Below, one piece after another: positions 1 through 64,000 of a DNA stretch of 64,000 nucleotides. The notes under the pieces were generated by a model. It was not told the origin of the DNA, did no database searches, and saw only the letters and a program-made list of their open reading frames with translations. The DNA is from an uncultured Bacteroidales bacterium (GTDB lineage Bacteria; Bacteroidota; Bacteroidia; Bacteroidales; Paludibacteraceae). Location: the NCBI GenBank assembly GCA_902765485.1, contig CACWZZ010000001.1, positions 1-64,000 on the forward strand, given 5' to 3'. The translations under genes and the position numbers were made by a program. Positions within the stretch are counted from its first letter, which is position 1, and each line of letters begins with the position of its first letter.

Positions 1-1
1 A

Positions 2-934
2 AAAACATGGGAAACAAGAGCGGATGCATATCTATTCGCAAAACAATACGATTCGGCTATATATTGTGCTACTATATCCATGCAATCTTACGGAATAACC
101 ATGCCTACATGTGCAATTATTAAAGCACAATCTTTCTATAAATTATTAGAGATGGATTCGGCTTTATGGTATGCGAACATATTATTGACCCAGCCCGATG
201 CTAATTATCAAGACAGATTTAATGCATTATATATCGTCCAGCACTGCGATTCTTCTGTTTGCACAGAAAGTATTTTGGAATTATCCTCCCAGCGCGAGGA
301 TATACGTTATTATGAATATGAGCCGCAAAAAGAGAAATTATCCCAAGCCGTGCAACTATTAGAACAAGACTTGAATCGCAAGCTGGATTTGCGGTGGTTA
401 TTTGCTCTTGTCGGTATAGTATTGTTTGCCGGTTCGTGTACTATATTGTATTATATATGGCACAAACGCAATGTACATAGTAGGCTAATACATGATATAG
501 GCACAAAACAAAAACAGAAAACACAATTAGAAGATAGTATCATTGCAATGCATACGGAAATATCTCAATTATCCGAACAGCAACACAAGACCCATCAACA
601 GTTATTGTCAAATATAGAAGCCACATGCAGCACATTACGAAACTCAAAAGATGTATTGTCAGAATTGGGTTGGAAGGATTACACGCAAATGTGTACTATT
701 ATCAATAGACTTTTTAATAACTTAGCGAATACTTTACAAAAACAGAATCTTTCCGATCGGGAAATTAGATTATGCATATTAGTATTAATAGGAGGGTATT
801 CTGACAAACAGATGGCTGATATACTATATTATTCATACAAGACAATACGCAGTACCAAAAGACATATAGCCTTAAAATTAAGAACGACAAGTGCTGATCT
901 GCGTACTTTTTTGATTGAAAAGGTAATAGGATAA
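2..934 (+). CDS. Membrane-anchored HTH (LuxR-like) regulator, 5'-truncated by the window edge
   Basis: The reading frame is open from base 2, so the true start lies outside the window; the first in-frame ATG (base 80) is probably internal. The N-terminal part reads like helical TPR-type repeats. Counting from that ATG, a single membrane segment lies near residues 105-127, followed by a coiled-coil-like stretch. The C-terminus carries a helix-turn-helix beginning LSDREIRLC with YKTIRSTKRHI in the recognition-helix region. TPR, membrane segment and LuxR-type HTH is a common Bacteroidales regulator architecture. The sequence is AT-rich. The signal it senses is unknown. Downstream are secreted proteins with their own promoter. 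Confidence 0.7.
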   Translation, partial: KTWETRADAYLFAKQYDSAIYCATISMQSYGITMPTCAIIKAQSFYKLLEMDSALWYANILLTQPDANYQDRFNALYIVQHCDSSVCTESILELSSQREDIRYYEYEPQKEKLSQAVQLLEQDLNRKLDLRWLFALVGIVLFAGSCTILYYIWHKRNVHSRLIHDIGTKQKQKTQLEDSIIAMHTEISQLSEQQHKTHQQLLSNIEATCSTLRNSKDVLSELGWKDYTQMCTIINRLFNNLANTLQKQNLSDREIRLCILVLIGGYSDKQMADILYYSYKTIRSTKRHIALKLRTTSADLRTFLIEKVIG

Positions 935-1032
935 TTCATAAAAACATGTCTTTTAGTAGAAAAAACTACATTCGATTTTATAAGTAGTTTATAATGAGCA
1001 TATTACGTTGAAATAAAAACTACATTCTTTTC

Positions 1033-1063
1033 TTGTGGGAATGATAAAAAAGCAGTACCTTTG
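1033..1063 (+). promoter_or_regulatory. Bacteroidota-type promoter for the 1136 operon
   Basis: TACCTTTG at 1056-1063 fits the -7 consensus TAnnTTTG, with a weak TTG at 1033-1035 in the -33 region 20 bases upstream. The leader to the ATG is about 70 nt. Confidence 0.6.
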
Positions 1064-1135
1064 TGCCGTCAAATCAAACTGGTTTGGCGGCGCATTGATT
1101 TATGCGCCCAATGTTAAACTAATACTCTATGTACA

Positions 1136-1531
1136 ATGAGAAAAATTTTACTTACCTCGGCGCTGATGTTGCTCATCTTGCTGCCGTGCGCATTACGCGC
1201 AGAAGAAATGGAAATTCCTTTAATGGAAGTGGTAGAAATGGGAGTTCTCCCAGGTGACAATCCTTTGGATGATGCAGACCACATGGGGCATGTACCCACC
1301 CGTCCCACAAATTTCCGTGCAACGATCAATGGCAACTCTTTAACCGTCCTCAAACAAGAAGAGGCTATCCCATTCGCGCAAGCGATTGTGGTCAGTGCTT
1401 CTACCGGAAGCGTAGTGATTAACCGGGGATTCACCTCCTCGCTGAATGAGCAAATCGCCAACGCAGGCGTGTATGTACTCCGTATCGAAACCGCCGGAGG
1501 TGCGCTCATAGGACAATTTAGAGTACAATAA
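1136..1531 (+). CDS. Small secreted protein with a sorting-tail-like C-terminus
   Basis: 131 residues with a clear signal peptide (about residues 1-22, ending ALRA). The middle is acidic. The last 70 or so residues are beta-rich and end in GQFRVQ, resembling DUF3244 proteins or the C-terminal sorting domains of Bacteroidota secretion (T9SS) substrates. It is 18 bases upstream of the 454-residue secreted protein and probably in the same transcript. No enzymatic motif is visible. The function is unknown; surface or periplasmic location is inferred from the signal peptide. Confidence 0.65.
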   Translation: MRKILLTSALMLLILLPCALRAEEMEIPLMEVVEMGVLPGDNPLDDADHMGHVPTRPTNFRATINGNSLTVLKQEEAIPFAQAIVVSASTGSVVINRGFTSSLNEQIANAGVYVLRIETAGGALIGQFRVQ

Positions 1532-1549
1532 ATTTAAATATTTGAAATT

Positions 1550-2914
1550 ATGAAAAGAATATATAGTATCATTTTGGTGGCTTTCATCGCAGGACAACTA
1601 TGTAAAGCCCAGACACCGATTAATGACCCTACCGTCTATGTAACTGTGAATGGTAGCACTACAGGAGATGGAATAGGTGGTTATTTTGCTAATCCGATAA
1701 CCGCGGACTGCTTTATTCACAATGTTTATAATGGAGTATATAGTGGAAATATTGAAGTAAGATTTGAGGGAGGTGATTATTATACCGATTTTGTGTTTGA
1801 AGCCATACCAGCCATAGTACAAAGTATTAGAATGTATGGCGGTTGGAATTCTCATGCATATTTTAATCAAAGAAACTATGATGATAGAGATTTTTATCAC
1901 TATGAAACACGCTTTCATGCCACGGGTAACGACGACTTGGTGCGATTCAATGGTGTTGGGTACTACTATGTTAATGGGGCAAACACTTGTATTATAGACG
2001 GTATTACATTTACAGGAGAGGGTAATAATTATTCTGCATTGTCATTATTGTATGGAGATCATGTTATATCACAATGTAAATTTGAGAAATTCGTTTCTAC
2101 AAATAGATTGATTTGGATGGAGACTGCCAATCATACAGTAACTTATACGAGTTGTTTGTTTGCAAGAAACACTGTGGCAAATCTAATGGCACTATGTACA
2201 AACGTCAATTTAATCAATGTTACGATAGCAGACAACTATTTCTCGGGTGATATGTTCATCCCGTTTAACCAACACTATACGTATAATTTGCAAAATAGCA
2301 TTATTTACTACAATAATAATATGCATATGGCATCTGACTATTTTAATGTATCACATTCTATACTTGAGCATTATGAAAGTTGGGTGAATAATATAAGCGG
2401 TAATTATTTTTCGACCAACCCGCAATTTACGGGAAACGCTATTGCACCATATAGTTGTGATTTCTTCTTATCTCCTGCTATTAATTCAGGATATGCTTCT
2501 TTTATTACCTCCTGCCCATTTTACGATTCCAATATTATGGATTATGATGTAATGAATATGTATAGATACTATGATTATATAGCTGTGCATACAGACATTG
2601 GTGCTTATCAGAACGGTTATGAAGATGGGTCTCATCTCTATAGTACAGTAGGACCAGTTATGTATAGTCCAGACAAAAAGAACAGTAATTTGCAGAATAG
2701 TATATGGTCGGATTCACGAATGATTTATGTAGATAATACGATAGAGGGTGCTGTAATTGCTATTTACAATGTATCCGGACAAATTGTGTACAAAACATCT
2801 CTTCAGATCGGATTGAATGCAATTGAAGAATCTTTGGGTATGGGCATATATATAGCAAGGACTATTTCTTCAGATGGTCAAGAACTTGCATCAAAAAGCA
2901 TTATTTTGCAATAA
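1550..2914 (+). CDS. Secreted right-handed beta-helix-like protein with T9SS-type tail
   Basis: 454 residues with a signal peptide (about residues 1-20, ending CKA). The body is rich in Asn, Tyr and Thr, with repeating short strands (ALSLLYGDHVISQCKF, VTYTSCLFARNT, NLINVTIADNY) typical of parallel beta-helix proteins. The last 65 or so residues (VIAIYNVSGQIVYKT through the terminal KSIILQ) match the style of type A C-terminal sorting domains. It is strongly AT-rich compared with the core genes, suggesting accessory or transferred DNA. Probably surface-exposed; no catalytic motif was recognised. Confidence 0.65.
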   Translation: MKRIYSIILVAFIAGQLCKAQTPINDPTVYVTVNGSTTGDGIGGYFANPITADCFIHNVYNGVYSGNIEVRFEGGDYYTDFVFEAIPAIVQSIRMYGGWNSHAYFNQRNYDDRDFYHYETRFHATGNDDLVRFNGVGYYYVNGANTCIIDGITFTGEGNNYSALSLLYGDHVISQCKFEKFVSTNRLIWMETANHTVTYTSCLFARNTVANLMALCTNVNLINVTIADNYFSGDMFIPFNQHYTYNLQNSIIYYNNNMHMASDYFNVSHSILEHYESWVNNISGNYFSTNPQFTGNAIAPYSCDFFLSPAINSGYASFITSCPFYDSNIMDYDVMNMYRYYDYIAVHTDIGAYQNGYEDGSHLYSTVGPVMYSPDKKNSNLQNSIWSDSRMIYVDNTIEGAVIAIYNVSGQIVYKTSLQIGLNAIEESLGMGIYIARTISSDGQELASKSIILQ

Positions 2915-2949
2915 AACGCTAATAAAATCTGTATTTTTGTCGCTTTGTA

Positions 2950-2981
2950 TTTGTTTATATAAAAAAAAAGTAGTACTTTTG
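2950..2981 (+). promoter_or_regulatory. Promoter for the LRR surface protein
   Basis: TTTG at 2950-2953, 20 bases, then TACTTTTG at 2974-2981: a textbook Bacteroidota -33/-7 pair. The ATG follows 27 bases later. Confidence 0.75.
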
Positions 2982-3007
2982 CGGCGGAAAATAAAAACTC
3001 ACCTGTT

Positions 3008-5182
3008 ATGAAAAGGAATCTTTTACTATTGCTCATTATTAACTGCGGTCTGCTGGCGCAAGCCGCAGTTAATGACACATTCAACCATAATGGTATCCGC
3101 TACCAAATCACCAAAGAGGACTTTTCTTCGCAGGCGTTCGAGGTCAGTGCAGTGTATTTTGACAGCGCATACATCTTTCTGCCGGACAGCGTAACCGAAG
3201 GCGAATATGCTTATGCGGTGACCAATACTATCCAGTGGTACAATCCGCAAAACTGTGCCTTGCGGCATTATTCCAAGATTGACATGAGTCGGGCAGAGCA
3301 TATTACAACCTTGCACTCTCAACGGAGCGGTTTGATTGCCATTGATACGCTGATTCTTCCTCCCAATTTATCGAGATTCCCATCTTGGTTCCACACTACC
3401 GATTCACTCAATGCGTTAATTCAATTGATGGATACAGAGAATCTTCTGCCCGGCATTCACCGCATCTGGTCAACGGGGACGCGGGCATTGGAAGACTTAA
3501 GGCTGCAATCATGCACTTCGCTTTTGGAAGCGGACTTGAGTTCATATACAACCACTTTCACAAATTCAGGCACGCAGCAGTTTTGCTGTAATCCTTTTCT
3601 GGAAAGGTTGGTTATTCCTAACACAATTGCTAAATTTGTCGGTGATACGTTCTATGGGGATATCCGGCTGACAGAGTTAAACATCCCGGATAGTCTTATA
3701 GAAATAGATAATCCGTTCGCTCAGGAATTGGCAATGGACACACTGCGTCTTGGGAGCAAAGTCTCCTATATCGCGTGCGGATTTGCAAACGGTTGGTACC
3801 ACCTGCGGCATATTGAGGTGGATAGTGCCAATGCATCTTTCATGGGCGACAACGGAGTGTTATATACCAAAGATCAGCAGAAACTTGTATGCTATCCGTT
3901 TACGCGAGCGGGATATTCGTATCAGATGTCGCCGAGTACCGAGAGTGTATGCAATTGGGCGTTTGCCAATGGATGGGATAATGGAGAAGTAGCAGATGCT
4001 ACCACTTTTAATTGGGACACAAAGACGAGTTCGGATGCTGCTCCTTTAAAGGAATTGGTGTGCAGTACCAAATTGAAAGACCTCGGCGTGGGCACCTTTT
4101 ACGGCTCCAGTATTCGAAAAATTCGCGGATTTGCAGAGAACAACGTAAGAGAGATTCCAAGTATATGCTTCAAAATATCTGCTATTGATTCTATCCCTCT
4201 TCCTTTCGGCTTGACAGACATAGGCGTTCAGGCATTCGCTTTTACCTATAACCTCCGTACTATCAGCAATCTGTCGCGCCTTAGAAATCTCCGTTTCATA
4301 GGGGAGGGCGCTTTCCGAGATGCATGGAAACTGGAAAGTGTGGATTTGCTGCCATGCAATAAACTATTGGATATTCCCAAATCCATGTGTCTAAATGATT
4401 CGGCGCTTAAGTTTGTCTCTTTGCCCCGTAACGTGCAAACTATCGGAGACGAGGCTTTTAAAAACTGTGTTTCTTTGCAGCAGTTTGTCTGTCCGGCAAT
4501 AGAGCCTATTGAGATAGATGAATCAGTCTTTGAGGGTGTGGACAAGCAGGCATGTGTTCTTAAAGTGCCGGCACGCTCGATCAATTTGTACAGGAATGCG
4601 CCGGTATGGAAAGAGTTTTTCCATATCGACACGACAGGTTTCTACTATATAGAAGCAACGTCATCAGATACCTTGGCTGGTACGGTAACCGGCAGCGGCA
4701 CTTATTTTACGGGTGAATCTGCTATTCTGGAAGCTAAAGCGAATGGCGGCTACCGTTTTGCAACATGGAGCGACGGCTATCCATACAATCCCCGTTTGGT
4801 AGAAGTTACTAAGGACGAAAGTTATACGGCAATCTTTGAGAAAGCCCCCTTTTATACGCTCACCGTTCTATCCAACGATAGCGCGATGGGAACAGTTACA
4901 GGCAGCGGTTACTACGAAGAAGGAGCAAAAGTAGCAGTCACTGCCGTGCCCAATGACGGGTATTACCTTCATTCCTGGGATTTCACCGATGAAGTAAGCA
5001 CGGATATTATTTTCACCATGCCTTCTTCGGACATTACGCTTACTGCTTACTTTGCGCCTAAAGAGGAGTCAGTAGAAACCATAGAAAATACAGCTATGCC
5101 CCATAAGTTTTTGAAAGAAGGCACTTTCTACATATTGAGAAATAACAAGACCTATTCGCTCCAGGGACAGGAAGTAAAGTAA
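3008..5182 (+). CDS. BspA-like leucine-rich-repeat surface protein with divergent InlB-type repeats
   Basis: 724 residues with a signal peptide (cut near LLAQA). Residues about 50-520 hold LRR_5/BspA-type repeats (for example LTELNIPDSLIEI, LKFVSLPRNVQTIGDEAF). Two beta repeats with the AGTVTGSGTY and MGTVTGSGYY cores (about residues 550-690) resemble the divergent InlB B-repeat or Flg_new-type family. The C-terminus (FYILRNNKTYSLQGQEVK) is the short tail commonly seen on Bacteroidales surface proteins. BspA-like proteins mediate adhesion in several species; that role here is inferred. It has its own promoter. Confidence 0.75.
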   Translation: MKRNLLLLLIINCGLLAQAAVNDTFNHNGIRYQITKEDFSSQAFEVSAVYFDSAYIFLPDSVTEGEYAYAVTNTIQWYNPQNCALRHYSKIDMSRAEHITTLHSQRSGLIAIDTLILPPNLSRFPSWFHTTDSLNALIQLMDTENLLPGIHRIWSTGTRALEDLRLQSCTSLLEADLSSYTTTFTNSGTQQFCCNPFLERLVIPNTIAKFVGDTFYGDIRLTELNIPDSLIEIDNPFAQELAMDTLRLGSKVSYIACGFANGWYHLRHIEVDSANASFMGDNGVLYTKDQQKLVCYPFTRAGYSYQMSPSTESVCNWAFANGWDNGEVADATTFNWDTKTSSDAAPLKELVCSTKLKDLGVGTFYGSSIRKIRGFAENNVREIPSICFKISAIDSIPLPFGLTDIGVQAFAFTYNLRTISNLSRLRNLRFIGEGAFRDAWKLESVDLLPCNKLLDIPKSMCLNDSALKFVSLPRNVQTIGDEAFKNCVSLQQFVCPAIEPIEIDESVFEGVDKQACVLKVPARSINLYRNAPVWKEFFHIDTTGFYYIEATSSDTLAGTVTGSGTYFTGESAILEAKANGGYRFATWSDGYPYNPRLVEVTKDESYTAIFEKAPFYTLTVLSNDSAMGTVTGSGYYEEGAKVAVTAVPNDGYYLHSWDFTDEVSTDIIFTMPSSDITLTAYFAPKEESVETIENTAMPHKFLKEGTFYILRNNKTYSLQGQEVK

Positions 5183-5218
5183 AAAAGTACTTTATTTTTG
5201 ACATATAATTTTTTGTTC

Positions 5219-5291
5219 TGACCGTTTTGACCTTTTTGACCGTTTCACCCCCAAAACGGTCAATCCGGTCAATTCGGTCATGTCATTTTTT
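5219..5291. repeat. TGACCG-iterated inverted-repeat element, copy 1
   Basis: About 73 bp built of two arms of roughly 27 bp. One arm iterates TTGACCGTTT-type decamers, the other their complement, around a CACCCCC spacer, so it can fold into one hairpin. It is followed by a T-run. A nearly identical copy in inverted orientation lies at 48786-48859. Confidence 0.7.
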
Positions 5292-5600
5292 TGCCATTTT
5301 TGCCATTTCTGCCATGTCATTTTTTTCTTCTTTTTACCCTGAATCGGATTCAGGACCGAACGCGACGTTGGTTGTTCTTGTATATTTTTGGTTATCCGTT
5401 ACCCATTGCCGATAATGCCACCTGACTGCACCCTTCCTACGCCCTATCTCCCTGCACATGGGTTCAACTCGTGCTCGCGGGAAGGAGTAATCTTTGATTA
5501 TGCATCCGGCATTTAAATTTAATTGATACAGAGTTTGTATCATCTAGCTATGGTCTAACTATCGTCTAGCATTAAGTAGCACTTGAATAGCAAAAAAAAC
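5292..5600. other. Gene-poor spacer
   Basis: Contains a short run of GCCATTTTT-like repeats (5291-5325), a 15-bp palindrome CTGAATCGGATTCAG (5339-5353) and loosely repeated TCTAGC words near 5540-5570. A 69-codon minus-strand frame crosses it but has no promoter, start context or recognisable protein character. No gene is supported. Confidence 0.5.
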
Positions 5601-5609
5601 GTATTTCTC

Positions 5610-5640
5610 TTGCATATATGCAAAAAAAATCGTACCTTTG
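5610..5640 (+). promoter_or_regulatory. Promoter of the nucleosidase-methyltransferase operon
   Basis: TTGC at 5610-5613, 19 bases, TACCTTTG at 5633-5640. It places the start of transcription after the longer upstream in-frame start, so the ATG at 5661 is the real start. Confidence 0.75.
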
Positions 5641-5660
5641 CAGCAAATTTTAATTCAGCT

Positions 5661-6200
5661 ATGGCAAAAAACGAAGTTAATCGTGCCCTTGCGGCAAAGA
5701 AATATATCGTAATGGCGGAGGACGGCGAGCTGGTATTGCTGGACAAAGCGCGTGAACAATTAGGGCTCGATCTGAAGGATGCAGAGCTTATCTACACGGG
5801 CGTGGGGGCAATCAATATCATTCAAACCCTGCAAGACCTCGACCGCGAAGCGGAGATTTATAATATCGGCTATGCCGGTAGTGCGAATTTCGATCTGGGC
5901 ACCTGGGTCGAAGTGACGGAAGTGCGTCTGAACCATCCTAATGTGACTTATCCGGAACCGGAGTTGAAACTGATCGATGAGTCTTTGGGAGCAGAGTTGC
6001 CGCTCGACCATGACACCGTCCGTGCTATATGCTACACCAACACGGATTTTGTGCTGGCGTCGGATTACAAGGACTGTGTCTTCGATATGGAGTTGGCGTT
6101 CATAGCGGCGCTCGGTTTCAAACATCTCCACGCACTCAAATACGTGAGTGACAACTTGTCCCTCCATGCGTACCACGATTTGACCCACGGCGTAGAATGA
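5661..6200 (+). CDS. Nucleoside phosphorylase/MTA-SAH nucleosidase-like protein
   Basis: 179 residues from the promoter-supported ATG. The sequence fits the purine nucleoside phosphorylase (PNP_UDP_1) fold: TGVGAINI near residue 48, the NIGYAGS strand, and the ending VFDMELAFIAALG then LKYVSDNL, where the family places its ribose-binding Met-Glu and the base-binding Asp. It is shorter than typical MtnN (about 230 residues), so the exact substrate is uncertain. It overlaps the next gene by 4 bases, so the two are translationally coupled. An SAH- or MTA-cleaving role beside a SAM-dependent methyltransferase would be sensible. Confidence 0.7.
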   Translation: MAKNEVNRALAAKKYIVMAEDGELVLLDKAREQLGLDLKDAELIYTGVGAINIIQTLQDLDREAEIYNIGYAGSANFDLGTWVEVTEVRLNHPNVTYPEPELKLIDESLGAELPLDHDTVRAICYTNTDFVLASDYKDCVFDMELAFIAALGFKHLHALKYVSDNLSLHAYHDLTHGVE

Positions 6201-7474
6201 CAACAATCTATCTTAAATCGCATAAGGAAGAGTCGCTCAAACGCTTTCACCCGTGGGTGTTCAGCGGTGCGATTGCCCGTGTCGTCCTGGACGCCGCGCA
6301 TAAAGGTGAAGCGCCCGAAGAAGGCGAGTTGGTTGCTGTCCGCTCGGCGGCGAATGAGATTCTGGGAGTCGGACATTGGCAAATAGGCTCGATCGCCGTG
6401 CGTATCTTGGCGTTCGGCGTAGAGACCTTGCCTGCCGGTTTCTGGCGGGAACGTATTCGCGCAGCATACCAAATGCGAGAAGCATTGGGCTTAATCACCG
6501 ATCCTCAATTCTCAATTAACAACACCTTCCGTCTCATTCACGGCGAAGGCGATTTTTTGCCGGGGCTGATTGTAGATGTCTATGCAGAGACGGCGGTCAT
6601 TCAGGCGCACTCGGTGGGCATGCATGTCTGCCGGAACGAGATTGCCGAAGCGATCCTTGCCGAAGTGCCGCAAGTGCGGAATATCTACTATAAGTCCGAT
6701 GACACCCTGCCGTTCAAGGCGCCGGTAGAGGGTGAAAGAGTGGGGTGGCTTAAAGAACCAAGTGACCCATACCGCGAAGCAGATCGTTCGACCGCAGGGA
6801 GATTAGAAGTACCAAGTACCGGAGAGGAGTTCTGGTCGGTGGAAAATGGCTTGCAGTTCCGTATCGACTGGCTGCGGGGGCAGAAAACAGGTTTCTTTAT
6901 CGACCAGCGTGAGAACCGCGCACTCGTGGAGCGCTATGCCAAAGAAAAAGATGTGCTCAATATGTTCTGCTACACCGGCGGTTTCTCGCTCTACGCCCTG
7001 CGCGGAGGAGCCAAGGCGGTTGATTCGGTCGATGTGAGCCAGAAAGCGATTGACTTGGTGAACGTCAATGTGGCGAAGAATTTCCCGTCCGCAACGAACC
7101 ATACCGCGGTGGCTGCCGATGCCTTTGAGTACCTCACGGCGCAGAAAGCGCAGGGGCGCACGTACGATTTGATTATATTGGATCCGCCGGCATTCGCCAA
7201 GCATCGCGACGCGGTGAAAAATGCCCTGCGCGGCTACCAGCGTATCAACGCCAAAGCGATTGAGATGATCCGTCCGGGCGGTATCCTGTTCACCTTCTCT
7301 TGCTCGCAAGCGGTGGACAAAGAGGCGTTCCGTCTGGCGGTCTTCTCTGCGGCGGCGCAAGTGGGACGTAAAGTGCGGATCTTGCACCAGCTCCATCAGC
7401 CACAAGACCATCCCATCAATATCTACCACCCCGAAGGCGAGTACCTCAAAGGGCTTGTCCTCTATGTGGAATAA
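6197..7474 (+). CDS. RlmI-like 23S rRNA cytosine-C5 methyltransferase
   Basis: 425 residues. An N-terminal PUA domain (KSHKEESLKRFHPWVFSGAI) is followed by a Rossmann methyltransferase: SAM loop FCYTGGFSLYALRGGA, DPPAFAK motif and the FSCSQ motif with the likely catalytic cysteine. This is the RlmI/RlmK class of SAM-dependent rRNA methyltransferases. It is about 30 residues longer than usual. The excess lies in two low-complexity stretches, around 6500-6523 (DPQFSINN) and 6754-6822 (EPSDPYREAD to EVPSTGEE), which look like in-frame word-repeat insertions. ATGA overlap with the upstream gene. Confidence 0.85.
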   Translation: MTTIYLKSHKEESLKRFHPWVFSGAIARVVLDAAHKGEAPEEGELVAVRSAANEILGVGHWQIGSIAVRILAFGVETLPAGFWRERIRAAYQMREALGLITDPQFSINNTFRLIHGEGDFLPGLIVDVYAETAVIQAHSVGMHVCRNEIAEAILAEVPQVRNIYYKSDDTLPFKAPVEGERVGWLKEPSDPYREADRSTAGRLEVPSTGEEFWSVENGLQFRIDWLRGQKTGFFIDQRENRALVERYAKEKDVLNMFCYTGGFSLYALRGGAKAVDSVDVSQKAIDLVNVNVAKNFPSATNHTAVAADAFEYLTAQKAQGRTYDLIILDPPAFAKHRDAVKNALRGYQRINAKAIEMIRPGGILFTFSCSQAVDKEAFRLAVFSAAAQVGRKVRILHQLHQPQDHPINIYHPEGEYLKGLVLYVE

Positions 7475-7475
7475 A

Positions 7476-7510
7476 ATCTTCAAATTATCAAATTATCAAA
7501 TCTTCAAATA
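7476..7510. repeat. TCAAAT word repeat (intergenic)
   Basis: Four units of (T)CTTCAAAT or TATCAAAT between the methyltransferase stop and the exonuclease start. The same words recur in frame in sufB (8895-8937) and before the MFS gene (25871-25897). Confidence 0.7.
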
Positions 7511-7514
7511 GCAA

Positions 7515-8405
7515 ATGAACCTCGTTTGTTTTGATACAGAGACCACCGGTCTGGACGTGCAGAAGGATCATATCATCCAGCTCTCGCTCGTCAAAGTGGA
7601 CACCGCGGATTGGCATGTGATAGACACCCGCGACTGGTATATCCTGCCGGAAGGGGAGTTCACTATTCCCGCGGAGGCGGAAGCGGTACATCATATCTCC
7701 AAGACTTTCTTGCAGGAGAATGGCATTTCTCTTCGCAGCGTCTATGATGAGCTGATGGCGTTCACCGAAGGGTGCGATATCTTGTCCTATAACGGCAACG
7801 GCTTTGACGCACCTATATTGCATTATAACCTGAAGCGTATCGGCAAAGATTTTGTCTTTGACGGTCGCACATGGTATGACGCTCTGGCGCTGGAACGCAT
7901 TCACATGGCAGGTCAGATAGACCCTGAGACAGGTGAGAAATACCATTGCAATCTGACTGCGGCTTATACGCGTTATTACGGGCACCCCTTCGAGGGTGCG
8001 CATAACTCGCTGGACGATGTGATGGCTACCATTGAGGTCTTCAAAGCCCAAGTGGCGGCGCACAGCTGGGAATGGACGCAACGCGAAGAGTTCCACTTCA
8101 TCTCCTTTGACCGCTGGCTCATTAAACGGGGCGAATATTACTACCTCAGCCAAGGCGGGCACAAGGGTGAGTCCATTGAGTCCATGATGCGGATCGACAA
8201 GAGTTACTTGGAGTGGATAGTAGATAAATGCAAATGGACGGACGACCAGACCCGGCAGATCATCCTTGCGGTCATGGAACCTGGTAAATCTAGAAAAACT
8301 AGTTCTTCTAGTTCAACTAGTTCGTCTAGTCCTTCTAAGACTCCCTCGCGCGGCAAAAAACGTCCCAAAGGAACGATCACAGATGCCGATTTGAGCCTTT
8401 TTTAG
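7515..8405 (+). CDS. DnaQ-like DEDDh 3'-5' exonuclease with Ser-rich insert
   Basis: 296 residues. The exonuclease domain spans about residues 1-180: Exo I DTETTG (Asp7, Glu9), Exo II SYNGNGFDAP, Exo III HNSLDDVMA. This is the proofreading-type fold acting on DNA or RNA 3' ends. The region after 185 is a small accessory domain ending in a basic tail. A stretch of about 17 residues, SRKTSSSSSTSSSSPSKT, is encoded by CTAG-type word repeats (8288-8338) like those found between genes elsewhere in the window. The substrate is not predictable from sequence. Confidence 0.75.
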   Translation: MNLVCFDTETTGLDVQKDHIIQLSLVKVDTADWHVIDTRDWYILPEGEFTIPAEAEAVHHISKTFLQENGISLRSVYDELMAFTEGCDILSYNGNGFDAPILHYNLKRIGKDFVFDGRTWYDALALERIHMAGQIDPETGEKYHCNLTAAYTRYYGHPFEGAHNSLDDVMATIEVFKAQVAAHSWEWTQREEFHFISFDRWLIKRGEYYYLSQGGHKGESIESMMRIDKSYLEWIVDKCKWTDDQTRQIILAVMEPGKSRKTSSSSSTSSSSPSKTPSRGKKRPKGTITDADLSLF

Positions 8406-8406
8406 C

Positions 8407-8435
8407 AAAAAAAGTGTGCTTAAGTTCACTTTTTT
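8407..8435. terminator. Terminator after the exonuclease (possibly bidirectional)
   Basis: AAAAAAGTG, a 10-base loop region and CACTTTTTT form a stem with T-runs on both strands, just past the stop codon at 8405. Confidence 0.65.
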
Positions 8436-8444
8436 ACCAAAAAA

Positions 8445-8476
8445 TTTGGCTATGTCAAAAAAAAGCACTACCTTTG
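8445..8476 (+). promoter_or_regulatory. Promoter of tRNA-Cys (and perhaps sufB)
   Basis: TTTG at 8445-8448, 20 bases, TACCTTTG at 8469-8476. It lies 50 bases before the mature tRNA 5' end. No separate promoter is visible before sufB. Confidence 0.75.
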
Positions 8477-8526
8477 CACCCGCTTTCTGGAAACAGAGGA
8501 TTCGCGTCTTCTTTTCGAACGCGACT

Positions 8527-8601
8527 GGCCGGTTGGATGAGCGACTTAGTCAGCGGTCTGCAAAACCGTACAGAGCGGTTTGACTCCGCTACCGGCCTCC
8601 A
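8527..8601 (+). tRNA. tRNA-Cys (anticodon GCA)
   Basis: The acceptor stem GGCCGGT pairs perfectly with ACCGGCC. The anticodon loop CTGCAAA carries GCA, and the T arm AGCGG/CCGCT is perfect. The discriminator is T, as expected for Cys, and CCA is encoded. Length 75 nt. It stands directly upstream of sufB. Confidence 0.9.
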
Positions 8602-8630
8602 AGCCGCCACACGATGGCGGCTTTGTTTTT
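8602..8630 (+). terminator. Intrinsic terminator/attenuator between tRNA-Cys and sufB
   Basis: AGCCGCC, a 7-base loop and GGCGGCT are followed by TTGTTTTT. The T-run ends exactly one base before the sufB ATG at 8631, so the hairpin separates tRNA from mRNA, or controls read-through into it. Confidence 0.75.
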
Positions 8631-10094
8631 ATGGATGACTTAATCAAAGATATTACCTCCCAGGAGTACAAATACGGCTTCACGACCGACGTGGAGACGG
8701 ATATTGTGCCCGCTGGGCTGAATGAAGACATCATTCGGTTGATCTCTGCGAAAAAGGGTGAACCCGAATGGCTGCTGGAGTTCCGCCTCAAGGCTTTCCG
8801 CAAATGGCAGACCATGAAAGTGCCGACTTGGGCACATCTGGACATCCCGGAGATTGATTTTCAGGCAATCTCCTATTATGCCGCTCCGCGGACGAAATCT
8901 TCAAATTCTCAAATCTCCAAATCTTCAAATTCTCAACCGTCCGACGAGATTGATGCGGAGATCATGAAGACCTTCGATAAACTCGGAATCCCTTTGGAGG
9001 AGCGCGCTGCGCTGGCGGGTAACATGGCGGTCGATGCAGTCATGGACTCCGTTTCGGTCAAGACCACTTTCCGCGAGACCTTGGCGGAGAAGGGTATTAT
9101 CTTCTGTTCGATCTCCGAAGCCGTGCGCGAGCACCCCGATCTGGTGAAGGAATATCTTGGTTCGGTTGTGCCGCCGACTGACAATTTCTATGCGGCGCTC
9201 AATAGTGCGGTCTTCTCCGATGGTAGTTTTGTCTATGTGCCGAAAGGTGTCCGTTGCCCGATGGAACTGAGCACCTATTTCCGTATCAATGCTGGCAAAA
9301 CGGGTCAGTTCGAGCGCACACTCTTGATTGCCGACGAAGGCGCGTATCTCTCTTATTTAGAGGGCTGTACGGCGCCGATGAGGGACGAGAACCAGCTGCA
9401 TGCCGCGATCGTGGAGATTGTTGTGCGCAAGGATGCGGAGGTCAAGTACTCCACCGTCCAGAACTGGTATCCCGGCGACAAGGAAGGCAAGGGTGGTATC
9501 TATAATTTCGTTACCAAACGCGGTATCACGTACGAGAACGCGCGCCTGTCGTGGACTCAGGTCGAGACCGGGTCTGCGATCACATGGAAATATCCGTCCT
9601 GTATCCTCCGCGGCGATAATTCCACGGCGGAGTTCTACTCCGTCGCGGTGACCAACAACTACCAGCAGGCGGATACGGGCACCAAGATGATTCATATTGG
9701 CAAAAACACCCGTTCGCGCATTGTGTCCAAAGGTATCTCTGCCGGGCATAGCCAGAATGCGTACCGCGGACTGGTGAAGATGGGGTTGAAGGCAACAAAT
9801 GCCCGCAATTTCAGCCAGTGCGACAGCCTGCTTTTGGGTGATCAATGCGGCGCGCACACCTTCCCGGATATGATTATTTCGAATCCGACGGCTACGGTGG
9901 AGCACGAAGCAACGACCTCCAAGATCAACGAGGACCAGCTCTTCTACTGCCGCCAGCGGGGAATCAGTACGGAGGACGCCGTGGGACTGATCGTCAACGG
10001 TTATGCCAAGGAAGTGATGGACAAACTGCCGATGGAGTTCGCCGTCGAAGCCCAGAAACTCCTCCAAGTCACCCTCGAAGGCTCTGTCGGATAA
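8631..10094 (+). CDS. sufB: Fe-S cluster assembly scaffold SufB
   Basis: 487 residues, normal for SufB, the scaffold of the SUF complex that receives sulfur taken from cysteine. The beta-helix core is conserved: [57 protein letters not shown] at 8631 is chosen because it follows the terminator; upstream in-frame codons lie in the tRNA. Residues about 89-104 ([16 protein letters not shown]) are encoded by TCAAAT word repeats and sit at the end of the N-terminal domain, unlike any conserved part of the family. sufC and sufD are not adjacent in this window. There is no start-site RBS. Confidence 0.92.
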
Positions 10095-10140
10095 ATGTTC
10101 TCTCGATTTATCGAAAAATCTCAAAAAAATGGCATACCTC

Positions 10141-10171
10141 TTGCGTATGTCATTTTTTTGTTGTACCTTTG
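10141..10171 (+). promoter_or_regulatory. Promoter for the 10197 gene
   Basis: TTGC at 10141-10144, 19 bases, TACCTTTG at 10164-10171. It excludes the longer upstream in-frame start and supports ATG 10197. Confidence 0.75.
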
Positions 10172-10196
10172 CAGTCGCAAAGGTTTAGAAAACAAT

Positions 10197-10658
10197 ATGA
10201 CCACTTTAACACATAGCGAAAAAGAAGCCATTATGAAGGATATGAAGTCCTTCGATGAGCCCATGCCGGCGGTAGGAATCTTCTGGTACGACCCCGAGGA
10301 GCACGATTTCTTCGGCGTATATAAAAAAGAACTGACACCAAAGATGGTAGAGGATGCCGCAGACAAAGGACTTCCGTATATCAACTACCGGACTTTGCAC
10401 AGGCAGGTTTGGCAAAAACAGTATTTTAAGGCTTTGGCAAAGCACGAGCCTACGAAGTTTAGTGGCGATTACACCCAAGTCCCGCGTGGGCGTGTAGCTT
10501 GGGCTGTGGATCACTTTGTGGTTTTTGTCGGTCAGTGGGCAAAAGACATAGAGGAGGAGTTGACCGCATTGTTGGAAAAATACTTCGCCCTGCCGTACTT
10601 CGAGTTTAAATACGACGAACACTGGGATTTAGGTCACGGCTGGTCCGGAGATTTATAA
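10197..10658 (+). CDS. Conserved-looking protein of unknown function
   Basis: 153 residues, probably cytoplasmic: no signal peptide or membrane segment. Visible features are an early acidic segment (YDPEEHDFFGVYK), a Trp- and His-rich core (WAVDHFVVFVGQW) and a compact C-terminus (KYDEHWDLGHGWSGDL). I do not recognise the family. It has its own promoter and is followed by a structured non-coding region. Confidence 0.6.
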   Translation: MTTLTHSEKEAIMKDMKSFDEPMPAVGIFWYDPEEHDFFGVYKKELTPKMVEDAADKGLPYINYRTLHRQVWQKQYFKALAKHEPTKFSGDYTQVPRGRVAWAVDHFVVFVGQWAKDIEEELTALLEKYFALPYFEFKYDEHWDLGHGWSGDL

Positions 10659-10761
10659 ACTGACCCAAGTCTGACCGCTGGCACCGACAGCGTAAAAAAG
10701 CGGATAAAATATAGAAATATAAAAGCGCAAGTGTGCGCCGATTAGCGTAATAAGCCAAAGC

Positions 10762-10925
10762 TTGATTTGTTGAAACTTCGACACTTTTAACAAAATCAAA
10801 ATCACTCAAGTACGGTTTATGCACGCTCACGTAGTAGCGTGAGTTTTCCGTGCATTTATTTGAGTGATAAAGGTAGTCGAAGACCTCAACAAATCAAATG
10901 AAGCGAACGAAAGCGCACGCTTTTT
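10762..10925 (+). ncRNA. Candidate structured RNA: long nested hairpin with 6S-like architecture
   Basis: Nested complementary arms are visible: 10762-10772 with 10887-10897 (11 bp), 10776-10782 with 10876-10882 (7 bp, extended by ACTTT/AAAGGT), then a one-sided 12-nt A-rich bubble (10789-10800), 10801-10809 with 10860-10868 (9 bp), 10819-10825 with 10849-10855 (7 bp), and 10826-10831 with 10838-10843 (6 bp). It ends near AAAGC-GCAC-GCTTTTT (10910-10925), which resembles a terminator. It has no coding frame and no clear upstream promoter. A closing stem, bubble and apical hairpin recall 6S RNA; strand and family are inference. It could also be a mobile inverted-repeat element. Confidence 0.45.
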
Positions 10926-10956
10926 GTGTATTTATGGTAAAAAATGTTATAAACTA

Positions 10957-10987
10957 TTGCATATTTCAAGAAAAAGCTGTAATTTTG
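10957..10987 (+). promoter_or_regulatory. Promoter for the secreted-protein/protease pair
   Basis: TTGC at 10957-10960, 19 bases, TAATTTTG at 10980-10987, 30 bases before ATG 11018. Confidence 0.75.
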
Positions 10988-11017
10988 CAGCGAATTGTTA
11001 ATAAAACGTTCAAATTT

Positions 11018-11788
11018 ATGAAAAAAAGATTTCTTCTTGTGCTGGCAGCCTTCTTTGCCAGCGTTGCGCTACACGCGCAGTTTGCTCAACTGACTTTGCT
11101 CACACCTCATTATTACCCCGGGGAGGTGTATTTCGTGGACGGACATTCCGAAGAATACGCGGAGGTGGAGTTACCGCGAGTCGGCAAAGGCAAGCTGGGG
11201 GTCAAAAAGAATGCGGGTGACAAAGGTCACACGGATATCGATGCCGCAAATATCGTCGGTATCAAGATCTGGCATAAGAATTTTCCGGACAAGAAGCACG
11301 TATTGTATTATGTCCACGCGCGAAAATCCATGATGCAGAGCGAGCATCAATGGGGTAATCCTGTCATGGGAAGTGCATGGGGTGTGATTTTCCAATGCGA
11401 GATGTACTACCAGATAGACAAGAAGACAGGCGACCTGTATTTCGTGAAGTTTAGAGGTGGAAACGGACCGGACACGCCTACGCTCTATTATCTGGTTCGC
11501 CCGGAGTTGGAACTGGCTGAACTGGCGATGGCGAACGGCAGTTTTATGGCGATGAAGAAGGCGGCAGCGAAACTGTTTGCTGAGAATGAAGAGATCGCTA
11601 CGGCTATCAAGAAAGGCAAACTCAAAGGCTCCGATATGCAGTATATATTGGACGAAATGGCGGGGGACAAGAAAGCGGAAATGCCGCTAAAAGTGATTCC
11701 TGAAGACAACACCATGCCGGAAGAAAAAGCTGTTCCGGAGACGAAGACGGACTCAGTTTCGAATGGTGTAGTGGGTGACGACGAATAA
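11018..11788 (+). CDS. Secreted protein of unknown function upstream of a protease
   Basis: 256 residues from the promoter-supported ATG (an upstream in-frame ATG lies before the promoter). Signal peptide about 1-20, ending LHAQ. The body is beta-rich (VYFVDGHSEEYAEVELPR) and ends in an acidic, Pro/Glu-rich tail. It sits 11 bases before the secreted protease and in the same transcript, so it may be a partner or substrate; that is inference from order only. Family not recognised. Confidence 0.6.
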   Translation: MKKRFLLVLAAFFASVALHAQFAQLTLLTPHYYPGEVYFVDGHSEEYAEVELPRVGKGKLGVKKNAGDKGHTDIDAANIVGIKIWHKNFPDKKHVLYYVHARKSMMQSEHQWGNPVMGSAWGVIFQCEMYYQIDKKTGDLYFVKFRGGNGPDTPTLYYLVRPELELAELAMANGSFMAMKKAAAKLFAENEEIATAIKKGKLKGSDMQYILDEMAGDKKAEMPLKVIPEDNTMPEEKAVPETKTDSVSNGVVGDDE

Positions 11789-11799
11789 TTTTTTCTGAT

Positions 11800-13278
11800 A
11801 TGAAACGTATTTTCTATTTGGCAGCTATGCTGCTGTGTGTGCTGCTGCCGGCTTCTGCGCAAGGCTTGCGGCATAGTGTTTGTGTCGTTGAACCGGAGTA
11901 TTCCGATGCGGACAAATCGCTCATGGGCGACTACGCCCTTTATACGGCGAGAGCCGGAATGAGAAGTGCTTCGCGGGCGTTAACCGCCTATAAAAGCGAA
12001 GGCACTTTCGGTTCGGGTGTCGTCGTGGAGCAGGGCGGCAAGAAATATATTCTCACCAACCTGCATGTGGTCGGCTATGCCGGGAAAGCAACGATTATCT
12101 TCCAACTCCACGAAAAGACCGTCCGCTACGAGCATTGCGATGTGGTTCATGTCGGTCTGACGGATCTGGCGGCAGTTGCTCTTCCTGCCGAATGTGACAT
12201 GATTGCCCTTCCTGTCTATGCCGGCGAGATAGAGGAAGACATCTCCATCGTGGCAGCGGGTTTTCCGGAGTTGGCGGACAAACCCTCTTGGCAGCTCACG
12301 CGCGGAAGCATTTCCAATGCGCGTGTGGACGTGGACAGCCATGAGCACGCCTCGCGTATCATCCAGCATACGGCTTCTATCGATCCCGGTAGCAGCGGCG
12401 GACCGCTGTTGCTCAAGAATAAAGACGGCAAGTACGAGATCTTGGGTGTCAATACATGGAAGGCTTTCTACCGCGAAGGAGTGGGCTTGGCGATCGGAAA
12501 AGAAGACGTGCAAGCGTTTATCGCTACATTAGGAACCTCCAAAACCGATGCCGGCAAGGAGATCGAGCCGCTGCGGTCGCTTTCCGGCGAAGACTGGCTC
12601 TATGTCTTCCGCCAACTGCCGGATTCGGTTCAGAAAGATATACGGGACATGGACTGGCATCTGCCGCTCGATCCTGCTTTGCGCACGCTGGCTGTGCGCG
12701 ATAGTCTGGTGAAGAGCAAAGGAAAAGGCGCTAAAAAGTTCGAGCGCTCCGCAACACATATCGTGACCGATATGGACAATATGAACCATTTCCATTTGAT
12801 TTATGACAATTATTTCGGTATGAACCAAATAGTTGGAATCCAGTTCGGGCACGACTGGCTTGGCTTCATTACGACGGGTCTTCAGGTTACGGCTTTGATT
12901 AGCGAGACCCAGAAATCAAGCACGCCGGTAATTAGTGCGGGACCTTTGTTCGGCGTTTATCTGGGAGCGCAGCTGCCGATTCAGGTGGGTAAGTTTATTC
13001 TTGCTCCGCGTATCAACCAGAGTGCGGCTGCCGGACCGCTCTTTAACGGCGACGCGTATAATACCAAAATGGCGATCACGACCGATACGCGTGTGGGTTT
13101 GGACTGGCGTATTCCTACCGGATCTAGTGAATTTGTCATAGGACTTCATTATGACATGAACTGGCTTTGGAGTAGTGCAACGATGACCATCGAACCCCTC
13201 AAAACGAATATCGGTGCCTTTGGTCTCAACCAATACCTCCAGCACGGTGTCGGTCTCACCCTCGGCGTCGCGTGGTAA
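11800..13278 (+). CDS. Secreted trypsin-like serine protease fused to a putative outer-membrane barrel
   Basis: 492 residues. Signal peptide about 1-20 (ASAQ). A chymotrypsin-fold protease domain spans about 65-245: TNLHVVG (His89), TDLAAVALP (Asp122) and DPGSSGGPL (Ser199) give a complete triad as in S1C/DegP-like enzymes. No PDZ domain follows. Residues about 320-492 instead alternate polar and hydrophobic positions with many Gly, Tyr and Trp, ending VGLTLGVAW, as in small outer-membrane barrels ending in an aromatic residue. Protease followed by barrel would anchor the protease at the outer membrane. The barrel call is inference from pattern. Confidence 0.65.
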   Translation: MKRIFYLAAMLLCVLLPASAQGLRHSVCVVEPEYSDADKSLMGDYALYTARAGMRSASRALTAYKSEGTFGSGVVVEQGGKKYILTNLHVVGYAGKATIIFQLHEKTVRYEHCDVVHVGLTDLAAVALPAECDMIALPVYAGEIEEDISIVAAGFPELADKPSWQLTRGSISNARVDVDSHEHASRIIQHTASIDPGSSGGPLLLKNKDGKYEILGVNTWKAFYREGVGLAIGKEDVQAFIATLGTSKTDAGKEIEPLRSLSGEDWLYVFRQLPDSVQKDIRDMDWHLPLDPALRTLAVRDSLVKSKGKGAKKFERSATHIVTDMDNMNHFHLIYDNYFGMNQIVGIQFGHDWLGFITTGLQVTALISETQKSSTPVISAGPLFGVYLGAQLPIQVGKFILAPRINQSAAAGPLFNGDAYNTKMAITTDTRVGLDWRIPTGSSEFVIGLHYDMNWLWSSATMTIEPLKTNIGAFGLNQYLQHGVGLTLGVAW

Positions 13279-13290
13279 AACCGATGTACG

Positions 13291-13331
13291 AGTGGGTGAT
13301 TAGTGGGTGATTAGTGGGTGATTAGTGGGTT
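13291..13331. repeat. 11-bp tandem repeat
   Basis: AGTGGGTGATT is repeated three times perfectly and a fourth time partly, between the protease stop and the murI 3' end. One of several short-period repeats in the window. Confidence 0.85.
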
Positions 13332-13368
13332 GTTAAGCCGACATCAACGGCACGATAAAGGCAGAAAA

Positions 13369-14211
13369 TTACTCTAAATCGATGTGCTCCGCCTGAACGG
13401 GAGCGGAAAGGAAGAGGGATGCGGATTGCGAGAAGCGGTCCGCATTTTCTGTGGTCAAATAGCGGCAGGAGCCGCCTTGCGAGAGTTGGGATTCGTACTC
13501 GGGATGGCGGCGGAGATAATCCGCGAGGCTCTTTGCTTCCAGATAACCCTGCGAAATAACCTGAATATCGCCGGCGGCAAAGCGCTTGCCGTTATTCTTG
13601 ATCCATTGGGCGATTTTCGGCAGCAACAAAGGATAGTGGGTGCAACCGAGGACAAGGGTGTCAATCTGCGGATCTTTCTCCAAGATCTGCCGCAGATAGA
13701 GGTCCACAAAATAGTCTGCGCCGGGGTTTAAGTGCTCGCCGTTCTCAATGAGCGGAACCCAAAGAGGGCAGGCTTGTTGGGATATTTCGAGATTTTGGAA
13801 GATCTTTTGCAGTTCAAGGACGTAACTTTCGGAACTTACAGTCGCGGGCGTGGCAAGGATGCCCACATGTCCGGTCTTGGTAATCGCCGGAACGGCTTCA
13901 ACGGTCGGACGGATCACGCCCAAGACATTTACCATTTTATCATTTATCAGCGGCAAGTCCTTTTGCTGGATCGTGCGAAGGGCTTTGGCTGAGGCGGTGT
14001 TGCAAGCAAGGATGACCAGCGCGCAATCATGGTCAAAGAGATACTTAACCGCCTGCAAAGTGTATCGGTAAATCACATCGAACGAGTGGGTGCCATAGGG
14101 CGCACGGGCATTGTCCCCCAAGTACAAGTAGTCGTACTGAGGCAGTTCCCGACGGATGGCATCCAAGATGGTCAAGCCTCCGTATCCGCTGTCAAAAATA
14201 CCGATGCGCAT
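13369..14211 (-). CDS. murI: Glutamate racemase
   Basis: 280 residues. It makes D-glutamate for peptidoglycan. The family hallmarks are clear: FDSGYGGLT near residue 6 with the proton-relay Asp, LGDNARAPYGTH, the first catalytic cysteine in ACNTAS and the second in LGCTHYPLL. Near residue 90 the segment INDKMVN, encoded by a TGATAAATG-type word repeat (13925-13952), looks inserted before the conserved VLGVIRPT. It is transcribed divergently from aqpZ, with overlapping promoters. Confidence 0.93.
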   Translation of the reverse strand: MRIGIFDSGYGGLTILDAIRRELPQYDYLYLGDNARAPYGTHSFDVIYRYTLQAVKYLFDHDCALVILACNTASAKALRTIQQKDLPLINDKMVNVLGVIRPTVEAVPAITKTGHVGILATPATVSSESYVLELQKIFQNLEISQQACPLWVPLIENGEHLNPGADYFVDLYLRQILEKDPQIDTLVLGCTHYPLLLPKIAQWIKNNGKRFAAGDIQVISQGYLEAKSLADYLRRHPEYESQLSQGGSCRYLTTENADRFSQSASLFLSAPVQAEHIDLE

Positions 14212-14234
14212 AATTTTATTGGTGATTTAGGGCG

Positions 14235-14265
14235 CAAAATTACAAAAAAATTTGGACATGTGCAA
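14235..14265 (-). promoter_or_regulatory. murI promoter (minus strand)
   Basis: On the minus strand TTGC (14262-14265), 19 bases, TAATTTTG (14235-14242). It overlaps the plus-strand aqpZ promoter, so the two may interfere. Confidence 0.7.
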
Positions 14266-14282
14266 AAAAAGTTGTAATTTTG
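14251..14282 (+). promoter_or_regulatory. aqpZ promoter
   Basis: TTTG at 14251-14254, 20 bases, TAATTTTG at 14275-14282, 48 bases before the ATG. Confidence 0.75.
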
Positions 14283-14329
14283 CAGTCCGAAATGCGAATT
14301 TTATTGTTTAACATTAAAAATAAACAAGT

Positions 14330-15043
14330 ATGAAATTATGTAACAAGTTCGCTGCAGAGTTCTTCGGAACGGCAGTATTGGTATTGGGTGGTTGTGGAAC
14401 AGCCCTGTTCGGACATGTTGGTTTTCTGGGCGTAGCGTTGGCATTCGGTCTGACGATCGTAGCTGCGGCTTACGGCATTGGTCACATTAGTGGCGCGCAT
14501 CTGAATCCGGCAGTCAGTCTGGGTGTTTTTGTGAACGGCAGAATGAGTGCGAAAGAGATGTTGTGCTACTGGTGTGCACAGATCTTAGGCGCTATTGCGG
14601 CAGCAGCCATCCTGTTCGGAATTGCCAAGTCGGCAAACATGGAGATCGGCACATTCGCCGCAAACGGTTATGGCGATTTCTTCGGTGCAGAAGATGTAGC
14701 AGCAGGCTATCTGCAGACCAATGTATGGGGTGCATTTGCAACGGAGTGCGTGCTCACGTTTGTATTCCTGATGGTTATTCTGGGTGTGACGGACAGCAAG
14801 CATGCCAACGGCGCTTTCGGCGGTCTGGCAATCGGTCTGACGCTGACGCTGATTCACTTGATCTCTATTCCGTTGACGAACACTTCGGTTAACCCGGCTC
14901 GTTCGATCTCGCAGGCTATCTTCTCGGAGAACGCTCTGGCGCTGCCGCAATTGTGGCTCTTCATCGTCGCTCCGCTCGTGGGTGCTGCACTCGCAGGATT
15001 GTGCTATAAGTACATCAGTTGCGAGGGAAACTGCAAGAAATAA
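14330..15043 (+). CDS. aqpZ: Aquaporin (AqpZ-type water channel)
   Basis: 237 residues, six membrane segments and both half-helix signatures: HLNPAVS in the first repeat and SVNPARS in the second. It starts KFAAEFFGTAVLVLGGCG, as in the AqpZ branch. Length and motifs are normal. The role is water (possibly small-solute) passage across the inner membrane. Its own promoter lies upstream; a weak CGAAAA/TTTTCG stem follows the stop. Confidence 0.9.
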   Translation: MKLCNKFAAEFFGTAVLVLGGCGTALFGHVGFLGVALAFGLTIVAAAYGIGHISGAHLNPAVSLGVFVNGRMSAKEMLCYWCAQILGAIAAAAILFGIAKSANMEIGTFAANGYGDFFGAEDVAAGYLQTNVWGAFATECVLTFVFLMVILGVTDSKHANGAFGGLAIGLTLTLIHLISIPLTNTSVNPARSISQAIFSENALALPQLWLFIVAPLVGAALAGLCYKYISCEGNCKK

Positions 15044-15085
15044 GCGAAAAATAACACGATTTTCGTAAAAAAGAATGGCATGTGC

Positions 15086-15116
15086 TTGCATATGTCATTT
15101 TTTTTTTGTACCTTTG
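15086..15116 (+). promoter_or_regulatory. dnaN promoter
   Basis: TTGC at 15086-15089, 19 bases, TACCTTTG at 15109-15116. Leader about 65 nt. Confidence 0.75.
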
Positions 15117-15186
15117 CAGCCGATTTTGTGCGCGCTTGTGAAACGCGCGCATATACGAGGAAAATAAACATCAAAAATATACGAGT

Positions 15187-16311
15187 ATGAAATTCAATGT
15201 ATCGAGTTCAAAACTCTTTTCGCAATTGCAGGCAGTAAGCCGCGTGATCAACAGTAAGAATGCGTTGCCGATCCTGGACGACGTGTTGTTTGACCTGTCA
15301 GGTAATGAGTTGAAATTGACCGCTTCGGACGGCGAAACGACGATCCGCACTTCGGTGGAAGTGGACGGCGTAGAGGGCGCTGGCAAAGTGGCTTCGGCTG
15401 CGAAATTGCTGCTGGAGACGCTGAAGGAGTTCAGCGAACAGCCGCTGGCATTTACTATCGACGAGAATAATTTTGCAGTCAGCATGGTTAGCCAGAATGG
15501 TACTTATTCGTTCGTGGGCGTGAACGGCAACGAGTATCCGGAGATGCCGGAGACGGAGGCTGAGGCGCAGACGCTGAGCCTGCCGGCAAACGTGCTGCAG
15601 AGCGCTATCGAGAAGACCATTTTCTGTACTGCCGACGACGATCTCCGTCCGGTGATGAACGGTATCTTCTTTGACATCGCTGCGGACAAAGTGACGATGG
15701 TAGCCACCGACGCACACCGTCTGGTTCGTTATACCAACACGGGCGTGGCAGCCGGAGTGACCGCAAGCTTCATTCTGCCGAAGAAACCGGCAGGTCTGCT
15801 CAAGAACCTGCTGGCAAAAGAGGAGAGCGATGTGAAGGTGACTTTCGGCGCCAAGAACGCGCGTTTCGAATTTGCTAACACCATCATCGTTTGCCGCCAG
15901 ATAGAGGGTCGTTTCCCGAACTACAATGCCGTTATTCCGCAGGCAAACCAGAATATCGTGACGATCGACCGTCAGACGATGATCAACGCTTGCAAGCGCG
16001 TGGCTGTGTTTGCGAACAACGGAACGGCTCAGTTGCGTCTGGCATTGAGCGAGAACCAGATCAAGATCTCCGCGCAGGATATCGATTTCTCGACAAGCGC
16101 AGAGGAGACGATCAGTTGCGACTACAACGGCATGCCGATGGCAATCGGTTTCAAGGCTCCGTTCTTGATTGACCTGTTGAGCTCTATCGCAAGTGCCGAT
16201 GTACAGCTGAAGCTGGCTGACCCGGCCCGCGCAGGTCTGATCCTGCCGGCGGAGAACGAGGAGAACGAGGATGTCCTCATGTTGTTGATGCCAATGCTGC
16301 TGAACGACTAA
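15187..16311 (+). CDS. dnaN: DNA polymerase III beta sliding clamp
   Basis: 374 residues, the normal length for the ring-forming processivity clamp. It begins MKFNVSSSKLFSQLQAVSRVINSKNALPILDDVLF, and the three clamp domains follow; LRPVMNGIFFDI marks the second and the C-terminus ends LLMPMLLND. It is not beside dnaA here, unlike in many bacteria. One base separates it from the DUF4954 gene. Confidence 0.95.
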   Translation: MKFNVSSSKLFSQLQAVSRVINSKNALPILDDVLFDLSGNELKLTASDGETTIRTSVEVDGVEGAGKVASAAKLLLETLKEFSEQPLAFTIDENNFAVSMVSQNGTYSFVGVNGNEYPEMPETEAEAQTLSLPANVLQSAIEKTIFCTADDDLRPVMNGIFFDIAADKVTMVATDAHRLVRYTNTGVAAGVTASFILPKKPAGLLKNLLAKEESDVKVTFGAKNARFEFANTIIVCRQIEGRFPNYNAVIPQANQNIVTIDRQTMINACKRVAVFANNGTAQLRLALSENQIKISAQDIDFSTSAEETISCDYNGMPMAIGFKAPFLIDLLSSIASADVQLKLADPARAGLILPAENEENEDVLMLLMPMLLND

Positions 16312-16312
16312 G

Positions 16313-18298
16313 ATGTACCGGCAATTAACAAGCGCAGAGATCGCTCAATTGGAGGCACAGGGTTGTAGTGCGGAGAATTGGGCAGAGGTGGAAGTGGCGC
16401 AGGAGTTCGATCCGCGCTACGTCCGCAATACGCGTTTCTCCGGCCATAACCGGCTGGGTGTGTTCCGTCGAGAGATAGAGATGCCCGGCGGGCTGAAAGT
16501 GCATTCGGGTATCTACAATGCTACGCTGCATAACTGCGAAGTGGGTGACGATGCACACCTGTATAACATCCACAATTATATCGCGAATTATCGCATCGGA
16601 CGCGAGACCTGTATTGAGAATGTGAATGCGATCCTGGTGGATGGCAAGACGACGTTCGGCAACGGTGTGCGCGTGCCGGTGATGAACGAAGGCGGCGGTC
16701 GTGAGATACCTATTTTCAATGAGTTAAGCGCCAGTTTGGCATATATCCTGACGCTCTATCGCCACCGTCCGAAGATGATTCGCGAGGTGGAGCGGCTGAT
16801 CGATGCGTACGCGGAGACCCAGGCTTCCGAAGTGGGCTATATAGGCGACCACGTGCGGATCCTGAACTGCGGTTCGATCAAGAATGTGAAAGTGGGTGAT
16901 TATGCCGAACTGACGGGCGTGAGCCGACTGAAAAACGGTACGATCAATTCCAATGAGTATGCTCCTGTTCGTTTGGGCAGCGGTGTAAAATGTGTGGATT
17001 TTATCATCGCTTCGGGTGTCGAGATCGGCGACAGTACGCTGGTGGACAAATGTTTCGTGGGGCAGGGTTGTGTCTTTGATAAACACTATTCCGCAGGTGA
17101 GAGTTTGTTCTTTAGCAACTGCCAGGGAATGCACGGCGAAGCGTGTGCCATCTTCGCGGGTCCTTATACCGTGACCCACCATAAGAGTACGCTGCTGATT
17201 GCAGGTATGTTCTCGTTCCTGAACGCGGGATCGGGATCGAACCAGAGCAATCACATGTACAAACTGGGTCCGATTCATCAAGGTATCGCGGAGCGCGGCG
17301 CGAAGACGACCAGCGACAGTTACCTGCTGTGGCCCAGCAAGATCGGCGCGTTCAGTCTGGTGATGGGTCGTCATACCCATCATGCGGACACGTCCGAACT
17401 GCCGTTCTCGTATCTGATTGAGAATAACTCGGAGAGTTACCTGGTACCGGGAGCGAACCTGCGTACAGTGGGCACGATCCGCGATGCGCAGAAATGGCCG
17501 AAGCGCGACAATCGCAAAGACCCGCATCGCTTGGACCAGATCAATTTCAACCTGCTGAGTCCCTATACGGTGCAGAAGATGTGGCGGGGACGCGAAGTGC
17601 TGAACGAACTGCAGGCGCTGAGCGGTGAGAACACGGAAGTGTACGGTTATCGGAACTGCAAGATCCGCAACTCATCGCTGCGTCACGGGCGCGAACTCTA
17701 TACAATCGGTATTCAGAAATTCTTGGGCAACAGCCTGATCAGCCGTCTGGAGAAGACAGAGTGGCATACCCTCGCAGAGATGCGTGCGGCGCTTCGTCCT
17801 GACAGCACAACGGGTTCCGGCGACTGGGTCGATCTGGCGGGTCTGATTGCGCCGAAGAGCGAAGTGAGCCGACTCCTGAACGACATAGAGAAAGGTGGTC
17901 TGACGTTGGAAGATATTCAGGCGCGTCTGGTGCAACTGCACGCCAACTACTATTCGTACGAATGGACTTGGGCGCTGGAGAAACTGGAGCAAGTATGGGG
18001 TTGCAGCGTAGAAGAAGTGTCTCTGGAGCAAATCTGTATGACCGTCAACCAATGGTTGGAGGCTGTGGTGAACCTCGACCACATGGTGTATGACGACGCA
18101 CGGAAAGAGTTCGACCTGAACAGCCAGACGGGCTTTGGCGTGGACGGCGACCGCGAACAAGCGGAAGCCGACTTCGAAGAAGTGCGCGGTAGTTTTGAGT
18201 CCAATTCGTTCGTCAAAGCCGTACTGGAGCACATCGAGCGCAAGACGGCATTGGGAAAGAAGATGTTGGAGAGACTGTCTGCTGTGAATTGTAAATAG
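16313..18298 (+). CDS. DUF4954 family protein (left-handed beta-helix)
   Basis: 661 residues. Hexapeptide-like turns (GIYNATLHNCEVGDDAHLYNI, NCGSIKNVKVGDYAELTGV, VEIGDSTLVDKCFVGQGC) indicate a left-handed beta-helix as in sugar acyl- and nucleotidyltransferases. The length and N-terminal sequence fit DUF4954, which is widespread in Bacteroidota and has no known activity. It is probably cotranscribed with dnaN (1-base gap) and rnz (9-base gap). Its stop codon lies within an AATTGTAAAT word repeat (18284-18310). Confidence 0.85.
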   Translation: MYRQLTSAEIAQLEAQGCSAENWAEVEVAQEFDPRYVRNTRFSGHNRLGVFRREIEMPGGLKVHSGIYNATLHNCEVGDDAHLYNIHNYIANYRIGRETCIENVNAILVDGKTTFGNGVRVPVMNEGGGREIPIFNELSASLAYILTLYRHRPKMIREVERLIDAYAETQASEVGYIGDHVRILNCGSIKNVKVGDYAELTGVSRLKNGTINSNEYAPVRLGSGVKCVDFIIASGVEIGDSTLVDKCFVGQGCVFDKHYSAGESLFFSNCQGMHGEACAIFAGPYTVTHHKSTLLIAGMFSFLNAGSGSNQSNHMYKLGPIHQGIAERGAKTTSDSYLLWPSKIGAFSLVMGRHTHHADTSELPFSYLIENNSESYLVPGANLRTVGTIRDAQKWPKRDNRKDPHRLDQINFNLLSPYTVQKMWRGREVLNELQALSGENTEVYGYRNCKIRNSSLRHGRELYTIGIQKFLGNSLISRLEKTEWHTLAEMRAALRPDSTTGSGDWVDLAGLIAPKSEVSRLLNDIEKGGLTLEDIQARLVQLHANYYSYEWTWALEKLEQVWGCSVEEVSLEQICMTVNQWLEAVVNLDHMVYDDARKEFDLNSQTGFGVDGDREQAEADFEEVRGSFESNSFVKAVLEHIERKTALGKKMLERLSAVNCK

Positions 18299-18307
18299 TA
18301 AATTGTA

Positions 18308-19117
18308 GTGAGCGAAGCGAAACTGACCATATTAGGTTGCGGTAGCGCCAAACCGACCAAGACCACTTCCCCTTCGGGGCAGTGGCTGGAGATGTGCGAC
18401 AAGTCGTTCTTGATCGACTGCGGCGAAGGTGTGCTGCTGACGATGCAGAGACTGGGGCTGCGGACGGGACGGTTGTATAATATCTTCATCTCCCATCTGC
18501 ACGGCGACCATTGTTTCGGCTTGATAGGTTTGTTGACGACGCTCGGAATGCTCAAACGAACCCAGCCGATGCACATCTACGCGCACCCGGATCTGGAGAA
18601 ACTGCTGACGCCGCTGCTGGATTACCACGCCAACGATCGGCAGTATGAGATTGTATTTCATCCGATTAACCCGCGTAAGAACGAAGTGATCTACGAGGAT
18701 CGCACGATCTCCGTGGAGACCATTCCGCTCAAGCACAGCGTGCCGACCTGCGGCTTCCTTTTTAAAGAGACGCGGCGCAAACAGAATGAGGACGGTTCGT
18801 TCTACTACGTGACGCGCAAACGCTATGCGTACTGCTCGGACACCATGTACAGCGAGAAGATCGTGCCGATCATCGAAGGCGTGGAGACGCTTTACCACGA
18901 ATCGACATTCCTCAATGAGATGGTGGCGCGCAGCAAGGAAGTGATGCACTCCACGGCAGAACAAGCGGCAAAGATCGCTTCGCTGGCGAAAGCGGGCAAG
19001 TTGATTTTGGGACATTATTCAGCTCGTGTGGAGGACCACAGTTTGTTCCTTCAGGAAGCCAAACCGGTATTCGAAAACACGATCCTGGCAGAGGAGAATG
19101 ATGTAATTGAATTATAA
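18308..19117 (+). CDS. rnz: Ribonuclease Z
   Basis: 269 residues. Metallo-beta-lactamase fold endonuclease that trims tRNA 3' ends. The zinc motif SHLHGDH and the downstream YCSDTMY and HYSAR elements are present. The GTG at 18308 is used because LTILGCGSAKP follows at once and no ATG is available; the GTG is part of a word repeat. It is shorter than the roughly 300 residues usual for the family, with losses in loops rather than the core. Confidence 0.88.
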   Translation: MSEAKLTILGCGSAKPTKTTSPSGQWLEMCDKSFLIDCGEGVLLTMQRLGLRTGRLYNIFISHLHGDHCFGLIGLLTTLGMLKRTQPMHIYAHPDLEKLLTPLLDYHANDRQYEIVFHPINPRKNEVIYEDRTISVETIPLKHSVPTCGFLFKETRRKQNEDGSFYYVTRKRYAYCSDTMYSEKIVPIIEGVETLYHESTFLNEMVARSKEVMHSTAEQAAKIASLAKAGKLILGHYSARVEDHSLFLQEAKPVFENTILAEENDVIEL

Positions 19118-19131
19118 ATCATCAATCACTA

Positions 19132-20493
19132 ATGGCAAAAGCAACGATCCAATATGTATGTTCGTCCTGCGGCGCAAAAGCTCCGCAGATGCTGGGTCGT
19201 TGCCCGGTCTGCGGCGAATGGGGCACCTACGAAGAGGAGATGGTGCAAAGCCGTCAGTCATCAGCTGTCAGCCGTCAGTTATCGGCATCGAGTGCCAAAC
19301 CGCAGCGGCTGCAGGAAGTGAAGGCGTCCGAAGAGATGCGGATCGACATGCATAACGGCGAACTGAACCGTGTCTTGGGAGGAGGACTGGTGCCGGGTAG
19401 TCTGGTGCTGCTGGGTGGCGAACCGGGTATCGGCAAATCGACGCTGGCGCTGCAAGTACTGATGCAGCAAGGGGAGCGGAAGACTTTCTATGCTTCTGGC
19501 GAAGAGAGCGTGCGCCAATTGAAACTGCGCGCAGAGCGGCTGGCAGGCAATGCGGAGAACCTCTATATATCCTCCGAGACTTCGCTGGAGCGGATATTGG
19601 ACCAAGTGAAAGAACTGGAGCCGGAGGTCGTAGTGATTGATTCGATTCAGACCATCGGAACAGAGGCAATAGAAGCGTCTATCGGTTCGTTGAGCCAGGT
19701 GCGCGAATGTGCCGCGCGGATCATGGAGTTCGCCAAGACGCGCAATATACCGTTCTTCATCATCGGACATATTAATAAGGAAGGTTCGCTCGCGGGACCG
19801 AAAGTGCTGGAACATATAGTGGACACCGTGCTGCAGTTCGAGGGTGACCAACACTATATGTACCGCATCCTGCGTGCGCAGAAGAACCGTTTCGGCTCGA
19901 CCTCCGAACTGGGCATCTATGAGATGCGTGCGGACGGTCTGCGCGAGGTGAGCAACCCTTCCGAACTGCTGCTCTCTACGGCGCGCGAAGGACTGTCGGG
20001 CATCGCGATTGCCGCGGCTGTCGAAGGAGTAAGACCATTCCTGATCGAAGTGCAAGCACTCGTCTCGTCTGCCGCTTACGGCACGCCGCAACGCTCTTCC
20101 ACGGGCTTCGACGGACGGAGACTGAATATGTTGCTGGCGGTATTGGAGAAACGGGTGGGATTCAAACTGCTGCAAAAAGATGTGTTCCTCAATATAGCCG
20201 GCGGACTGCGTGTCCAAGACCCGGCCATCGATCTGGCGATCATGGCGGCTGTGTTGAGCAGTAACATGGACATCGCTTTGGATGCAGGCACTTGCCTCTG
20301 CGGCGAAGTGGGTTTGGCGGGCGAGATTCGGCCTGTGACCAGACTGGAGCAGCGAATCACCGAGGCGCAGAAACTGGGATTCAAACGGATCCTCATTCCC
20401 GCGGAGCAGAAAGTGGACGCAAAGCGGTTTACGATTGAACTTGTGCCGGTGAAGAAAGTAGCAGATGCTTTCCGGACATTAATTAAGAGTTGA
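19132..20493 (+). CDS. radA: DNA repair protein RadA
   Basis: 453 residues. Zinc finger Cys10, Cys13, Cys24 and Cys27, Walker A GGEPGIGKST (95-104), Walker B VVVID (166-170), the RadA-specific KNRFG (251-255), and a Lon-protease-like C-terminal domain. It drives branch migration in recombination. Residues about 40-57 (SRQSSAVSRQLSASSAK) come from GTCAGCCGTCAG-type word repeats (19250-19286) inserted between zinc finger and ATPase. Its start is preceded by ATCATCAATCACTAATGG, also a word-repeat type sequence. Confidence 0.94.
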   Translation: MAKATIQYVCSSCGAKAPQMLGRCPVCGEWGTYEEEMVQSRQSSAVSRQLSASSAKPQRLQEVKASEEMRIDMHNGELNRVLGGGLVPGSLVLLGGEPGIGKSTLALQVLMQQGERKTFYASGEESVRQLKLRAERLAGNAENLYISSETSLERILDQVKELEPEVVVIDSIQTIGTEAIEASIGSLSQVRECAARIMEFAKTRNIPFFIIGHINKEGSLAGPKVLEHIVDTVLQFEGDQHYMYRILRAQKNRFGSTSELGIYEMRADGLREVSNPSELLLSTAREGLSGIAIAAAVEGVRPFLIEVQALVSSAAYGTPQRSSTGFDGRRLNMLLAVLEKRVGFKLLQKDVFLNIAGGLRVQDPAIDLAIMAAVLSSNMDIALDAGTCLCGEVGLAGEIRPVTRLEQRITEAQKLGFKRILIPAEQKVDAKRFTIELVPVKKVADAFRTLIKS

Positions 20494-20496
20494 GAA

Positions 20497-21201
20497 TTGA
20501 AAAATCATATCAAACATATAGGAATAGTAGTGGCATTGTTTTTGTGCATGGGGCTTAGTGCTTTTGCGCAAGGCGAGCCATATCTATGCGAAATCGGTCT
20601 GCAGGGCGGAGCGGGGTACTATGTGGGGGACGCAACACCGCATATATTCATGAACCCGCGCGAGGCGTACGGTGTACATTTCCGGTATAAGTTCACCAAA
20701 CGCTGGGCGTTGCAGGCGAAGGTCTCCGGCCAGCGTATAACCGGGCATGACTACACCATCCGCGGCGAGCGGCTGGATACCAAATGGCAGAACCAACTGA
20801 TCAATGTGGATCTGATGGCGGAGTTTAATTTCTTCCGTTTCGGTTCCGCGAACCGGTATGACAAGCGCATAAAGCCTTATACGCCGTATATTTTCCTCGG
20901 AGTGGGAGCCGGCATCTATGGCGCGAACGGAGAGAACAAACCGATCTTCAACCATGTGGCGGCTTATATCCCGCTGGGTATCGGTTTTAAATGGAAATTT
21001 CATGACTGCGTGGGGCTGAACATAGCCTGGCAGCATAATATATACATGGCGGACAATTTGGAGAGCCGCGATGCGCTGGATAATAAACACCAGATGAACG
21101 GTTGGAACTGGATGAACTGCGACCTGACGGGTATGTTCACCGCAGGCATCGTCTTTGAGTTCGCCAGAGCGAAGAAACCGTGTAGAATATGTAATTTTTA
21201 G
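20497..21201 (+). CDS. DUF6089-type outer-membrane beta-barrel protein
   Basis: 234 residues from TTG at 20497; the signal peptide begins at once ([17 protein letters not shown], ending SAFAQ). The start codon lies in a GAGTTGAGAATTGA word repeat. The rest has alternating strands, and many Gly, Tyr and Trp, as in small barrels that lie beside bamA in Bacteroidales. The gap to radA is 3 bases and to uppS 8 bases. Function unknown; envelope biogenesis is suggested only by the neighbours. Confidence 0.7.
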
Positions 21202-21209
21202 TTGAGAAG

Positions 21210-21953
21210 ATGGACTACAAATCGCAAATAGACAAAGAGCGTTTGCCGCGGCATATAGCGATCATAATGGATGGCAACGGCAGATGGGCAAAGAAACAAG
21301 GGCTGGCGCGAATGTTCGGGCATAGACAGGGGGTCGAAACCGTGCATAATATCACCGTCGCAGCTACCCAATTAGGGATTGAGTATCTCACGCTTTATAC
21401 CTTCTCTACCGAGAACTGGAACCGTCCGAAAGAGGAGGTGGATGCGCTGATGACCCTGCTGGTGGATACGATCGCCAAAGAGACTCCGACGCTGATGGAG
21501 AACAACGTGCGGCTGGAGACAATCGGCGATATCGACCGTCTGCCGGAAGGCACGAAGCAGAAATTCCTCGGTTGCATCGAGCAAACGAGTCATAATACAG
21601 GGCTGACCATGGTGCTGGCGCTCAGTTATTCGGCGCGATGGGAGATCACCGAAGCAATGCGCGAAGCGGTGCGCCGGGCGCAGAACGGCGAACTGCGGGC
21701 GGAGGAAGTGAACGAACAGTTGGTCAGTTCGCTCATGACGACCGCTGCGATCCCTGATCCGGATCTGTTGATCCGAACCAGCGGAGAATATCGTATCAGC
21801 AATTTCCTGCTCTGGCAACTGGCGTACAGCGAGTTGTATTTCTCCGACTGCCTCTGGCCTGAGTTTACCGAGGAAGAACTATACAAAGCGATCGTGGATT
21901 ACCAGAAACGCGAAAGACGATTTGGCAAGACCAGTGAGCAAGTGAAGAATTAA
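21210..21953 (+). CDS. uppS: Isoprenyl transferase (undecaprenyl diphosphate synthase)
   Basis: 247 residues. The cis-prenyltransferase signatures are complete: [17 protein letters not shown] (Asp21), [20 protein letters not shown] and [23 protein letters not shown]. It makes the C55 lipid carrier for cell wall and O-antigen sugars. It lies in the run leading to bamA, a common Bacteroidota order. Confidence 0.94.
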
Positions 21954-21966
21954 AATTTGAAGAGCA

Positions 21967-24552
21967 TTGCGTAGATTAATCTATATATTGTTTGCGGTCT
22001 TGCTATCTGTGCCGATCTTTGCCCAGAGCGACAGCGTCGCTGTGCAGGAGATCGAATATGGCATGTCGCGTAAGACGTACGAGATAGCCGGAATCGCCGT
22101 GGAAGGAGCGGATAGCTATGAGGACTTCGTTCTCATCGGCTTCTCCGGTTTGGCGGTGGGCGATAAAATTGAAGTGCCGGGAGACCAGATTACCAAAGCC
22201 ATCAAACGCTTCTGGAAGCAAGGTCTGTTCTCCAATGTCAAGATCAAAGCCAGCAAAATCGAGGGCAACAAGATCTGGCTGGTGATCGAACTCGAGCAGC
22301 GTCCGCGTATCAGCGAAGTGCGGTACGAAGGTATGAAGAAAAGCGAACGCGAGGATGTCGAGGTGAAGACCGGTATCCGTCAGGGTTCGCAGATGACACC
22401 GAACTTGGAGGATCATGCCAAGACGGTGATTAAGAAATATTTCGCTGAGAAAGGTTTCCACAATACCGAGGTGCATGTCATCCAACGCAACGACCCCGAC
22501 CATCCGGGGTATGTCCGCGTGCTCGTGGCGGTGGATAAGAAGACAAAGACCAAAGTGGGGAAAATCTATATCACCGGCAACCACGCTTTGACCCACCGCC
22601 AGATCAACAAGGCGATGAAAAAGACCAACGACAACGACATCATCAACCTTTTCCGAACTAAGAAATTCGTTACCGAAGAGTACGAAAAAGACAAGTTGGC
22701 GGTGATCGAGAAATACAACGAATACGGTTATCGCGATGCCTATATCGTGGCGGATTCCGTAGTGCCGAACCCCGAAGATCCCTCGCGCGTGGACGTCTAT
22801 ATGACCATCAGCGAAGGAGACAAATACTATATCCGTTCGGTCAAATGGGTGGGAAATACCGTCTATCCGTACGAACTGCTGGATGCCACGCTGGGCGTCA
22901 AACCGGGCGATGTCTATAACCTCAAGACCCTCAACGACCGTCTGACCAACGACGACGATGCGGTCAGCAAGTTATATACCGACCGCGGATACCTGTTCTT
23001 CAACGTTGAGCCGGTCGAGGTGAACGTGGAGAACGACTCAATCGACTTCGAGATGCGAATGTACGAAGGCAAACCGGCGACCATCAATAATATTAAAATA
23101 GTAGGAAACACGCGCGTGTACGAGCACGTCGTGCGCCGCGAGTTATATACCAAGCCGGGTCAGCTATACAGCCAGTCGGATATTATGCGTTCGCTACGTG
23201 AGTTGGCGCAGATGGGACATTTCGACCAAGAGAAACTCGTGCCCGACATCCAGCCGAATCCGGAGGAAGGAACGGTGGATATTACCTACCAACTAGAGAC
23301 CAAATCGTCTGACCAGATCGAGTTCTCGCTCGGTTGGGGTGCTACCGGTCTTGTGGGCTCGTTGGGACTCAAGTTTACCAACTTTGCGATCCAGAACCTC
23401 TTCAACAAGAAAGCCTACCGCATTGTGCCGCAGGGCGAGGGACAAACCTTCTCTATTAACGCGCGCACGAACGGTATATATTATACGTCCGCGTCCATCT
23501 CCTTCTTGGAGCCGTGGCTCGGCGGTAAGCGACCGAACAGCCTCTCCGCAAGTATCTATTTCGCGAACCAAACGGGGTATTCGAGCCGGTACCAGAAGGC
23601 CTACCAAAACCTCTATAACACCTATTCGAACTATTACTACTACTCCGGCAACAGCAATTATTACCAGCAGCTGGCGGAGAGCGAGGCGGATAAAGATAAA
23701 TACCTCCGTACGCTCGGTGTCTCCATCGGTTATGGTAAACGTCTGCGCTGGCCCGACGACTACTTCACTTTCTATGGCGAGTTGAGTTACCAGATGTATA
23801 TGATGAAAGACTGGCCCTATTTGCTGATTTCGGATGGCACGAGCCATAACTTGGCGCTGAACCTCCAAATCTCGCGCTCGTCTATCGATAACCCGATCTA
23901 TACACGCCGCGGAAGCCAGTTCACCATCGGTCTGAAGATCACACCGCCGTGGTCGCTCTTCAGCGGTAAAGACTACAGCCAGTTATCTACTTCGGAGAAA
24001 TACCATATGATCGAGTATCATAAATGGAAATTCTCCGGCAAGGTCTTCACGCCGCTGACCAGGGACGGCAAACTGGTCCTCATGACCCGCGCCGAGTTCG
24101 GTTATCTGGGACATTATAACATCAATGCCAAATCGCCGTTTGAGTCCTTCTATATGGGTGGCGACGGTATGTCGGCGTACACCAGTTATTCCACCGAATA
24201 TGTCTCTATGCGTGGTTACTCATCCGGTTCGTTGACCCCGTACGATGTGACCACCGGACGTAACATGGGTTACCTCTATAATAAATTCACAATGGAGCTC
24301 CGATACCCGATTTCGCTGGAGCAGAACGCCACGATTTGGGCGCACGCCTTTGTGGAGGCGGGTAACTGCTTCTCGAATATTCAGGAGTACAATCCCTTTA
24401 ACCTCAAGCGTTCAGCCGGTGTCGGAGTGCGTATCTTCCTCCCGATGTTCGGTCTGCTCGGTATCGACTGGGGTTGGGGATTCGACGAAATCAACGGCTC
24501 CAAGCAGTACGGCGGTAGCCAGTTCCACTTCGTCCTCGGACAAGAATTATAA
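21967..24552 (+). CDS. bamA: Outer-membrane protein assembly factor BamA
   Basis: 861 residues from TTG (21967), chosen because the signal peptide (RRLIYILFAVLLSVPIFAQ) follows at once. About five POTRA repeats (to about residue 430), then a 16-strand Omp85 barrel with the VRGF-equivalent SMRGYSSGS near residue 750 and the ending SQFHFVLGQEL. It folds and inserts outer-membrane proteins. uppS ends 13 bases upstream; two OmpH-like chaperones follow, as in many Bacteroidota. Confidence 0.93.
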   Translation: MRRLIYILFAVLLSVPIFAQSDSVAVQEIEYGMSRKTYEIAGIAVEGADSYEDFVLIGFSGLAVGDKIEVPGDQITKAIKRFWKQGLFSNVKIKASKIEGNKIWLVIELEQRPRISEVRYEGMKKSEREDVEVKTGIRQGSQMTPNLEDHAKTVIKKYFAEKGFHNTEVHVIQRNDPDHPGYVRVLVAVDKKTKTKVGKIYITGNHALTHRQINKAMKKTNDNDIINLFRTKKFVTEEYEKDKLAVIEKYNEYGYRDAYIVADSVVPNPEDPSRVDVYMTISEGDKYYIRSVKWVGNTVYPYELLDATLGVKPGDVYNLKTLNDRLTNDDDAVSKLYTDRGYLFFNVEPVEVNVENDSIDFEMRMYEGKPATINNIKIVGNTRVYEHVVRRELYTKPGQLYSQSDIMRSLRELAQMGHFDQEKLVPDIQPNPEEGTVDITYQLETKSSDQIEFSLGWGATGLVGSLGLKFTNFAIQNLFNKKAYRIVPQGEGQTFSINARTNGIYYTSASISFLEPWLGGKRPNSLSASIYFANQTGYSSRYQKAYQNLYNTYSNYYYYSGNSNYYQQLAESEADKDKYLRTLGVSIGYGKRLRWPDDYFTFYGELSYQMYMMKDWPYLLISDGTSHNLALNLQISRSSIDNPIYTRRGSQFTIGLKITPPWSLFSGKDYSQLSTSEKYHMIEYHKWKFSGKVFTPLTRDGKLVLMTRAEFGYLGHYNINAKSPFESFYMGGDGMSAYTSYSTEYVSMRGYSSGSLTPYDVTTGRNMGYLYNKFTMELRYPISLEQNATIWAHAFVEAGNCFSNIQEYNPFNLKRSAGVGVRIFLPMFGLLGIDWGWGFDEINGSKQYGGSQFHFVLGQEL

Positions 24553-24594
24553 AACTAGTAAAACTAGATAAACTAGTTCGACTAGTTAAACTAT
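24549..24594. repeat. CTAGT word repeat between bamA and ompH
   Basis: Five units of AAACTAGT-like words directly after the bamA stop. The same word family recurs at 52787-52818, at 60043-60076 and in frame at 8288-8338. Confidence 0.75.
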
Positions 24595-24610
24595 AAAACA
24601 CCAGACAACA

Positions 24611-25147
24611 ATGAAAAAATTATCAATTCTCAATTATCAATTCTCAATTATAATTGCCGCTCTGCTCCTCTCTGGCACGGCTTTTGCTAAGGATCAATCG
24701 ATCGCGTATATTGACATGGCATATATCCTCAAAAACCTGCCGCAGTACGAGCAGGCGAACGAGCAACTGACGATGCTCTCCAAACGCTGGCAGAAAGAGG
24801 TGGATGCTGCTGCGCAGGAGGCACGCGTCATGACGACCAACTACCAGACGGAGCAGATCTTCCTCTCCGAAGCCATGAGACGCGAACGCGAACAGGAGAT
24901 AGTGAAGAAAGAGCAGGAGGTTCTGGAACTCAAGCGCAAGTATTTCGGACAGGAGGGCGAACTTTACAAGAAGCGCGAAGCGCTCATCAAACCCATACAG
25001 GACGAGATATACAATGCCATCCAAGACCTGGCGAACGAGAAACGAATTGACATCGTCAAAGACCGCTCCGCCGACCCGGCACTCATCTACATGTCCTCCA
25101 AACTGGACATCTCCGACCAAGTCCTCCAAAAATTAGGGGCAAAATAG
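24611..25147 (+). CDS. OmpH/Skp-like periplasmic chaperone, copy 1
   Basis: 178 residues. Signal peptide about 1-26, then a short strand (SIAYIDMAYILKNLP), the long coiled-coil tentacles rich in Glu, Lys and Gln, and a C-terminal strand (RIDIVKDRSADPALIYMS), the OmpH (Skp) layout. Skp holds unfolded outer-membrane proteins for BamA. The signal peptide's n- and h-region (SILNYQFSII) is encoded by TCAATTCTC word repeats (24619-24655), so a repeat has become part of an export signal. Confidence 0.85.
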   Translation: MKKLSILNYQFSIIIAALLLSGTAFAKDQSIAYIDMAYILKNLPQYEQANEQLTMLSKRWQKEVDAAAQEARVMTTNYQTEQIFLSEAMRREREQEIVKKEQEVLELKRKYFGQEGELYKKREALIKPIQDEIYNAIQDLANEKRIDIVKDRSADPALIYMSSKLDISDQVLQKLGAK

Positions 25148-25149
25148 GG

Positions 25150-25192
25150 TCAACCCCGACGGTCACCCGACGGTCAGCCGACGGTCGAACGG
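25150..25192. repeat. CGACGGTCA tandem word repeat
   Basis: Four imperfect CCGACGGTC units of about 10 bp between the two ompH-like genes. Confidence 0.75.
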
Positions 25193-25230
25193 GAAACAAC
25201 CGAGAAAATAACAACAAATAACTATAAAAA

Positions 25231-25722
25231 ATGAAGAAAATTATTATCACAATCCTGCTGGCTCTGCCGATGCTCGCCAGCGCACAGAAATTCGGTCACA
25301 TCAACACACAGGAGCTCTTCGCTCAGATGCCCGAAGTAGCACAAGTGAAACTGAAAATGGACACTATCAACTCGCAGTACGAGACCCAGTTGGCTTCCAT
25401 GAACGAGGAGATCCAAAAGAAGTATCAGGACTACCAGGCACAAGAAGCAACCATGGCGGACGCAATCAAACAAATCCGTCAGCAGGAACTGCAGGAGATG
25501 CAGCAGCGCATTCAGCTCTTCTATCAGACAGCAGAGCAGGATATCCAGAAAAAACAACAGGAGTTGCTGGCTCCGGTGCACGAGAAAATGACCAAGGCTA
25601 TCAAGGCTGTCGGGGAGCGCGAGGGATACACCTATATCTTCGACTCCGCCGCAATGGTACATATCGGCGCAGATGCAACCGACCTCATGCCAGCAGTTAA
25701 AAAAGAACTCGGAATTAAGTAA
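25231..25722 (+). CDS. OmpH/Skp-like periplasmic chaperone, copy 2
   Basis: 163 residues with a normal signal peptide (ending ASAQ), the FGHINTQELFAQMPE strand, Gln-rich coiled coil, and the end strand YTYIFDSAAMVHIGADATDL, all typical of OmpH. A pair of OmpH-like genes after bamA is common in Bacteroidales. The two copies differ enough that they may serve different clients. Confidence 0.87.
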   Translation: MKKIIITILLALPMLASAQKFGHINTQELFAQMPEVAQVKLKMDTINSQYETQLASMNEEIQKKYQDYQAQEATMADAIKQIRQQELQEMQQRIQLFYQTAEQDIQKKQQELLAPVHEKMTKAIKAVGEREGYTYIFDSAAMVHIGADATDLMPAVKKELGIK

Positions 25723-25755
25723 TTCTCAATTCTCAATTCTCAATTCTCAATTAAC
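25721..25755. repeat. TCAATTC word repeat
   Basis: Four AATTCTC units end one base before the ATG of the small gene at 25756. The same words occur in frame at 24619-24655 and 6500-6523. Confidence 0.75.
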
Positions 25756-25866
25756 ATGGCCGATGGCTACTTAGAATCCCACTATGCCGAATACGAAAAG
25801 AAAAAGGCAGAGTGGCTCAAGAAAAAGAAAAAATGGTCGTACCAAAAACCGACCAAGGATAACTGA
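25756..25866 (+). CDS. Very small basic protein (36 residues)
   Basis: The frame encodes MADGYLESHYAEYEKKK, then a Lys- and Trp-rich helix ending in KPTKDN. The composition looks like a real small helical protein, and similar tiny genes are common in Bacteroidales genomes. Function unknown. It lies between ompH copy 2 and the MFS gene without its own promoter. Confidence 0.55.
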   Translation: MADGYLESHYAEYEKKKAEWLKKKKKWSYQKPTKDN

Positions 25867-25895
25867 TTAGAATCTTCAAATTATCAAATCTTCAA

Positions 25896-27266
25896 ATGGT
25901 AAATCAATTAAAACAGACCCTGCGCGATAGTGCTGCGGCGCGCTGGACGGTATTGATCCTGGTGGCGTCGATGATGTTCTTCGCATATATGTTCGTGGAC
26001 ATCCTCTCGCCGCTGGCTTCCTTGCTCAACGATACACTCGGTTGGGATCAGGGCGTGTTCGGTACCTATGCCGCAGGAGAATACCTCCTCAATGTGTTCG
26101 GGTTCCTGATCTTGGCGGGTATCATCCTCGATAAGATGGGTGTCCGTTTCACGGGCTTGCTCTCTGCTTCGCTGATGGTGATCGGAGCGGCAATCAAGTA
26201 TTTTGGTATCTCGTGGGCAGATGCCAATACCGTTGAATGGCTCAATTCCTGGTGGCCCGCAATGCCCGGATCTGCCAAACTGGCTATGTTCGGATTCATG
26301 ATCTTCGGCTGCGGCGCAGAGATGGCAGGCACAACGGTTAGTAAGATCCTTGCCAAATGGTTCAAAGGCAAAGAGATGGCGTTGGCGATGGGCTTGGAGA
26401 TGGCGATTGCCCGTCTGGGTGTGTTTGCCGCTATGTGGCTCTCGCCGATGATCAGCGAGAAATTCGCAGTCGATGGTGTCAACTCGGTCGTTGCTCCGCT
26501 GCTCTTCTCGGCTGCGCTATTAGTAATAGGTCTGCTCAACTTCTTTATCTTCACCATCATGGATAAGACCTTCGACAACCAACTGGTGGCGATCGGAGAA
26601 GCAACGGCGGAGAAAGATCCGGAGGACGAGTTCCATGTCTCCGACTTGGCGCAGATCTTCCGCTCGAAGATGTTCTGGATCGTAGCGCTCCTTTGCGTGC
26701 TCTATTATTCGGCTATCTTCCCCTTCCAGCGTTTTGCTACGAACTTCTTGGAGGAGACGCTCGCTATCTCCAATGCGGAGGCAGCAGGTCTGTTCAAATG
26801 GTTCCCGATCCTCGCAATGGTATTGACTCCGTTCCTCGGCGCGTTCATCGACTACAAAGGCAAAGGCGCTTCGATGATGTTGCTCGGAGCGGTTATTATG
26901 ACCGCTTGCCATCTGGTCTTCGCCTTCGTCCTGCCGGCATATCCGTCCAAGACACTTGCGCTCGTCACGATCTTGATTCTCGGTGTCAGCTTCTCGCTCG
27001 TACCGGCTTCTATGTGGCCCTCTGTGCCGAAGATTATTGACGAAAAAGTATTAGGATCGGCGTACTGCCTTATTTTCTGGGTTCAGAATGTGGGACTTTG
27101 TCTCGTGCCGCTGCTCATCGGCAAACTGCGTGTGGCTACCAACGGCTACCTCGTACCGATGATCGTCTTCGCCTCTTTCGGCGTCCTGGCATTCTTGCTG
27201 AGTCTCGCTCTTAAAGTGGAGGATAAAAAGAAAAACTATGGATTGGAGCTTCCTAATAAGAAATAA
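25896..27266 (+). CDS. Major facilitator superfamily transporter
   Basis: 456 residues, about 12 membrane segments in two halves of six joined by a charged loop (about 225-250, ATAEKDPEDEFHVSD). The DKMGVRFTG loop after segment 2 fits the MFS signature. The substrate cannot be read from the sequence. The ATG is the last triplet of a TCAAAT word repeat (25871-25897). The 3' end overlaps murF by 29 bases. Confidence 0.82.
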   Translation: MVNQLKQTLRDSAAARWTVLILVASMMFFAYMFVDILSPLASLLNDTLGWDQGVFGTYAAGEYLLNVFGFLILAGIILDKMGVRFTGLLSASLMVIGAAIKYFGISWADANTVEWLNSWWPAMPGSAKLAMFGFMIFGCGAEMAGTTVSKILAKWFKGKEMALAMGLEMAIARLGVFAAMWLSPMISEKFAVDGVNSVVAPLLFSAALLVIGLLNFFIFTIMDKTFDNQLVAIGEATAEKDPEDEFHVSDLAQIFRSKMFWIVALLCVLYYSAIFPFQRFATNFLEETLAISNAEAAGLFKWFPILAMVLTPFLGAFIDYKGKGASMMLLGAVIMTACHLVFAFVLPAYPSKTLALVTILILGVSFSLVPASMWPSVPKIIDEKVLGSAYCLIFWVQNVGLCLVPLLIGKLRVATNGYLVPMIVFASFGVLAFLLSLALKVEDKKKNYGLELPNKK

Positions 27267-28389
27267 GGAATCCATCAATGTGACTACAGACAGCCGGAAA
27301 GTAGTGCCCGGCTGTGTCTTTGTGGCATTGAAGGGTGAGCATTTCGACGGAAATGATTTTGTGGAGCAGGCGCGGCGCGACGGAGCGGAATATATCATCT
27401 CCGGCGAGAACGCTTTGGCGGAACTGCAAGACCTTGCGCGGGCTTGGAGACGCGAACTGGGATTGCCTATTTTGGGTATTACCGGAACGAACGGTAAGAC
27501 GACCACCAAGGAACTATGCGCCGCCGTCCTCTCAACGAAATACAAACTCTATTATACCCAAGGCAATCTGAATAATCAACTCGGTGTGCCGCTTACCTTA
27601 TTAAATATAACGCGCGCGCACGAGATGGCGATCGTGGAGATGGGTGCTTCCCATCCGGGCGATATCAAGGAACTGGTGGAGATCGCAGAACCGAACTACG
27701 GTCTGATCACCAACGTCGGCAAGGCGCATTTGCAGGGCTTCGGCTCGTTCGAAGGCGTCATGCGCACCAAAGCGGAGTTGTATGACTTCCTTCGTGCACA
27801 CAATGGTTTCTGTTTCCGAAACACGGACAATCCGTACTTGGCGCAAATGGCAGGAGACTTGAAAACCGTGGAATACCATACCGGTACGATGCCTTCCGAC
27901 ACGCACCTGGTCGGCGGTTATAACGCAGAGAACGTGTCGGCAGCAATATGTGTCGGACGCTATTTTGGCGTGAGCAAAGAAGATGCGTTGGCGGCTATCC
28001 GCGCATATATCCCTTCCAACAACCGCTCCCAGTTGATGCAGACGGAGAAAAATACCGTCGTGGTGGACGCTTATAACGCCAACCCGACCTCCATGCAGGC
28101 GGCAATCAATGCCTTCAAGGGCGATTGTTATATACTGGGTGCGATGCGCGAATTAGGCGAATACAGCCATCTGGAGCACCAGAATATCGTCAATATGCTG
28201 CTGGAGCGCAAGGCGGAGAAAGTGCTGCTGGTGGGAGAAGAGTACAAAGAGACGACTGCGCCGTATCCGGTCTTTGAGAATGTGGAGGCATTGTGCCAAT
28301 ACTTGCAGCGCGAGCCGTTGAGCGGATATACGATCTTGCTCAAAGGCAGTCGCAGTAACCAATTAGAGAAAGTAATTCCATTATTATGA
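27238..28389 (+). CDS. murF: UDP-MurNAc-tripeptide-D-Ala-D-Ala ligase
   Basis: 383 residues. The Mur ligase fold is clear: TTDSRKVVPG, ATP loop GTNGKTTT (83-90), NNQLGVPLTLL, VVDAYNANPTSM, LGAMRELG and the C-terminal LLKGSRSNQLEKV. It is some 50 residues shorter than many MurF proteins. It starts 29 bases inside the MFS gene; no other in-frame ATG fits the N-terminus better. The last step of cytoplasmic peptidoglycan precursor synthesis. Confidence 0.92.
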   Translation: MDWSFLIRNKESINVTTDSRKVVPGCVFVALKGEHFDGNDFVEQARRDGAEYIISGENALAELQDLARAWRRELGLPILGITGTNGKTTTKELCAAVLSTKYKLYYTQGNLNNQLGVPLTLLNITRAHEMAIVEMGASHPGDIKELVEIAEPNYGLITNVGKAHLQGFGSFEGVMRTKAELYDFLRAHNGFCFRNTDNPYLAQMAGDLKTVEYHTGTMPSDTHLVGGYNAENVSAAICVGRYFGVSKEDALAAIRAYIPSNNRSQLMQTEKNTVVVDAYNANPTSMQAAINAFKGDCYILGAMRELGEYSHLEHQNIVNMLLERKAEKVLLVGEEYKETTAPYPVFENVEALCQYLQREPLSGYTILLKGSRSNQLEKVIPLL

Positions 28390-29267
28390 AAAAATCCGTA
28401 ATATATACTATTTTTGCTGCCCTGCTTGTTTTGGTAGCCGTGCTGGCGTACCTCTTTTTGAGCCAGCGCAAAGAGATGAACGAGATGGTGGAACAAATGA
28501 CCATTGAGAAAGAAGAGTTGGAGGACGAATACGAAGATCTGGCAATCCAGTTCGACGGCTATCAGCAGATGGATATCCGCAACGACAGCCTGCAGGACCT
28601 TCTGGCGCGTGAGCAACAGCGTGTGCAGGACCTGTTGGAGGAATTGCGTACCACCAAGGCTTCCAATGCCCGCCGTATAGCGGAGCTGAAGAAAGAGTTG
28701 GCTACCGTTCGCGCGGTCATGAAAGATTATGTGCGCCAGATAGACAGTCTCAATGCCACCAACGCCCGCCTCACCGTGGAGAACCAGCAGGTGCGTCAGG
28801 AGAACCAGCAATACCGTTCGCGCAATGAGGAACTGACCCAGGCGAACACGGAACTGACAGAGACAGTGACCCGTGCAGCCATGCTGGAGATCACTTCCAA
28901 CACCGTGACCATGCTCAATAAGAGCGACAAGAGAACGCGTATGTCAAGCCATGCACGCAAACTGCAGTTCGATTTCGTGATTGCGAAAAACATCACCTGC
29001 ACACCGGGAATGAAGGATCTCTATGTCCGTGTGATCACTCCCGCCGGCGAACTGATGGACGAGAGCGAAAGCAAGCTGTTCGCCTTCGAGAGCGGAGAGA
29101 TCCCTTATTCGCTGACCCAGCAGATCGAATACAGCGGCGAGGCATATAGCGGCACGTGCTACTGCCCGCTGGGAGAGGGTGAAAAAGTGCAACCTGGATT
29201 CTATACGGTGGACTTCTTCTGCGAAGGAAACCTCATCGGCTCTTTCCCGTTCCAATTAAAGAAGTAA
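28386..29267 (+). CDS. Single-pass membrane protein with long coiled coil
   Basis: 293 residues. A membrane segment (about 6-26) is followed by a long heptad-rich coiled coil (about 30-175, with repeated RQENQQYRSRNEELTQANTEL), then a beta domain (about 180-293) containing two Cys near the end. The ATG overlaps the murF stop (ATGA), so the pair is translationally coupled. The family is not recognised; a link to cell envelope growth is only suggested by murF. Confidence 0.65.
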   Translation: MKKSVIYTIFAALLVLVAVLAYLFLSQRKEMNEMVEQMTIEKEELEDEYEDLAIQFDGYQQMDIRNDSLQDLLAREQQRVQDLLEELRTTKASNARRIAELKKELATVRAVMKDYVRQIDSLNATNARLTVENQQVRQENQQYRSRNEELTQANTELTETVTRAAMLEITSNTVTMLNKSDKRTRMSSHARKLQFDFVIAKNITCTPGMKDLYVRVITPAGELMDESESKLFAFESGEIPYSLTQQIEYSGEAYSGTCYCPLGEGEKVQPGFYTVDFFCEGNLIGSFPFQLKK

Positions 29268-29380
29268 AAAGAATAAATCAATAACCCGAAACAACCACGA
29301 CAAAACCCCGATTAAACCCCGATCGAGTGACAGAAAAGTGGTCTGTAGAGGCAAAGAATGTAATTTTTTTTCACAAAAAC

Positions 29381-29411
29381 TTGCACAATCTAAAAAAAAG
29401 CAGTACCTTTG
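29381..29411 (+). promoter_or_regulatory. Promoter of the tRNA-Ser(UGA) unit
   Basis: TTGC at 29381-29384, 19 bases, TACCTTTG at 29404-29411, 24 bases before the mature tRNA. Confidence 0.75.
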
Positions 29412-29435
29412 CACCCGCTTTAATGAAAAAGCGAA

Positions 29436-29520
29436 GGAAAGATGGCAGAGTGGTCTAATGCACCGGTCTTGAAAACCGACGTACTGAAAGGTACCGGGGG
29501 TTCGAATCCCTCTCTTTCCG
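29436..29520 (+). tRNA. tRNA-Ser (anticodon TGA)
   Basis: 85-nt class II tRNA: acceptor GGAAAGA/TCTTTCC, anticodon loop CTTGAAA with TGA, long variable arm, T arm GGGGGTTCGAATCCC, discriminator G. CCA is not encoded: the next bases are CA then TG, so the ATG of the next gene begins two bases after the discriminator. Confidence 0.93.
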
Positions 29521-29521
29521 C

Positions 29522-30736
29522 ATGAAAAACTTTTCTATGCTTGCCAAGACATTCAAGGGCTTGGAGGAAGTATTAGCGCAAGAACTGATAGAACTCGGCG
29601 CAAACGACGTGCTCATCGAAAGACGAGCCGTTTCTTTTAGAGGGGATAAGGCGCTGCTTTATCGCGCGAATCTATGTCTGCGCACCGCCTCGCGTGTGCT
29701 GGTCCCAATTGCTACAGGCAAACTAAAAACCAAGAATGAGAAATCTAAAGTCAAGCCCGAGGATTGGCTGTACGAATTGGTGAACGAAATCGACTGGGCG
29801 CAATACATGACGGTCGATACCTCTTTTGCCATCGATGCAACGGTCTATAGCGAGACCTTCCGCAACAGCCGTTTTGTGACCTACCGCGTCAAAGATGCTA
29901 TAGCCGATTACTGGACCCGGAAGGAAGGAAAGCGTCCGAACGTGAGCACCCAAGAGCCGGAACTGCTGATCAATGTGCATATAGCGAATGAGCAGGTGAC
30001 GGTTTCGCTGGACAGCAGCGGAGAGAGTTTGCATAAGCGCGGCTACCGCGTAGCGAACACCGAAGCGCCAATCAACGAAGCGCTGGCGGCAGGGATGTTA
30101 CTGATGGCGGGATGGAAAGGACAATCGGATTTCTATGACCCGATGTGCGGATCAGGTACGCTGCTGATCGAAGCGGCGCTCATTGCACGTAACATAGCAC
30201 CGGGTGTCTTCCGTCAGTCGTTTGCTTTTGAGAAATGGCGGGACTTCGATGCGGAGCTATGGAGCGATATCTACAACGACGACTCCGCCGAGCGGGAGTT
30301 TACGCACAAGATATACGGCTCCGATGCTTCGTTCTATGCCATCCAGCAAGCGGCGAAGAATATCAAGTCCGCCGGCGTGCAAAAGGACATCGAACTCCGC
30401 CAGATCCGCTTGGAGGAAATCAAAAATCCTTTTTCCCTCTCTTGTGAGGAAGGCGAGGGTGGGGTTTCACCTCTGGTGATGTTGAACCCGCCTTACGGAG
30501 AACGCCTCGCGTCCAACAAAGACATGGAGGAACTCTATGCCAAAATAGGCACGGCGCTGAAACACCAATTCACCGGAGCAACGGCATGGATCATTTCTTC
30601 CAATGCAGCGGCGATGAAATGTATCGGACTCAAACCGACCAAGAAATACCGCTTGCTGAATGGAGAACTGGATTGCCAATTCAATCAATACGAACTATTT
30701 GCCGGAAAAAGAAATGACTCCCATTTACATAGCTGA
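29522..30736 (+). CDS. THUMP-domain class I SAM-dependent RNA methyltransferase
   Basis: 404 residues. N-terminal THUMP-type domain ([19 protein letters not shown]), SAM-binding [15 protein letters not shown] and the catalytic NPPYGERL of N2-guanine methyltransferases (RlmL N-terminal/YpsC class). Residues about 67-78 ([12 protein letters not shown]) and about 304-317 ([14 protein letters not shown]) look like word-repeat inserts. Its ATG abuts the upstream tRNA, so after 3' trimming of the tRNA the mRNA would be nearly leaderless. It overlaps queA by 23 bases. Confidence 0.83.
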
Positions 30737-31925
30737 TTATAATTACCCTTTGCCGGACGAGCGGATTGCCAAATACCCGCTGCCGGAGCGCGACCACAGT
30801 AAACTGCTGGTCTATCGCGACGGGCAGGTGAGTGAGGACCGGTTTTACAATGTGGGCGACTACATCGCGCCGCATTCACTCCTTATATATAATAATACGC
30901 GCGTGATACAGGCGCGTCTGGAGTTTCATAAACCCACCGGTGCACGGATTGAGGTCTTTTGTCTGGAGCCGTTGGAGCCGCATGACTACCAGCTCTCGCT
31001 CTCTTCGACTACCGGCTGCATTTGGAAATGTATGGTGGGTAACGCCAAGAAATGGCATGACGAAGCGATCGAACTGAAAGCGGGCGAGTGGACGCTCCGT
31101 GCGTATAAGCAAGAGACGCTGGGCAATACGTTTGCCGTGCGTTTCGAATGGGACGAAGCGAATGTCTCGTTCGCGGAGATCTTGGACGCGATGGGCGAAC
31201 TGCCTATTCCTCCGTACTTGAACCGCAAGACGGAAGAGAGCGACAAGACCACTTACCAGACCGTCTATTCGCGCATCAAAGGTTCTGTGGCGGCTCCGAC
31301 TGCCGGACTCCATTTCACGGAGAGCGTGTTGACGGATCTTCGGAACCGAGGTATCGAGACTGACGAAGTGACGCTACATGTGGGAGCCGGAACATTCCTG
31401 CCGGTCAAGACTGCGGACGCCAATGAGCATACCATGCATACCGAGATTATTGCGGTGCCCAAATCGACGATCGAACATATCATTGCCAAAATAGGTCATA
31501 TCGTGGCGGTAGGTACGACCTCTATGCGCACGCTGGAGAGTCTCTATTTCATCGGTTGCCGGTTTCTCAATACAGAGGCGTCGGAGTACTGGAATATAGA
31601 GAATATCCACGTGGGACAATTTGAACCCTATGAACAGAAATCCTTCCCTTCGACCGAAGAGGCGCTCCGAGCGATCGTGGCATATCTGGACGCAACCGGT
31701 CAGCAGACGCTGCATGCCGAGACCCAGATCATGATCAAACCCGGCTATGTGTTCCATGTGGTGGACCAACTGATCACCAATTTCCACCAGCCGCAATCAA
31801 CGCTTCTGCTGTTGGTCAGTGCGTTTGTGGGAGGTGACTGGCGCACGATATATGACTACGCCTTGAGTCATGACTTCCGATTCTTGAGTTATGGCGACAG
31901 CTCTATCCTCAATTGTAAATTGTAA
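30714..31925 (+). CDS. queA: S-adenosylmethionine:tRNA ribosyltransferase-isomerase
   Basis: 403 residues from ATG 30714, which gives the family N-terminus [27 protein letters not shown]. The core LHVGAGTFLPVK, GTTSMRTLES and NFHQPQSTLLLLVSAFVGG motifs are intact. It builds epoxyqueuosine at the wobble base of tRNAs. Its stop codon lies in an AATTGTAAATTG word repeat that also carries the tatD start. Confidence 0.92.
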   Translation: MTPIYIADYNYPLPDERIAKYPLPERDHSKLLVYRDGQVSEDRFYNVGDYIAPHSLLIYNNTRVIQARLEFHKPTGARIEVFCLEPLEPHDYQLSLSSTTGCIWKCMVGNAKKWHDEAIELKAGEWTLRAYKQETLGNTFAVRFEWDEANVSFAEILDAMGELPIPPYLNRKTEESDKTTYQTVYSRIKGSVAAPTAGLHFTESVLTDLRNRGIETDEVTLHVGAGTFLPVKTADANEHTMHTEIIAVPKSTIEHIIAKIGHIVAVGTTSMRTLESLYFIGCRFLNTEASEYWNIENIHVGQFEPYEQKSFPSTEEALRAIVAYLDATGQQTLHAETQIMIKPGYVFHVVDQLITNFHQPQSTLLLLVSAFVGGDWRTIYDYALSHDFRFLSYGDSSILNCKL

Positions 31926-31935
31926 ATTCTCAATT

Positions 31936-32739
31936 ATGATTGATACCCATATCCATATTGATGAGGAAGCATACGCGCCCGATCGCGAGGAAGTGATCGC
32001 TCTCCAGCGCGAGAGTGGAGTAGAAGCCATGATCGTGCCGGGCGTCAATGTGGCGTCTATAGCGACCGTGATGGAGGTATGCCACGCTCATCCGAACTAT
32101 TGCTATCCGGCGCTCGGGCTGCATCCCGAAGATGTCAAAGAGGATTGGGAGAAACAATTGGAGCTGGTTGAAAAAGCAATCCGGGAGCACCGCCATGAAC
32201 TGGTGGCAATCGGAGAGATCGGACTGGATTATTATTGGGACAAGACGTATAAGGAGGAGCAGAAAGAGGTGCTCCGTCGGCAACTGCGGCTGGCGCAAGA
32301 ACTGGATCTGCCGGTGATCCTGCATAACCGTGACGCGACAGAAGATATCCTTAAAATTTTACAATTGACAATTTACAATTCACAATCGGGACATCCTCTG
32401 CGCGGGGTATTCCATTGCTTCAACGGTAGCCGCGAGACGGCGCAGCAGGTGTTGGATATGGGATTGTACCTTGGTATAGGAGGGGTGATCACGTTCAAAA
32501 ACTGCAAATTGGCAGACTGTCTGGCAGGGGACGAACGGTTTGCTCCTGTTCCTCTGGACCGCTTGCTGTTGGAGACGGACGGACCTTATATGGCGCCTGT
32601 TCCGCATCGCGGTCAACGCAACGAGAGCCGATTTATGATCCATGTGGCGGAACGTCTGGCGCAGGTCTATAATGAGCCGATAGAACAGATAATTGCGCAA
32701 ACAAACGCGAACTCAAGACTACTTTTTTCGATAAAATGA
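31936..32739 (+). CDS. tatD: TatD-family metal-dependent hydrolase
   Basis: 267 residues from ATG 31936 (MIDTHIHIDEEAY); the longer in-frame start lies inside queA. TIM-barrel nuclease with the DTHIHID metal motif, EIGLDYYWD, ILHNRDA, FHCFNGS and LLETDGPY. Residues about 140-153 (LQLTIYNSQSGHPL) are encoded by a TTTACAATTCAC-type word repeat (32353-32388) between strand 5 and the conserved FHCF. The family degrades DNA 3' ends; the exact role here is not known. Confidence 0.88.
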   Translation: MIDTHIHIDEEAYAPDREEVIALQRESGVEAMIVPGVNVASIATVMEVCHAHPNYCYPALGLHPEDVKEDWEKQLELVEKAIREHRHELVAIGEIGLDYYWDKTYKEEQKEVLRRQLRLAQELDLPVILHNRDATEDILKILQLTIYNSQSGHPLRGVFHCFNGSRETAQQVLDMGLYLGIGGVITFKNCKLADCLAGDERFAPVPLDRLLLETDGPYMAPVPHRGQRNESRFMIHVAERLAQVYNEPIEQIIAQTNANSRLLFSIK

Positions 32740-32769
32740 GTAATTTTTTGCAAAAAAATGTCTAAACTC

Positions 32770-32800
32770 TTGCGTATGTCGCAAAAAAGCAGTAATTTTG
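32770..32800 (+). promoter_or_regulatory. Promoter of tRNA-Ser(GGA) and probably the exb operon
   Basis: TTGC at 32770-32773, 19 bases, TAATTTTG at 32793-32800. Confidence 0.7.
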
Positions 32801-32825
32801 TACCCGATTAGCGAAAAGTCGCAAA

Positions 32826-32913
32826 GGAGAGATGCTCGAGTGGTTGAAGAGGCACGCCTGGAAAGCGTGTAAACTCCAAAAGGGTTTCCGGGGTTCGAAT
32901 CCCCGTCTCTCCG
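32826..32913 (+). tRNA. tRNA-Ser (anticodon GGA)
   Basis: 88-nt class II tRNA: acceptor GGAGAGA/TCTCTCC, anticodon stem CACGC/GCGTG around loop CTGGAAA (GGA), long variable arm, T arm CGGGG/CCCCG, discriminator G. CCA is not encoded. Confidence 0.93.
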
Positions 32914-33036
32914 CAAAACATTGACAAGGTTTGTCTGTCCAAGCTTGCTTGAGCAAGCAAACATTGGCAATGGATTGAACAAGATGCCCGTGGCAGACTG
33001 TGGGGATTACGAAGAAATCCCCGTCTCTCCGCAAAA
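32898..33036. repeat. Direct repeat of the tRNA-Ser 3' end (remnant or attachment-like site)
   Basis: The 21 bp covering the T-arm 3' strand and acceptor 3' strand (32898-32918) are repeated exactly at 33016-33036. The 97 bp between contain a 7-bp GCTTGCT/AGCAAGC stem and GGGGATT/AATCCCC, a degenerate T-arm. It may mark an old integration at the tRNA or a decayed second tRNA. Confidence 0.6.
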
Positions 33037-33091
33037 AGATTAACCGAAAAATACAAACAAACACAAATAATTTAATTAACAATTTATTCTC

Positions 33092-33910
33092 ATGAAAAAA
33101 GTTTTTGCAACCCTTACAGTGCTGGCAATGCTGACCTTTGGTAGCGCAGCAGTAATGGCACAAGAGGCAGCTGCTCCTGCTGAGGAAGCTGCTGTTGAAC
33201 AAGTAGATGAAGCTGCTCCGGTAGCTGAAGAAGTAGTAGAGGCTCCTGCTGAGGAGGCTGGTGGTCTTGTAGCTCTTCACAAAACGCTGAAGACGAAATT
33301 TATCGAAGGTGGCGCCGGCTTTATGGCGTTGACTCTTGTTACTCTCGTGTTCGGTCTGGCTCTTTGCATCGAGCGTATCATTTATCTCTCGCTCAGCAAG
33401 ACGAACACAAAGAAACTGCTCGAAGACGTAGAAGCTGCGCTCAAGCAAGGCGGTATCGAGAAAGCTCTGGAGGTTTGCCGCAATACACGCGGACCGGTCG
33501 CTTCGATTTTCTATCAGGGTCTGAGCCGCTATGACGAGGGTATCGACGTTGTTGAGAAGACCGTTGCTTCCTATGGTGGCGTTCAACTCGGTCTCTTGGA
33601 GAAGAACCTCTCTTGGATCACGCTCTTCATCGCTATCGCTCCGTCTCTCGGTTTCTTGGGTACCATCATCGGTATGATCGAGGCATTCGATAAGATCCAG
33701 CAAGTAGGTGATATCTCTGCAACGGTTGTTGCCGGCGGTATCAAGGTCGCTCTGTTGACTACCCTTCTCGGTTTGATCATCGCAGTTGTTCTGCAGTTGT
33801 TCTACAACTATATCCTTTCGCTCGTTGAGGGTCTGGTAAACGAAATGGAGGATAGCTCCATCAGCCTGCTCGACATCGTAGTAGAGTACGACAAGGCTCA
33901 GAAAAAGTAA
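33092..33910 (+). CDS. exbB: ExbB/TolQ-type proton channel protein
   Basis: 272 residues. Signal-like segment about 1-23, then an unusual Ala/Glu-rich acidic stretch (24-60, AAAPAEEAAVEQVDEAAPVAE), then the MotA/TolQ/ExbB channel with membrane segments near 78-98, 170-195 and 218-242 and the conserved LGFLGTIIGMIEAF. With ExbD it uses the proton gradient to energise TonB-linked outer-membrane import. First gene of the exb operon. Confidence 0.88.
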   Translation: MKKVFATLTVLAMLTFGSAAVMAQEAAAPAEEAAVEQVDEAAPVAEEVVEAPAEEAGGLVALHKTLKTKFIEGGAGFMALTLVTLVFGLALCIERIIYLSLSKTNTKKLLEDVEAALKQGGIEKALEVCRNTRGPVASIFYQGLSRYDEGIDVVEKTVASYGGVQLGLLEKNLSWITLFIAIAPSLGFLGTIIGMIEAFDKIQQVGDISATVVAGGIKVALLTTLLGLIIAVVLQLFYNYILSLVEGLVNEMEDSSISLLDIVVEYDKAQKK

Positions 33911-33969
33911 TTGTACCAGCCGCGATTGGCTGATTGTAAACGAACAATTAATTTAAATTTTTGAGCATT

Positions 33970-34449
33970 ATGAAAAACTATAAAATGATTCCTAAGATTA
34001 CTCTATGGTCGCTTCTGGCGCTGGGCATCGTGTTCATCGCGTTGTTCTTCCTGGGAGGCTCCAACGGTAGTCTGGAGGTAGCCGGTGATTTCCTGGATAT
34101 TCCTCGCTTCACCGATGCATTCCTCATCTGGAACTACATCCTCTTCGGGCTCGTAGTTCTGATCACTCTGGCTGTGGTATGCGTAGATTTTGCCAATAAC
34201 TGGAAGACCGACCGTCGCAAAGCGTATATGACGCTTGGTGTGGTATGCGGTTTCATCGTTTTGGCATGCGTGTGCTGGTTCCTTGGTAGCCCGGAGAAAA
34301 TCAACATCATCGGTTACGAAGGCACGGATAACGAAGGCTTCTGGGCTCAGATGGCTGACGCTGTTATCTATGCTTGCTATTTCCTTATCGTCGCTACTAT
34401 CGGTACGATGATCTGGGGATATGCCTATACTAAAAAACTGTCGAAGTAA
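33970..34449 (+). CDS. Four-pass membrane protein of the exb operon
   Basis: 159 residues from ATG 33970; a TTG nine bases upstream is less likely. Four membrane segments (about 10-30, 52-75, 90-112, 132-152) with short loops. A protein of this type regularly sits between exbB and exbD in Bacteroidota. Function unknown; membership of the motor complex is inferred from position. Confidence 0.7.
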   Translation: MKNYKMIPKITLWSLLALGIVFIALFFLGGSNGSLEVAGDFLDIPRFTDAFLIWNYILFGLVVLITLAVVCVDFANNWKTDRRKAYMTLGVVCGFIVLACVCWFLGSPEKINIIGYEGTDNEGFWAQMADAVIYACYFLIVATIGTMIWGYAYTKKLSK

Positions 34450-34461
34450 AACACATTTATC

Positions 34462-35040
34462 ATGGCAAAGAAAGTCCCACAGATCAATGCCAGCTCTATG
34501 GCAGACATCTCGTTCCTGTTGCTGATTTTCTTCCTGGTGACCACCTCTATGGATGTGAACCAGGGACTGGCTCGCCGTCTGCCTGCTCCTATACCTCCCG
34601 ACCAGAAAGTGGAGGACAAGGATATCAACAAGCGTAACCTGTTGGTAGTGAAGATCAACTCTGCTAACCAACTGATGGTGCAAGGCCAGTTGATGGATGT
34701 GAAGCAACTTCGAGAGAGAGCTAAGGAGTTCATTAAAAACGAGCAGAATGCCGATTACTATCCTAAATTGGTGGAGGAAGATTTCGGAGCTCCGTTCGGT
34801 GTACTGAAGTACACCAAGGATCACGTGATCTCTGTCCAAAACGATGTGGATACCCAATATCAGGCGTATCTGGACGTTCAGAACGAACTCGTAGCGGCGT
34901 ATAATGAATTGCGTGAAGAATGCGCGCAGAAGTATTTCCACAAGAGCTATAACGAACTCGACGAGGATCAACAGAAGCAGATCCAAAAGATCTATCCTCA
35001 GAAGATTTCCGAGGCTGAACCTAAAAATTACGGTAATTGA
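34462..35040 (+). CDS. exbD: ExbD/TolR-type protein, copy 1
   Basis: 192 residues. Membrane segment with ADISFLLLIFFLVTTSMD (the Asp is the likely proton-carrying residue), then a periplasmic domain with an extended Gln/Glu-rich C-terminal region (about 125-192) longer than usual for ExbD. It ends one base before the second exbD. Confidence 0.87.
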   Translation: MAKKVPQINASSMADISFLLLIFFLVTTSMDVNQGLARRLPAPIPPDQKVEDKDINKRNLLVVKINSANQLMVQGQLMDVKQLRERAKEFIKNEQNADYYPKLVEEDFGAPFGVLKYTKDHVISVQNDVDTQYQAYLDVQNELVAAYNELREECAQKYFHKSYNELDEDQQKQIQKIYPQKISEAEPKNYGN

Positions 35041-35041
35041 T

Positions 35042-35512
35042 ATGGCTAAGATACGTAGAAATGAGAAACGAGAGATGCCGGCGCTGAATACCTCCTCTCT
35101 CCCTGATATTATCTTCATGCTGCTGTTCTTCTTCATGTCTGTTACGTCAATGAAGGAGGTGACCTATAAGGTTCAATTCAAGAACCCGCAGGCAACCGAG
35201 CTGACCAAGCTGGAGAAGAAATCCCTGGTGCGTTATATCTACGTCGGTACACCGACCGCAGAGTTCCGCAAGCAATATGGTGCGGAGACACGTATTCAGT
35301 TGGATGACCAGTTCGCAGAGGCGAAAGAGATTGGCGAGTACATCGTTAATGAGCGTTCGTCTATGAAAGAGAGCGAGCAAGGTTTGATGACTGTTTCGAT
35401 CAAAGCGGACAAGGAGACCAAGATGGGTGTCATTGCGGACATCAAACAGGAGCTCCGCCGCGCATACGCACTGAAGATCAGTTACGCTGCAACCCAGCGC
35501 ACAAGCTACTAA
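35042..35512 (+). CDS. exbD: ExbD/TolR-type protein, copy 2
   Basis: 156 residues from ATG 35042; the longer frame begins inside copy 1. MPALNTSSLPDIIFMLLFFFMSVTS gives the ExbD transmembrane helix with its key Asp, followed by a normal periplasmic domain with KADKETKMGVIADIKQELRRA. Tandem ExbD genes with different lengths are common in Bacteroidota and may form mixed complexes. Confidence 0.87.
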   Translation: MAKIRRNEKREMPALNTSSLPDIIFMLLFFFMSVTSMKEVTYKVQFKNPQATELTKLEKKSLVRYIYVGTPTAEFRKQYGAETRIQLDDQFAEAKEIGEYIVNERSSMKESEQGLMTVSIKADKETKMGVIADIKQELRRAYALKISYAATQRTSY

Positions 35513-35560
35513 GAGTAGAAAGTCGAAAGACCGCTTTGCTCAGAGTAGAAAGAGCAAATT

Positions 35561-35585
35561 AAAGCCACCTTTTCGGGTGGCTTTA
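35561..35585. terminator. Bidirectional terminator between exb operon and esterase
   Basis: AAAGCCACC, TTTTC loop, GGGTGGCTTT: a 9-bp stem with A and T flanks, serving two converging genes. Confidence 0.8.
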
Positions 35586-35605
35586 ATTGTATTACCGGAA
35601 ATGAA

Positions 35606-37009
35606 TTACTGCAGACGTTTGCCGGTGAGTTTCAGGTTGCCGAGTTGGAGGTATTTCTTGCCTTGCGGTTTGCCGTTGGAGTCATACCACGGCAGGATAC
35701 GGAGGTGGAGCGTTTGTCCGGCAGACACAAGGATCGGTTGATCCAAATGGATCGTGATCTTCTTGTTCTTCGGCAGCGCGGTATTCTCATAGATGGTTGT
35801 CACGCCGCTGAACTCCTCTCCGAAACCATAGTTGATATGAATATTCATGCCGGCGCCTCCTTTGGCTTTGAGAGGCAGGGTAATGGTCTCAATAACAAGT
35901 CCTTTTTTCTTCTCTGCCGCAATCGTATATTCGATATACCGGTTCGCTACCTCGTCAATCTCGCCCGCGGGCCAAAGACCTCCTGCCGCTATGTAGCCCT
36001 TCTTGGTGAGCTCTATGTTCTGAAGGTTGGTGACCGCCAGCTGCTCGCTGAAGGGTGTTCCTTTGGCATCGAGAGCCGCTTTCTTTCCTGCCTCTTCGAT
36101 GTTCTGCGCGTAAGCAGTATAAGCCTCTTTAGAAGGGAAGACCATCCATGATTTCAGTTCCTCCAGCTCCGGAGAATTAGTGATCAGTTCGTACGCCAGA
36201 CTTGCAATCGCCATGCCTCCGGCAGCGGAGGTGTGGGTCTTGTCACCGCAGTTGAAATAGTGGGTCATGCAGTAGTTCTGTCCGGCTTGCTCGTAGAACT
36301 CTTGCGAGCGCGCGGTCATATCGAGGAAGGGTACCGCCATCGCCCCTGCAACATCCCGCATACACCGCACATAATCTTTGTCCCGAGTGCCTGCCGGAGC
36401 CAAGACTTTCGCAGCTTCCGTGCGGGTGAGTTCTTTTGTTCCCGCCAACTTATGCCGTCCCTCATCGTTGATCTTTCCGTCTTTGAAATATGCACGGCAA
36501 ATGGGACTCATTAGGATTGGTGTCACGCCCATTTCGCGTGCCTCGTTGATAAAGCGGAAGAGGTACTCTTTGTAGGTGGTGTTGGGTTCTGTGCCGCGCA
36601 TGTCGGTCAGCGTGTCCTTGCCCTCTGCGCGCAGGCGTGCATTCTCCACATAGACATCTTCGCCTTTGCATTTCTCGTCGTTGTGGGCAAACTGAATAAT
36701 GAGGTAGTCGCCCGGTTTCATCTGCTTCTTGACGGACGGCCAGAGATTGTCGGTCTCGTAGAACGTGCGGGTCGAAGCGCCCGACTTACCGCGGTTGTTC
36801 ACGCTCACCGAGTCGGCATTGAAGAACGCCTGCAGATACATTCCCCAGCCGCGTTTAGGCGTTGCGGCGGGTTTGTAATCGCTCATCGTGCTATCGCCGA
36901 TGGTGTGTACTCGCCGCTTGGCAGCGAAGAGCCTACCCCCATCCCCTCCCTGAAGGGAAGGGAGTAATAGCATAGCTGATAGCATTGCTAAAGAAAAAAT
37001 CTTTCTCAT
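35606..37009 (-). CDS. Rhamnogalacturonan acetylesterase-like SGNH hydrolase
   Basis: 467 residues. SGNH blocks: IGDSTM with Ser40, NNRGKSGAST with Gly74, FAHND with Asn110 and DKTHTSAAG with Asp256/His259, as in family CE12 esterases that remove acetyl groups from pectin. A beta-rich domain follows about residue 290. The signal peptide is unusual: LLPSLQGGDGGRLFAAK is encoded by a palindromic CCCTCCCTGAAGGGAAGGG word (36931-36964), placing Gly and Asp in what should be its hydrophobic part. Export may still work through the first 17 residues. It likely acts on plant pectin; the exact substrate is inferred. Confidence 0.8.
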   Translation of the reverse strand: MRKIFSLAMLSAMLLLPSLQGGDGGRLFAAKRRVHTIGDSTMSDYKPAATPKRGWGMYLQAFFNADSVSVNNRGKSGASTRTFYETDNLWPSVKKQMKPGDYLIIQFAHNDEKCKGEDVYVENARLRAEGKDTLTDMRGTEPNTTYKEYLFRFINEAREMGVTPILMSPICRAYFKDGKINDEGRHKLAGTKELTRTEAAKVLAPAGTRDKDYVRCMRDVAGAMAVPFLDMTARSQEFYEQAGQNYCMTHYFNCGDKTHTSAAGGMAIASLAYELITNSPELEELKSWMVFPSKEAYTAYAQNIEEAGKKAALDAKGTPFSEQLAVTNLQNIELTKKGYIAAGGLWPAGEIDEVANRYIEYTIAAEKKKGLVIETITLPLKAKGGAGMNIHINYGFGEEFSGVTTIYENTALPKNKKITIHLDQPILVSAGQTLHLRILPWYDSNGKPQGKKYLQLGNLKLTGKRLQ

Positions 37010-37040
37010 GGTTAATATGTTTTAGTGTTGTTAATCTCTT

Positions 37041-38192
37041 TCAGGCTTCTAAAAGGTACTGTAGTTCCTGTACAAAATAGCGCACATCTTCGTGATACCG
37101 GCTCAGTTCGTTCCAAGCTCGGCGGAACTGGTCGCGGTTGTTCTTGGTTGTATAGTCTTTGGACAGTTCTTCGCTCATCCACCGTGTGATATCCGGCACG
37201 GAGCACGCGCGGCGCACGTATCCCATCTGCCGCATGGCATAGATGGCGGCGGAGAGGCATTTATAGTAATCCCACTCTTTTTCTTGAAGGCGCAGGTATT
37301 GGGTCAGTTGGCGTTGCTGTAACTCCGGTGTCTCTTCGGTCCAGAAACGCACCGGTTTCTGCGGCTTGAGGTGCTTGGTGACGAACCGCTGCCAATCGAG
37401 CATCCATTGCGCAAAGAGGCGTTGCGAGTCCTCGCTGAGAGCGTTCACTTCGTCCATGACGAATCCCCAATCAGTCTCTTGCTCTACTATGAAATTGCGG
37501 TGCTTGGGTGCCCGAGGTTGCGAACCCGGCACCTCGCGCAGTTGCGCCTGATAACTCGTCCAAACCCATTTCAGGTAGCGGAACATGATATCCTCTGCCG
37601 CCTCGCCTTCGAACACCAAGGTCGGGGATGATTTGTCATCGGTCATTGGTGATTGATTATTGGTCTCATCGGCTAGTGCGGTCACTAAGGCGGGATCTGT
37701 CCAGTCCATTTGGATGAAGCGTTGGCGGCGTGTCTCTACCCGCGCTGCGGCGAGCAGCCAACTCGCAAAAGGAGCCTGCCACGGGCAGCACTCCCATATA
37801 TGTGCGCAGAAAGTCTCGGTGACCAGATAGCGCATATAGCGGTCGGTGAGGCGTAAAGCCAAGTCCAGAAGCAGGCGGTTCGGACAGATGTCCGCAAAGC
37901 TCATTTTTTCAGTCGCGACGGATATATACGCCTCGCTCAGCAGCCGTGTCTCCACGGTGAGCAGACCCCATTCCTCGCGGCGCACCTCGCGCTCGTATTT
38001 CTTGATCCACGCTATCTGCTCCGCTTCGCTGTCGATGGCGATGCCGCGGCGGTTGCCTTCGTCCGTGTCCACCAGTAACGCAGATACCAACGCCGCGCCC
38101 AGCACGCCGCCGATCTCGATGTCCTTCCCCCGAACCATTAGCCGGTGGGAGGTATAGGACATATCTTCGCTAAAACGGTAGTCTTCTAACAT
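37041..38192 (-). CDS. Unrecognised protein with its own long leader
   Basis: 383 residues, cytoplasmic by composition, rich in Trp, Arg and Glu, with mostly helical segments. No family recognised. A segment near residue 175 (NNQSPMTDDKSSP) is encoded by TCATTGGTGATTGA-type word repeats (37626-37670) and looks inserted. A consensus minus-strand promoter lies about 120 bases upstream, and the leader contains two AAAAAGTGTAAT sites. Nothing links it clearly to the esterase downstream. Confidence 0.6.
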   Translation of the reverse strand: MLEDYRFSEDMSYTSHRLMVRGKDIEIGGVLGAALVSALLVDTDEGNRRGIAIDSEAEQIAWIKKYEREVRREEWGLLTVETRLLSEAYISVATEKMSFADICPNRLLLDLALRLTDRYMRYLVTETFCAHIWECCPWQAPFASWLLAAARVETRRQRFIQMDWTDPALVTALADETNNQSPMTDDKSSPTLVFEGEAAEDIMFRYLKWVWTSYQAQLREVPGSQPRAPKHRNFIVEQETDWGFVMDEVNALSEDSQRLFAQWMLDWQRFVTKHLKPQKPVRFWTEETPELQQRQLTQYLRLQEKEWDYYKCLSAAIYAMRQMGYVRRACSVPDITRWMSEELSKDYTTKNNRDQFRRAWNELSRYHEDVRYFVQELQYLLEA

Positions 38193-38250
38193 CCTATTCG
38201 CTGTAATTGCTTTTTTGCCGTTTCCCCATTAAGAATGAATTAAGGGTCTG

Positions 38251-38297
38251 TAATTACACTTTTTAAAACGAATAATGCAGGTGCTATTACACTTTTT
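38251..38297. repeat. Two AAAAAGTGTAAT sites in the leader of the 37041 gene
   Basis: The 12-mer ATTACACTTTTT occurs at 38251-38262 and 38286-38297 (AAAAAGTGTAAT on the transcribed strand), 35 bases apart, between promoter and start. Spacing suits a paired operator or RNA element; no binder is known. Confidence 0.5.
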
Positions 38298-38313
38298 GGA
38301 ATGAAAATCGCTG

Positions 38314-38344
38314 CAAAGGTACTAAAAAAATTGCACATATGCAA
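38314..38344 (-). promoter_or_regulatory. Promoter of the 37041 gene
   Basis: On the minus strand TTGC (38341-38344), 19 bases, TACCTTTG (38314-38321). Just upstream, two TGCATGGTTTT words and a TGCAT/ATGCA inversion (38350-38395) may be further regulatory DNA. Confidence 0.7.
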
Positions 38345-38494
38345 GAGATTGCATGGTTTTTTGCTCCAAACTGCATGAAAATGCATGGTTTTCGGCAGGC
38401 CGTCGGTAAGTATAAAAGAAAACTGCAGGCGGGGGAATGGTCTGCGGTCATAAGATTACCTAATTTTAGAATAGATTGAGAAATAAAGGAGTTG

Positions 38495-39334
38495 TCATTT
38501 TTCAGACTTTAAAATAGAAATACCATATTCATCCATGAACTTTTTACATTCTAAAGCAACTGCTTCAATAAAGTCATTACTCCTCATCGCAAAATGATTT
38601 GTATGTAGCAATAGATGTGGCTTGCCATCCTCGGAAATATGGCGGTGAGCATGAATGAACTCATGAAGCCTTTCATGCTTCCATGCCAAACCGACATAAG
38701 TTTGATTAAAACATGTGGGGATGTCTATCTTATAAATATCTTTATAATGATAACAACCCAGTATGATTATAGGAAACTCCTGAAAGAAATCTGCTCTTAA
38801 AATTCCGAAATCCGACTTTAAACGTGCTTCAATTGATTTGGCTGTTTCTTCATCCCATTTTCGGGGACTATGTTTTTGATTGTTTGTACTCAATTCCGTA
38901 ATGAATGAGTATTGCCAAAAGTTGTAATGTTGTCCACTTTTTGCGACCATATCGGCAGGCAATAAATGATTGATGAATTTTTGATAGCCATCCCAAGTCT
39001 TGCTCCAACCAACACGATGTGAATTATAAGGGAATAAAGGATTGTATTTCTCATGGAAATGCAAGGGAGATGTTTCCCAATCCGGAACATCATCAAAGTC
39101 TATATTCCTATATACATTATTCCGCCAAGTCTCGAAATTCATTTTGGTCTCAATAGTATAGAAATCTTTTTCTCCAGGATACTTTTGCTCATCAGTTTTC
39201 ACTGGTGTAGTACATTCTTTACCCACAATAAGTATGTTCGCGCCCGGATTTCCTTGCCCAATATAATTATTAGGTGCACTTTCTTTGAAATTATCAAGTA
39301 ACTTTTTAAAACTATCAGGATAGGAGGCTTTCAT
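38495..39334 (-). CDS. Uracil-DNA-glycosylase-like fold protein (uncertain)
   Basis: 279 residues from the ATG that follows its promoter; a longer frame starts upstream of it. The N-terminal YIGQGNPGANILIVGKECT resembles the first strand and loop of UDG-superfamily proteins, and LLLHTNHFA could be the C-terminal His motif. In between are Trp-rich segments without further known motifs. It is AT-rich like the island beside it but is transcribed separately. The fold is a guess; another hydrolase is possible. Confidence 0.5.
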   Translation of the reverse strand: MKASYPDSFKKLLDNFKESAPNNYIGQGNPGANILIVGKECTTPVKTDEQKYPGEKDFYTIETKMNFETWRNNVYRNIDFDDVPDWETSPLHFHEKYNPLFPYNSHRVGWSKTWDGYQKFINHLLPADMVAKSGQHYNFWQYSFITELSTNNQKHSPRKWDEETAKSIEARLKSDFGILRADFFQEFPIIILGCYHYKDIYKIDIPTCFNQTYVGLAWKHERLHEFIHAHRHISEDGKPHLLLHTNHFAMRSNDFIEAVALECKKFMDEYGISILKSEK

Positions 39335-39381
39335 AATCAATAAATGTATTTTAAGATTGACATTGCTTAAATTTCTGCTTA

Positions 39382-39413
39382 CAAAATTACAATAAAAAAT
39401 TGAATTATACAAA
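39382..39413 (-). promoter_or_regulatory. Promoter of the 38495 gene
   Basis: Minus strand: TTTG (39410-39413), 20 bases, TAATTTTG (39382-39389), about 48 bases before the start codon. Confidence 0.7.
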
Positions 39414-39414
39414 T

Positions 39415-39666
39415 TTATGCTTCAAAATCTTCCTGGTGTTCTTCCTTAGAAGATGGAGGCAATATATCTTCCGGCTTTCTATCCGGGGCGAGGACGTCAT
39501 AACAGGTAAAGAAGCCGTCTTCTTTTAATTGCGAAGTAATTGATTCGCGTATCTCGTCCCAGTTGCCTGTTTTGAAAAGATGTTTTGTTCGTTCGTTTTC
39601 CAAATAGAAGCGTAAGATGATATCTGAGAATCCTAATTCGCCAAGCGACCATAAAATGGAAAACAT
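39415..39666 (-). pseudogene. Orphan C-terminal fragment
   Basis: 83 codons: GFSDIILRFYLENERTKHLF then an acidic tail. It reads like the end of a larger protein whose beginning is missing; the 35 bases before it join it to the broken PLD gene. The parent is not recognised. Probably the product of a deletion that fused two gene ends. Confidence 0.45.
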
Positions 39667-39701
39667 AAATGATAACCTGAATAGCGACGCTCCATACCAC
39701 C

Positions 39702-39953
39702 CTATAAAGCCGGATACTTATCGAAATCTTCACGAAACGCGGTGCCCGGTTCTTTGGCGTGAATAAGACGTACCTCCACACCTTTCTTCACCAAGTCATT
39801 GAGCATCTGAAGCAGCGGAACTACTGCCCCGCCTTTCTTCTCAACGTACATGTCCTTCAGGTCAGCGGTTGCAATCCATAACAACCGCTTGACCTTCGGA
39901 ATCCGCGAAATGACTTCGCTATAATGGTCTGTATCTGCGATATAGGTGGTCAT
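39702..39953 (-). pseudogene. Truncated phospholipase-D-like gene
   Basis: 83 codons: MTTYIADTDHYSEVISRIPKVKRLLWIATADLKDMYV then VEVRLIHAKEPGTAFREDFDKYPAL, typical of the N-terminal half of small PLD-fold nucleases. It stops at TAG, right after the Leu where I would expect Trp in relatives, and before any HxK catalytic motif. The next few codons in the same frame (GGMER) still look PLD-like before the match is lost. It starts 11 bases after the upstream DUF262 gene, so it was the fifth gene of that operon. Confidence 0.6.
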
Positions 39954-39964
39954 GAGGTGATCAT

Positions 39965-42421
39965 TTATCTCAAGATGTTATCGACAAGAGTTGATAAATA
40001 TTGATTATCTATCACGTTTTGGCAATGAGCATATACATTATAATCATCAATAGCAAATCCCATTGCTTCGAATTTCTGTACTTTTTGAGGCGTAAATTGG
40101 TAGCTATCTTTTGTTGATTCAATCCATATTCTCCATTGATTATTATAATATTGGATAGAGATAAAAAAGTCCTTATCACTGATTAATCTCATATATGCCG
40201 GATCCCAACTTTGTGAGGACCAATAATTGCCTTGTACATATTTCTTAAGTTTCGGATCGGATGAGGCTTGATAGTACAAGTATAATGATCTCAATTCCTT
40301 ATGCCATCCTCCCATAGTGGTAGCAGAAAGAATGTTCACATCGTTCTCATTATTACTGAAATGAAGAAGATATGCGGGGCCGAAGTTTTTCCACAAGTGT
40401 GTTTCTTTGATGAGAAGATATCTCCAATCAAACGGATCGTCCGATTGGTATGAATCGATCACGGTAATCAAGTACTCTTTGAAAGTCTGCGACTCTTCAT
40501 TGAAACCATCTAGTAGTTGTTTAAAATACATTCTCCTTCCTTCGTTGTCATCTTGCAAGTATCTATGCCAGCTATAATCACGGTGGGCGTTTATGACAAG
40601 ACTCCATTTAAAGCGACCTGTTTCCATCAAATAATCCCCTTTGCAAAGAAGGGCTCGTCTGAATAATTGGTCACTTTCCTTCGTTAACTCTGGGTTCACT
40701 CCATCGTCGTCAAAGACGAAGGAGTACAAATGTGTATATCTACGGACATTATTCATATATATACTATTATCCGCCTTGCTCCAATCGCACGCCTTGTGCT
40801 CGGCATAATACGCTTCTATGTCTGAGAAATTGAGAATGGATATAATCTGCCCTTTGAGGTAAGTGATGTTTTCGGCCTCATAGATATATCTCTTCCAGTC
40901 TTCGGCATCCTCGCGCGACAACAGACATGCTTTGATCTGCTCCTCACGGAATTGCTTTGGATTAAAACCGGCATTTTGAACAGGCTTATCCCCGCTCAAT
41001 AGTTGCAATATGCCTTGCGTGTTGTTCTCATTCAGCCATTGGACTGTTTTCATAGAGCGGCAGAAGTCCTCCACATTTTGCCATGTATGGTTTGTGGTAA
41101 GATTCATTACGATGCGCATCCATTGGTAAAAGTCTTCTTGATTAAAATTTTCTTTATGCATAACAAGATAGGCATAATATGCATAAAGACGAATGTGTTC
41201 ATCATATGCCGCATCTTTATATGATTTCTTGATAAATTTATCAAATGTATCACGGATACGGAACTTGGATTTACCTTGTAATCTGTCAATAATTCCTGCA
41301 TCAGCCGAATCGGATAGCACGGCATCTTGCTCAAAAAGATCCAATATATCTATCAACTGCATGTAGAATTCATTAGGTATATTTGAATAATATGACCAAT
41401 ACAGTTCGTTATATCTGGTCAAATCTTCATTAGAGATGTTTGGTGTAACTTGTAATGCCTTATAATTCAGTACTATCGTATTAATAAAATTCAGGAATCC
41501 GCTATCAATATCGCAAACTGTGTATTGCTCGTTATTGTCCGTTTTGCGCACAAGAGATTTTCTATATACCCAGAATAATTCTGCCCAGTTAATGTCCATC
41601 TTAAATGCAAAATAATCCTTCACAGAAACCACTTCAGATCCTTTGGCTTCTGTTCTGACCAATTCCCGCGTATGCGGTTCTTCTTTGAGTTGCTTTAAGA
41701 TATGCGCTTTGAGATTTTCAAGCGGAGTCAATCCTAGACCGCGAGAGTTCATCTTGATGTACAAGTCATCTGTCAGACCACTTTCGGACATATGGAGCAC
41801 CCGGAATGTAATAGCAGGTATTTGAGGATTAATCAGTCTATTGTATAACCCTTCAGTATTTTTAAAAAAGGAATGAATGGCATCAAGCATATTCAGCATG
41901 GAAATAACAGTCGGGTCATATTTCCACGAGTCAGAGAACCAAGGGTATTTTTGCTGTATATTTTTAGATATCAGCGTTAAGTCAGAAGGAATGACAATAG
42001 GATTATTTATTAACGCATTGCAAAAATCCGTAGAACTGAGACGAGTCTGATACAGGAAACGAGAATGATTATCATCTGTGACAAATACAGAGCAGAAGTC
42101 TGCGTATTGGTTGTCGTGAATACTGAGATAGTAATGTAGCAAGAAAAGAGTAGTTAACCGTTGTTGTCCATCCAACGGAATAAACTCATTATCAGCATTC
42201 AGATTTCCGTAGACAAAATCCAGGTCATGACTTTCTTTCTGATCATCAGTCAAATATGATTTTAAACTTGTCAAGAAATTCATACGAACCTCATCTTCTT
42301 CGTACCTTCCTTGCGCGTAATCACGTTGAATAATTGGAATGACAATCGCCTGTACAGCCAAACTTTTGTCTTCTAACAACTGAGTTAAACTAACCTGTAT
42401 GGATTGTATATCTTTGCTCAT
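39965..42421 (-). CDS. DUF262-domain protein, large and without a visible HNH motif
   Basis: 818 residues. The DUF262 (GmrS-like) domain lies at the N-terminus: IPIIQRDYAQGR (about 28-39) and DGQQRLTTLFLL (84-95), then MNSRGLGLTPLENLKAHIL. The rest is helical, Trp- and Tyr-rich, and I see no EHI-type HNH/DUF1524 motif. DUF262 proteins occur in type IV restriction (GmrSD) and phosphorothioate-linked (SspE) defence, where DUF262 binds or hydrolyses nucleotides. Paired with an HNH-bearing DUF262 gene 13 bases upstream, it may be the sensor half. AT-rich relative to the core genome. Confidence 0.75.
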   Translation of the reverse strand: MSKDIQSIQVSLTQLLEDKSLAVQAIVIPIIQRDYAQGRYEEDEVRMNFLTSLKSYLTDDQKESHDLDFVYGNLNADNEFIPLDGQQRLTTLFLLHYYLSIHDNQYADFCSVFVTDDNHSRFLYQTRLSSTDFCNALINNPIVIPSDLTLISKNIQQKYPWFSDSWKYDPTVISMLNMLDAIHSFFKNTEGLYNRLINPQIPAITFRVLHMSESGLTDDLYIKMNSRGLGLTPLENLKAHILKQLKEEPHTRELVRTEAKGSEVVSVKDYFAFKMDINWAELFWVYRKSLVRKTDNNEQYTVCDIDSGFLNFINTIVLNYKALQVTPNISNEDLTRYNELYWSYYSNIPNEFYMQLIDILDLFEQDAVLSDSADAGIIDRLQGKSKFRIRDTFDKFIKKSYKDAAYDEHIRLYAYYAYLVMHKENFNQEDFYQWMRIVMNLTTNHTWQNVEDFCRSMKTVQWLNENNTQGILQLLSGDKPVQNAGFNPKQFREEQIKACLLSREDAEDWKRYIYEAENITYLKGQIISILNFSDIEAYYAEHKACDWSKADNSIYMNNVRRYTHLYSFVFDDDGVNPELTKESDQLFRRALLCKGDYLMETGRFKWSLVINAHRDYSWHRYLQDDNEGRRMYFKQLLDGFNEESQTFKEYLITVIDSYQSDDPFDWRYLLIKETHLWKNFGPAYLLHFSNNENDVNILSATTMGGWHKELRSLYLYYQASSDPKLKKYVQGNYWSSQSWDPAYMRLISDKDFFISIQYYNNQWRIWIESTKDSYQFTPQKVQKFEAMGFAIDDYNVYAHCQNVIDNQYLSTLVDNILR

Positions 42422-42434
42422 ATGGGTATGGTAT

Positions 42435-44213
42435 TTATAGGATTACACGTTTTATTTCCGCCAAATAATCTTCGCAATCTTGATTTTTCCATTCGGTCAA
42501 TGTCCCTAAATGTTTAGAGTAGGCCTTCATGAACACATTTTGCGTGCATAGCGGGATAAATCTACCTTTCTTTGCATTATTGATAATAATCGTCCGTTTC
42601 ACCGGGAAGAAGGCATTTTGATAGGAACGATTCGTCCATTTGTCCAAAAGTGTAAGATTACCTAATGAGTGCACGTATTCAAAAGATTCATCATTCTCAC
42701 ATATGCTACGTAAGGTTTTGTAAATGGCATCGAATTCATCATCCACTTTTTCTCCTTTCTGCAGTCGTCCCAGCAAGGAATGTAATGCCAGACAGGTTTC
42801 TTTCTCTTCTGATTCGGGTAGCGCGGTTATAGCTTGCTCATAGTTTTCTTCCTGCGATTCTCCGGAATAGTAGGTGATCATTGTTTTGATCCATTCGATT
42901 CTATCGTTACCTGACATTCTTTTATCGGTTTGCGAATGGATGTGCTCGATATCCCATATACACTTTCCGTTGTCATCTTTCTTACGATATTCATCAAATG
43001 GGAATCGCAAGAAGAGTTGCGACTTATCATCAGAACTTGTAATAGTTAATACATTGAATAACAATAATATTTTGCGAATATCCTCACGCGAAGTTTTCAT
43101 ATAAAAATCAGTTTTGTCCAAATCGATGGACGTTACTGTTTTCTTGCACTCCCTTAAAAATATAGATGATACCTCATTTTTAGGACGAAGCTGTTTGTCT
43201 TTATTATAACGCAAAGCTAAGATTTTTCTGAAAGGCCATCCACATGCTGTTAAATATCCCACATAATGAAAACATTTTTGATGAGCATACCAGTCCTCCA
43301 TCTGTTGAAAAAGTTGTTTCACTTCTTTCCATAAGGATTCTACAGAACGGGATTTTAATAGCCGAACATATTCATTAAAGGTATATTTCTCTTCATCATC
43401 ATCCGTTTTTTGGGTAATGATATCAAACAGATATTCGATGCGTGTACTATACTTTTTCTCTTCGGGGTAAACAAAACTCCAAAACAAAGGTTGCTGGAGC
43501 GTTTTTTCAATTTCATCCCACTCTGTGCCTAAGCGCATCTGTGTGAGTTGCTTATGTGCTTCACTGGTTGTTTTGTCGTCTACGAAAGTCATGAATAGTG
43601 CTTTAATCAGTTCTGCATTGGTCAATCCAATCTTTCCTATATTAAGACGATCAAAAATGTCAATAGCTAAGGAACTGTTTTTCTTCACCTCGTCTGTTAC
43701 ATTATACCAAATAAAGTGTGCCATAAAATGCTCTGGATGTGTCAAGAACCGCTTGAATTCTTGCTTTAAATCTTCTTCAGAATATATCGCATCACCGCAT
43801 TGTATCGGTCGTTTAAACCAGTTTTCAATCACTTTTTGAGCCAAACTGCGATAATATGTATCCATACTATTCGGTTGTTCATTTCGTGTTTCGTAGATAA
43901 TGTTATAGGCGGATTTGTTTAAATGACCGAGTAATAAATAGATTGTCGTTAGACGTTGCTGTCCATCTATTACTTCCCAACACCCATCCTCACGTTGCGA
44001 AACAACAATCGGCTGAAGGCAGTAGGGACTTTTTTCTGACGACAATGCAAATTGATGGGAATGTGCAAACTCCCACAAGTCATTCAACAACTGCTCTACT
44101 TGCGTAGGTTGCCATCTATATCCTCGCTGATAATCTGGGATAATAAATGTCTCTCCAGTCAATTGGTTAATAGAGGCAAATGCCAATTTCTTTTGTTTGA
44201 ATTCTTCGGTCAT
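42435..44213 (-). CDS. DUF262-DUF1524 (GmrSD-like) HNH nuclease
   Basis: 592 residues. DUF262 at the N-terminus: IPDYQRGYRWQP (about 25-36), VIDGQQRLTTIYLLLG (81-96), DRLNIGKIGLTNAELIKALFM. The DUF1524 nuclease part has IWDIEHIHSQTDKR (419-432, His424 likely catalytic) and SLGNLTLLDKWTNRSYQNAFF (516-536), a complete HNH-type pair. This is the architecture of GmrSD enzymes that cut modified phage DNA. It is the third gene of the operon and the only member with visible nuclease residues besides the exonuclease. Confidence 0.82.
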   Translation of the reverse strand: MTEEFKQKKLAFASINQLTGETFIIPDYQRGYRWQPTQVEQLLNDLWEFAHSHQFALSSEKSPYCLQPIVVSQREDGCWEVIDGQQRLTTIYLLLGHLNKSAYNIIYETRNEQPNSMDTYYRSLAQKVIENWFKRPIQCGDAIYSEEDLKQEFKRFLTHPEHFMAHFIWYNVTDEVKKNSSLAIDIFDRLNIGKIGLTNAELIKALFMTFVDDKTTSEAHKQLTQMRLGTEWDEIEKTLQQPLFWSFVYPEEKKYSTRIEYLFDIITQKTDDDEEKYTFNEYVRLLKSRSVESLWKEVKQLFQQMEDWYAHQKCFHYVGYLTACGWPFRKILALRYNKDKQLRPKNEVSSIFLRECKKTVTSIDLDKTDFYMKTSREDIRKILLLFNVLTITSSDDKSQLFLRFPFDEYRKKDDNGKCIWDIEHIHSQTDKRMSGNDRIEWIKTMITYYSGESQEENYEQAITALPESEEKETCLALHSLLGRLQKGEKVDDEFDAIYKTLRSICENDESFEYVHSLGNLTLLDKWTNRSYQNAFFPVKRTIIINNAKKGRFIPLCTQNVFMKAYSKHLGTLTEWKNQDCEDYLAEIKRVIL

Positions 44214-44244
44214 ATTAGTAAAACTTATTATATTACTTTGTTAT

Positions 44245-45402
44245 TCATTTTCTCCAGTTGAAATCATCGTTGCGAATATTATCCATGACGATGTATTCCA
44301 CTTCATCTTCAAAGAAGTTTGGTGTGAAACGAACATGACGTAAATTCTCGTCACCGGTTGGTCCTTCGCCATACCAACTATGCATTTCGCCACTTCGTTT
44401 TTCAATGAAATGTAACATGTCTATTTCTGCCAACTTGGGTAAATTGAAAAGCACTGTGCCGACACGAACAATCTTGTGACAATCACTCAAACCTAGACAA
44501 TGATTATCCAACATGATTCCATAGTCATCCCAATTTTGAAGCGCTTCTACACAATAGATGTGGTTCTTATCCAATCCTAAACGGTCAGTCATCACCGCAT
44601 CGCCGGTATAGATATAGTCTCCATTGACATCTTTATATGACGTGCGGACTCCGGCGAAAATGACTTCATGTGCATATCCATGCCCCTCGCATTCATCATG
44701 GAATGTTGCCCATACGACTCCGGCATTATGTTCGTCTTTATATTTCTCATCACTCTCGAATACATACAGGTTGCCTTGATAGAAGAAGAAATCTCCAAAA
44801 CAGGCATATCCGAACTTGTCTGTATCTATCACATATCGAATCTCAATGGAAGGGATGAGTGTATGATAACATGCTCCTATGCGATACAAGCATTTCTCAC
44901 ACAACTCTTGTAGTACTTCCACTGTGATGACTTTGGGTACTTCTACTAGCAACTGCTTTTTGATCTCATCGTGAATATTCGTTCTATACACCTGCATCCA
45001 TCGGTCATCAATGATGAATTTCCACTCCAAAGGAAGAGTGATGTTGGGCACAAACATGGCATCAACAAATAGTGGCGCAATCTGTTCGTCTTTGAAACCG
45101 GCAATACCACATCCGATACGCGTAACAAGAAAACGATTCATCGGATGATCTTTAGCGTATTTGATAAACTCGTCCACATAAGGTCGAATAGTGTCAATGC
45201 CTCCTTGCATGGTCGGAATGGCATAGCATTGTCCTGTTGGGCCGACTCCGACTCCCCATTCGGCTCCGAATTGCTCGTGGGCCATTCTTGCAGCTCCACC
45301 ATGATGATGACCGGCAAGGTTACTTCCGAATACAAATACCTCACAAGAAGAGAGATGCGTGATATAATTCGGCGTGATTACTTTTGGACGTGTACTTACC
45401 AT
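44245..45402 (-). CDS. Macro-fold-like (A1S_2505-type) domain fused to a YopX-like domain
   Basis: 385 residues. Residues about 21-115 (EVFVFGSNLAGHHHGGAARMA, YAIPTM, TRIGCGIAGFKDEQIAP) match the phage-associated A1S_2505-type proteins whose fold resembles macro domains binding ADP-ribose-like ligands. Residues about 250-322 (SYKDVNGDYIYTGDAV, WDDYGIMLDN, VRVGTVLFNLP) resemble YopX-like phage proteins. Both halves are thus phage-related. Their fusion inside a nuclease operon suggests ligand sensing or an acquired phage gene. Enzymatic activity is not predictable. Confidence 0.6.
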   Translation of the reverse strand: MVSTRPKVITPNYITHLSSCEVFVFGSNLAGHHHGGAARMAHEQFGAEWGVGVGPTGQCYAIPTMQGGIDTIRPYVDEFIKYAKDHPMNRFLVTRIGCGIAGFKDEQIAPLFVDAMFVPNITLPLEWKFIIDDRWMQVYRTNIHDEIKKQLLVEVPKVITVEVLQELCEKCLYRIGACYHTLIPSIEIRYVIDTDKFGYACFGDFFFYQGNLYVFESDEKYKDEHNAGVVWATFHDECEGHGYAHEVIFAGVRTSYKDVNGDYIYTGDAVMTDRLGLDKNHIYCVEALQNWDDYGIMLDNHCLGLSDCHKIVRVGTVLFNLPKLAEIDMLHFIEKRSGEMHSWYGEGPTGDENLRHVRFTPNFFEDEVEYIVMDNIRNDDFNWRK

Positions 45403-45415
45403 ATCTTATGTTTAT

Positions 45416-45931
45416 TTACAATATTTCTCTTGCAATCCACGCACAAGCTTCGGCGTCGGCGAGGGCGTGATGGTGATTCGCTAAGTCGTAGCCACAATAA
45501 GCGGCAATGATATCCAAGTTATGATGTCCTTCCGGCCAGACTTTGCGGGACTTGAGTAATGTGCATTCAAACTCATAGTCCGGATAGGCGATATCATAGG
45601 CACGGAATACTGCCTTCAGACAGTTTTCGTCAAAAGCCTTGTTATGCGCCACAAAGGGCACTTCGCCATTTTCTATATATGGGAAGTACTCGTGAATCTT
45701 CCGCTGCGCTTCTGCCCATACTTCAGGGAACTCGCGTTCTTCACAAGTATCATCATAGCACATACCGTTTACTGAACTACATTTCTCATTATAATAGTTC
45801 GGTATCGGGCGCACGAGCGAATAAAAATTATTCACCAATTCACCATCTTTGACGATGACAATCCCCATCGAGCATATACTCGATTGCTCAAAATTTGCAG
45901 TCTCAAAATCTATTGCTACGAAGTCTTTCAT
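45416..45931 (-). CDS. DEDDh 3'-5' exonuclease (DnaQ fold), first gene of the operon
   Basis: 171 residues. Exo I AIDFETA (Asp8, Glu10), Exo II AHNKAFDENCL (Asp101), Exo III HHALADA (His155, Asp159): a complete active site. It is a stand-alone exonuclease distinct from the longer one at 7515. It starts 26 bases after a -7-like TATCTTTG box and a motif shared with the WYL gene, and ends 13 bases before the macro-like gene. Confidence 0.85.
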   Translation of the reverse strand: MKDFVAIDFETANFEQSSICSMGIVIVKDGELVNNFYSLVRPIPNYYNEKCSSVNGMCYDDTCEEREFPEVWAEAQRKIHEYFPYIENGEVPFVAHNKAFDENCLKAVFRAYDIAYPDYEFECTLLKSRKVWPEGHHNLDIIAAYCGYDLANHHHALADAEACAWIAREIL

Positions 45932-45956
45932 AAGTTGTTATTTTTATTTTGCGCTG

Positions 45957-45994
45957 CAAAGATAACATTTCAGAGTGCCGAATTGCGGCAGAGG
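45957..45994 (-). promoter_or_regulatory. Operon promoter with candidate WYL operator
   Basis: Minus-strand -7 box TATCTTTG (45957-45964). No -33 TTTG is visible at the expected place; instead the motif GTGCCGAATTGCGGCAGAGG (45975-45994) with TGCC/GGCA dyad lies there. The same motif with one change lies at 47019-47038, 18 bases from the end of another -7-like box. Confidence 0.55.
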
Positions 45995-46000
45995 GATTGA

Positions 46001-46912
46001 TTATTTGTACAATTTGTGCATTTCTGCTATTTCTTCTTTGATTTGCTCTCGAAGTGCCTTAGGCGAAACAACCTCTACATTCGCTCCATGCGAGAGGATT
46101 TCTTGGCGCAGTTCGTAGGTGGGAACAACGAAGTACGAGAAGACAGAATAGTCCTCGGTCGTCTCCTCTTCTTTCTGCGAACGATGGAGCGGCAATGAAC
46201 GAAAATACGGTACTTGTGAGACATCCACCTTGAGTTGGATTAACTCCGGTGTGCCGTTCAGACCCGTTACACCGTACGATAGTTGGAAATGCCGCGCCAC
46301 GTCGAAGTCCTCAGGGATTTCGTAAGTCTCGTCCGTGCGCTCCATTGCCTCGAAGCGGTCAAGTGCATAGACGAGGAGTCTGTGATCCGGGTACTCGGAC
46401 TCCGCCAAAACATACCAACGCTGCTTGAATATCTTCAGACCATAGGGTTTGATATTGAAAGTAGATGGTTCCGGCTTACCAAACCCGCGGTGGGTCACGC
46501 GCAGAACTATCTTATCGCGGATAGCTTCCAGAATAGTCGTCAGGAATCGTTGACCGGAAGGCACTTCTTCGAAACAGATATGCTGACGCAAGTGTTGACC
46601 TTCATTGATAAGGTTGTTAACTGCGAAAGTATTGATGAGCCATTTGCGCATAGAGTTGCGCTCTATGTCGCTACGGTCTTCGATATAATAGCCCTTCCAT
46701 TTGTCGTACTCAATAGAAATCTGAAAGAGTTCTTCGATAGCTATGCGCCAACGGTGGAAAGTGCGGGGAGGAATACTCATCTCATTTTCACTAAGAAGCG
46801 AGCGACACCAGCGACGATCAATCTCGTCTCTTGTAATGTGACCTGCTGAATAAATGGTGTCAATTAACCAAATATACTTATTCAGCAATATGGCAGAGTT
46901 TTGCTTTGGCAT
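46001..46912 (-). CDS. WYL-domain transcriptional regulator
   Basis: 303 residues from the ATG that follows the promoter; a longer frame starts upstream of the promoter. An N-terminal winged-helix-like domain (about 1-80, IPPRTFHRWRIAIEELF) is followed by a WYL domain (about 115-215: IKPYGLKIFKQRWYVLAES, LLVYALDRFEAM) and a C-terminal WCX-like extension. WYL regulators of this class (CapW, BrxR) control phage-defence operons and bind inverted repeats. It lies 70 bases upstream of the exonuclease operon on the same strand. Confidence 0.85.
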   Translation of the reverse strand: MPKQNSAILLNKYIWLIDTIYSAGHITRDEIDRRWCRSLLSENEMSIPPRTFHRWRIAIEELFQISIEYDKWKGYYIEDRSDIERNSMRKWLINTFAVNNLINEGQHLRQHICFEEVPSGQRFLTTILEAIRDKIVLRVTHRGFGKPEPSTFNIKPYGLKIFKQRWYVLAESEYPDHRLLVYALDRFEAMERTDETYEIPEDFDVARHFQLSYGVTGLNGTPELIQLKVDVSQVPYFRSLPLHRSQKEEETTEDYSVFSYFVVPTYELRQEILSHGANVEVVSPKALREQIKEEIAEMHKLYK

Positions 46913-46947
46913 ATTCTTAAAACTTTTGCGCCCAAATAATTTGCGTG

Positions 46948-46978
46948 CAAAATTACATTTTTTTTGTGATAAAAGCAA
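46948..46978 (-). promoter_or_regulatory. Proximal promoter of the WYL gene
   Basis: Minus strand: TTGC (46975-46978), 19 bases, TAATTTTG (46948-46955), 36 bases before the ATG. A full consensus, unlike the operon promoter. Confidence 0.7.
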
Positions 46979-47000
46979 ATTTTTTTTAGCAAATTTGTTG

Positions 47001-47038
47001 CAAAAATAACATATTTATGTGCCAAATTGCGGCAGAGG
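47001..47038 (-). promoter_or_regulatory. Distal -7-like box with second copy of the candidate WYL operator
   Basis: TATTTTTG-like box on the minus strand (47001-47008) and GTGCCAAATTGCGGCAGAGG (47019-47038). Box and motif have the same 18-base offset as at 45957-45994, and the 38-bp blocks agree at 31 positions. Confidence 0.5.
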
Positions 47039-47087
47039 CGGCATTTCCAATCCGCCATGCATGGCGGATGCCAAAGAGGAAATGCCG
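47039..47087. repeat. Long hairpin with a 20-bp palindrome in its head
   Basis: CGGCATTTCC (47039-47048) pairs with GGAAATGCCG (47078-47087); inside lies the perfect palindrome ATCCGCCATGCATGGCGGAT (47050-47069). A very similar palindrome lies at 48761-48780. Confidence 0.7.
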
Positions 47088-47126
47088 AAAGAAAAGCAAC
47101 AAAGAAAAGCAACAAAGAAAAGCAAT
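47088..47126. repeat. 13-bp tandem repeat
   Basis: AAAGAAAAGCAAC repeated three times with one change in the last base. It continues the hairpin on its right side. The remaining spacer to 47302 is A-rich with short GGGTCGAG words and no supported gene. Confidence 0.75.
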
Positions 47127-47302
47127 GAAAAAAGGACGAAGAAAAAAGCGACAGGATTTTTAGTGCTTTTTTTCTTCCCTTGTTTTACAAGGGAGGAGAG
47201 AGGGAAGATCTGTCGCTAGTCGGGTCGAGGGTCGAGAGGGAAGAAAGGCACATTTTGCTATGGAGCTATGCTTCAAATGACTATATATAGAGAGGATAGA
47301 AC

Positions 47303-47384
47303 GATATATCGACAGATCGAGGTATCGACATATCGACAGACCGGGATATCGACAGACCGAGATATCGACATATCGACAGATCGA
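47303..47384. repeat. ATATCGACAGACCG word repeats upstream of the DUF3987 gene
   Basis: About six 14-16 bp units built from ATATCGACA and GACCGAG words, ending 47 bases before the ATG. A relative (ATATCGATATGCCGAG) occurs at 51205-51250. Confidence 0.75.
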
Positions 47385-47431
47385 ACCTTTTTTAATACAT
47401 TAACATTTTAACAATTAAAACCTTAATTAGT

Positions 47432-48700
47432 ATGATCAACAATCTATCTATTCAGGCGAAGGAGGAGCAGGATCTTCACATCGCCAAACACATTGAGCCG
47501 GAAACACTGCCGGCAATCATTCAACCGGTTATGGCACTTGCGCAGTCGGATGCGGAGAAAGACATGCTGCTGCTCTCGCTACTGACTGCGGCGGGGAGCT
47601 GTATGCCTAATCTCTATTTCCGCTACGGACTGACGGGGAAGAAGTATTTTCCCAATTTGCAATGTTTTATTGTGGGTTCTGCGGCTTGCGGAAAGGGTAT
47701 CGCCAATCTGGCGTTGGAGTTAGTGAGCAAAGTGCATGAGGCGCAACCGCTGGTCATCGCCGGCGACTCGTCCTACCCAGGTTTCTACCGCCAACTGGAG
47801 AAACAGAACGGGCGCGGGTATATCCACGAGAGCGAAGGTTCGGTCATTACCGATGTATGGCGTTCGTCGGTAGCGAACTATAATACTGCGCTGCGTAAGG
47901 CGGCGGAGCACGAACCCATCACCCGCAACCGAGCGAACAACTCTTCCGTCATCGCTTGTCCGCAACTGTCCGTGCTGCTCACCGGCACTTTCAGCCAGTA
48001 CAAAGCGTTGGTACCGAGTATCGAGAACGGTTATTTCTCGCGGTTGCTGACTTTGATTGTGAATGACCAGCAGGCTTTTAACCATCAGTATGTGGAGCCG
48101 GGACGCGGGAGTAACGGCGTGATGCGCGTGGCTGCGGAGCGGTTGTATGGGCTGTACGAGCAGCTGTATTTTGCCAAGCCCGTGGAGTTCAGGCTGAGCG
48201 ACGAGCAACGGGCGCGCCTGGGACAACACTTGGAGAACGCATATCCCATGCTGATGCGGCTGTTGGGCTCTAATTTCCACTCCGTGGTATTGCGTATGGC
48301 AGTTCAGATCGAGCGGATGGCGATGATATTGACGGCATTAAGAATACAGAGTACAGACCGCTTCGCTGACAGAATACAGACCGGATTACATTGCTCGGAT
48401 GCGGATTATCAGACGGCGGAACTTATCGGTAACAAACTGATGCTGCATATAGCGGCGGCTTACAAGATGATCAAGGGTGTGGAAGAAGAGTCGGTGCCGC
48501 AGGTGCAGGTGCTAGACCAGAGACAGATGTTGCTGAGTCTGCTGCCGGCGGAGTTTACTGTTCAAAACTTGGTCACAGAAGCGAAAAGCCAAGGCTTGTC
48601 TTATCGCACCGCTACCCGGTGGAATGAAGAATGGCAAGGGAAGGGGCTTGTACAAAAGATCCGTCATGGTGTGTATAGGAAACAGTTGGCTTCCGCATAG
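47432..48700 (+). CDS. DUF3987-domain protein
   Basis: 422 residues. N-terminal helical region, then GSAACGKG (82-89), a degenerate ATP-binding-loop motif, and later DUF3987 features (RGYIHESEGS, SVLLTGTFSQYKALVPSIENGYFSRLL). The C-terminal 60 residues look like a winged helix. DUF3987 proteins are usually associated with mobile elements and primase-like genes in Bacteroidota; here no primase or integrase accompanies it. Residues about 304-318 (RIQSTDRFADRIQTG) are encoded by ACAGAATACAGACCG word repeats (48341-48384). Confidence 0.75.
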   Translation: MINNLSIQAKEEQDLHIAKHIEPETLPAIIQPVMALAQSDAEKDMLLLSLLTAAGSCMPNLYFRYGLTGKKYFPNLQCFIVGSAACGKGIANLALELVSKVHEAQPLVIAGDSSYPGFYRQLEKQNGRGYIHESEGSVITDVWRSSVANYNTALRKAAEHEPITRNRANNSSVIACPQLSVLLTGTFSQYKALVPSIENGYFSRLLTLIVNDQQAFNHQYVEPGRGSNGVMRVAAERLYGLYEQLYFAKPVEFRLSDEQRARLGQHLENAYPMLMRLLGSNFHSVVLRMAVQIERMAMILTALRIQSTDRFADRIQTGLHCSDADYQTAELIGNKLMLHIAAAYKMIKGVEEESVPQVQVLDQRQMLLSLLPAEFTVQNLVTEAKSQGLSYRTATRWNEEWQGKGLVQKIRHGVYRKQLASA

Positions 48701-48760
48701 GTAATACCCTCGGCAATGGATAACAGATGACTAATAATATCCAAGAATCTATAACGATTA

Positions 48761-48780
48761 ATCCGCCAAGCTTGGCGGAT
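48761..48780. repeat. 20-bp perfect palindrome, second of a pair
   Basis: ATCCGCCAAGCTTGGCGGAT, differing from the one at 47050-47069 only at the two central A/T positions, so the pair flanks the DUF3987 gene. Confidence 0.7.
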
Positions 48781-48785
48781 ACAAT

Positions 48786-48859
48786 AAAAAAATGACATGA
48801 CCGTATTGACCGTATTGACCGTTTGGAGGTGAAACGGTCAAAAAGGTCAAAACGGTCAT
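48786..48859. repeat. TGACCG-iterated inverted-repeat element, copy 2
   Basis: The reverse complement of the element at 5219-5291 with only a few changes over about 70 bp. It lies 33 bases before the 48892 gene, whereas copy 1 lies 36 bases after the stop of the LRR gene. Confidence 0.7.
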
Positions 48860-48891
48860 AACAAAAATTTAACATCCCAAATAATAATATT

Positions 48892-49266
48892 ATGGCAAGA
48901 TACGTTCCTACAGCCGGTTTTGAAGGTTTCACCGGTGCATTGAGCAAGAAGAAAAACCAAGTTCACCGATTCGTCACCCGCATCAAGTCAGTCAAAGACC
49001 CGATTACAGGCGAGGTGGTGGGTTATGGAGCGAAGGAGATCTACGCGCAGGAACCGCGTGATTATAAGGCGCACCCGCTAACGCAGGGCGAGCAGCACCA
49101 GCGCGCCAAATGGCGCGAAGCCTGCCGCGCGGCGAGCGCCATTCTCCGCGACAAGAGTCATCCACGGTACATGGAGCTGTATGAGAGATGGCGTGCGCAG
49201 CTGACGGACAAAGAACCGATGCAGTTTCCTAATTTCGTGCGGTCGGTATTGGCGAAAGAATTATAG
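48892..49266 (+). CDS. Small basic protein of unknown function
   Basis: 124 residues, basic and Arg-rich, beginning MARYVPTAGFEGFTGALSKKKN and ending FVRSVLAKEL. It has helical character in the second half (REACRAASAILRDK). There is no consensus promoter; the gene follows the inverted-repeat element. The composition suggests nucleic-acid binding, which is inference. Family not recognised. Confidence 0.55.
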   Translation: MARYVPTAGFEGFTGALSKKKNQVHRFVTRIKSVKDPITGEVVGYGAKEIYAQEPRDYKAHPLTQGEQHQRAKWREACRAASAILRDKSHPRYMELYERWRAQLTDKEPMQFPNFVRSVLAKEL

Positions 49267-49290
49267 TAGTGTTGCTGATTTTTTTAAGAA

Positions 49291-49443
49291 AATAAACATA
49301 AAAAACCCTTTTGAAGGCTTAGGGCTTCGCTCTTGCGTACTTTGCTGGTAAAAACTCCTCGCAAGCAAGCTTACGGATAGTTTTTACCATAAAACTCCGC
49401 AACTCTGCGAGTAAAAGCCTTCAAAAGCAATAAACATAAAAAA
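49291..49443. repeat. Hairpin element flanked by a 15-bp direct repeat
   Basis: AATAAACATAAAAAA at 49291-49305 recurs at 49429-49443. Between them TTTTGAAGGCTT (49309-49320) pairs with 49415-49426 (12 bp) and GGTAAAAACT (49347-49356) with 49379-49388 (10 bp). No coding frame. It resembles a small inverted-repeat insertion (MITE-like) or a structured RNA. Confidence 0.6.
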
Positions 49444-49462
49444 AATTTTTATTAGTCAAAAA

Positions 49463-50392
49463 TTATAGCAATACGCGGTTGAACTCTTTGGGAACAGGGG
49501 ACTCAAAGCGCACTTTCTTCTCCGTCACGGGATGGATGAACTCCAGCACTTTGGCATGCAGGCAAAGGCGGTCAATAGGGCTGGATTCATTGCCGTGACC
49601 GTACTTACGGTCTCCCACGACGGGGCAACCTTTGGAGGCGAGATGGACACGGATCTGGTTGGTTCTTCCGGTCTCCAGATGGAGTTCGACTAATTGAAAG
49701 TTGAAAGTTGAAAGTTGAGAGTTGAAAGAAGTCTCATAGTTCGAAGTCTTTAGCACCTTGTAGTTGGTGATGGCGATGTCGCCTCCGTCGTCCACCGGCG
49801 AGGAATAGACTACGGCATTGCGTTTGTCTTCCGTCAGCCAAGTGGTGATCTTTCCTTCGCGCGGTTCGAGGATTCCTTCGGCAAGCGCTATATATGTGCG
49901 GTCTGTGACGAGCTGGCGCCAGTATTCGCGCATGTAGTGCTGCAACTCCTCGGAGCGGGCGAAGACGAGCAGACCGGATGTCTCGCGGTCGAGGCGATGG
50001 ACGACATAGATATTTGCGCGCGCGTTCTGTTTTTTTACATACGCGCGGAGAATGGACATGACGGTTGTCTCCGAGCTGCCCGGCGTAGAAGCGACGGTGA
50101 GAAGTCCCGGTTGCTTGTTGACCACAATGAGGTCGTCGTCCTCATAGACGATTTTGAGTTTAGGGTGGGTGAGTTGGCTGTTACCTCGACCGGATGAGAC
50201 GGTTACTATATCGCCCGGTTTGAGGGCAAAATCATGCCTTGTCTGGATGCCTGCGCCCACTTTGACGCGGCGTTGACCCAATAATTGTTTTACGGACGAG
50301 CGAGCCATGCCGCCCATCTTAGCGATCAGAAAGTCCATGAGCGCCATCGGCTCTGTGACTTTTAATACGGTATCGGCTTTTCTTATTTTCAT
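49463..50392 (-). CDS. RluA/RluC-type pseudouridine synthase
   Basis: 309 residues. S4-type RNA-binding domain (MDFLIAKMGGMARSSVKQLLGQRRVKV) then the catalytic domain with VVHRLDRETSGLLVFAR (catalytic Asp in HRLDRETSG) and TGRTNQIRVH. It converts uridines of rRNA or tRNA to pseudouridine; the target is unknown. Residues about 220-236 (ETSFNSQLSTFNFQL) come from TTGAAAGTTGAAAG word repeats (49691-49731), inserted in the catalytic domain between YKVLKTS and ELHLETGRTNQ. The start codon too lies in a word repeat (50377-50421). Confidence 0.85.
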   Translation of the reverse strand: MKIRKADTVLKVTEPMALMDFLIAKMGGMARSSVKQLLGQRRVKVGAGIQTRHDFALKPGDIVTVSSGRGNSQLTHPKLKIVYEDDDLIVVNKQPGLLTVASTPGSSETTVMSILRAYVKKQNARANIYVVHRLDRETSGLLVFARSEELQHYMREYWRQLVTDRTYIALAEGILEPREGKITTWLTEDKRNAVVYSSPVDDGGDIAITNYKVLKTSNYETSFNSQLSTFNFQLVELHLETGRTNQIRVHLASKGCPVVGDRKYGHGNESSPIDRLCLHAKVLEFIHPVTEKKVRFESPVPKEFNRVLL

Positions 50393-50421
50393 ATTTTCTT
50401 ATTTTCTCATTTTCACATTTA
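50377..50421. repeat. ATTTTCTTATTTTC word repeat covering a start codon
   Basis: Five TTTTC(T/A)(T/C)A units between the PnuC-like gene and the pseudouridine synthase. It encodes the first residues MKIRK of the latter. Confidence 0.7.
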
Positions 50422-51192
50422 GCGTGCCACAAATCGTTTGAGCCATCCCATGTTCTCGGGTTTGGTGGCTTTGATCCATGCGATACCTGCCATGCCGTTG
50501 ATTACCAGGAAGAAGGTGAACAGCACGATAGAGAAGATATTTCCCAGCAGGATGAATAGCCCGATGCCGGCGAGACTGTAAATCAGCCAGTAGATCCACG
50601 AGTCGGTCTTGCGATAGATGAGCCAGTAGTTAGCCAGGAAAGAGGATGAGATGAGAAGTCCGTTGAGGATTAACCCCACCCAGACCCTCCCCTCAAGGGA
50701 GGGAAAGAGAGAACCATGGTTGACATAGTTCATAATTATAAGATCTCCTGCGGTGATGAAAATGAGCATTGCGACGGATAAGATCAAGCGAGGTGTGTCC
50801 AGAAATTTCGGTTCGAATGAAGCACCTCCGTCGTCTTTCGAGCGGCTCCATTTATAGATCGACATCATCTGGAAGGGGATGAAGACGAAGAAATAGAGGA
50901 AAGTGCTGTCATATTGCTCTTGCAACAGGAATTGTATTCCCAGCAGAAAGGACATAACGATTCCGGCAAAAAAGCCGGTGTAGTTCTTCGGATCGCGGAC
51001 GGTCAGGATATATGCCACGCCGATGATCGAGGCGGGAATACCAACCAACCAAGCAGTATCTTCCCACTTCAACAAATGCAGCGAAGGGAAGAAAAATTCT
51101 ATGGTCCATAACAGACCCAATAATGCTCCGAAAAGGATGAGTGAAACGATGGTGTTGCGGCCGAGTGCGCGCCAAAGAGATGTGTTTTGCAT
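50419..51192 (-). CDS. PnuC-like nicotinamide riboside transporter
   Basis: 257 residues, about 7 membrane segments. The PnuC features are the FIPFQMMSIYKWSRS turn and RKTDSWIYWLIYSLAGI in the last third. A hydrophilic insert near residue 160 (NHGSLFPSLEGRVWVG) is encoded by the CCCTCCCCTCAAGGGAGGG word (50672-50710) and falls in a loop. Substrate (nicotinamide riboside or similar) is inferred from family. Confidence 0.72.
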   Translation of the reverse strand: MQNTSLWRALGRNTIVSLILFGALLGLLWTIEFFFPSLHLLKWEDTAWLVGIPASIIGVAYILTVRDPKNYTGFFAGIVMSFLLGIQFLLQEQYDSTFLYFFVFIPFQMMSIYKWSRSKDDGGASFEPKFLDTPRLILSVAMLIFITAGDLIIMNYVNHGSLFPSLEGRVWVGLILNGLLISSSFLANYWLIYRKTDSWIYWLIYSLAGIGLFILLGNIFSIVLFTFFLVINGMAGIAWIKATKPENMGWLKRFVAR

Positions 51193-51204
51193 AGCTGTTT
51201 CGTG

Positions 51205-51250
51205 TTATCGATATATCGATATGCCGAGATGTCGAAATATCGAGATGTTC
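51205..51250. repeat. ATATCGAT word repeats
   Basis: Iterated ATCGATATATCGATATGCCGAG-like words between the PnuC-like gene and the L31 terminator, related to those at 47303-47384. Confidence 0.65.
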
Positions 51251-51265
51251 TAAAAGTAAAAACAA

Positions 51266-51293
51266 CAAGGGGCAGACCAATGTCCGCCCCTTG
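51266..51293 (-). terminator. Terminator of rpmE2
   Basis: CAAGGGGC (minus strand), 12-base loop region and GCCCCTTG, followed by TTGTTTTT on the minus strand. Confidence 0.75.
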
Positions 51294-51305
51294 AAAACTC
51301 TCGCA

Positions 51306-51560
51306 TTACTTGCGTGTGCGATTGCCATAGCGAGACAAGAATTTGTCCACGCGACCGGCGGTGTCCACCAGTTTCGATTTACCGGTGTAGAACGGGTGAC
51401 TCGTGTTCGAGATCTCAAGCTTGATCAGCGGATACTGAACGCCGTCAATTTCGATGGTGTCCTTCGTAGCAGCAGTAGAGCGGCTGAAGAACTGAGTACC
51501 GTCAGACATATCTTTGAAAACTACTACGCGGTAGTTCTCCGGATGAATTCCTTTTTTCAT
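51306..51560 (-). CDS. rpmE2: 50S ribosomal protein L31 type B
   Basis: 84 residues, MKKGIHPENYRVVVFKDMSDG then HPFYTGKSKLVDTAGRVDKF: the type B (C-minus) form, which lacks the zinc-binding cysteines and can replace the zinc form under zinc shortage. No consensus promoter upstream; it may be read through from the rpsF operon across the repeats at 51576-51643. Confidence 0.93.
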   Translation of the reverse strand: MKKGIHPENYRVVVFKDMSDGTQFFSRSTAATKDTIEIDGVQYPLIKLEISNTSHPFYTGKSKLVDTAGRVDKFLSRYGNRTRK

Positions 51561-51575
51561 AAAAATCTACGATTT

Positions 51576-51643
51576 TCTGCTTTCAGCTTTCAGCATTCAG
51601 CTTTCAGATTTTCTCTGACGGCTGAGGGCTGACGGCTGATGGC
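51576..51643. repeat. Two adjacent word-repeat blocks (TTTCAGC and CTGACGG)
   Basis: Four TTTCAGC(A/T) words (51576-51610) and three GGCTGACGG/GGCTGAGGG words (51614-51643) between L9 and L31. The same words occur at 55375-55402 and in frame in radA. Confidence 0.75.
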
Positions 51644-51659
51644 CAATTAATACTCTAGT

Positions 51660-52103
51660 TTACTCAGCTACTACGTTTAGCTTGATTTCTGCTTTTACCT
51701 CACGATGGAGACGAGCCTGTGCGGTGTGCTCACCCAGTTGTTTGATCGGCTCAGCGATGGTGATCACTTTCTTGTCGATTGTGATACCCTGTGCAGCGAG
51801 CGCGTCAGAGATGTTTTGGGTGGTAACCGTACCGAAGATCTTTCCGTCCTCGTTAGCTTTAGCCTTGAGTTCGATAACCGTCTCAGCGAGTTTAGCCTCC
51901 AGAGCCTGTGCGTCAGCCAGCAGTTTAGCTGCTTTGTGCGCCTGTTGTTTCAGGGTCTCAGCCAACTGTTTGCGGTTAGCCTCATTTGCGATGACAGCAA
52001 TCTTCTGCGGCAGGAGATAGTTACGTCCGTAGCCGTCACGTACTTTAACGATGTCGTTTTTGAAACCCAGATTAGCCAGGTCTTGAATCAGAATTACTTC
52101 CAT
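51660..52103 (-). CDS. rplI: 50S ribosomal protein L9
   Basis: 147 residues, MEVILIQDLANLGFKNDIVKVRDGYGRNYLLPQ gives the L9 N-terminal RNA-binding domain; a helix and C-terminal domain follow. Third gene of the S6-S18-L9 operon. Confidence 0.95.
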   Translation of the reverse strand: MEVILIQDLANLGFKNDIVKVRDGYGRNYLLPQKIAVIANEANRKQLAETLKQQAHKAAKLLADAQALEAKLAETVIELKAKANEDGKIFGTVTTQNISDALAAQGITIDKKVITIAEPIKQLGEHTAQARLHREVKAEIKLNVVAE

Positions 52104-52134
52104 TTTCTTTCCTTTCAGTTAATCGGTTTAACAA

Positions 52135-52401
52135 TTATTTCATCATGTCGGTTACGTAAGGCAGCAGAGCCAAGTGGCGTGCTTTCTTAACGGCCTGTGC
52201 CACTTTGCGCTGATACTTGAGCGAAGTACCGGTGATACGGCGGGGCAGGATCTTGCCTTGCTCGTTGAGGAACTTCTTGAGGAACTCAGGATCTTTGTAA
52301 TCGATGTACTTGATGCCGGATTTTTTGAAGCGGCAGTACTTTTTCTTCTTCTGGTCCGTACCTTGCGGAGTCAGATAGCGAATTTCGTCATTCTGTGCCA
52401 T
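52135..52401 (-). CDS. rpsR: 30S ribosomal protein S18
   Basis: 88 residues, with a Lys-rich [20 protein letters not shown] and [29 protein letters not shown], the S18 signature. Two bases after rpsF. Confidence 0.95.
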
Positions 52402-52403
52402 GA

Positions 52404-52745
52404 TTAAGCCTCCTTTTTAGAATTGTTACGACGCTTCTCAGCGTACTCAAATGCGTACTTGTCAAGACGCGTTGTCAGGAAGCGGATAACACGCTCGTCA
52501 CGACGGAACTCGGTCTCGAGGGTAGCGATTACAGCGGGTTCTGCATCAAACTGAAGGATGAAATAGAAGCCCGAACTTTTACCTTGGATAGGATATGCGA
52601 GTTGACGCAGACCCCACTCCTCACGATTCAGGATGGTACCGCCATTCTGGGTGAGAAGATTCTCGAATTTTTCTACAGCCTCCTTTGTCTGCGGCTCAGA
52701 CAAAACGGGAGTTAACACGAAGGCTGCTTCATAATGATTTACCAT
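52404..52745 (-). CDS. rpsF: 30S ribosomal protein S6
   Basis: 113 residues, [29 protein letters not shown] and [24 protein letters not shown]: normal S6. First gene of the operon, with a consensus promoter about 100 bases upstream. Confidence 0.95.
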
Positions 52746-52786
52746 TGTAGTAAATTGTTAAATTTAATTTGTTAATAATAGTTATC

Positions 52787-52818
52787 CTAGTTTAACCAGT
52801 CGAACTAGTCTATCTAGG
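52787..52818. repeat. CTAGT word repeat in the rpsF leader
   Basis: Four CTAG/CCAGT words within the rpsF 5' leader, so they are transcribed. Same family as at 24549 and 60043. Confidence 0.65.
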
Positions 52819-52845
52819 TATTTCTTTTTCAGTCGAAAAAGCGTG

Positions 52846-52877
52846 CAAAGGTACAACAAATTTCCGAAATGACCAAA
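52846..52877 (-). promoter_or_regulatory. Promoter of the rpsF-rpsR-rplI operon
   Basis: Minus strand: TTTG (52874-52877), 20 bases, TACCTTTG (52846-52853). Confidence 0.75.
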
Positions 52878-52911
52878 TATTTTGGCGAAAAAATGCTGAA
52901 AAAGATGTTTT

Positions 52912-54930
52912 TTAGCCTTGCATTGCCTGTAAACGGTTCTGCATCTCCAGCATTTCGTCTCGCAAACGGGCAGCCATGTCGAAGTCGGTTGCTTTGGCTG
53001 CAGCGAGCATCTGCTTGCGTTTGTTGTCGATCGCTTTCTCCAGCGCTTTGGCGTCCATGTGTTGCCAGTCCGCTGTTTTCCAGCTCTCGCGGATGGCTGT
53101 TTCTACGCGCTGTTTCTCCGCCTCCGGGTCTTTGTAGAGCGAGGCGAGGGCAGAGGTGTTGATCTCTTTCTTGATCGCCGTCGGGGTGATCCCATGCTCG
53201 GCGTTGTAGCGCATCTGGATCGTGCGGCGACGGTTGGTCTCGTTGATAGTGGCTTGCATCGCCGGTGTGATCTTGTCGCCATAGAGGATCGCTTTGCCGT
53301 TCACATGCCGCGCGGCACGTCCGACCGTCTGTGTCAGGGATCGCTGGTCGCGCAAGAAACCGGTCTTGTCGGCATCGAGGATTGCAACAAGGGAGACCTC
53401 CGGCAGGTCGAGTCCTTCGCGCAATAAATTTACGCCGACCAGCACGTCGTACTCGCCCCGTCGCAGGTCCTCCATGATCTTGACTCGCTCGATCGTGTCT
53501 ATGTCCGAATGGATATAGGCGGACTTGATGCCGTATCGCCGCAGGTACTCGTCCAGTTCCTCCGCCATCCGTTTGGTCAGGGTGGTCACGAGCACTCGTT
53601 CGTTGCGATGGATGCGTGTCCTGATCTCGTCCATCAGGTCGTCCACCTGGTTCTCCGTCGGACGCACTTCGATCTCCGGATCTAAAAGCCCTGTAGGTCG
53701 GATCAGCTGGTCTATCACGATACCTTCCGCGCGGTTCAGTTCGTACTCGTCCGGCGTGGCGGAGACATAGATCGTCTGACCGGTCTTCGCTTCGAACTCG
53801 TCGAATTTCAGCGGTCGGTTGTCGCGTGCGGCAGGAAGCCGGAAACCGTAGTTGACCAAGTTCTCTTTGCGCGCTTTGTCGCCGCCGTACATACCGCGGA
53901 TCTGGGGCACGGTGACGTGGCTCTCGTCGATCACCAGCAGCATGTCGTCCGGGAAATAATCCAGCAGGCAGTAAGGCGGTGTGCCTTCTTCGCGTCCGTC
54001 GAAATAGCGGCTGTAGTTTTCCACGCCGGAGCAATAACCCAGTTCGTCCAACATCTCCAAGTCGTATTTGACGCGCTCCTCCAGACGGTTGGCGTAGAGC
54101 TCTTCGCCCAGGTCCGTAAAATACTGAATCTGTTTCGCCAGATCGGCTTTGATCTGCTCTTTGGCAGCGGCAATCCGTTCGGCGGAAGTGAGGAAGATCG
54201 TCGCGGGAGAGAGGTTGTAGTGCTCAAACTCCTCGATCACTTGCCCGCTGATCGGATCAATCGTGAGGATAGCATCTATCTCGTTGCCGAAGAACTCGAT
54301 GCGGACGATGTAGTCAGCATACGCCAGCGCGATGTCAATCGTGTCTCCCTTCACGCGGAAGCGCCCGCGCGCCAGTTCTATATCATTACGCACGTATTGC
54401 GCGCCCACGAGCTGTTTGAGCAGGTCGTCCATCTGCATCTTCTCTCCGCGATGCAGTTCCACTACGTTGGCGGTGAAATCCTGCGGACTGCCGAGACCGT
54501 AGATACACGAGACAGAGGAAACGATGATCACATCCTTGCGTCCGGAAAGGAGCGCAGCCACGGCGGAAAGACGCAAGCGGTCAATCTCTTCGTTGATGCT
54601 CAGATCCTTGTCGATATAGGTGTCGGTAGAGGGAATATAGGCTTCCGGCTGGTAGTAGTCGTAATACGAAACGAAATACTCTACCGCGTTATGCGGGAAG
54701 AACGCCTTCATTTCGGAGTACAGCTGCGCCGCGAGGGTCTTGTTATGGCTCATGATGAGGGTGGGGCGGTTGACCTCTTTGATCACATTCGCGATCGTGA
54801 AGGTCTTTCCGCTACCTGTTACGCCCAGCAAAACCTGCGCAGGCGCACCGGCATTCAGACCCGCCACCAACGACTCTATCGCCTGCGGCTGGTCTCCGGT
54901 TGGTTTATATGGAGATTCTAATTGAAACAT
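52912..54930 (-). CDS. uvrB: Excinuclease ABC subunit B
   Basis: 672 residues from the ATG giving MFQLESPYKPTGDQPQAI; the longer frame runs back through the rplS terminator. Walker A GVTGSGKTF, the damage-probing hairpin (YYDYYQPEAYIPSTDTYIDKD), helicase motifs (DADKTGFLRDQRSLTQTVGRAARH) and the C-terminal UVR domain are complete. It loads damaged DNA for nucleotide excision repair. Confidence 0.95.
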   Translation of the reverse strand: MFQLESPYKPTGDQPQAIESLVAGLNAGAPAQVLLGVTGSGKTFTIANVIKEVNRPTLIMSHNKTLAAQLYSEMKAFFPHNAVEYFVSYYDYYQPEAYIPSTDTYIDKDLSINEEIDRLRLSAVAALLSGRKDVIIVSSVSCIYGLGSPQDFTANVVELHRGEKMQMDDLLKQLVGAQYVRNDIELARGRFRVKGDTIDIALAYADYIVRIEFFGNEIDAILTIDPISGQVIEEFEHYNLSPATIFLTSAERIAAAKEQIKADLAKQIQYFTDLGEELYANRLEERVKYDLEMLDELGYCSGVENYSRYFDGREEGTPPYCLLDYFPDDMLLVIDESHVTVPQIRGMYGGDKARKENLVNYGFRLPAARDNRPLKFDEFEAKTGQTIYVSATPDEYELNRAEGIVIDQLIRPTGLLDPEIEVRPTENQVDDLMDEIRTRIHRNERVLVTTLTKRMAEELDEYLRRYGIKSAYIHSDIDTIERVKIMEDLRRGEYDVLVGVNLLREGLDLPEVSLVAILDADKTGFLRDQRSLTQTVGRAARHVNGKAILYGDKITPAMQATINETNRRRTIQMRYNAEHGITPTAIKKEINTSALASLYKDPEAEKQRVETAIRESWKTADWQHMDAKALEKAIDNKRKQMLAAAKATDFDMAARLRDEMLEMQNRLQAMQG

Positions 54931-54937
54931 ACTTGAC

Positions 54938-54966
54938 AAAAAAGGGATCTCAAATGAGACCCCTTT
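54938..54966 (-). terminator. Terminator of rplS
   Basis: On the minus strand AGGGGTCTC, ATTT loop, GAGATCCCTTTTTT. It separates rplS from uvrB. Confidence 0.8.
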
Positions 54967-54970
54967 AGCA

Positions 54971-55324
54971 TTACTTAGCCCTGCGCTCTTGGATGCGGGC
55001 TTTTTTACCCGTACGCTCGCGGAGGTAATACAGTTTAGCACGACGTACTTTACCGTACTTGTTCACCGTGATGCTCTCAATGAAGGGGCTGTCCATCGGG
55101 AAGATACGCTCAACACCGACGTTTCCGCTCATTTTGCGAACCGTGAAGCGTTTCTTGTCGCCGCTGCCGTGGATGCAGATGACATCACCGCGGAACTCCT
55201 GAACACGCTCTTTGTTACCCTCTTTGATACGGTAACCAACTGTTACCTGGTCTCCTGCCTTGAATACAGGGAATTCTTTCTTCTCGCCGGCAAATGCTTG
55301 CTCAGCTACTTTAATCAAATCCAT
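54971..55324 (-). CDS. rplS: 50S ribosomal protein L19
   Basis: 117 residues with FKAGDQVTVGYRIKEGNKERVQEFRGDVI and GVERIFPMDSPFIESI, normal L19. Own promoter at 55479-55509; the leader contains TTTCAGC words (55375-55402). Confidence 0.94.
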   Translation of the reverse strand: MDLIKVAEQAFAGEKKEFPVFKAGDQVTVGYRIKEGNKERVQEFRGDVICIHGSGDKKRFTVRKMSGNVGVERIFPMDSPFIESITVNKYGKVRRAKLYYLRERTGKKARIQERRAK

Positions 55325-55478
55325 TTCGTTTCTTTTTTATGGATTCCAACATTACACATCGGGCATATACTACTATTCGGCATTCAGCTCTGAGCTTTCA
55401 GCCTAATGCAATCGCCAGAGGCACGATATGTGCTCTTTCGACATCGTATCAAGTCACTTCCGACGTGGAAAAAGCGTG

Positions 55479-55509
55479 CAAAGGTACTGCTTTTTTTCGA
55501 AATGGCAAA
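55479..55509 (-). promoter_or_regulatory. rplS promoter
   Basis: Minus strand: TTTG (55506-55509), 19 bases, TACCTTTG (55479-55486). Leader about 150 nt, divergent from the tamB promoter. Confidence 0.7.
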
Positions 55510-55545
55510 ATTTTTGTGCAAAAAAATGCAAAAAAGAATGATTTA

Positions 55546-55577
55546 TTTGTCTGTACGAAATATTTTTCGTACCTTTG
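55546..55577 (+). promoter_or_regulatory. tamB promoter
   Basis: TTTG at 55546-55549, 20 bases, TACCTTTG at 55570-55577. It shows that the long frame upstream of 55597 is not translated from this transcript. Confidence 0.75.
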
Positions 55578-55596
55578 CATGCTAAATGTGCATGTG

Positions 55597-58500
55597 ATGA
55601 ATCGCGTGTTGTACATATTGGGTGTGATGATTGTCGCGGTGCTGTTGGTCAGCGGCATGTTTCTCGCTGCTTTGTCGAGCGACAGAGTGGAGACGGCTGC
55701 TGTTCAGCTGGCTACGGCGGAGCTGTCGCGCGCGCTGGGTACGAACGCACAAGTGGGTGGAGTGGAATATCGTTTTCCGGCGCGGTTGACGATCCGCGAT
55801 ATTTATCTGGAGGATCAGCAGGGAGACACGCTGGCTTTTGTAGGCGAAGCCTTCGCCCAGTTCTCGCCTCTCGCGCTCCGGCATGGGGAGATTCGCTTCT
55901 CGCATGTGCGGCTGAAGGACGTCGTGGCGGATGTACACCGCCTGCCGGACAGCACGTGGAATTACCAGTTCCTCGTTGATGCTTTCGCTTCCGAAGAGCA
56001 GCAGGAGAAGAGCCCCTTCAACAGCTTGATCGCCGTCAAGGACGTGCAGTTGGATAATATCCGTCTGCGGTATGAGGACTATGAGGCGCTGATCTCCCAT
56101 GCGGACATGGACCTGCATCGTTTCTCGGCTCAGATGCTGGATGCGGAAATAACGGAACTCGCCGCTGTGGTCAATAAGAAATCCGACAGTCGGTCGCCTT
56201 TGGTGGTGGAGGATCTGGATGCGCATGTGATTCTCACGGACAGTATGCTGAATGTGCCGATGGTGTCGGCGCGTCTGCCCCAGTCGAAACTGGATATCAG
56301 CGAAATAGCGCTGCGTCTGTCGCCGAAGGAGGCGAAGCTCTCTGCCCCCTTCCATATAGATGCGCAGTTGGTGCCGTCAGACATCGCGTTGTTCGTCCCT
56401 GCGGTGAAGACGCTCCAGCGCCCGATTAGCCTTGCCGGAACGGTGAGCGGATCGGTGGATTCGCTCGCTTTCGGAGACATGGCGGTTCGCTATAACGGAA
56501 AAAAGATTGTAGAGGGCGATATTTCTGTTACGGGACTACCGGATTTGACAAACCCCTTCTTGCGGGCGAACCTGACGGATGTGCATACCAATGCTGCCCA
56601 GCTCCAAGATTTCCTCTCGCAGTTATACGGACGCCCTATTCGTTTGCCGAAAGAGGTGCATCGTCTGGGTGACATCCACTACCGCGGTCTAGCACAGGGT
56701 CAATTGCATGATCTGACCCTCCACGGCGCTTTCCGTACAGCCCTCGGAGCCATTTCTACGGATGGCACGTTCCGCTCCGATTCGCTTTTCGAACACATGG
56801 AGTATGACGCACGCGTGGTGGGACGGAATTTCCGGCTGGGTAAGATGCTGAATGTGCCCAAACTGGCGAAAGTGACGCTGGATATGTCCTCCAAAGGACA
56901 GATTGACAAAGGGGTGTTCTCCGGCGAGGTGAAGGCTCATGCGCGGGAGATCACGTATAATAACTACACCTATGCGGATCTGCGTATCGATGGCACGTTG
57001 CAGCCGCGGCGATACCAAGGTAAGTTCGCAATCGACGACCCGCATCTGAAAATGGCGTTTGACGGCGTGGTCAACTTGCGCGAGCGTGATCCGGAGGTGA
57101 ATTTCAATCTCCGTTGCCGCCATTTCGACACGTCTCCTCTCTCGGCGGAGAACCCGTTGCGCACCTCTTTCGCGCTGGCGGTGGATATGAACGGCAAGCG
57201 GGTGGACGAAGTGTCCGGTTACATGGTGCTGGATTCGCTTTTCCTGGCTACCCAGCGCGACTCGGCGCTGATGAAGCAGATGACGCTCCTTGTCTCTGCT
57301 GACGCAACGAACAGCAAGGCGATCACTCTTCGCTCCGATTATCTGAATGTTCAGCTGGACGGCGTCTTCCGCTATGCGGACATAGTGCCGGCTTTCACGG
57401 CTATGGCGAATCATTATTTGCCTGCTGCGGTGGATGCTCCGAACCGGAAATGGCAGCCAGTCTCTTTCCGCCTGCGTGCAGACGGGTCGGAGCTGAGCCA
57501 TGTGCAGCATCTGTTTAATGCGCCGTTCACGCTTTCCGACAATCCTTCTCTTCGCGCGGAAGCGGATCTCTCGCCGCGGGATATGAACCACTCGCCTTTC
57601 TCTTTATCGTTCGATGCGCCGAGCGTGGAAGCGGGCGGACGTGCCATTCGGAATATATCCGTGGCGATGAATACACCGGGTGACCAACTGGCTCTGGATA
57701 TATCGGCGGAGGCGGACAGTATGCATACGGTATTGGCTTTTCAGGCTTTCCGCGACACCCTCATGACCCATATCGCTTTCTCTTCGTCGATCACCCGCCC
57801 GGAGGAGACCGATGAACCCCAGACGATCCGTGAGAAACAGCAGGCGATGCTGGCTGAGCAGCGTGCCGGTGCGTACGGAGGAGACCTGCATTTCCTGACC
57901 CGTTTTGACCGGTATAAGAAAGCTCCGCTGATAGACCTCTTCTGTCTGCCCGGCACAGTCATACTTCGCGATTCGGTCTATACGCTGGGTGAGAGTAGGC
58001 TGACCTATTGCGCGGCGGATACGACGCTCGCCATCGATCATTTCCTCTTCGAGGGCGCCGGCCAGCACCTCTATGCGCACGGTGTGGGATCGCGCAGAGC
58101 GTCCGACACGCTCTCTGTTGATCTGCAGAAGATTGACGCGTCCTATGTGGTGCCGTTTATCCTGCCGCAAAAAACGATCATGTTCAACGGCTTGCTTACC
58201 GGCAGCGCAGACATCACCTCGCTCTTCCGCCGGCCGCAGATAAACACGCAGATTCATATCGACGATATGGGGCTTAATAATTGTATTTTCGGTCCCGCAG
58301 AGGTGGATCTGCATATCACCGATTCGCTGGCTTTCCATGCCGATGTGTTCAAACCCCATATGCCCTCCGCCCGCCGTGTGGCGCTGGACGGCAAGGCGCT
58401 CTTTGACGGTTCGGGAGTATGGAATCTGGATATGACGACCGACTCGGTGCCGCTGGATTTTATTAACCATTGGACCTCTACTGTCCTTCGGGATCTGGAT

Positions 58501-59985
58501 GGATATGGCTCCGGCCATGTGGTAGTGGGAGGTAAGAAAGAAATGGTCTATGTCTTGATCCAGGAGCAGGCGCATGACGCCCATCTGACACTCCCGTGGA
58601 CCGGCGCACGATACACGATCGCTTCCGATTCGATCCTGATGGATACGACGGCGATCATCTTCCCCGATGTACACCTGACGGATGCGGAGGGGCATCCGGT
58701 GCGGGTTAACGGAGCGGTGCACCATGACCAGTTCCATGATTTTGTGCTGGCGCTGCATGTTGATTGCACGGATGCACTGGTCTTCGATTCGGACGAACCC
58801 GGAGAGATGCTCCGTGGTAAGGTCTATGCAACCGGACATGTGGATGTCACCGGGCATGAGTCGAATATCGTGGTGGCGGCAGATGCGCGGACTTCGAAGA
58901 ACAGCCATTTCCGCCTCTCGCTGGATAATGCTTCCTCGGCGTATGAGTCCTCGTTCGTTCATTTCCTGTCGGCGGGTGATACGATTAAGATAGCGCCGGA
59001 AGATACGATCCACCATACGATCGAGACGGCGCGACCGGAGCGGTGTCTGGTGAAACTCAATCTGGACCTCAATCCTTTACTTCTGTTCCAACTCGTCTTG
59101 GGCGAACGGAACGGCGATATGATCCAGGCGCGGGGAACGGGTGCGCTGCAGCTGTCTTATGACACCAACTCCGGCGATGTGTCTCTCTTCGGAACGTACG
59201 ATCTGGAGCAGGGCACGCTCTCTTATACCGTCGGCAATGTGATCCGTAAGGAGTTTACGGTGGGCGAAGGGTCTAAACTTATTTTCTCCGGTAATCCCTC
59301 GAACCCGCAACTGGACGTGACGGCGAAATACCGAGTTACCGCGAACCTGCGAGATCTCTTTGGCGACGATGCCTCCCAGTTAGCTACCTCGCGGTCGAAT
59401 ATACCGGTGCTGACCTGTCTGCACATGACGGGACAGCTGAATAACCCGATTCTCTCCTTCTCCTTGGAGTTCCCGCTTTCGGACCAGGCGATCCAGCAGC
59501 AGGTGCGCCAGATCATCAATACCGACGAGATGTTGATGAGGCAGGTGATTTACCTTCTGGTCTTCGGACGTTTCTTCACGCCGGATTATATGAATACCCA
59601 GTACGCGACGACGCTGAACTCCACCTATTCGCTGCTCTCTTCTACGGTCACGGGTCAGATCAACGCATGGCTCTCCAAACTGACCAACATGCTCACCCTC
59701 GGAGTGGCGATCCGTACGGATGGCGAAGGCGCTTCGGCGAGCCAGGAATATGAGGCGCAGTTCCAATTACAACCGGTGGATAGGCTGGTGATAAACGGCA
59801 ATGTGGGCTATCGGTATAATGACATCTCGAACCAGCCGTTCTTCGGTGATCTGGATGTGGAGGTGCTTCTGACGGAAGACGGTCAGCTGCGGCTCAAGGG
59901 TTACACCCATACCGTCGATAAATATTCGCTCCGCCAGGCTTCGACAATCCAAGGCGTCGGACTGGTATGGAAGATCGATTTCTAA
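55597..59985 (+). CDS. tamB: TamB-like translocation/assembly protein
   Basis: 1462 residues from ATG 55597. An N-terminal membrane anchor (VLYILGVMIVAVLLVSGMFLAAL) is followed by more than 1200 residues of repeating beta strands (AsmA/TamB-type bridge) and a DUF490 C-terminal domain (GTLSYTVGNVIRKEF, SFSLEFPLSDQAIQQQVRQII, TSTIQGVGL near the end). TamB-like proteins span the periplasm and carry phospholipids or help barrel insertion. The start is chosen from the promoter; a codon 18 bases earlier lies at the transcription start. Confidence 0.85.
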   Translation: MNRVLYILGVMIVAVLLVSGMFLAALSSDRVETAAVQLATAELSRALGTNAQVGGVEYRFPARLTIRDIYLEDQQGDTLAFVGEAFAQFSPLALRHGEIRFSHVRLKDVVADVHRLPDSTWNYQFLVDAFASEEQQEKSPFNSLIAVKDVQLDNIRLRYEDYEALISHADMDLHRFSAQMLDAEITELAAVVNKKSDSRSPLVVEDLDAHVILTDSMLNVPMVSARLPQSKLDISEIALRLSPKEAKLSAPFHIDAQLVPSDIALFVPAVKTLQRPISLAGTVSGSVDSLAFGDMAVRYNGKKIVEGDISVTGLPDLTNPFLRANLTDVHTNAAQLQDFLSQLYGRPIRLPKEVHRLGDIHYRGLAQGQLHDLTLHGAFRTALGAISTDGTFRSDSLFEHMEYDARVVGRNFRLGKMLNVPKLAKVTLDMSSKGQIDKGVFSGEVKAHAREITYNNYTYADLRIDGTLQPRRYQGKFAIDDPHLKMAFDGVVNLRERDPEVNFNLRCRHFDTSPLSAENPLRTSFALAVDMNGKRVDEVSGYMVLDSLFLATQRDSALMKQMTLLVSADATNSKAITLRSDYLNVQLDGVFRYADIVPAFTAMANHYLPAAVDAPNRKWQPVSFRLRADGSELSHVQHLFNAPFTLSDNPSLRAEADLSPRDMNHSPFSLSFDAPSVEAGGRAIRNISVAMNTPGDQLALDISAEADSMHTVLAFQAFRDTLMTHIAFSSSITRPEETDEPQTIREKQQAMLAEQRAGAYGGDLHFLTRFDRYKKAPLIDLFCLPGTVILRDSVYTLGESRLTYCAADTTLAIDHFLFEGAGQHLYAHGVGSRRASDTLSVDLQKIDASYVVPFILPQKTIMFNGLLTGSADITSLFRRPQINTQIHIDDMGLNNCIFGPAEVDLHITDSLAFHADVFKPHMPSARRVALDGKALFDGSGVWNLDMTTDSVPLDFINHWTSTVLRDLDGYGSGHVVVGGKKEMVYVLIQEQAHDAHLTLPWTGARYTIASDSILMDTTAIIFPDVHLTDAEGHPVRVNGAVHHDQFHDFVLALHVDCTDALVFDSDEPGEMLRGKVYATGHVDVTGHESNIVVAADARTSKNSHFRLSLDNASSAYESSFVHFLSAGDTIKIAPEDTIHHTIETARPERCLVKLNLDLNPLLLFQLVLGERNGDMIQARGTGALQLSYDTNSGDVSLFGTYDLEQGTLSYTVGNVIRKEFTVGEGSKLIFSGNPSNPQLDVTAKYRVTANLRDLFGDDASQLATSRSNIPVLTCLHMTGQLNNPILSFSLEFPLSDQAIQQQVRQIINTDEMLMRQVIYLLVFGRFFTPDYMNTQYATTLNSTYSLLSSTVTGQINAWLSKLTNMLTLGVAIRTDGEGASASQEYEAQFQLQPVDRLVINGNVGYRYNDISNQPFFGDLDVEVLLTEDGQLRLKGYTHTVDKYSLRQASTIQGVGLVWKIDF

Positions 59986-60005
59986 AAAACGCCCACCATA
60001 CACAT

Positions 60006-60043
60006 AAAAATAACGCCCTTTCGCAAAAAGGCGTTATTTTTTT
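60006..60043. terminator. Bidirectional terminator between tamB and pnp
   Basis: AAAAATAACGCC and GGCGTTATTTTTTT form a 12-bp stem with T-runs on both strands. Confidence 0.85.
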
Positions 60044-60076
60044 CTAGTTCTACTAGTTTATCTAGTTTGACTAGTC
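60043..60076. repeat. CTAGT word repeat
   Basis: Four CTAGTT(T/C) words between the terminator and the pnp stop codon. Confidence 0.75.
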
Positions 60077-62335
60077 TTATCGTTTCTCGGGTCTTGGACC
60101 GCGGCGCTCAGGACGCGGACCTCTGTCCAGACGTGCGCCGTCGCGGTCGCCACGCGGTGCGCGGGCAGGACGCTCCGGCTCCTGATAGCCTTCCGGCTTC
60201 TCTTTCAGCGCACGGGCGCTCAGACGGAACTTACCGGTCTTCGGATCGATCTCCAGCAGTTTGATGCGGATATGATCGCCTTCTTTGATTCCGGTCTCTT
60301 CCATCGTCTCATAGCGCTTCCAGTCGATCTCGCTGATATGCAGCAGACCTTCCTTGCCCGGCATGAACTCTACGAAGCAGCCGTACGGCATCAGCGATTT
60401 GACAACAGCGTCGTACACTTCGCCAACCTCCGGCAGAGCAACGATCGCTTTGATCTTAGCGATAGCGGCTGCCATTTGTTCGCCGTTGTTGGAGGCTACT
60501 TCAACTTTGCCGCCCTTCTCGTCTTCGTCGATCGAGATCATAGCACCGGTCTCAGCCTGGATACCTTGGATAATCTTACCGCCCGGGCCTATCACAGCAC
60601 CGATCATATCTTTCGGGATATAGAACGAAGTGATACGCGGAGCGTGTGGCTTCAGGTCTGCACGCGGTGCCGGCATGCACTCCAGGATCTTTCCTAATAT
60701 ATACATGCGCGCCTCGTGCGCCTGTGCGAGCGCGTTCTCTAATATTTCATAGGAAAGCCCATCCACCTTGATATCCATCTGGCATGCGGTCAGACCGTCC
60801 ACAGTACCTGTGGTCTTGAAGTCCATGTCACCCAGGTGATCCTCGTCGCCGAGAATATCGCTCAGGATGGCGTAGTTCTTACCTTGGTTCTCCGAGATCA
60901 GACCCATTGCGATACCGCTCACCGGTTTCTTCATCGGTACGCCGGCATCCATCAGTGCGAGGGTACCTGCGCATACGGTAGCCATGGAGCTGGAACCGTT
61001 GCTCTCCAGAATATCGCTTACTACGCGTACGGTATAAGGGAAGTCTTCCGGAATCATGTTCTTCAGCGCACGGCATGCGAGGTTTCCGTGACCAATCTCG
61101 CGACGACCCACACCGCGCTGTGCCTTTGCCTCACCCGTTGAGAACGGCGGGAAGTTATAGTGCAGCAGGAATTTGTCGGTGCCTTGGATCAACGCCTCAT
61201 CTACGATCTTCTCGTCGCGGCTGGTGCCGAGGGTAACGGTACTCAGCGACTGGGTCTCGCCGCGGGTGAAGATACTGCTTCCGTGAGGACCCGGCAGCGG
61301 ACCTACTTCGCACCAGATCGGGCGGATCTCAGTCGTCTTACGGCCGTCCAGACGCTTGCCTTCATCCAGCACTGCGCGACGCATTGCCTCTTTCTCTACA
61401 TCGTGATAATAGCGATCTACCAGCGCAGCGATCTCGTCGATATCGACACCCAGAGCCTCTGCACGGGCTGCCATGTATTCGGCTTTCTCGGTCTTGAAAT
61501 CTTCGCAGATCTGGCTGAACATCTCCTCGCGGTGGTGCTTGTCGGTGTCGGCAGCAGTAGCCTGTGCGTAAGCACGAGCGTAGCTGTAGTCGTGTACAGC
61601 CTGCTTCAGCTCTTCGTCGTTCACCTCGTGGCAGTACTCGCGTTTTACCTCTTTGCCGTAAGCCTTCATCATCTCGTTGATAGCGAGGCACTGCGGTTTG
61701 ATAGCTTCGTGCGCAGCCTTGATAGCCTCCAGCATCACGCTCTCCGGCACCTCTTTCATCTCGCCCTCAACCATCATGATGTTGTCGTACGTAGCGGCTA
61801 CCATGAGCTCGAGGTCTGCGTGCTCGCATTGCTCGAAGGTCGGGTTGATCACCATCTTACCGTCCACACGCGCTACACGTACTTCGCTCACCGGACCCTC
61901 GAAAGGAATGTCCGAACAAGCCAGCGCAGCACCTGCTGCCAGACCGGCAATGCTCTCCGGCATGTCGATCCCGTCTGCCGAATACATCGTTACATTAACG
62001 AACGTCTCTGCGTGATAGTTGGAGGGGAAAAGCGGACGGAGCGCACGGTCAATCAGTCGTGCAATCAGAATCTCGTAGTCCGATGCTTTGCCTTCGCGGC
62101 GGGTAAAGCCTCCGGGGAAACGTCCCGCGGACGCAAATTTCTCTTTGTACTCTACTGTCAGCGGCATGAAATCCGTGCCCGGTACAGCATCTTTGGCGGA
62201 GCAGACGGTGGCGAGAATCATCGTGTTGCCGAGGGTCGCCATCACAGCGCCGTCAGCTTGTTTTGCCAGCTTGCCTGTCTCCAATTTGATTACTCGTCCG
62301 TCAGGGAGAGCAATCTCTTTTGTTACAATATTCAT
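60077..62335 (-). CDS. pnp: Polyribonucleotide nucleotidyltransferase (PNPase)
   Basis: 752 residues from the ATG giving [29 protein letters not shown]; an ATG 15 bases upstream is also possible. Two RNase PH domains ([25 protein letters not shown]), KH domain ([17 protein letters not shown]) and S1 domain, then a basic tail rich in Arg, Pro and Gly (about 725-752). It degrades RNA 3' to 5' by phosphorolysis. The antisense strand also carries a long open frame, which is a shadow. Confidence 0.95.
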
Positions 62336-62412
62336 CTGTTTTTTCGTCATTTGCGGTCGCCGTTTGCGACCAAATTATTGATATATAATTTCTTGATACT
62401 CAAAAAATCGTG

Positions 62413-62444
62413 CAAAGGTACAAAAAAAATCCCACATACGCAAA
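62413..62444 (-). promoter_or_regulatory. pnp promoter
   Basis: Minus strand: TTTG (62441-62444), 20 bases, TACCTTTG (62413-62420). Leader about 70 nt. Confidence 0.75.
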
Positions 62445-62483
62445 TATATGTGAGATTTTTTTGTTTTTTGCGGAGAAATTGCG

Positions 62484-64000
62484 TTATTGTTGCACTTTCA
62501 TTCCCGTTATTGTGTATGTTTCGCCGTTGCGGATGATCAGCACTTGTCCGTTCCGCAGCACCTTCTGATAGCTGACTTCTGAAGGCTGAATGCTCTCCAT
62601 GCCGGTTGCTGGTGACGGCTCTACGTATTTGCGGTAGTACGCATATACATATACGGCGCCAGCGGTGTTGAGTTTGTAGGGTTTGATAGCCGCATTGCCG
62701 GCGTGGTATTTGAACATCGCGTTGGTATTGCCCAGATTGCGGACGAAATAACCGTTCCCGCCGTCCGCCACAAACTCCCAGAACTTGCAGTTTTGCGTGT
62801 TGGCATCTACAATATCGTTGCCGCTGCTGGTTACTGCAATCATCTTGCCGCCAACGATGGTCAGCGTGTAGCCATTTTGACCGTTCTCGGTGCCCAATAC
62901 GAACCGGCATGCCTCATCTGCGTATGCCTCTGTCTCGGTCACGGTCACATCTTCGGTCAGAACGCTCAGTTTCTTCTTGCCGGCATTGTCCGTACCGCGC
63001 GGACCGGCTATGACGCCGTTGTTATCGTAGATCGTAGCCAGAATAATCGTATCTTTGGCTGCCAATACAGACGGATCGGTCACCTTGGCGAACGTAGCGG
63101 CGGCTGTGACATGGATGGTGATCTGTGCGCTTTGGTTGTCGATGGTGGCGGTGATAACTGCCTCGCCTACTGCTACGGAGGTCACTTTGCCTTCTGCATC
63201 GACGGTAGCTACTGCCTCGTTGTCCGATTCATAACTGATTGTGTATTGCGTAGCCGCTTCTGCCGGATCTACGGTCGGAGCCAGTTGCAGCGACGAACCG
63301 AGCGTCAGGTTGACAGCCCCGTTGGCGAAGGAGATACTGTTGACGGTCACGGCGACTACATGTACTGTGCAACTCTTCTCTACCTCGCCGATGGTGGCGG
63401 TAATAACGGCATCGCCGATTGCCTTGGCGGTGATCACGCCGTTCTTATTCACCGTCGCAACCTCGGTGTCGGAGGACTGGAAGGAAGCCGAAGCCGTAGC
63501 ATATTCCGGCACAAAAGCAGTGATGCTCAGGGTCTTCGTGCCGCCGATATTCATTGTGGTCTCTGTCTCCGAAAGGGTGAAATCGGTGATTGTCGGTACG
63601 GTGATCGTCAGCGTATGGCTGGCGCTCACGCTCGGTACGCGAACCGATGTTGCGGTCACGGTGACCGTACCGCCTACATGCTTGGCGGTCAGCACGCCGT
63701 TGGCATCCACTACTCCCTGATAATCATGATCGGTTGTCCAACTCAGCGATTTGTCGGCTGCGTCATCCGGCGTCAGAACGATGTACTGGCTCATGTCAAT
63801 CGACTGACCTTGGTCAATGGTTGTCGGAGCGTCTATGAATGCAATGTTCGTCAGTTTAACGGTCGTCGGCACAAGGCTGATGGCGATGTCGAACGAAGCC
63901 TCCGCATCGTCCAGACTCGCATTGGTGAACAGGGCATATACCTTGGCGTCCACGCTACTCTGGGTCGCTCCGCCTTTGTATTGGATGGTCAGTGTGCCGG
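62484..64000 (-). CDS. Big2-domain surface protein, N-terminus beyond the window
   Basis: The frame is open at base 64000; a GTG at 63951-63953 is internal. Over 500 residues are visible: at least three bacterial Ig-like (Big2) repeats of about 85 residues (endings ATIGEVEKSCTVHVVA and ATIDNQSAQITIHVTA), a different beta domain (about 290-430), and a tail SYQKVLRNGQVLIIRNGETYTITGMKVQQ that resembles the LRR protein's tail at 5160 and other Bacteroidales surface-protein ends. Probably cell-surface or secreted. Confidence 0.75.
   Translation of the reverse strand, partial: GTLTIQYKGGATQSSVDAKVYALFTNASLDDAEASFDIAISLVPTTVKLTNIAFIDAPTTIDQGQSIDMSQYIVLTPDDAADKSLSWTTDHDYQGVVDANGVLTAKHVGGTVTVTATSVRVPSVSASHTLTITVPTITDFTLSETETTMNIGGTKTLSITAFVPEYATASASFQSSDTEVATVNKNGVITAKAIGDAVITATIGEVEKSCTVHVVAVTVNSISFANGAVNLTLGSSLQLAPTVDPAEAATQYTISYESDNEAVATVDAEGKVTSVAVGEAVITATIDNQSAQITIHVTAAATFAKVTDPSVLAAKDTIILATIYDNNGVIAGPRGTDNAGKKKLSVLTEDVTVTETEAYADEACRFVLGTENGQNGYTLTIVGGKMIAVTSSGNDIVDANTQNCKFWEFVADGGNGYFVRNLGNTNAMFKYHAGNAAIKPYKLNTAGAVYVYAYYRKYVEPSPATGMESIQPSEVSYQKVLRNGQVLIIRNGETYTITGMKVQQ

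What the first reader, a model, noticed from the sequence alone, without database searches (positions are those of the whole stretch)
6500..60076. A window-wide system of short 'word repeats' that occur between genes, over start and stop codons and in frame inside conserved genes
At least ten word types (TCAATTC, TCAAAT, CTAGT, TTTCAGC, GTCAGCCG, TTGAAAG, ACAATT, GACCGTATT, ATATCGACA, CCCTCCCT/GGGAGGG) recur, each as 3-6 imperfect units of 7-16 bp. Intergenic: 7476, 13291, 24549, 25150, 25721, 25871, 47303, 50377, 51205, 51576, 52787, 55375, 60043. In frame: 6500, 6754, 8288, 8895, 13925, 19250, 24619, 29721, 30432, 32353, 36931, 37626, 48341, 49691, 50672. No frame is broken in any of these, so the additions look to be either tolerated or selected.
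Basis: partly seen in the sequence, partly recalled or inferred. Interest (0 to 1): 0.8.

Follow-up and report, generated by a model that had tools for sequence, protein, structure and literature searches.

The report
Swapping DNA repeat words inside genes
A rumen bacterium and its relatives carry many short repeated DNA words scattered between and inside genes; each genome has its own favourite words, and different species hold different words at the same spot of the same protein, so the words seem to spread and replace one another quickly.

Summary
The window (an uncultured rumen-type Bacteroidales MAG) has 21 short tandem arrays; 40 Markov-3 shuffles average 0.15. The density holds over 22% of the genome (152 arrays).

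The new result is turnover. The same linker of SufB, DnaQ, MurI or RadA holds different word arrays in different congeners (39 of 105 segments against 16 of 525 controls). Against a strain mostly 94-97% identical, arrays are swapped, gained, lost or rewritten at 10 of 48 sites and change length at 11 (sorted by hand). Words are genome-specific: outside this genome, heptamer arrays match in 35 of 269 same-genome pairs and 40 of 12,273 others. One word has 43 hits here and none in 39 of 61 genomes.

It works like cyanobacterial STRRs and other heptamer repeats, but with several words per genome and many arrays inside genes. Best explanation: arrays spread by templated copying, expand by slippage and are filtered by selection. 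The copying step is inferred. MutS is present (30 of 31); Ku was not found (0 of 31).

The parts
7480..7509 (.). TCAAATTA-type 8-base array between the RlmI-like and DnaQ-like ORFs
   Evidence: TRF score 46; same length with 2 substitutions in G059
8299..8337 (.). CTAGTTCTT-type 9-base array in frame, C-terminal linker of the DnaQ-like exonuclease
   Evidence: TRF score 50; net +12 bases in G059; TCAAATCC-type array in L033, 9-base ACTCCGATT-type in G034
8895..8936 (.). TCAAATTC-type 8-base array in frame in the SufB linker
   Evidence: TRF; SufB by NCBIfam; other words at the same linker in congeners, 12 of 30 with an array
13926..13949 (.). weak TAAATGG-like repeat in MurI (glutamate racemase)
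   Evidence: TRF score 32; other words or GGGAGGG hairpins at this place in congeners, 6 of 30 called arrays against 6 of 150 controls
19249..19278 (.). GTCAGCC-type 7-base array in frame in the RadA linker
   Evidence: TRF score 39; ATATCGG-type array in G059 and L033; 15 of 30 congeners with an array
24550..24599 (.). ACTAGTT-type 9/18-base array beside the stop codon of ORF 21967-24552
   Evidence: TRF scores 51/61; one substitution in G059
24618..24655 (.). AATTATCAATTCTC array in frame in the N-terminal, signal-peptide-like part of an ORF with a weak Skp-family match
   Evidence: TRF score 69; NF008047 E 4.5e-7; identical in G059; signal-peptide reading is mine
25721..25752 (.). AATTCTC heptamer array at the end of an OmpH ORF, before the next ATG
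   Evidence: TRF score 64; one unit fewer in G059
32358..32386 (.). ACAATTN heptamer array in frame in a TatD-family gene
   Evidence: TRF scores 38/51; no array in G015, TAAATGG-type repeat in G034
37631..37665 (.). ATTGGTC heptamer array in ORF 37041-38192
   Evidence: TRF score 35; 2 substitutions in G059
47302..47384 (.). ATATCGACA-type 8/24-base intergenic array, the longest in the window
   Evidence: TRF scores 82/98; one partial second match in the genome at G000:C16
49694..49728 (.). CTTTCAA heptamer array in frame in a pseudouridine synthase gene (PF00849)
   Evidence: TRF score 63; absent from G034 and G015 at this place
50378..50420 (.). TTTTCTTA-type 8-base array over the start of ORF 49463-50392 (minus strand)
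   Evidence: TRF scores 60/44
51206..51248 (.). TATCGATA-type 8/16-base intergenic array
   Evidence: TRF scores 41/51; small differences in G059
51574..51643 (.). TTTCAGC array followed by CTGACGG array beside the ribosomal protein L9 gene
   Evidence: TRF scores 55, 44, 51; units of the second array differ in G059
60039..60081 (.). CTAGTTTNN 9/18-base array beside the PNPase gene
   Evidence: TRF scores 38/56; 9 bases longer in G059
62562..62594 (.). GCTGANN repeat in the last part of a Big_2-domain ORF (62484-65105, minus strand), replaced by CTTGGTA x4.6 in G059 at equal length
   Evidence: Alignment; Pfam; the window side is below the array cut-off
36944..36962 (.). CCCTCCC..GGGAAGGG hairpin in frame near the N-terminus of a GDSL-lipase-like ORF
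   Evidence: Pattern scan, 12 such hairpins in 478,628 bases; Pfam; present unchanged in G059
50672..50703 (.). CCCTCCCCTCAAGGGAGGG hairpin in frame in an NMN-transporter-family gene (PF04973)
   Evidence: other sequence at this place in G034 and G015

Best explanation
The words are arrays of a fast-evolving, dispersed class of short tandem repeats (units mostly 7 to 9 bases). In this genus they are found inside protein-coding genes as well as in spacers. Shown: the arrays far exceed chance; each genome has its own set of words at unlinked places; one site holds different words in different species; array length changes fast; coding copies mostly keep the frame. Inferred: an existing array serves as template and part of it is copied into a new place by template switching at short matches; it then grows or shrinks by strand slippage. 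Selection removes most copies except those in spacers, gene ends and loose linkers, so the same tolerant sites are filled again and again. Some alleles also move between species by recombination (28113, perhaps RadA).
For: Excess over shuffles. Same-word sharing: 66 of 1,176 heptamer-array pairs in G000 against 0.00104 for random places; leaving G000 out, 35 of 269 same-genome pairs against 40 of 12,273 different-genome pairs (the earlier count with two loci misassigned, 35 of 264 and 40 of 11,963, had permutation p 0.0005). AAGTACC/AAGTGACC word: 43 hits in G000, none in 39 of 61 genomes, no reversed-control hits. AGCCAAC word: 28 hits in G015, 0 in G000, none in 54 of 61. No flank homology in 45 same-word pairs. 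Same linker, different words: 39 of 105 segments against 16 of 525 controls. Gaps of 3 or more bases 9.8 per kb in array sites against 0.23 in other coding DNA. Length changes of 15, 15, 15, 21 and 45 bases among 12 AAGTACC places. Perfect heptamer arrays end at any point of the unit, unlike whole-unit insertion.
Against: No copying event has been seen with a clean empty donor-recipient pair; most swaps could also be deletion plus a separate birth, or allele exchange. Flank identity is lowered beside some changed sites (28113 right 0.75, 62562 right 0.80, 88823 left 0.71, 216721 right 0.60), and four of the ten changed sites lie in one 92%-identity block. G059 and G034 share one insert with its near flanks, which is recombination or common descent. 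At least two AAGTACC arrays (L257 and G000:C9:13351) lie before similar C-terminal tails with similar left flanks, so gene-family duplication or conversion may have carried them. End phases also fit erosion by substitution. Same-genome sharing comes from 10 genomes, chiefly L087, G015 and L085. No enzyme is identified.
Confidence: 0.5

Rival explanations
1. Ordinary long simple-sequence repeats: chance seeds grow by polymerase slippage at each place independently, and linkers keep them because they tolerate length change.
For: Unit-number change is frequent. Heptamers are reported as the commonest long unit in many bacteria, with slippage proposed (Mrazek 2007 as told in MacGregor 2015, passage). 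Near a G034 site without the array, the flank already resembles the word (L271).
Against: Independent seeds would not give the same word at many unlinked places of one genome and not in its congeners. MutS is present in 30 of 31 genomes, so loss of MutS is not the cause; MutL was not searched.
Confidence: 0.22
2. Arrays move mainly as alleles: congeners exchange short gene tracts by recombination, and arrays at tolerant linkers travel with them.
For: G059 and G034 share the 28113 insert and near flanks; G059 and L033 share the RadA allele. Lowered flank identity at some changed sites.
Against: Does not explain the same word at unlinked, non-homologous sites. Flanks are 0.91-0.98 identical within 100 bases on both sides at 19246 and 85726.
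Confidence: 0.18
3. A transposable or palindromic element (MITE, REP or Rickettsia palindromic element type) inserts the arrays.
For: GGGAGGG hairpins sit at some of the same linkers (RadA in G035, MurI in G036 and G055; L257 and L264 sites) and may be such an element.
Against: Word arrays have no fixed sequence, length or ends, and no evident terminal inverted repeat or target duplication in the cases read. Transposases were not searched for.
Confidence: 0.05
4. The arrays are kept because they do something, such as control of translation or switching of gene expression.
For: TAACTGA repeats elsewhere lie mostly just before start codons and a translational role is suggested (MacGregor 2015, abstract); some arrays here lie at gene starts (24618, 50378).
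Against: Words at one site are unrelated between species, encode unrelated peptides, and many species lack any array there.
Confidence: 0.05

Closest known systems
STRR heptanucleotide repeats of cyanobacteria (one passage of PMC2670836; Calothrix words mentioned in PMC4692102; Mazel 1990 recalled)
   Same: Tandem units of usually 7 bases at many places; function unknown; more than one word per genome in Calothrix
   Different: In the passages seen they are described in intergenic or promoter regions; here 71 of 139 heptamer arrays of the genus were called inside ORFs, and words are swapped at orthologous sites
TAACTGA direct repeats of Beggiatoaceae, cyanobacteria and five Bacteroidetes (MacGregor 2015, PMC4679880; abstract and passages)
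   Same: Dispersed heptamer arrays, strain-specific positions, no evident transfer mechanism; Paludibacter is among the hosts; one set lies inside a PurC gene
   Different: One dominant word, and in the main genome mostly just before start codons; here many words per genome and many in-frame arrays
GGGNATC heptamer repeats of Xanthomonas and Nostoc (Rehm 2015, PMC4692102; abstract and passages)
   Same: Heptamer arrays over the whole genome with variable unit number; long arrays not at the same genes in two related species
   Different: G-rich, four-unit preference, under-represented in coding regions; here words of many compositions
Rickettsia palindromic elements (three passages of review PMC10969869)
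   Same: In-frame insertion into unrelated genes
   Different: About 150 bp, families with a conserved peptide; the word arrays have no fixed sequence, length or peptide

Membership tests
Dispersed heptamer-type tandem repeats (STRR / long simple-sequence repeats) | Short tandem units, mostly 7 bases, far above chance | tested here: met
   period 7 is the commonest period (43 of 152 in G000), though periods 9 and 11 are also common
Dispersed heptamer-type tandem repeats (STRR / long simple-sequence repeats) | Same unit at many unlinked places of a genome | tested here: met
Dispersed heptamer-type tandem repeats (STRR / long simple-sequence repeats) | Mainly intergenic | tested here: not met
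   71 of 139 heptamer arrays of the genus called inside ORFs, 36 at gene edges, 32 intergenic; other Bacteroidales 10 of 69 inside (simple ORF caller). This is usual for the known cases, not a strict requirement
Dispersed heptamer-type tandem repeats (STRR / long simple-sequence repeats) | Variable unit number between close strains | tested here: met
Transposable or palindromic element (MITE, REP, RPE) | Fixed element sequence or terminal inverted repeats | tested here: not met
   Array sequence and length vary freely; 28 arrays of one word read. The GGGAGGG hairpins are a separate class and may qualify
Transposable or palindromic element (MITE, REP, RPE) | Target-site duplication | tested here: inconclusive
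   None evident in the filled/empty pairs read, but no systematic test
Mismatch-repair-deficient repeat instability | Loss of MutS | tested here: not met
   MutS over cut-off in 30 of 31 genomes; the miss is 54% complete. MutL not searched
Ku-dependent end joining with templated inserts | Ku protein | tested here: not met
   0 of 31 genomes; of 14 control genomes only B. subtilis rings

The most novel reading that the evidence does not exclude
These bacteria have a transposase-free copy-and-paste process that writes stretches of resident word arrays into new genomic sites, so that each lineage's vocabulary spreads through its genome and repeatedly rewrites the same protein linkers with new sequence: a genome-wide generator of new protein segments.
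Probability: 0.3. Interest if true: 0.85.

Novelty: new variant of a known kind. Interest (0 to 1): 0.62.

Why it matters
How heptamer-type repeats spread through bacterial genomes is open; MacGregor 2015 says of its own case that no mechanism is evident (abstract). This genus, with 60 further species searchable and one relative mostly 94-97% identical, is a natural experiment in which birth, growth, replacement and loss of arrays can be read site by site, with the reading frame as a selection filter. It also shows a source of new sequence in conserved bacterial proteins, and it warns that odd linker inserts in such MAG proteins can be real repeat arrays.

Tried and rejected
Loss of MutS: rejected. 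Ku end joining: Ku not found. Duplication of arrays with their flanks: 0 of 45 same-word pairs in the G000 sample share a flank, although two AAGTACC arrays outside that test lie in similar gene ends. Whole-unit insertion with blunt ends: not supported by end phases, but substitutions blur that test. Assembly artefact: thought unlikely, because arrays recur in MAGs of different projects with conserved flanks; not tested with reads. RNA family: only two tRNAs reach Rfam cut-offs in the window. Reading-frame preference of the AAGTACC word: inconclusive, because the frame picker excludes frames with stops and some strand choices looked wrong. Literature: searches listed no paper on in-frame heptamer arrays as a genome-wide feature of Bacteroidetes; one search gave MacGregor 2015, which mentions one set inside PurC. 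The library lacks most subscription journals, so I make no claim that this was never described. Lin and Kussell 2012 is not held.
Full report
WHAT THE WINDOW IS. The window is bases 1-64000 of contig C1 of an unnamed 2.12 Mb metagenome-assembled genome, G000. Its best public match by SufB is a congener, MAG RUG13776, titled uncultured Bacteroidales bacterium, 88-95% identical to the window over blocks longer than 300 bases. Sixty further species of the genus were searched; 58 of the 61 genomes gave a SufB match, one of them (G021) only at the level of a paralogue. Near relatives are titled Bacteroidales or Paludibacteraceae; that the habitat is the rumen is inferred from titles such as RUG (recalled meaning).

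THE OBSERVATION. TRF lists 69 rows at score 30 or more. With stricter rules (score >=40, period 6-20, >=2.5 copies, >=20 bases) there are 21 arrays, against mean 0.15 and maximum 1 in 40 third-order Markov shuffles. Five are called inside ORFs, against mean 0.1 and maximum 1 in 20 synonymous-codon shuffles. Two of the 17 are 11-mers, mainly an intergenic class (24 of 31).

GENOME AND GENUS. In 478,628 bases of G000 (22%) there are 152 arrays: 43 of period 7, 13 of period 8, 30 of period 9, 31 of period 11, 35 others. Density is 3.18 per 10 kb in G000, 2.07 in stretches of congeners and 1.12 in other Bacteroidales, where 27 of 70 loci have none. Among heptamer arrays, 29 of 49 in G000 and 42 of 90 in congeners were called inside ORFs, against 10 of 69 in other Bacteroidales (Fisher p 2e-7 pooled). 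ORFs were called by a longest-ORF rule that overcalls coding (93% with its laxer setting), so the contrast matters more than the share.

GENOME-SPECIFIC WORDS. Two heptamer arrays in G000 share their commonest unit in 66 of 1,176 pairs, against 0.00104 for random places. Leaving G000 out, same-genome pairs share it in 35 of 269 and different-genome pairs in 40 of 12,273. The 35 come from 10 genomes, chiefly L087 (8), G015 (7) and L085 (6); pairs closer than 300 bases were dropped. In the earlier count (35 of 264) the most reached in 2,000 permutations was 9. Two words were followed through 61 genomes. AAGTACC+AAGTGACC (23 bases, up to 2 mismatches) has 43 hits in G000, 27 in G059, 19 in G034, 13 in G022, 12 in G008, 11 in G018, a few in 16 others and none in 39; reversed controls gave none. 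AGCCAAC (21 bases, 1 mismatch) has 28 hits in G015, 6 in G035, 5 in G002, 1 or 2 in four others and none in 54, among them G000 and G059; there was one control hit, in G049. Hits overlap within arrays: by my count the 43 fall in 31 places. I read 28 of the 31: flanks differ from place to place, except that L257 and G000:C9:13351 lie before similar tails. In the G000 sample, 45 same-word pairs gave no flank homology.

ONE SITE, MANY WORDS. Four linkers were compared in congeners. Arrays were called in SufB 12 of 30, DnaQ 6 of 15 (15 further loci gave no segment), MurI 6 of 30 and RadA 15 of 30: 39 of 105, against 2 of 150, 5 of 75, 6 of 150 and 3 of 150 random segments of the same genes (16 of 525). 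Words differ: at SufB TCAAATTC, AGCCAAC, CCAACGA, AATGATGCC, AAAGTCG; at RadA AGCCGTC, ATCGGAAT, TCGAAATA, AAAGTAC, GTGAAAG and 16-base words. Some species have a GGGAGGG hairpin instead (G035 at RadA; G036 and G055 at MurI). The threshold in this call was low (score 26), so some calls are weak. Loci were returned only for the 30 best-scoring genomes, of 58, 55 and 57 with a match. Places in a Mur ligase, RlmI- and RlmL-like, TatD and pseudouridine synthase genes behave alike in up to eight relatives.

TURNOVER BETWEEN CLOSE STRAINS. G000 C1 and G059 align over 131,416 bases in blocks of 92-99.5% identity, mostly 94-97%. (score >=36) lists 49 rows, which are 48 sites. Sorted by hand: 9 identical, 18 with substitutions (one also with a 1-base gap), 11 with changed length (at 25155 an 11-base duplication beside the array), 10 swapped, gained, lost or rewritten (8899, 19246, 28113, 62562, 85726, 87241, 87572, 88823, 194306, 216721). 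Repeats on both sides but of different words: 19246, 62562, 85726, 87241, 216721. Four of the ten lie in one 92% block. Gaps of 3 or more bases occur at 9.8 per kb in array sites (34 in 3,467 bases), 0.23 in other coding (28 in 121,688) and 0.96 in other spacer DNA (6 in 6,261); substitutions are 8.2%, 3.5% and 3.9%. Of 17 coding rows printed there, 14 have a net change that is a multiple of 3. For 12 AAGTACC places with a G059 counterpart, 5 kept the length, 5 changed by 15, 15, 15, 21 or 45 bases, and 2 were replaced, one by another word and one by a hairpin (which holds 20 comparisons including 7 with G034 and 1 with G004; those with G034 and G004 are more diverged and mostly differ).

HOW IT MIGHT WORK. 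Slippage explains length change but not shared words at unlinked sites. MutS is present in 30 of 31 genomes and Ku in 0 of 31. Perfect heptamer arrays end anywhere in the unit (remainders 0-6: 8, 8, 6, 10, 17, 7, 15 of 71), where whole-unit insertion would give 0 in 56%. That fits copying of an arbitrary stretch of a template array, but also erosion and slippage at short repeats. Flank identity of 0.91-0.98 beside 19246 and 85726 speaks for local replacement; lowered identity beside 28113, 62562, 88823 and 216721, and alleles shared by G059 with G034 (28113) and with L033 (RadA), speak for some exchange or common descent. I hold copying plus slippage plus selection as most likely (0.5), the copying step being inferred.

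COMPARISON WITH WHAT IS KNOWN. Heptamer repeats are known in cyanobacteria (STRR), in Xanthomonas and Nostoc, and in Beggiatoaceae, with TAACTGA also in five Bacteroidetes including Paludibacter (abstracts and passages only). MacGregor 2015 reports Mrazek 2007 as finding heptamers the commonest class in most genomes and units of a multiple of three likeliest in coding DNA. In this genus 7- and 8-base units are frequent inside genes, with several words per genome and replacement at fixed sites. I file it as a new variant of dispersed heptamer-type repeats, not as a transposable element.

Noticed in passing
window 5200-5330 and 48780-48880; L132 4229-4414: Clusters of nonamer repeats (GACCGTTTT, CGGTCAATC and the like) with the second half an inverted copy of the first, so that whole arrays could form a hairpin. 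The 5200 piece has several 90-97% identical copies in G059.
   Followed up: partly
window 36944, 50685; 12 places in the 478,628-base sample: CCCTCCC..GGGAGGG hairpin of about 20 bases with CCCCACCC-like neighbours, in frame in some genes and sitting in other species at the linkers that hold word arrays here.
   Followed up: partly
window 49264-49465 and 10681-10935: Dispersed elements of about 200 bases with several to many copies in G059 and other congeners; not identified.
   Followed up: no
L257, G000:C9:13351, window 62484-62600: Word arrays lie just before a short C-terminal tail (KVLRNGQLLIIRG-like) that I recall as resembling type IX secretion tails; no call tested this.
   Followed up: no
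L085, L087, L090: Other Bacteroidales also show a favourite heptamer (AAAACGG in 5 of 5 heptamer arrays of L087, AAAACTG in 4 of 8 of L085, AATTCTC in 3 of 7 of L090), mostly outside ORFs over the whole set (59 of 69).
   Followed up: partly
window 28113; L116, L113: The Mur ligase insert and its near flanks are practically identical in G059 and G034, although G034 is about 80% identical elsewhere, which suggests recombination between species.
   Followed up: partly
window 8527-8601: tRNA-Cys found by ARAGORN did not reach Rfam's tRNA cut-off, and the SufB ORF as listed (8580) overlaps it, so SufB probably starts later.
   Followed up: no
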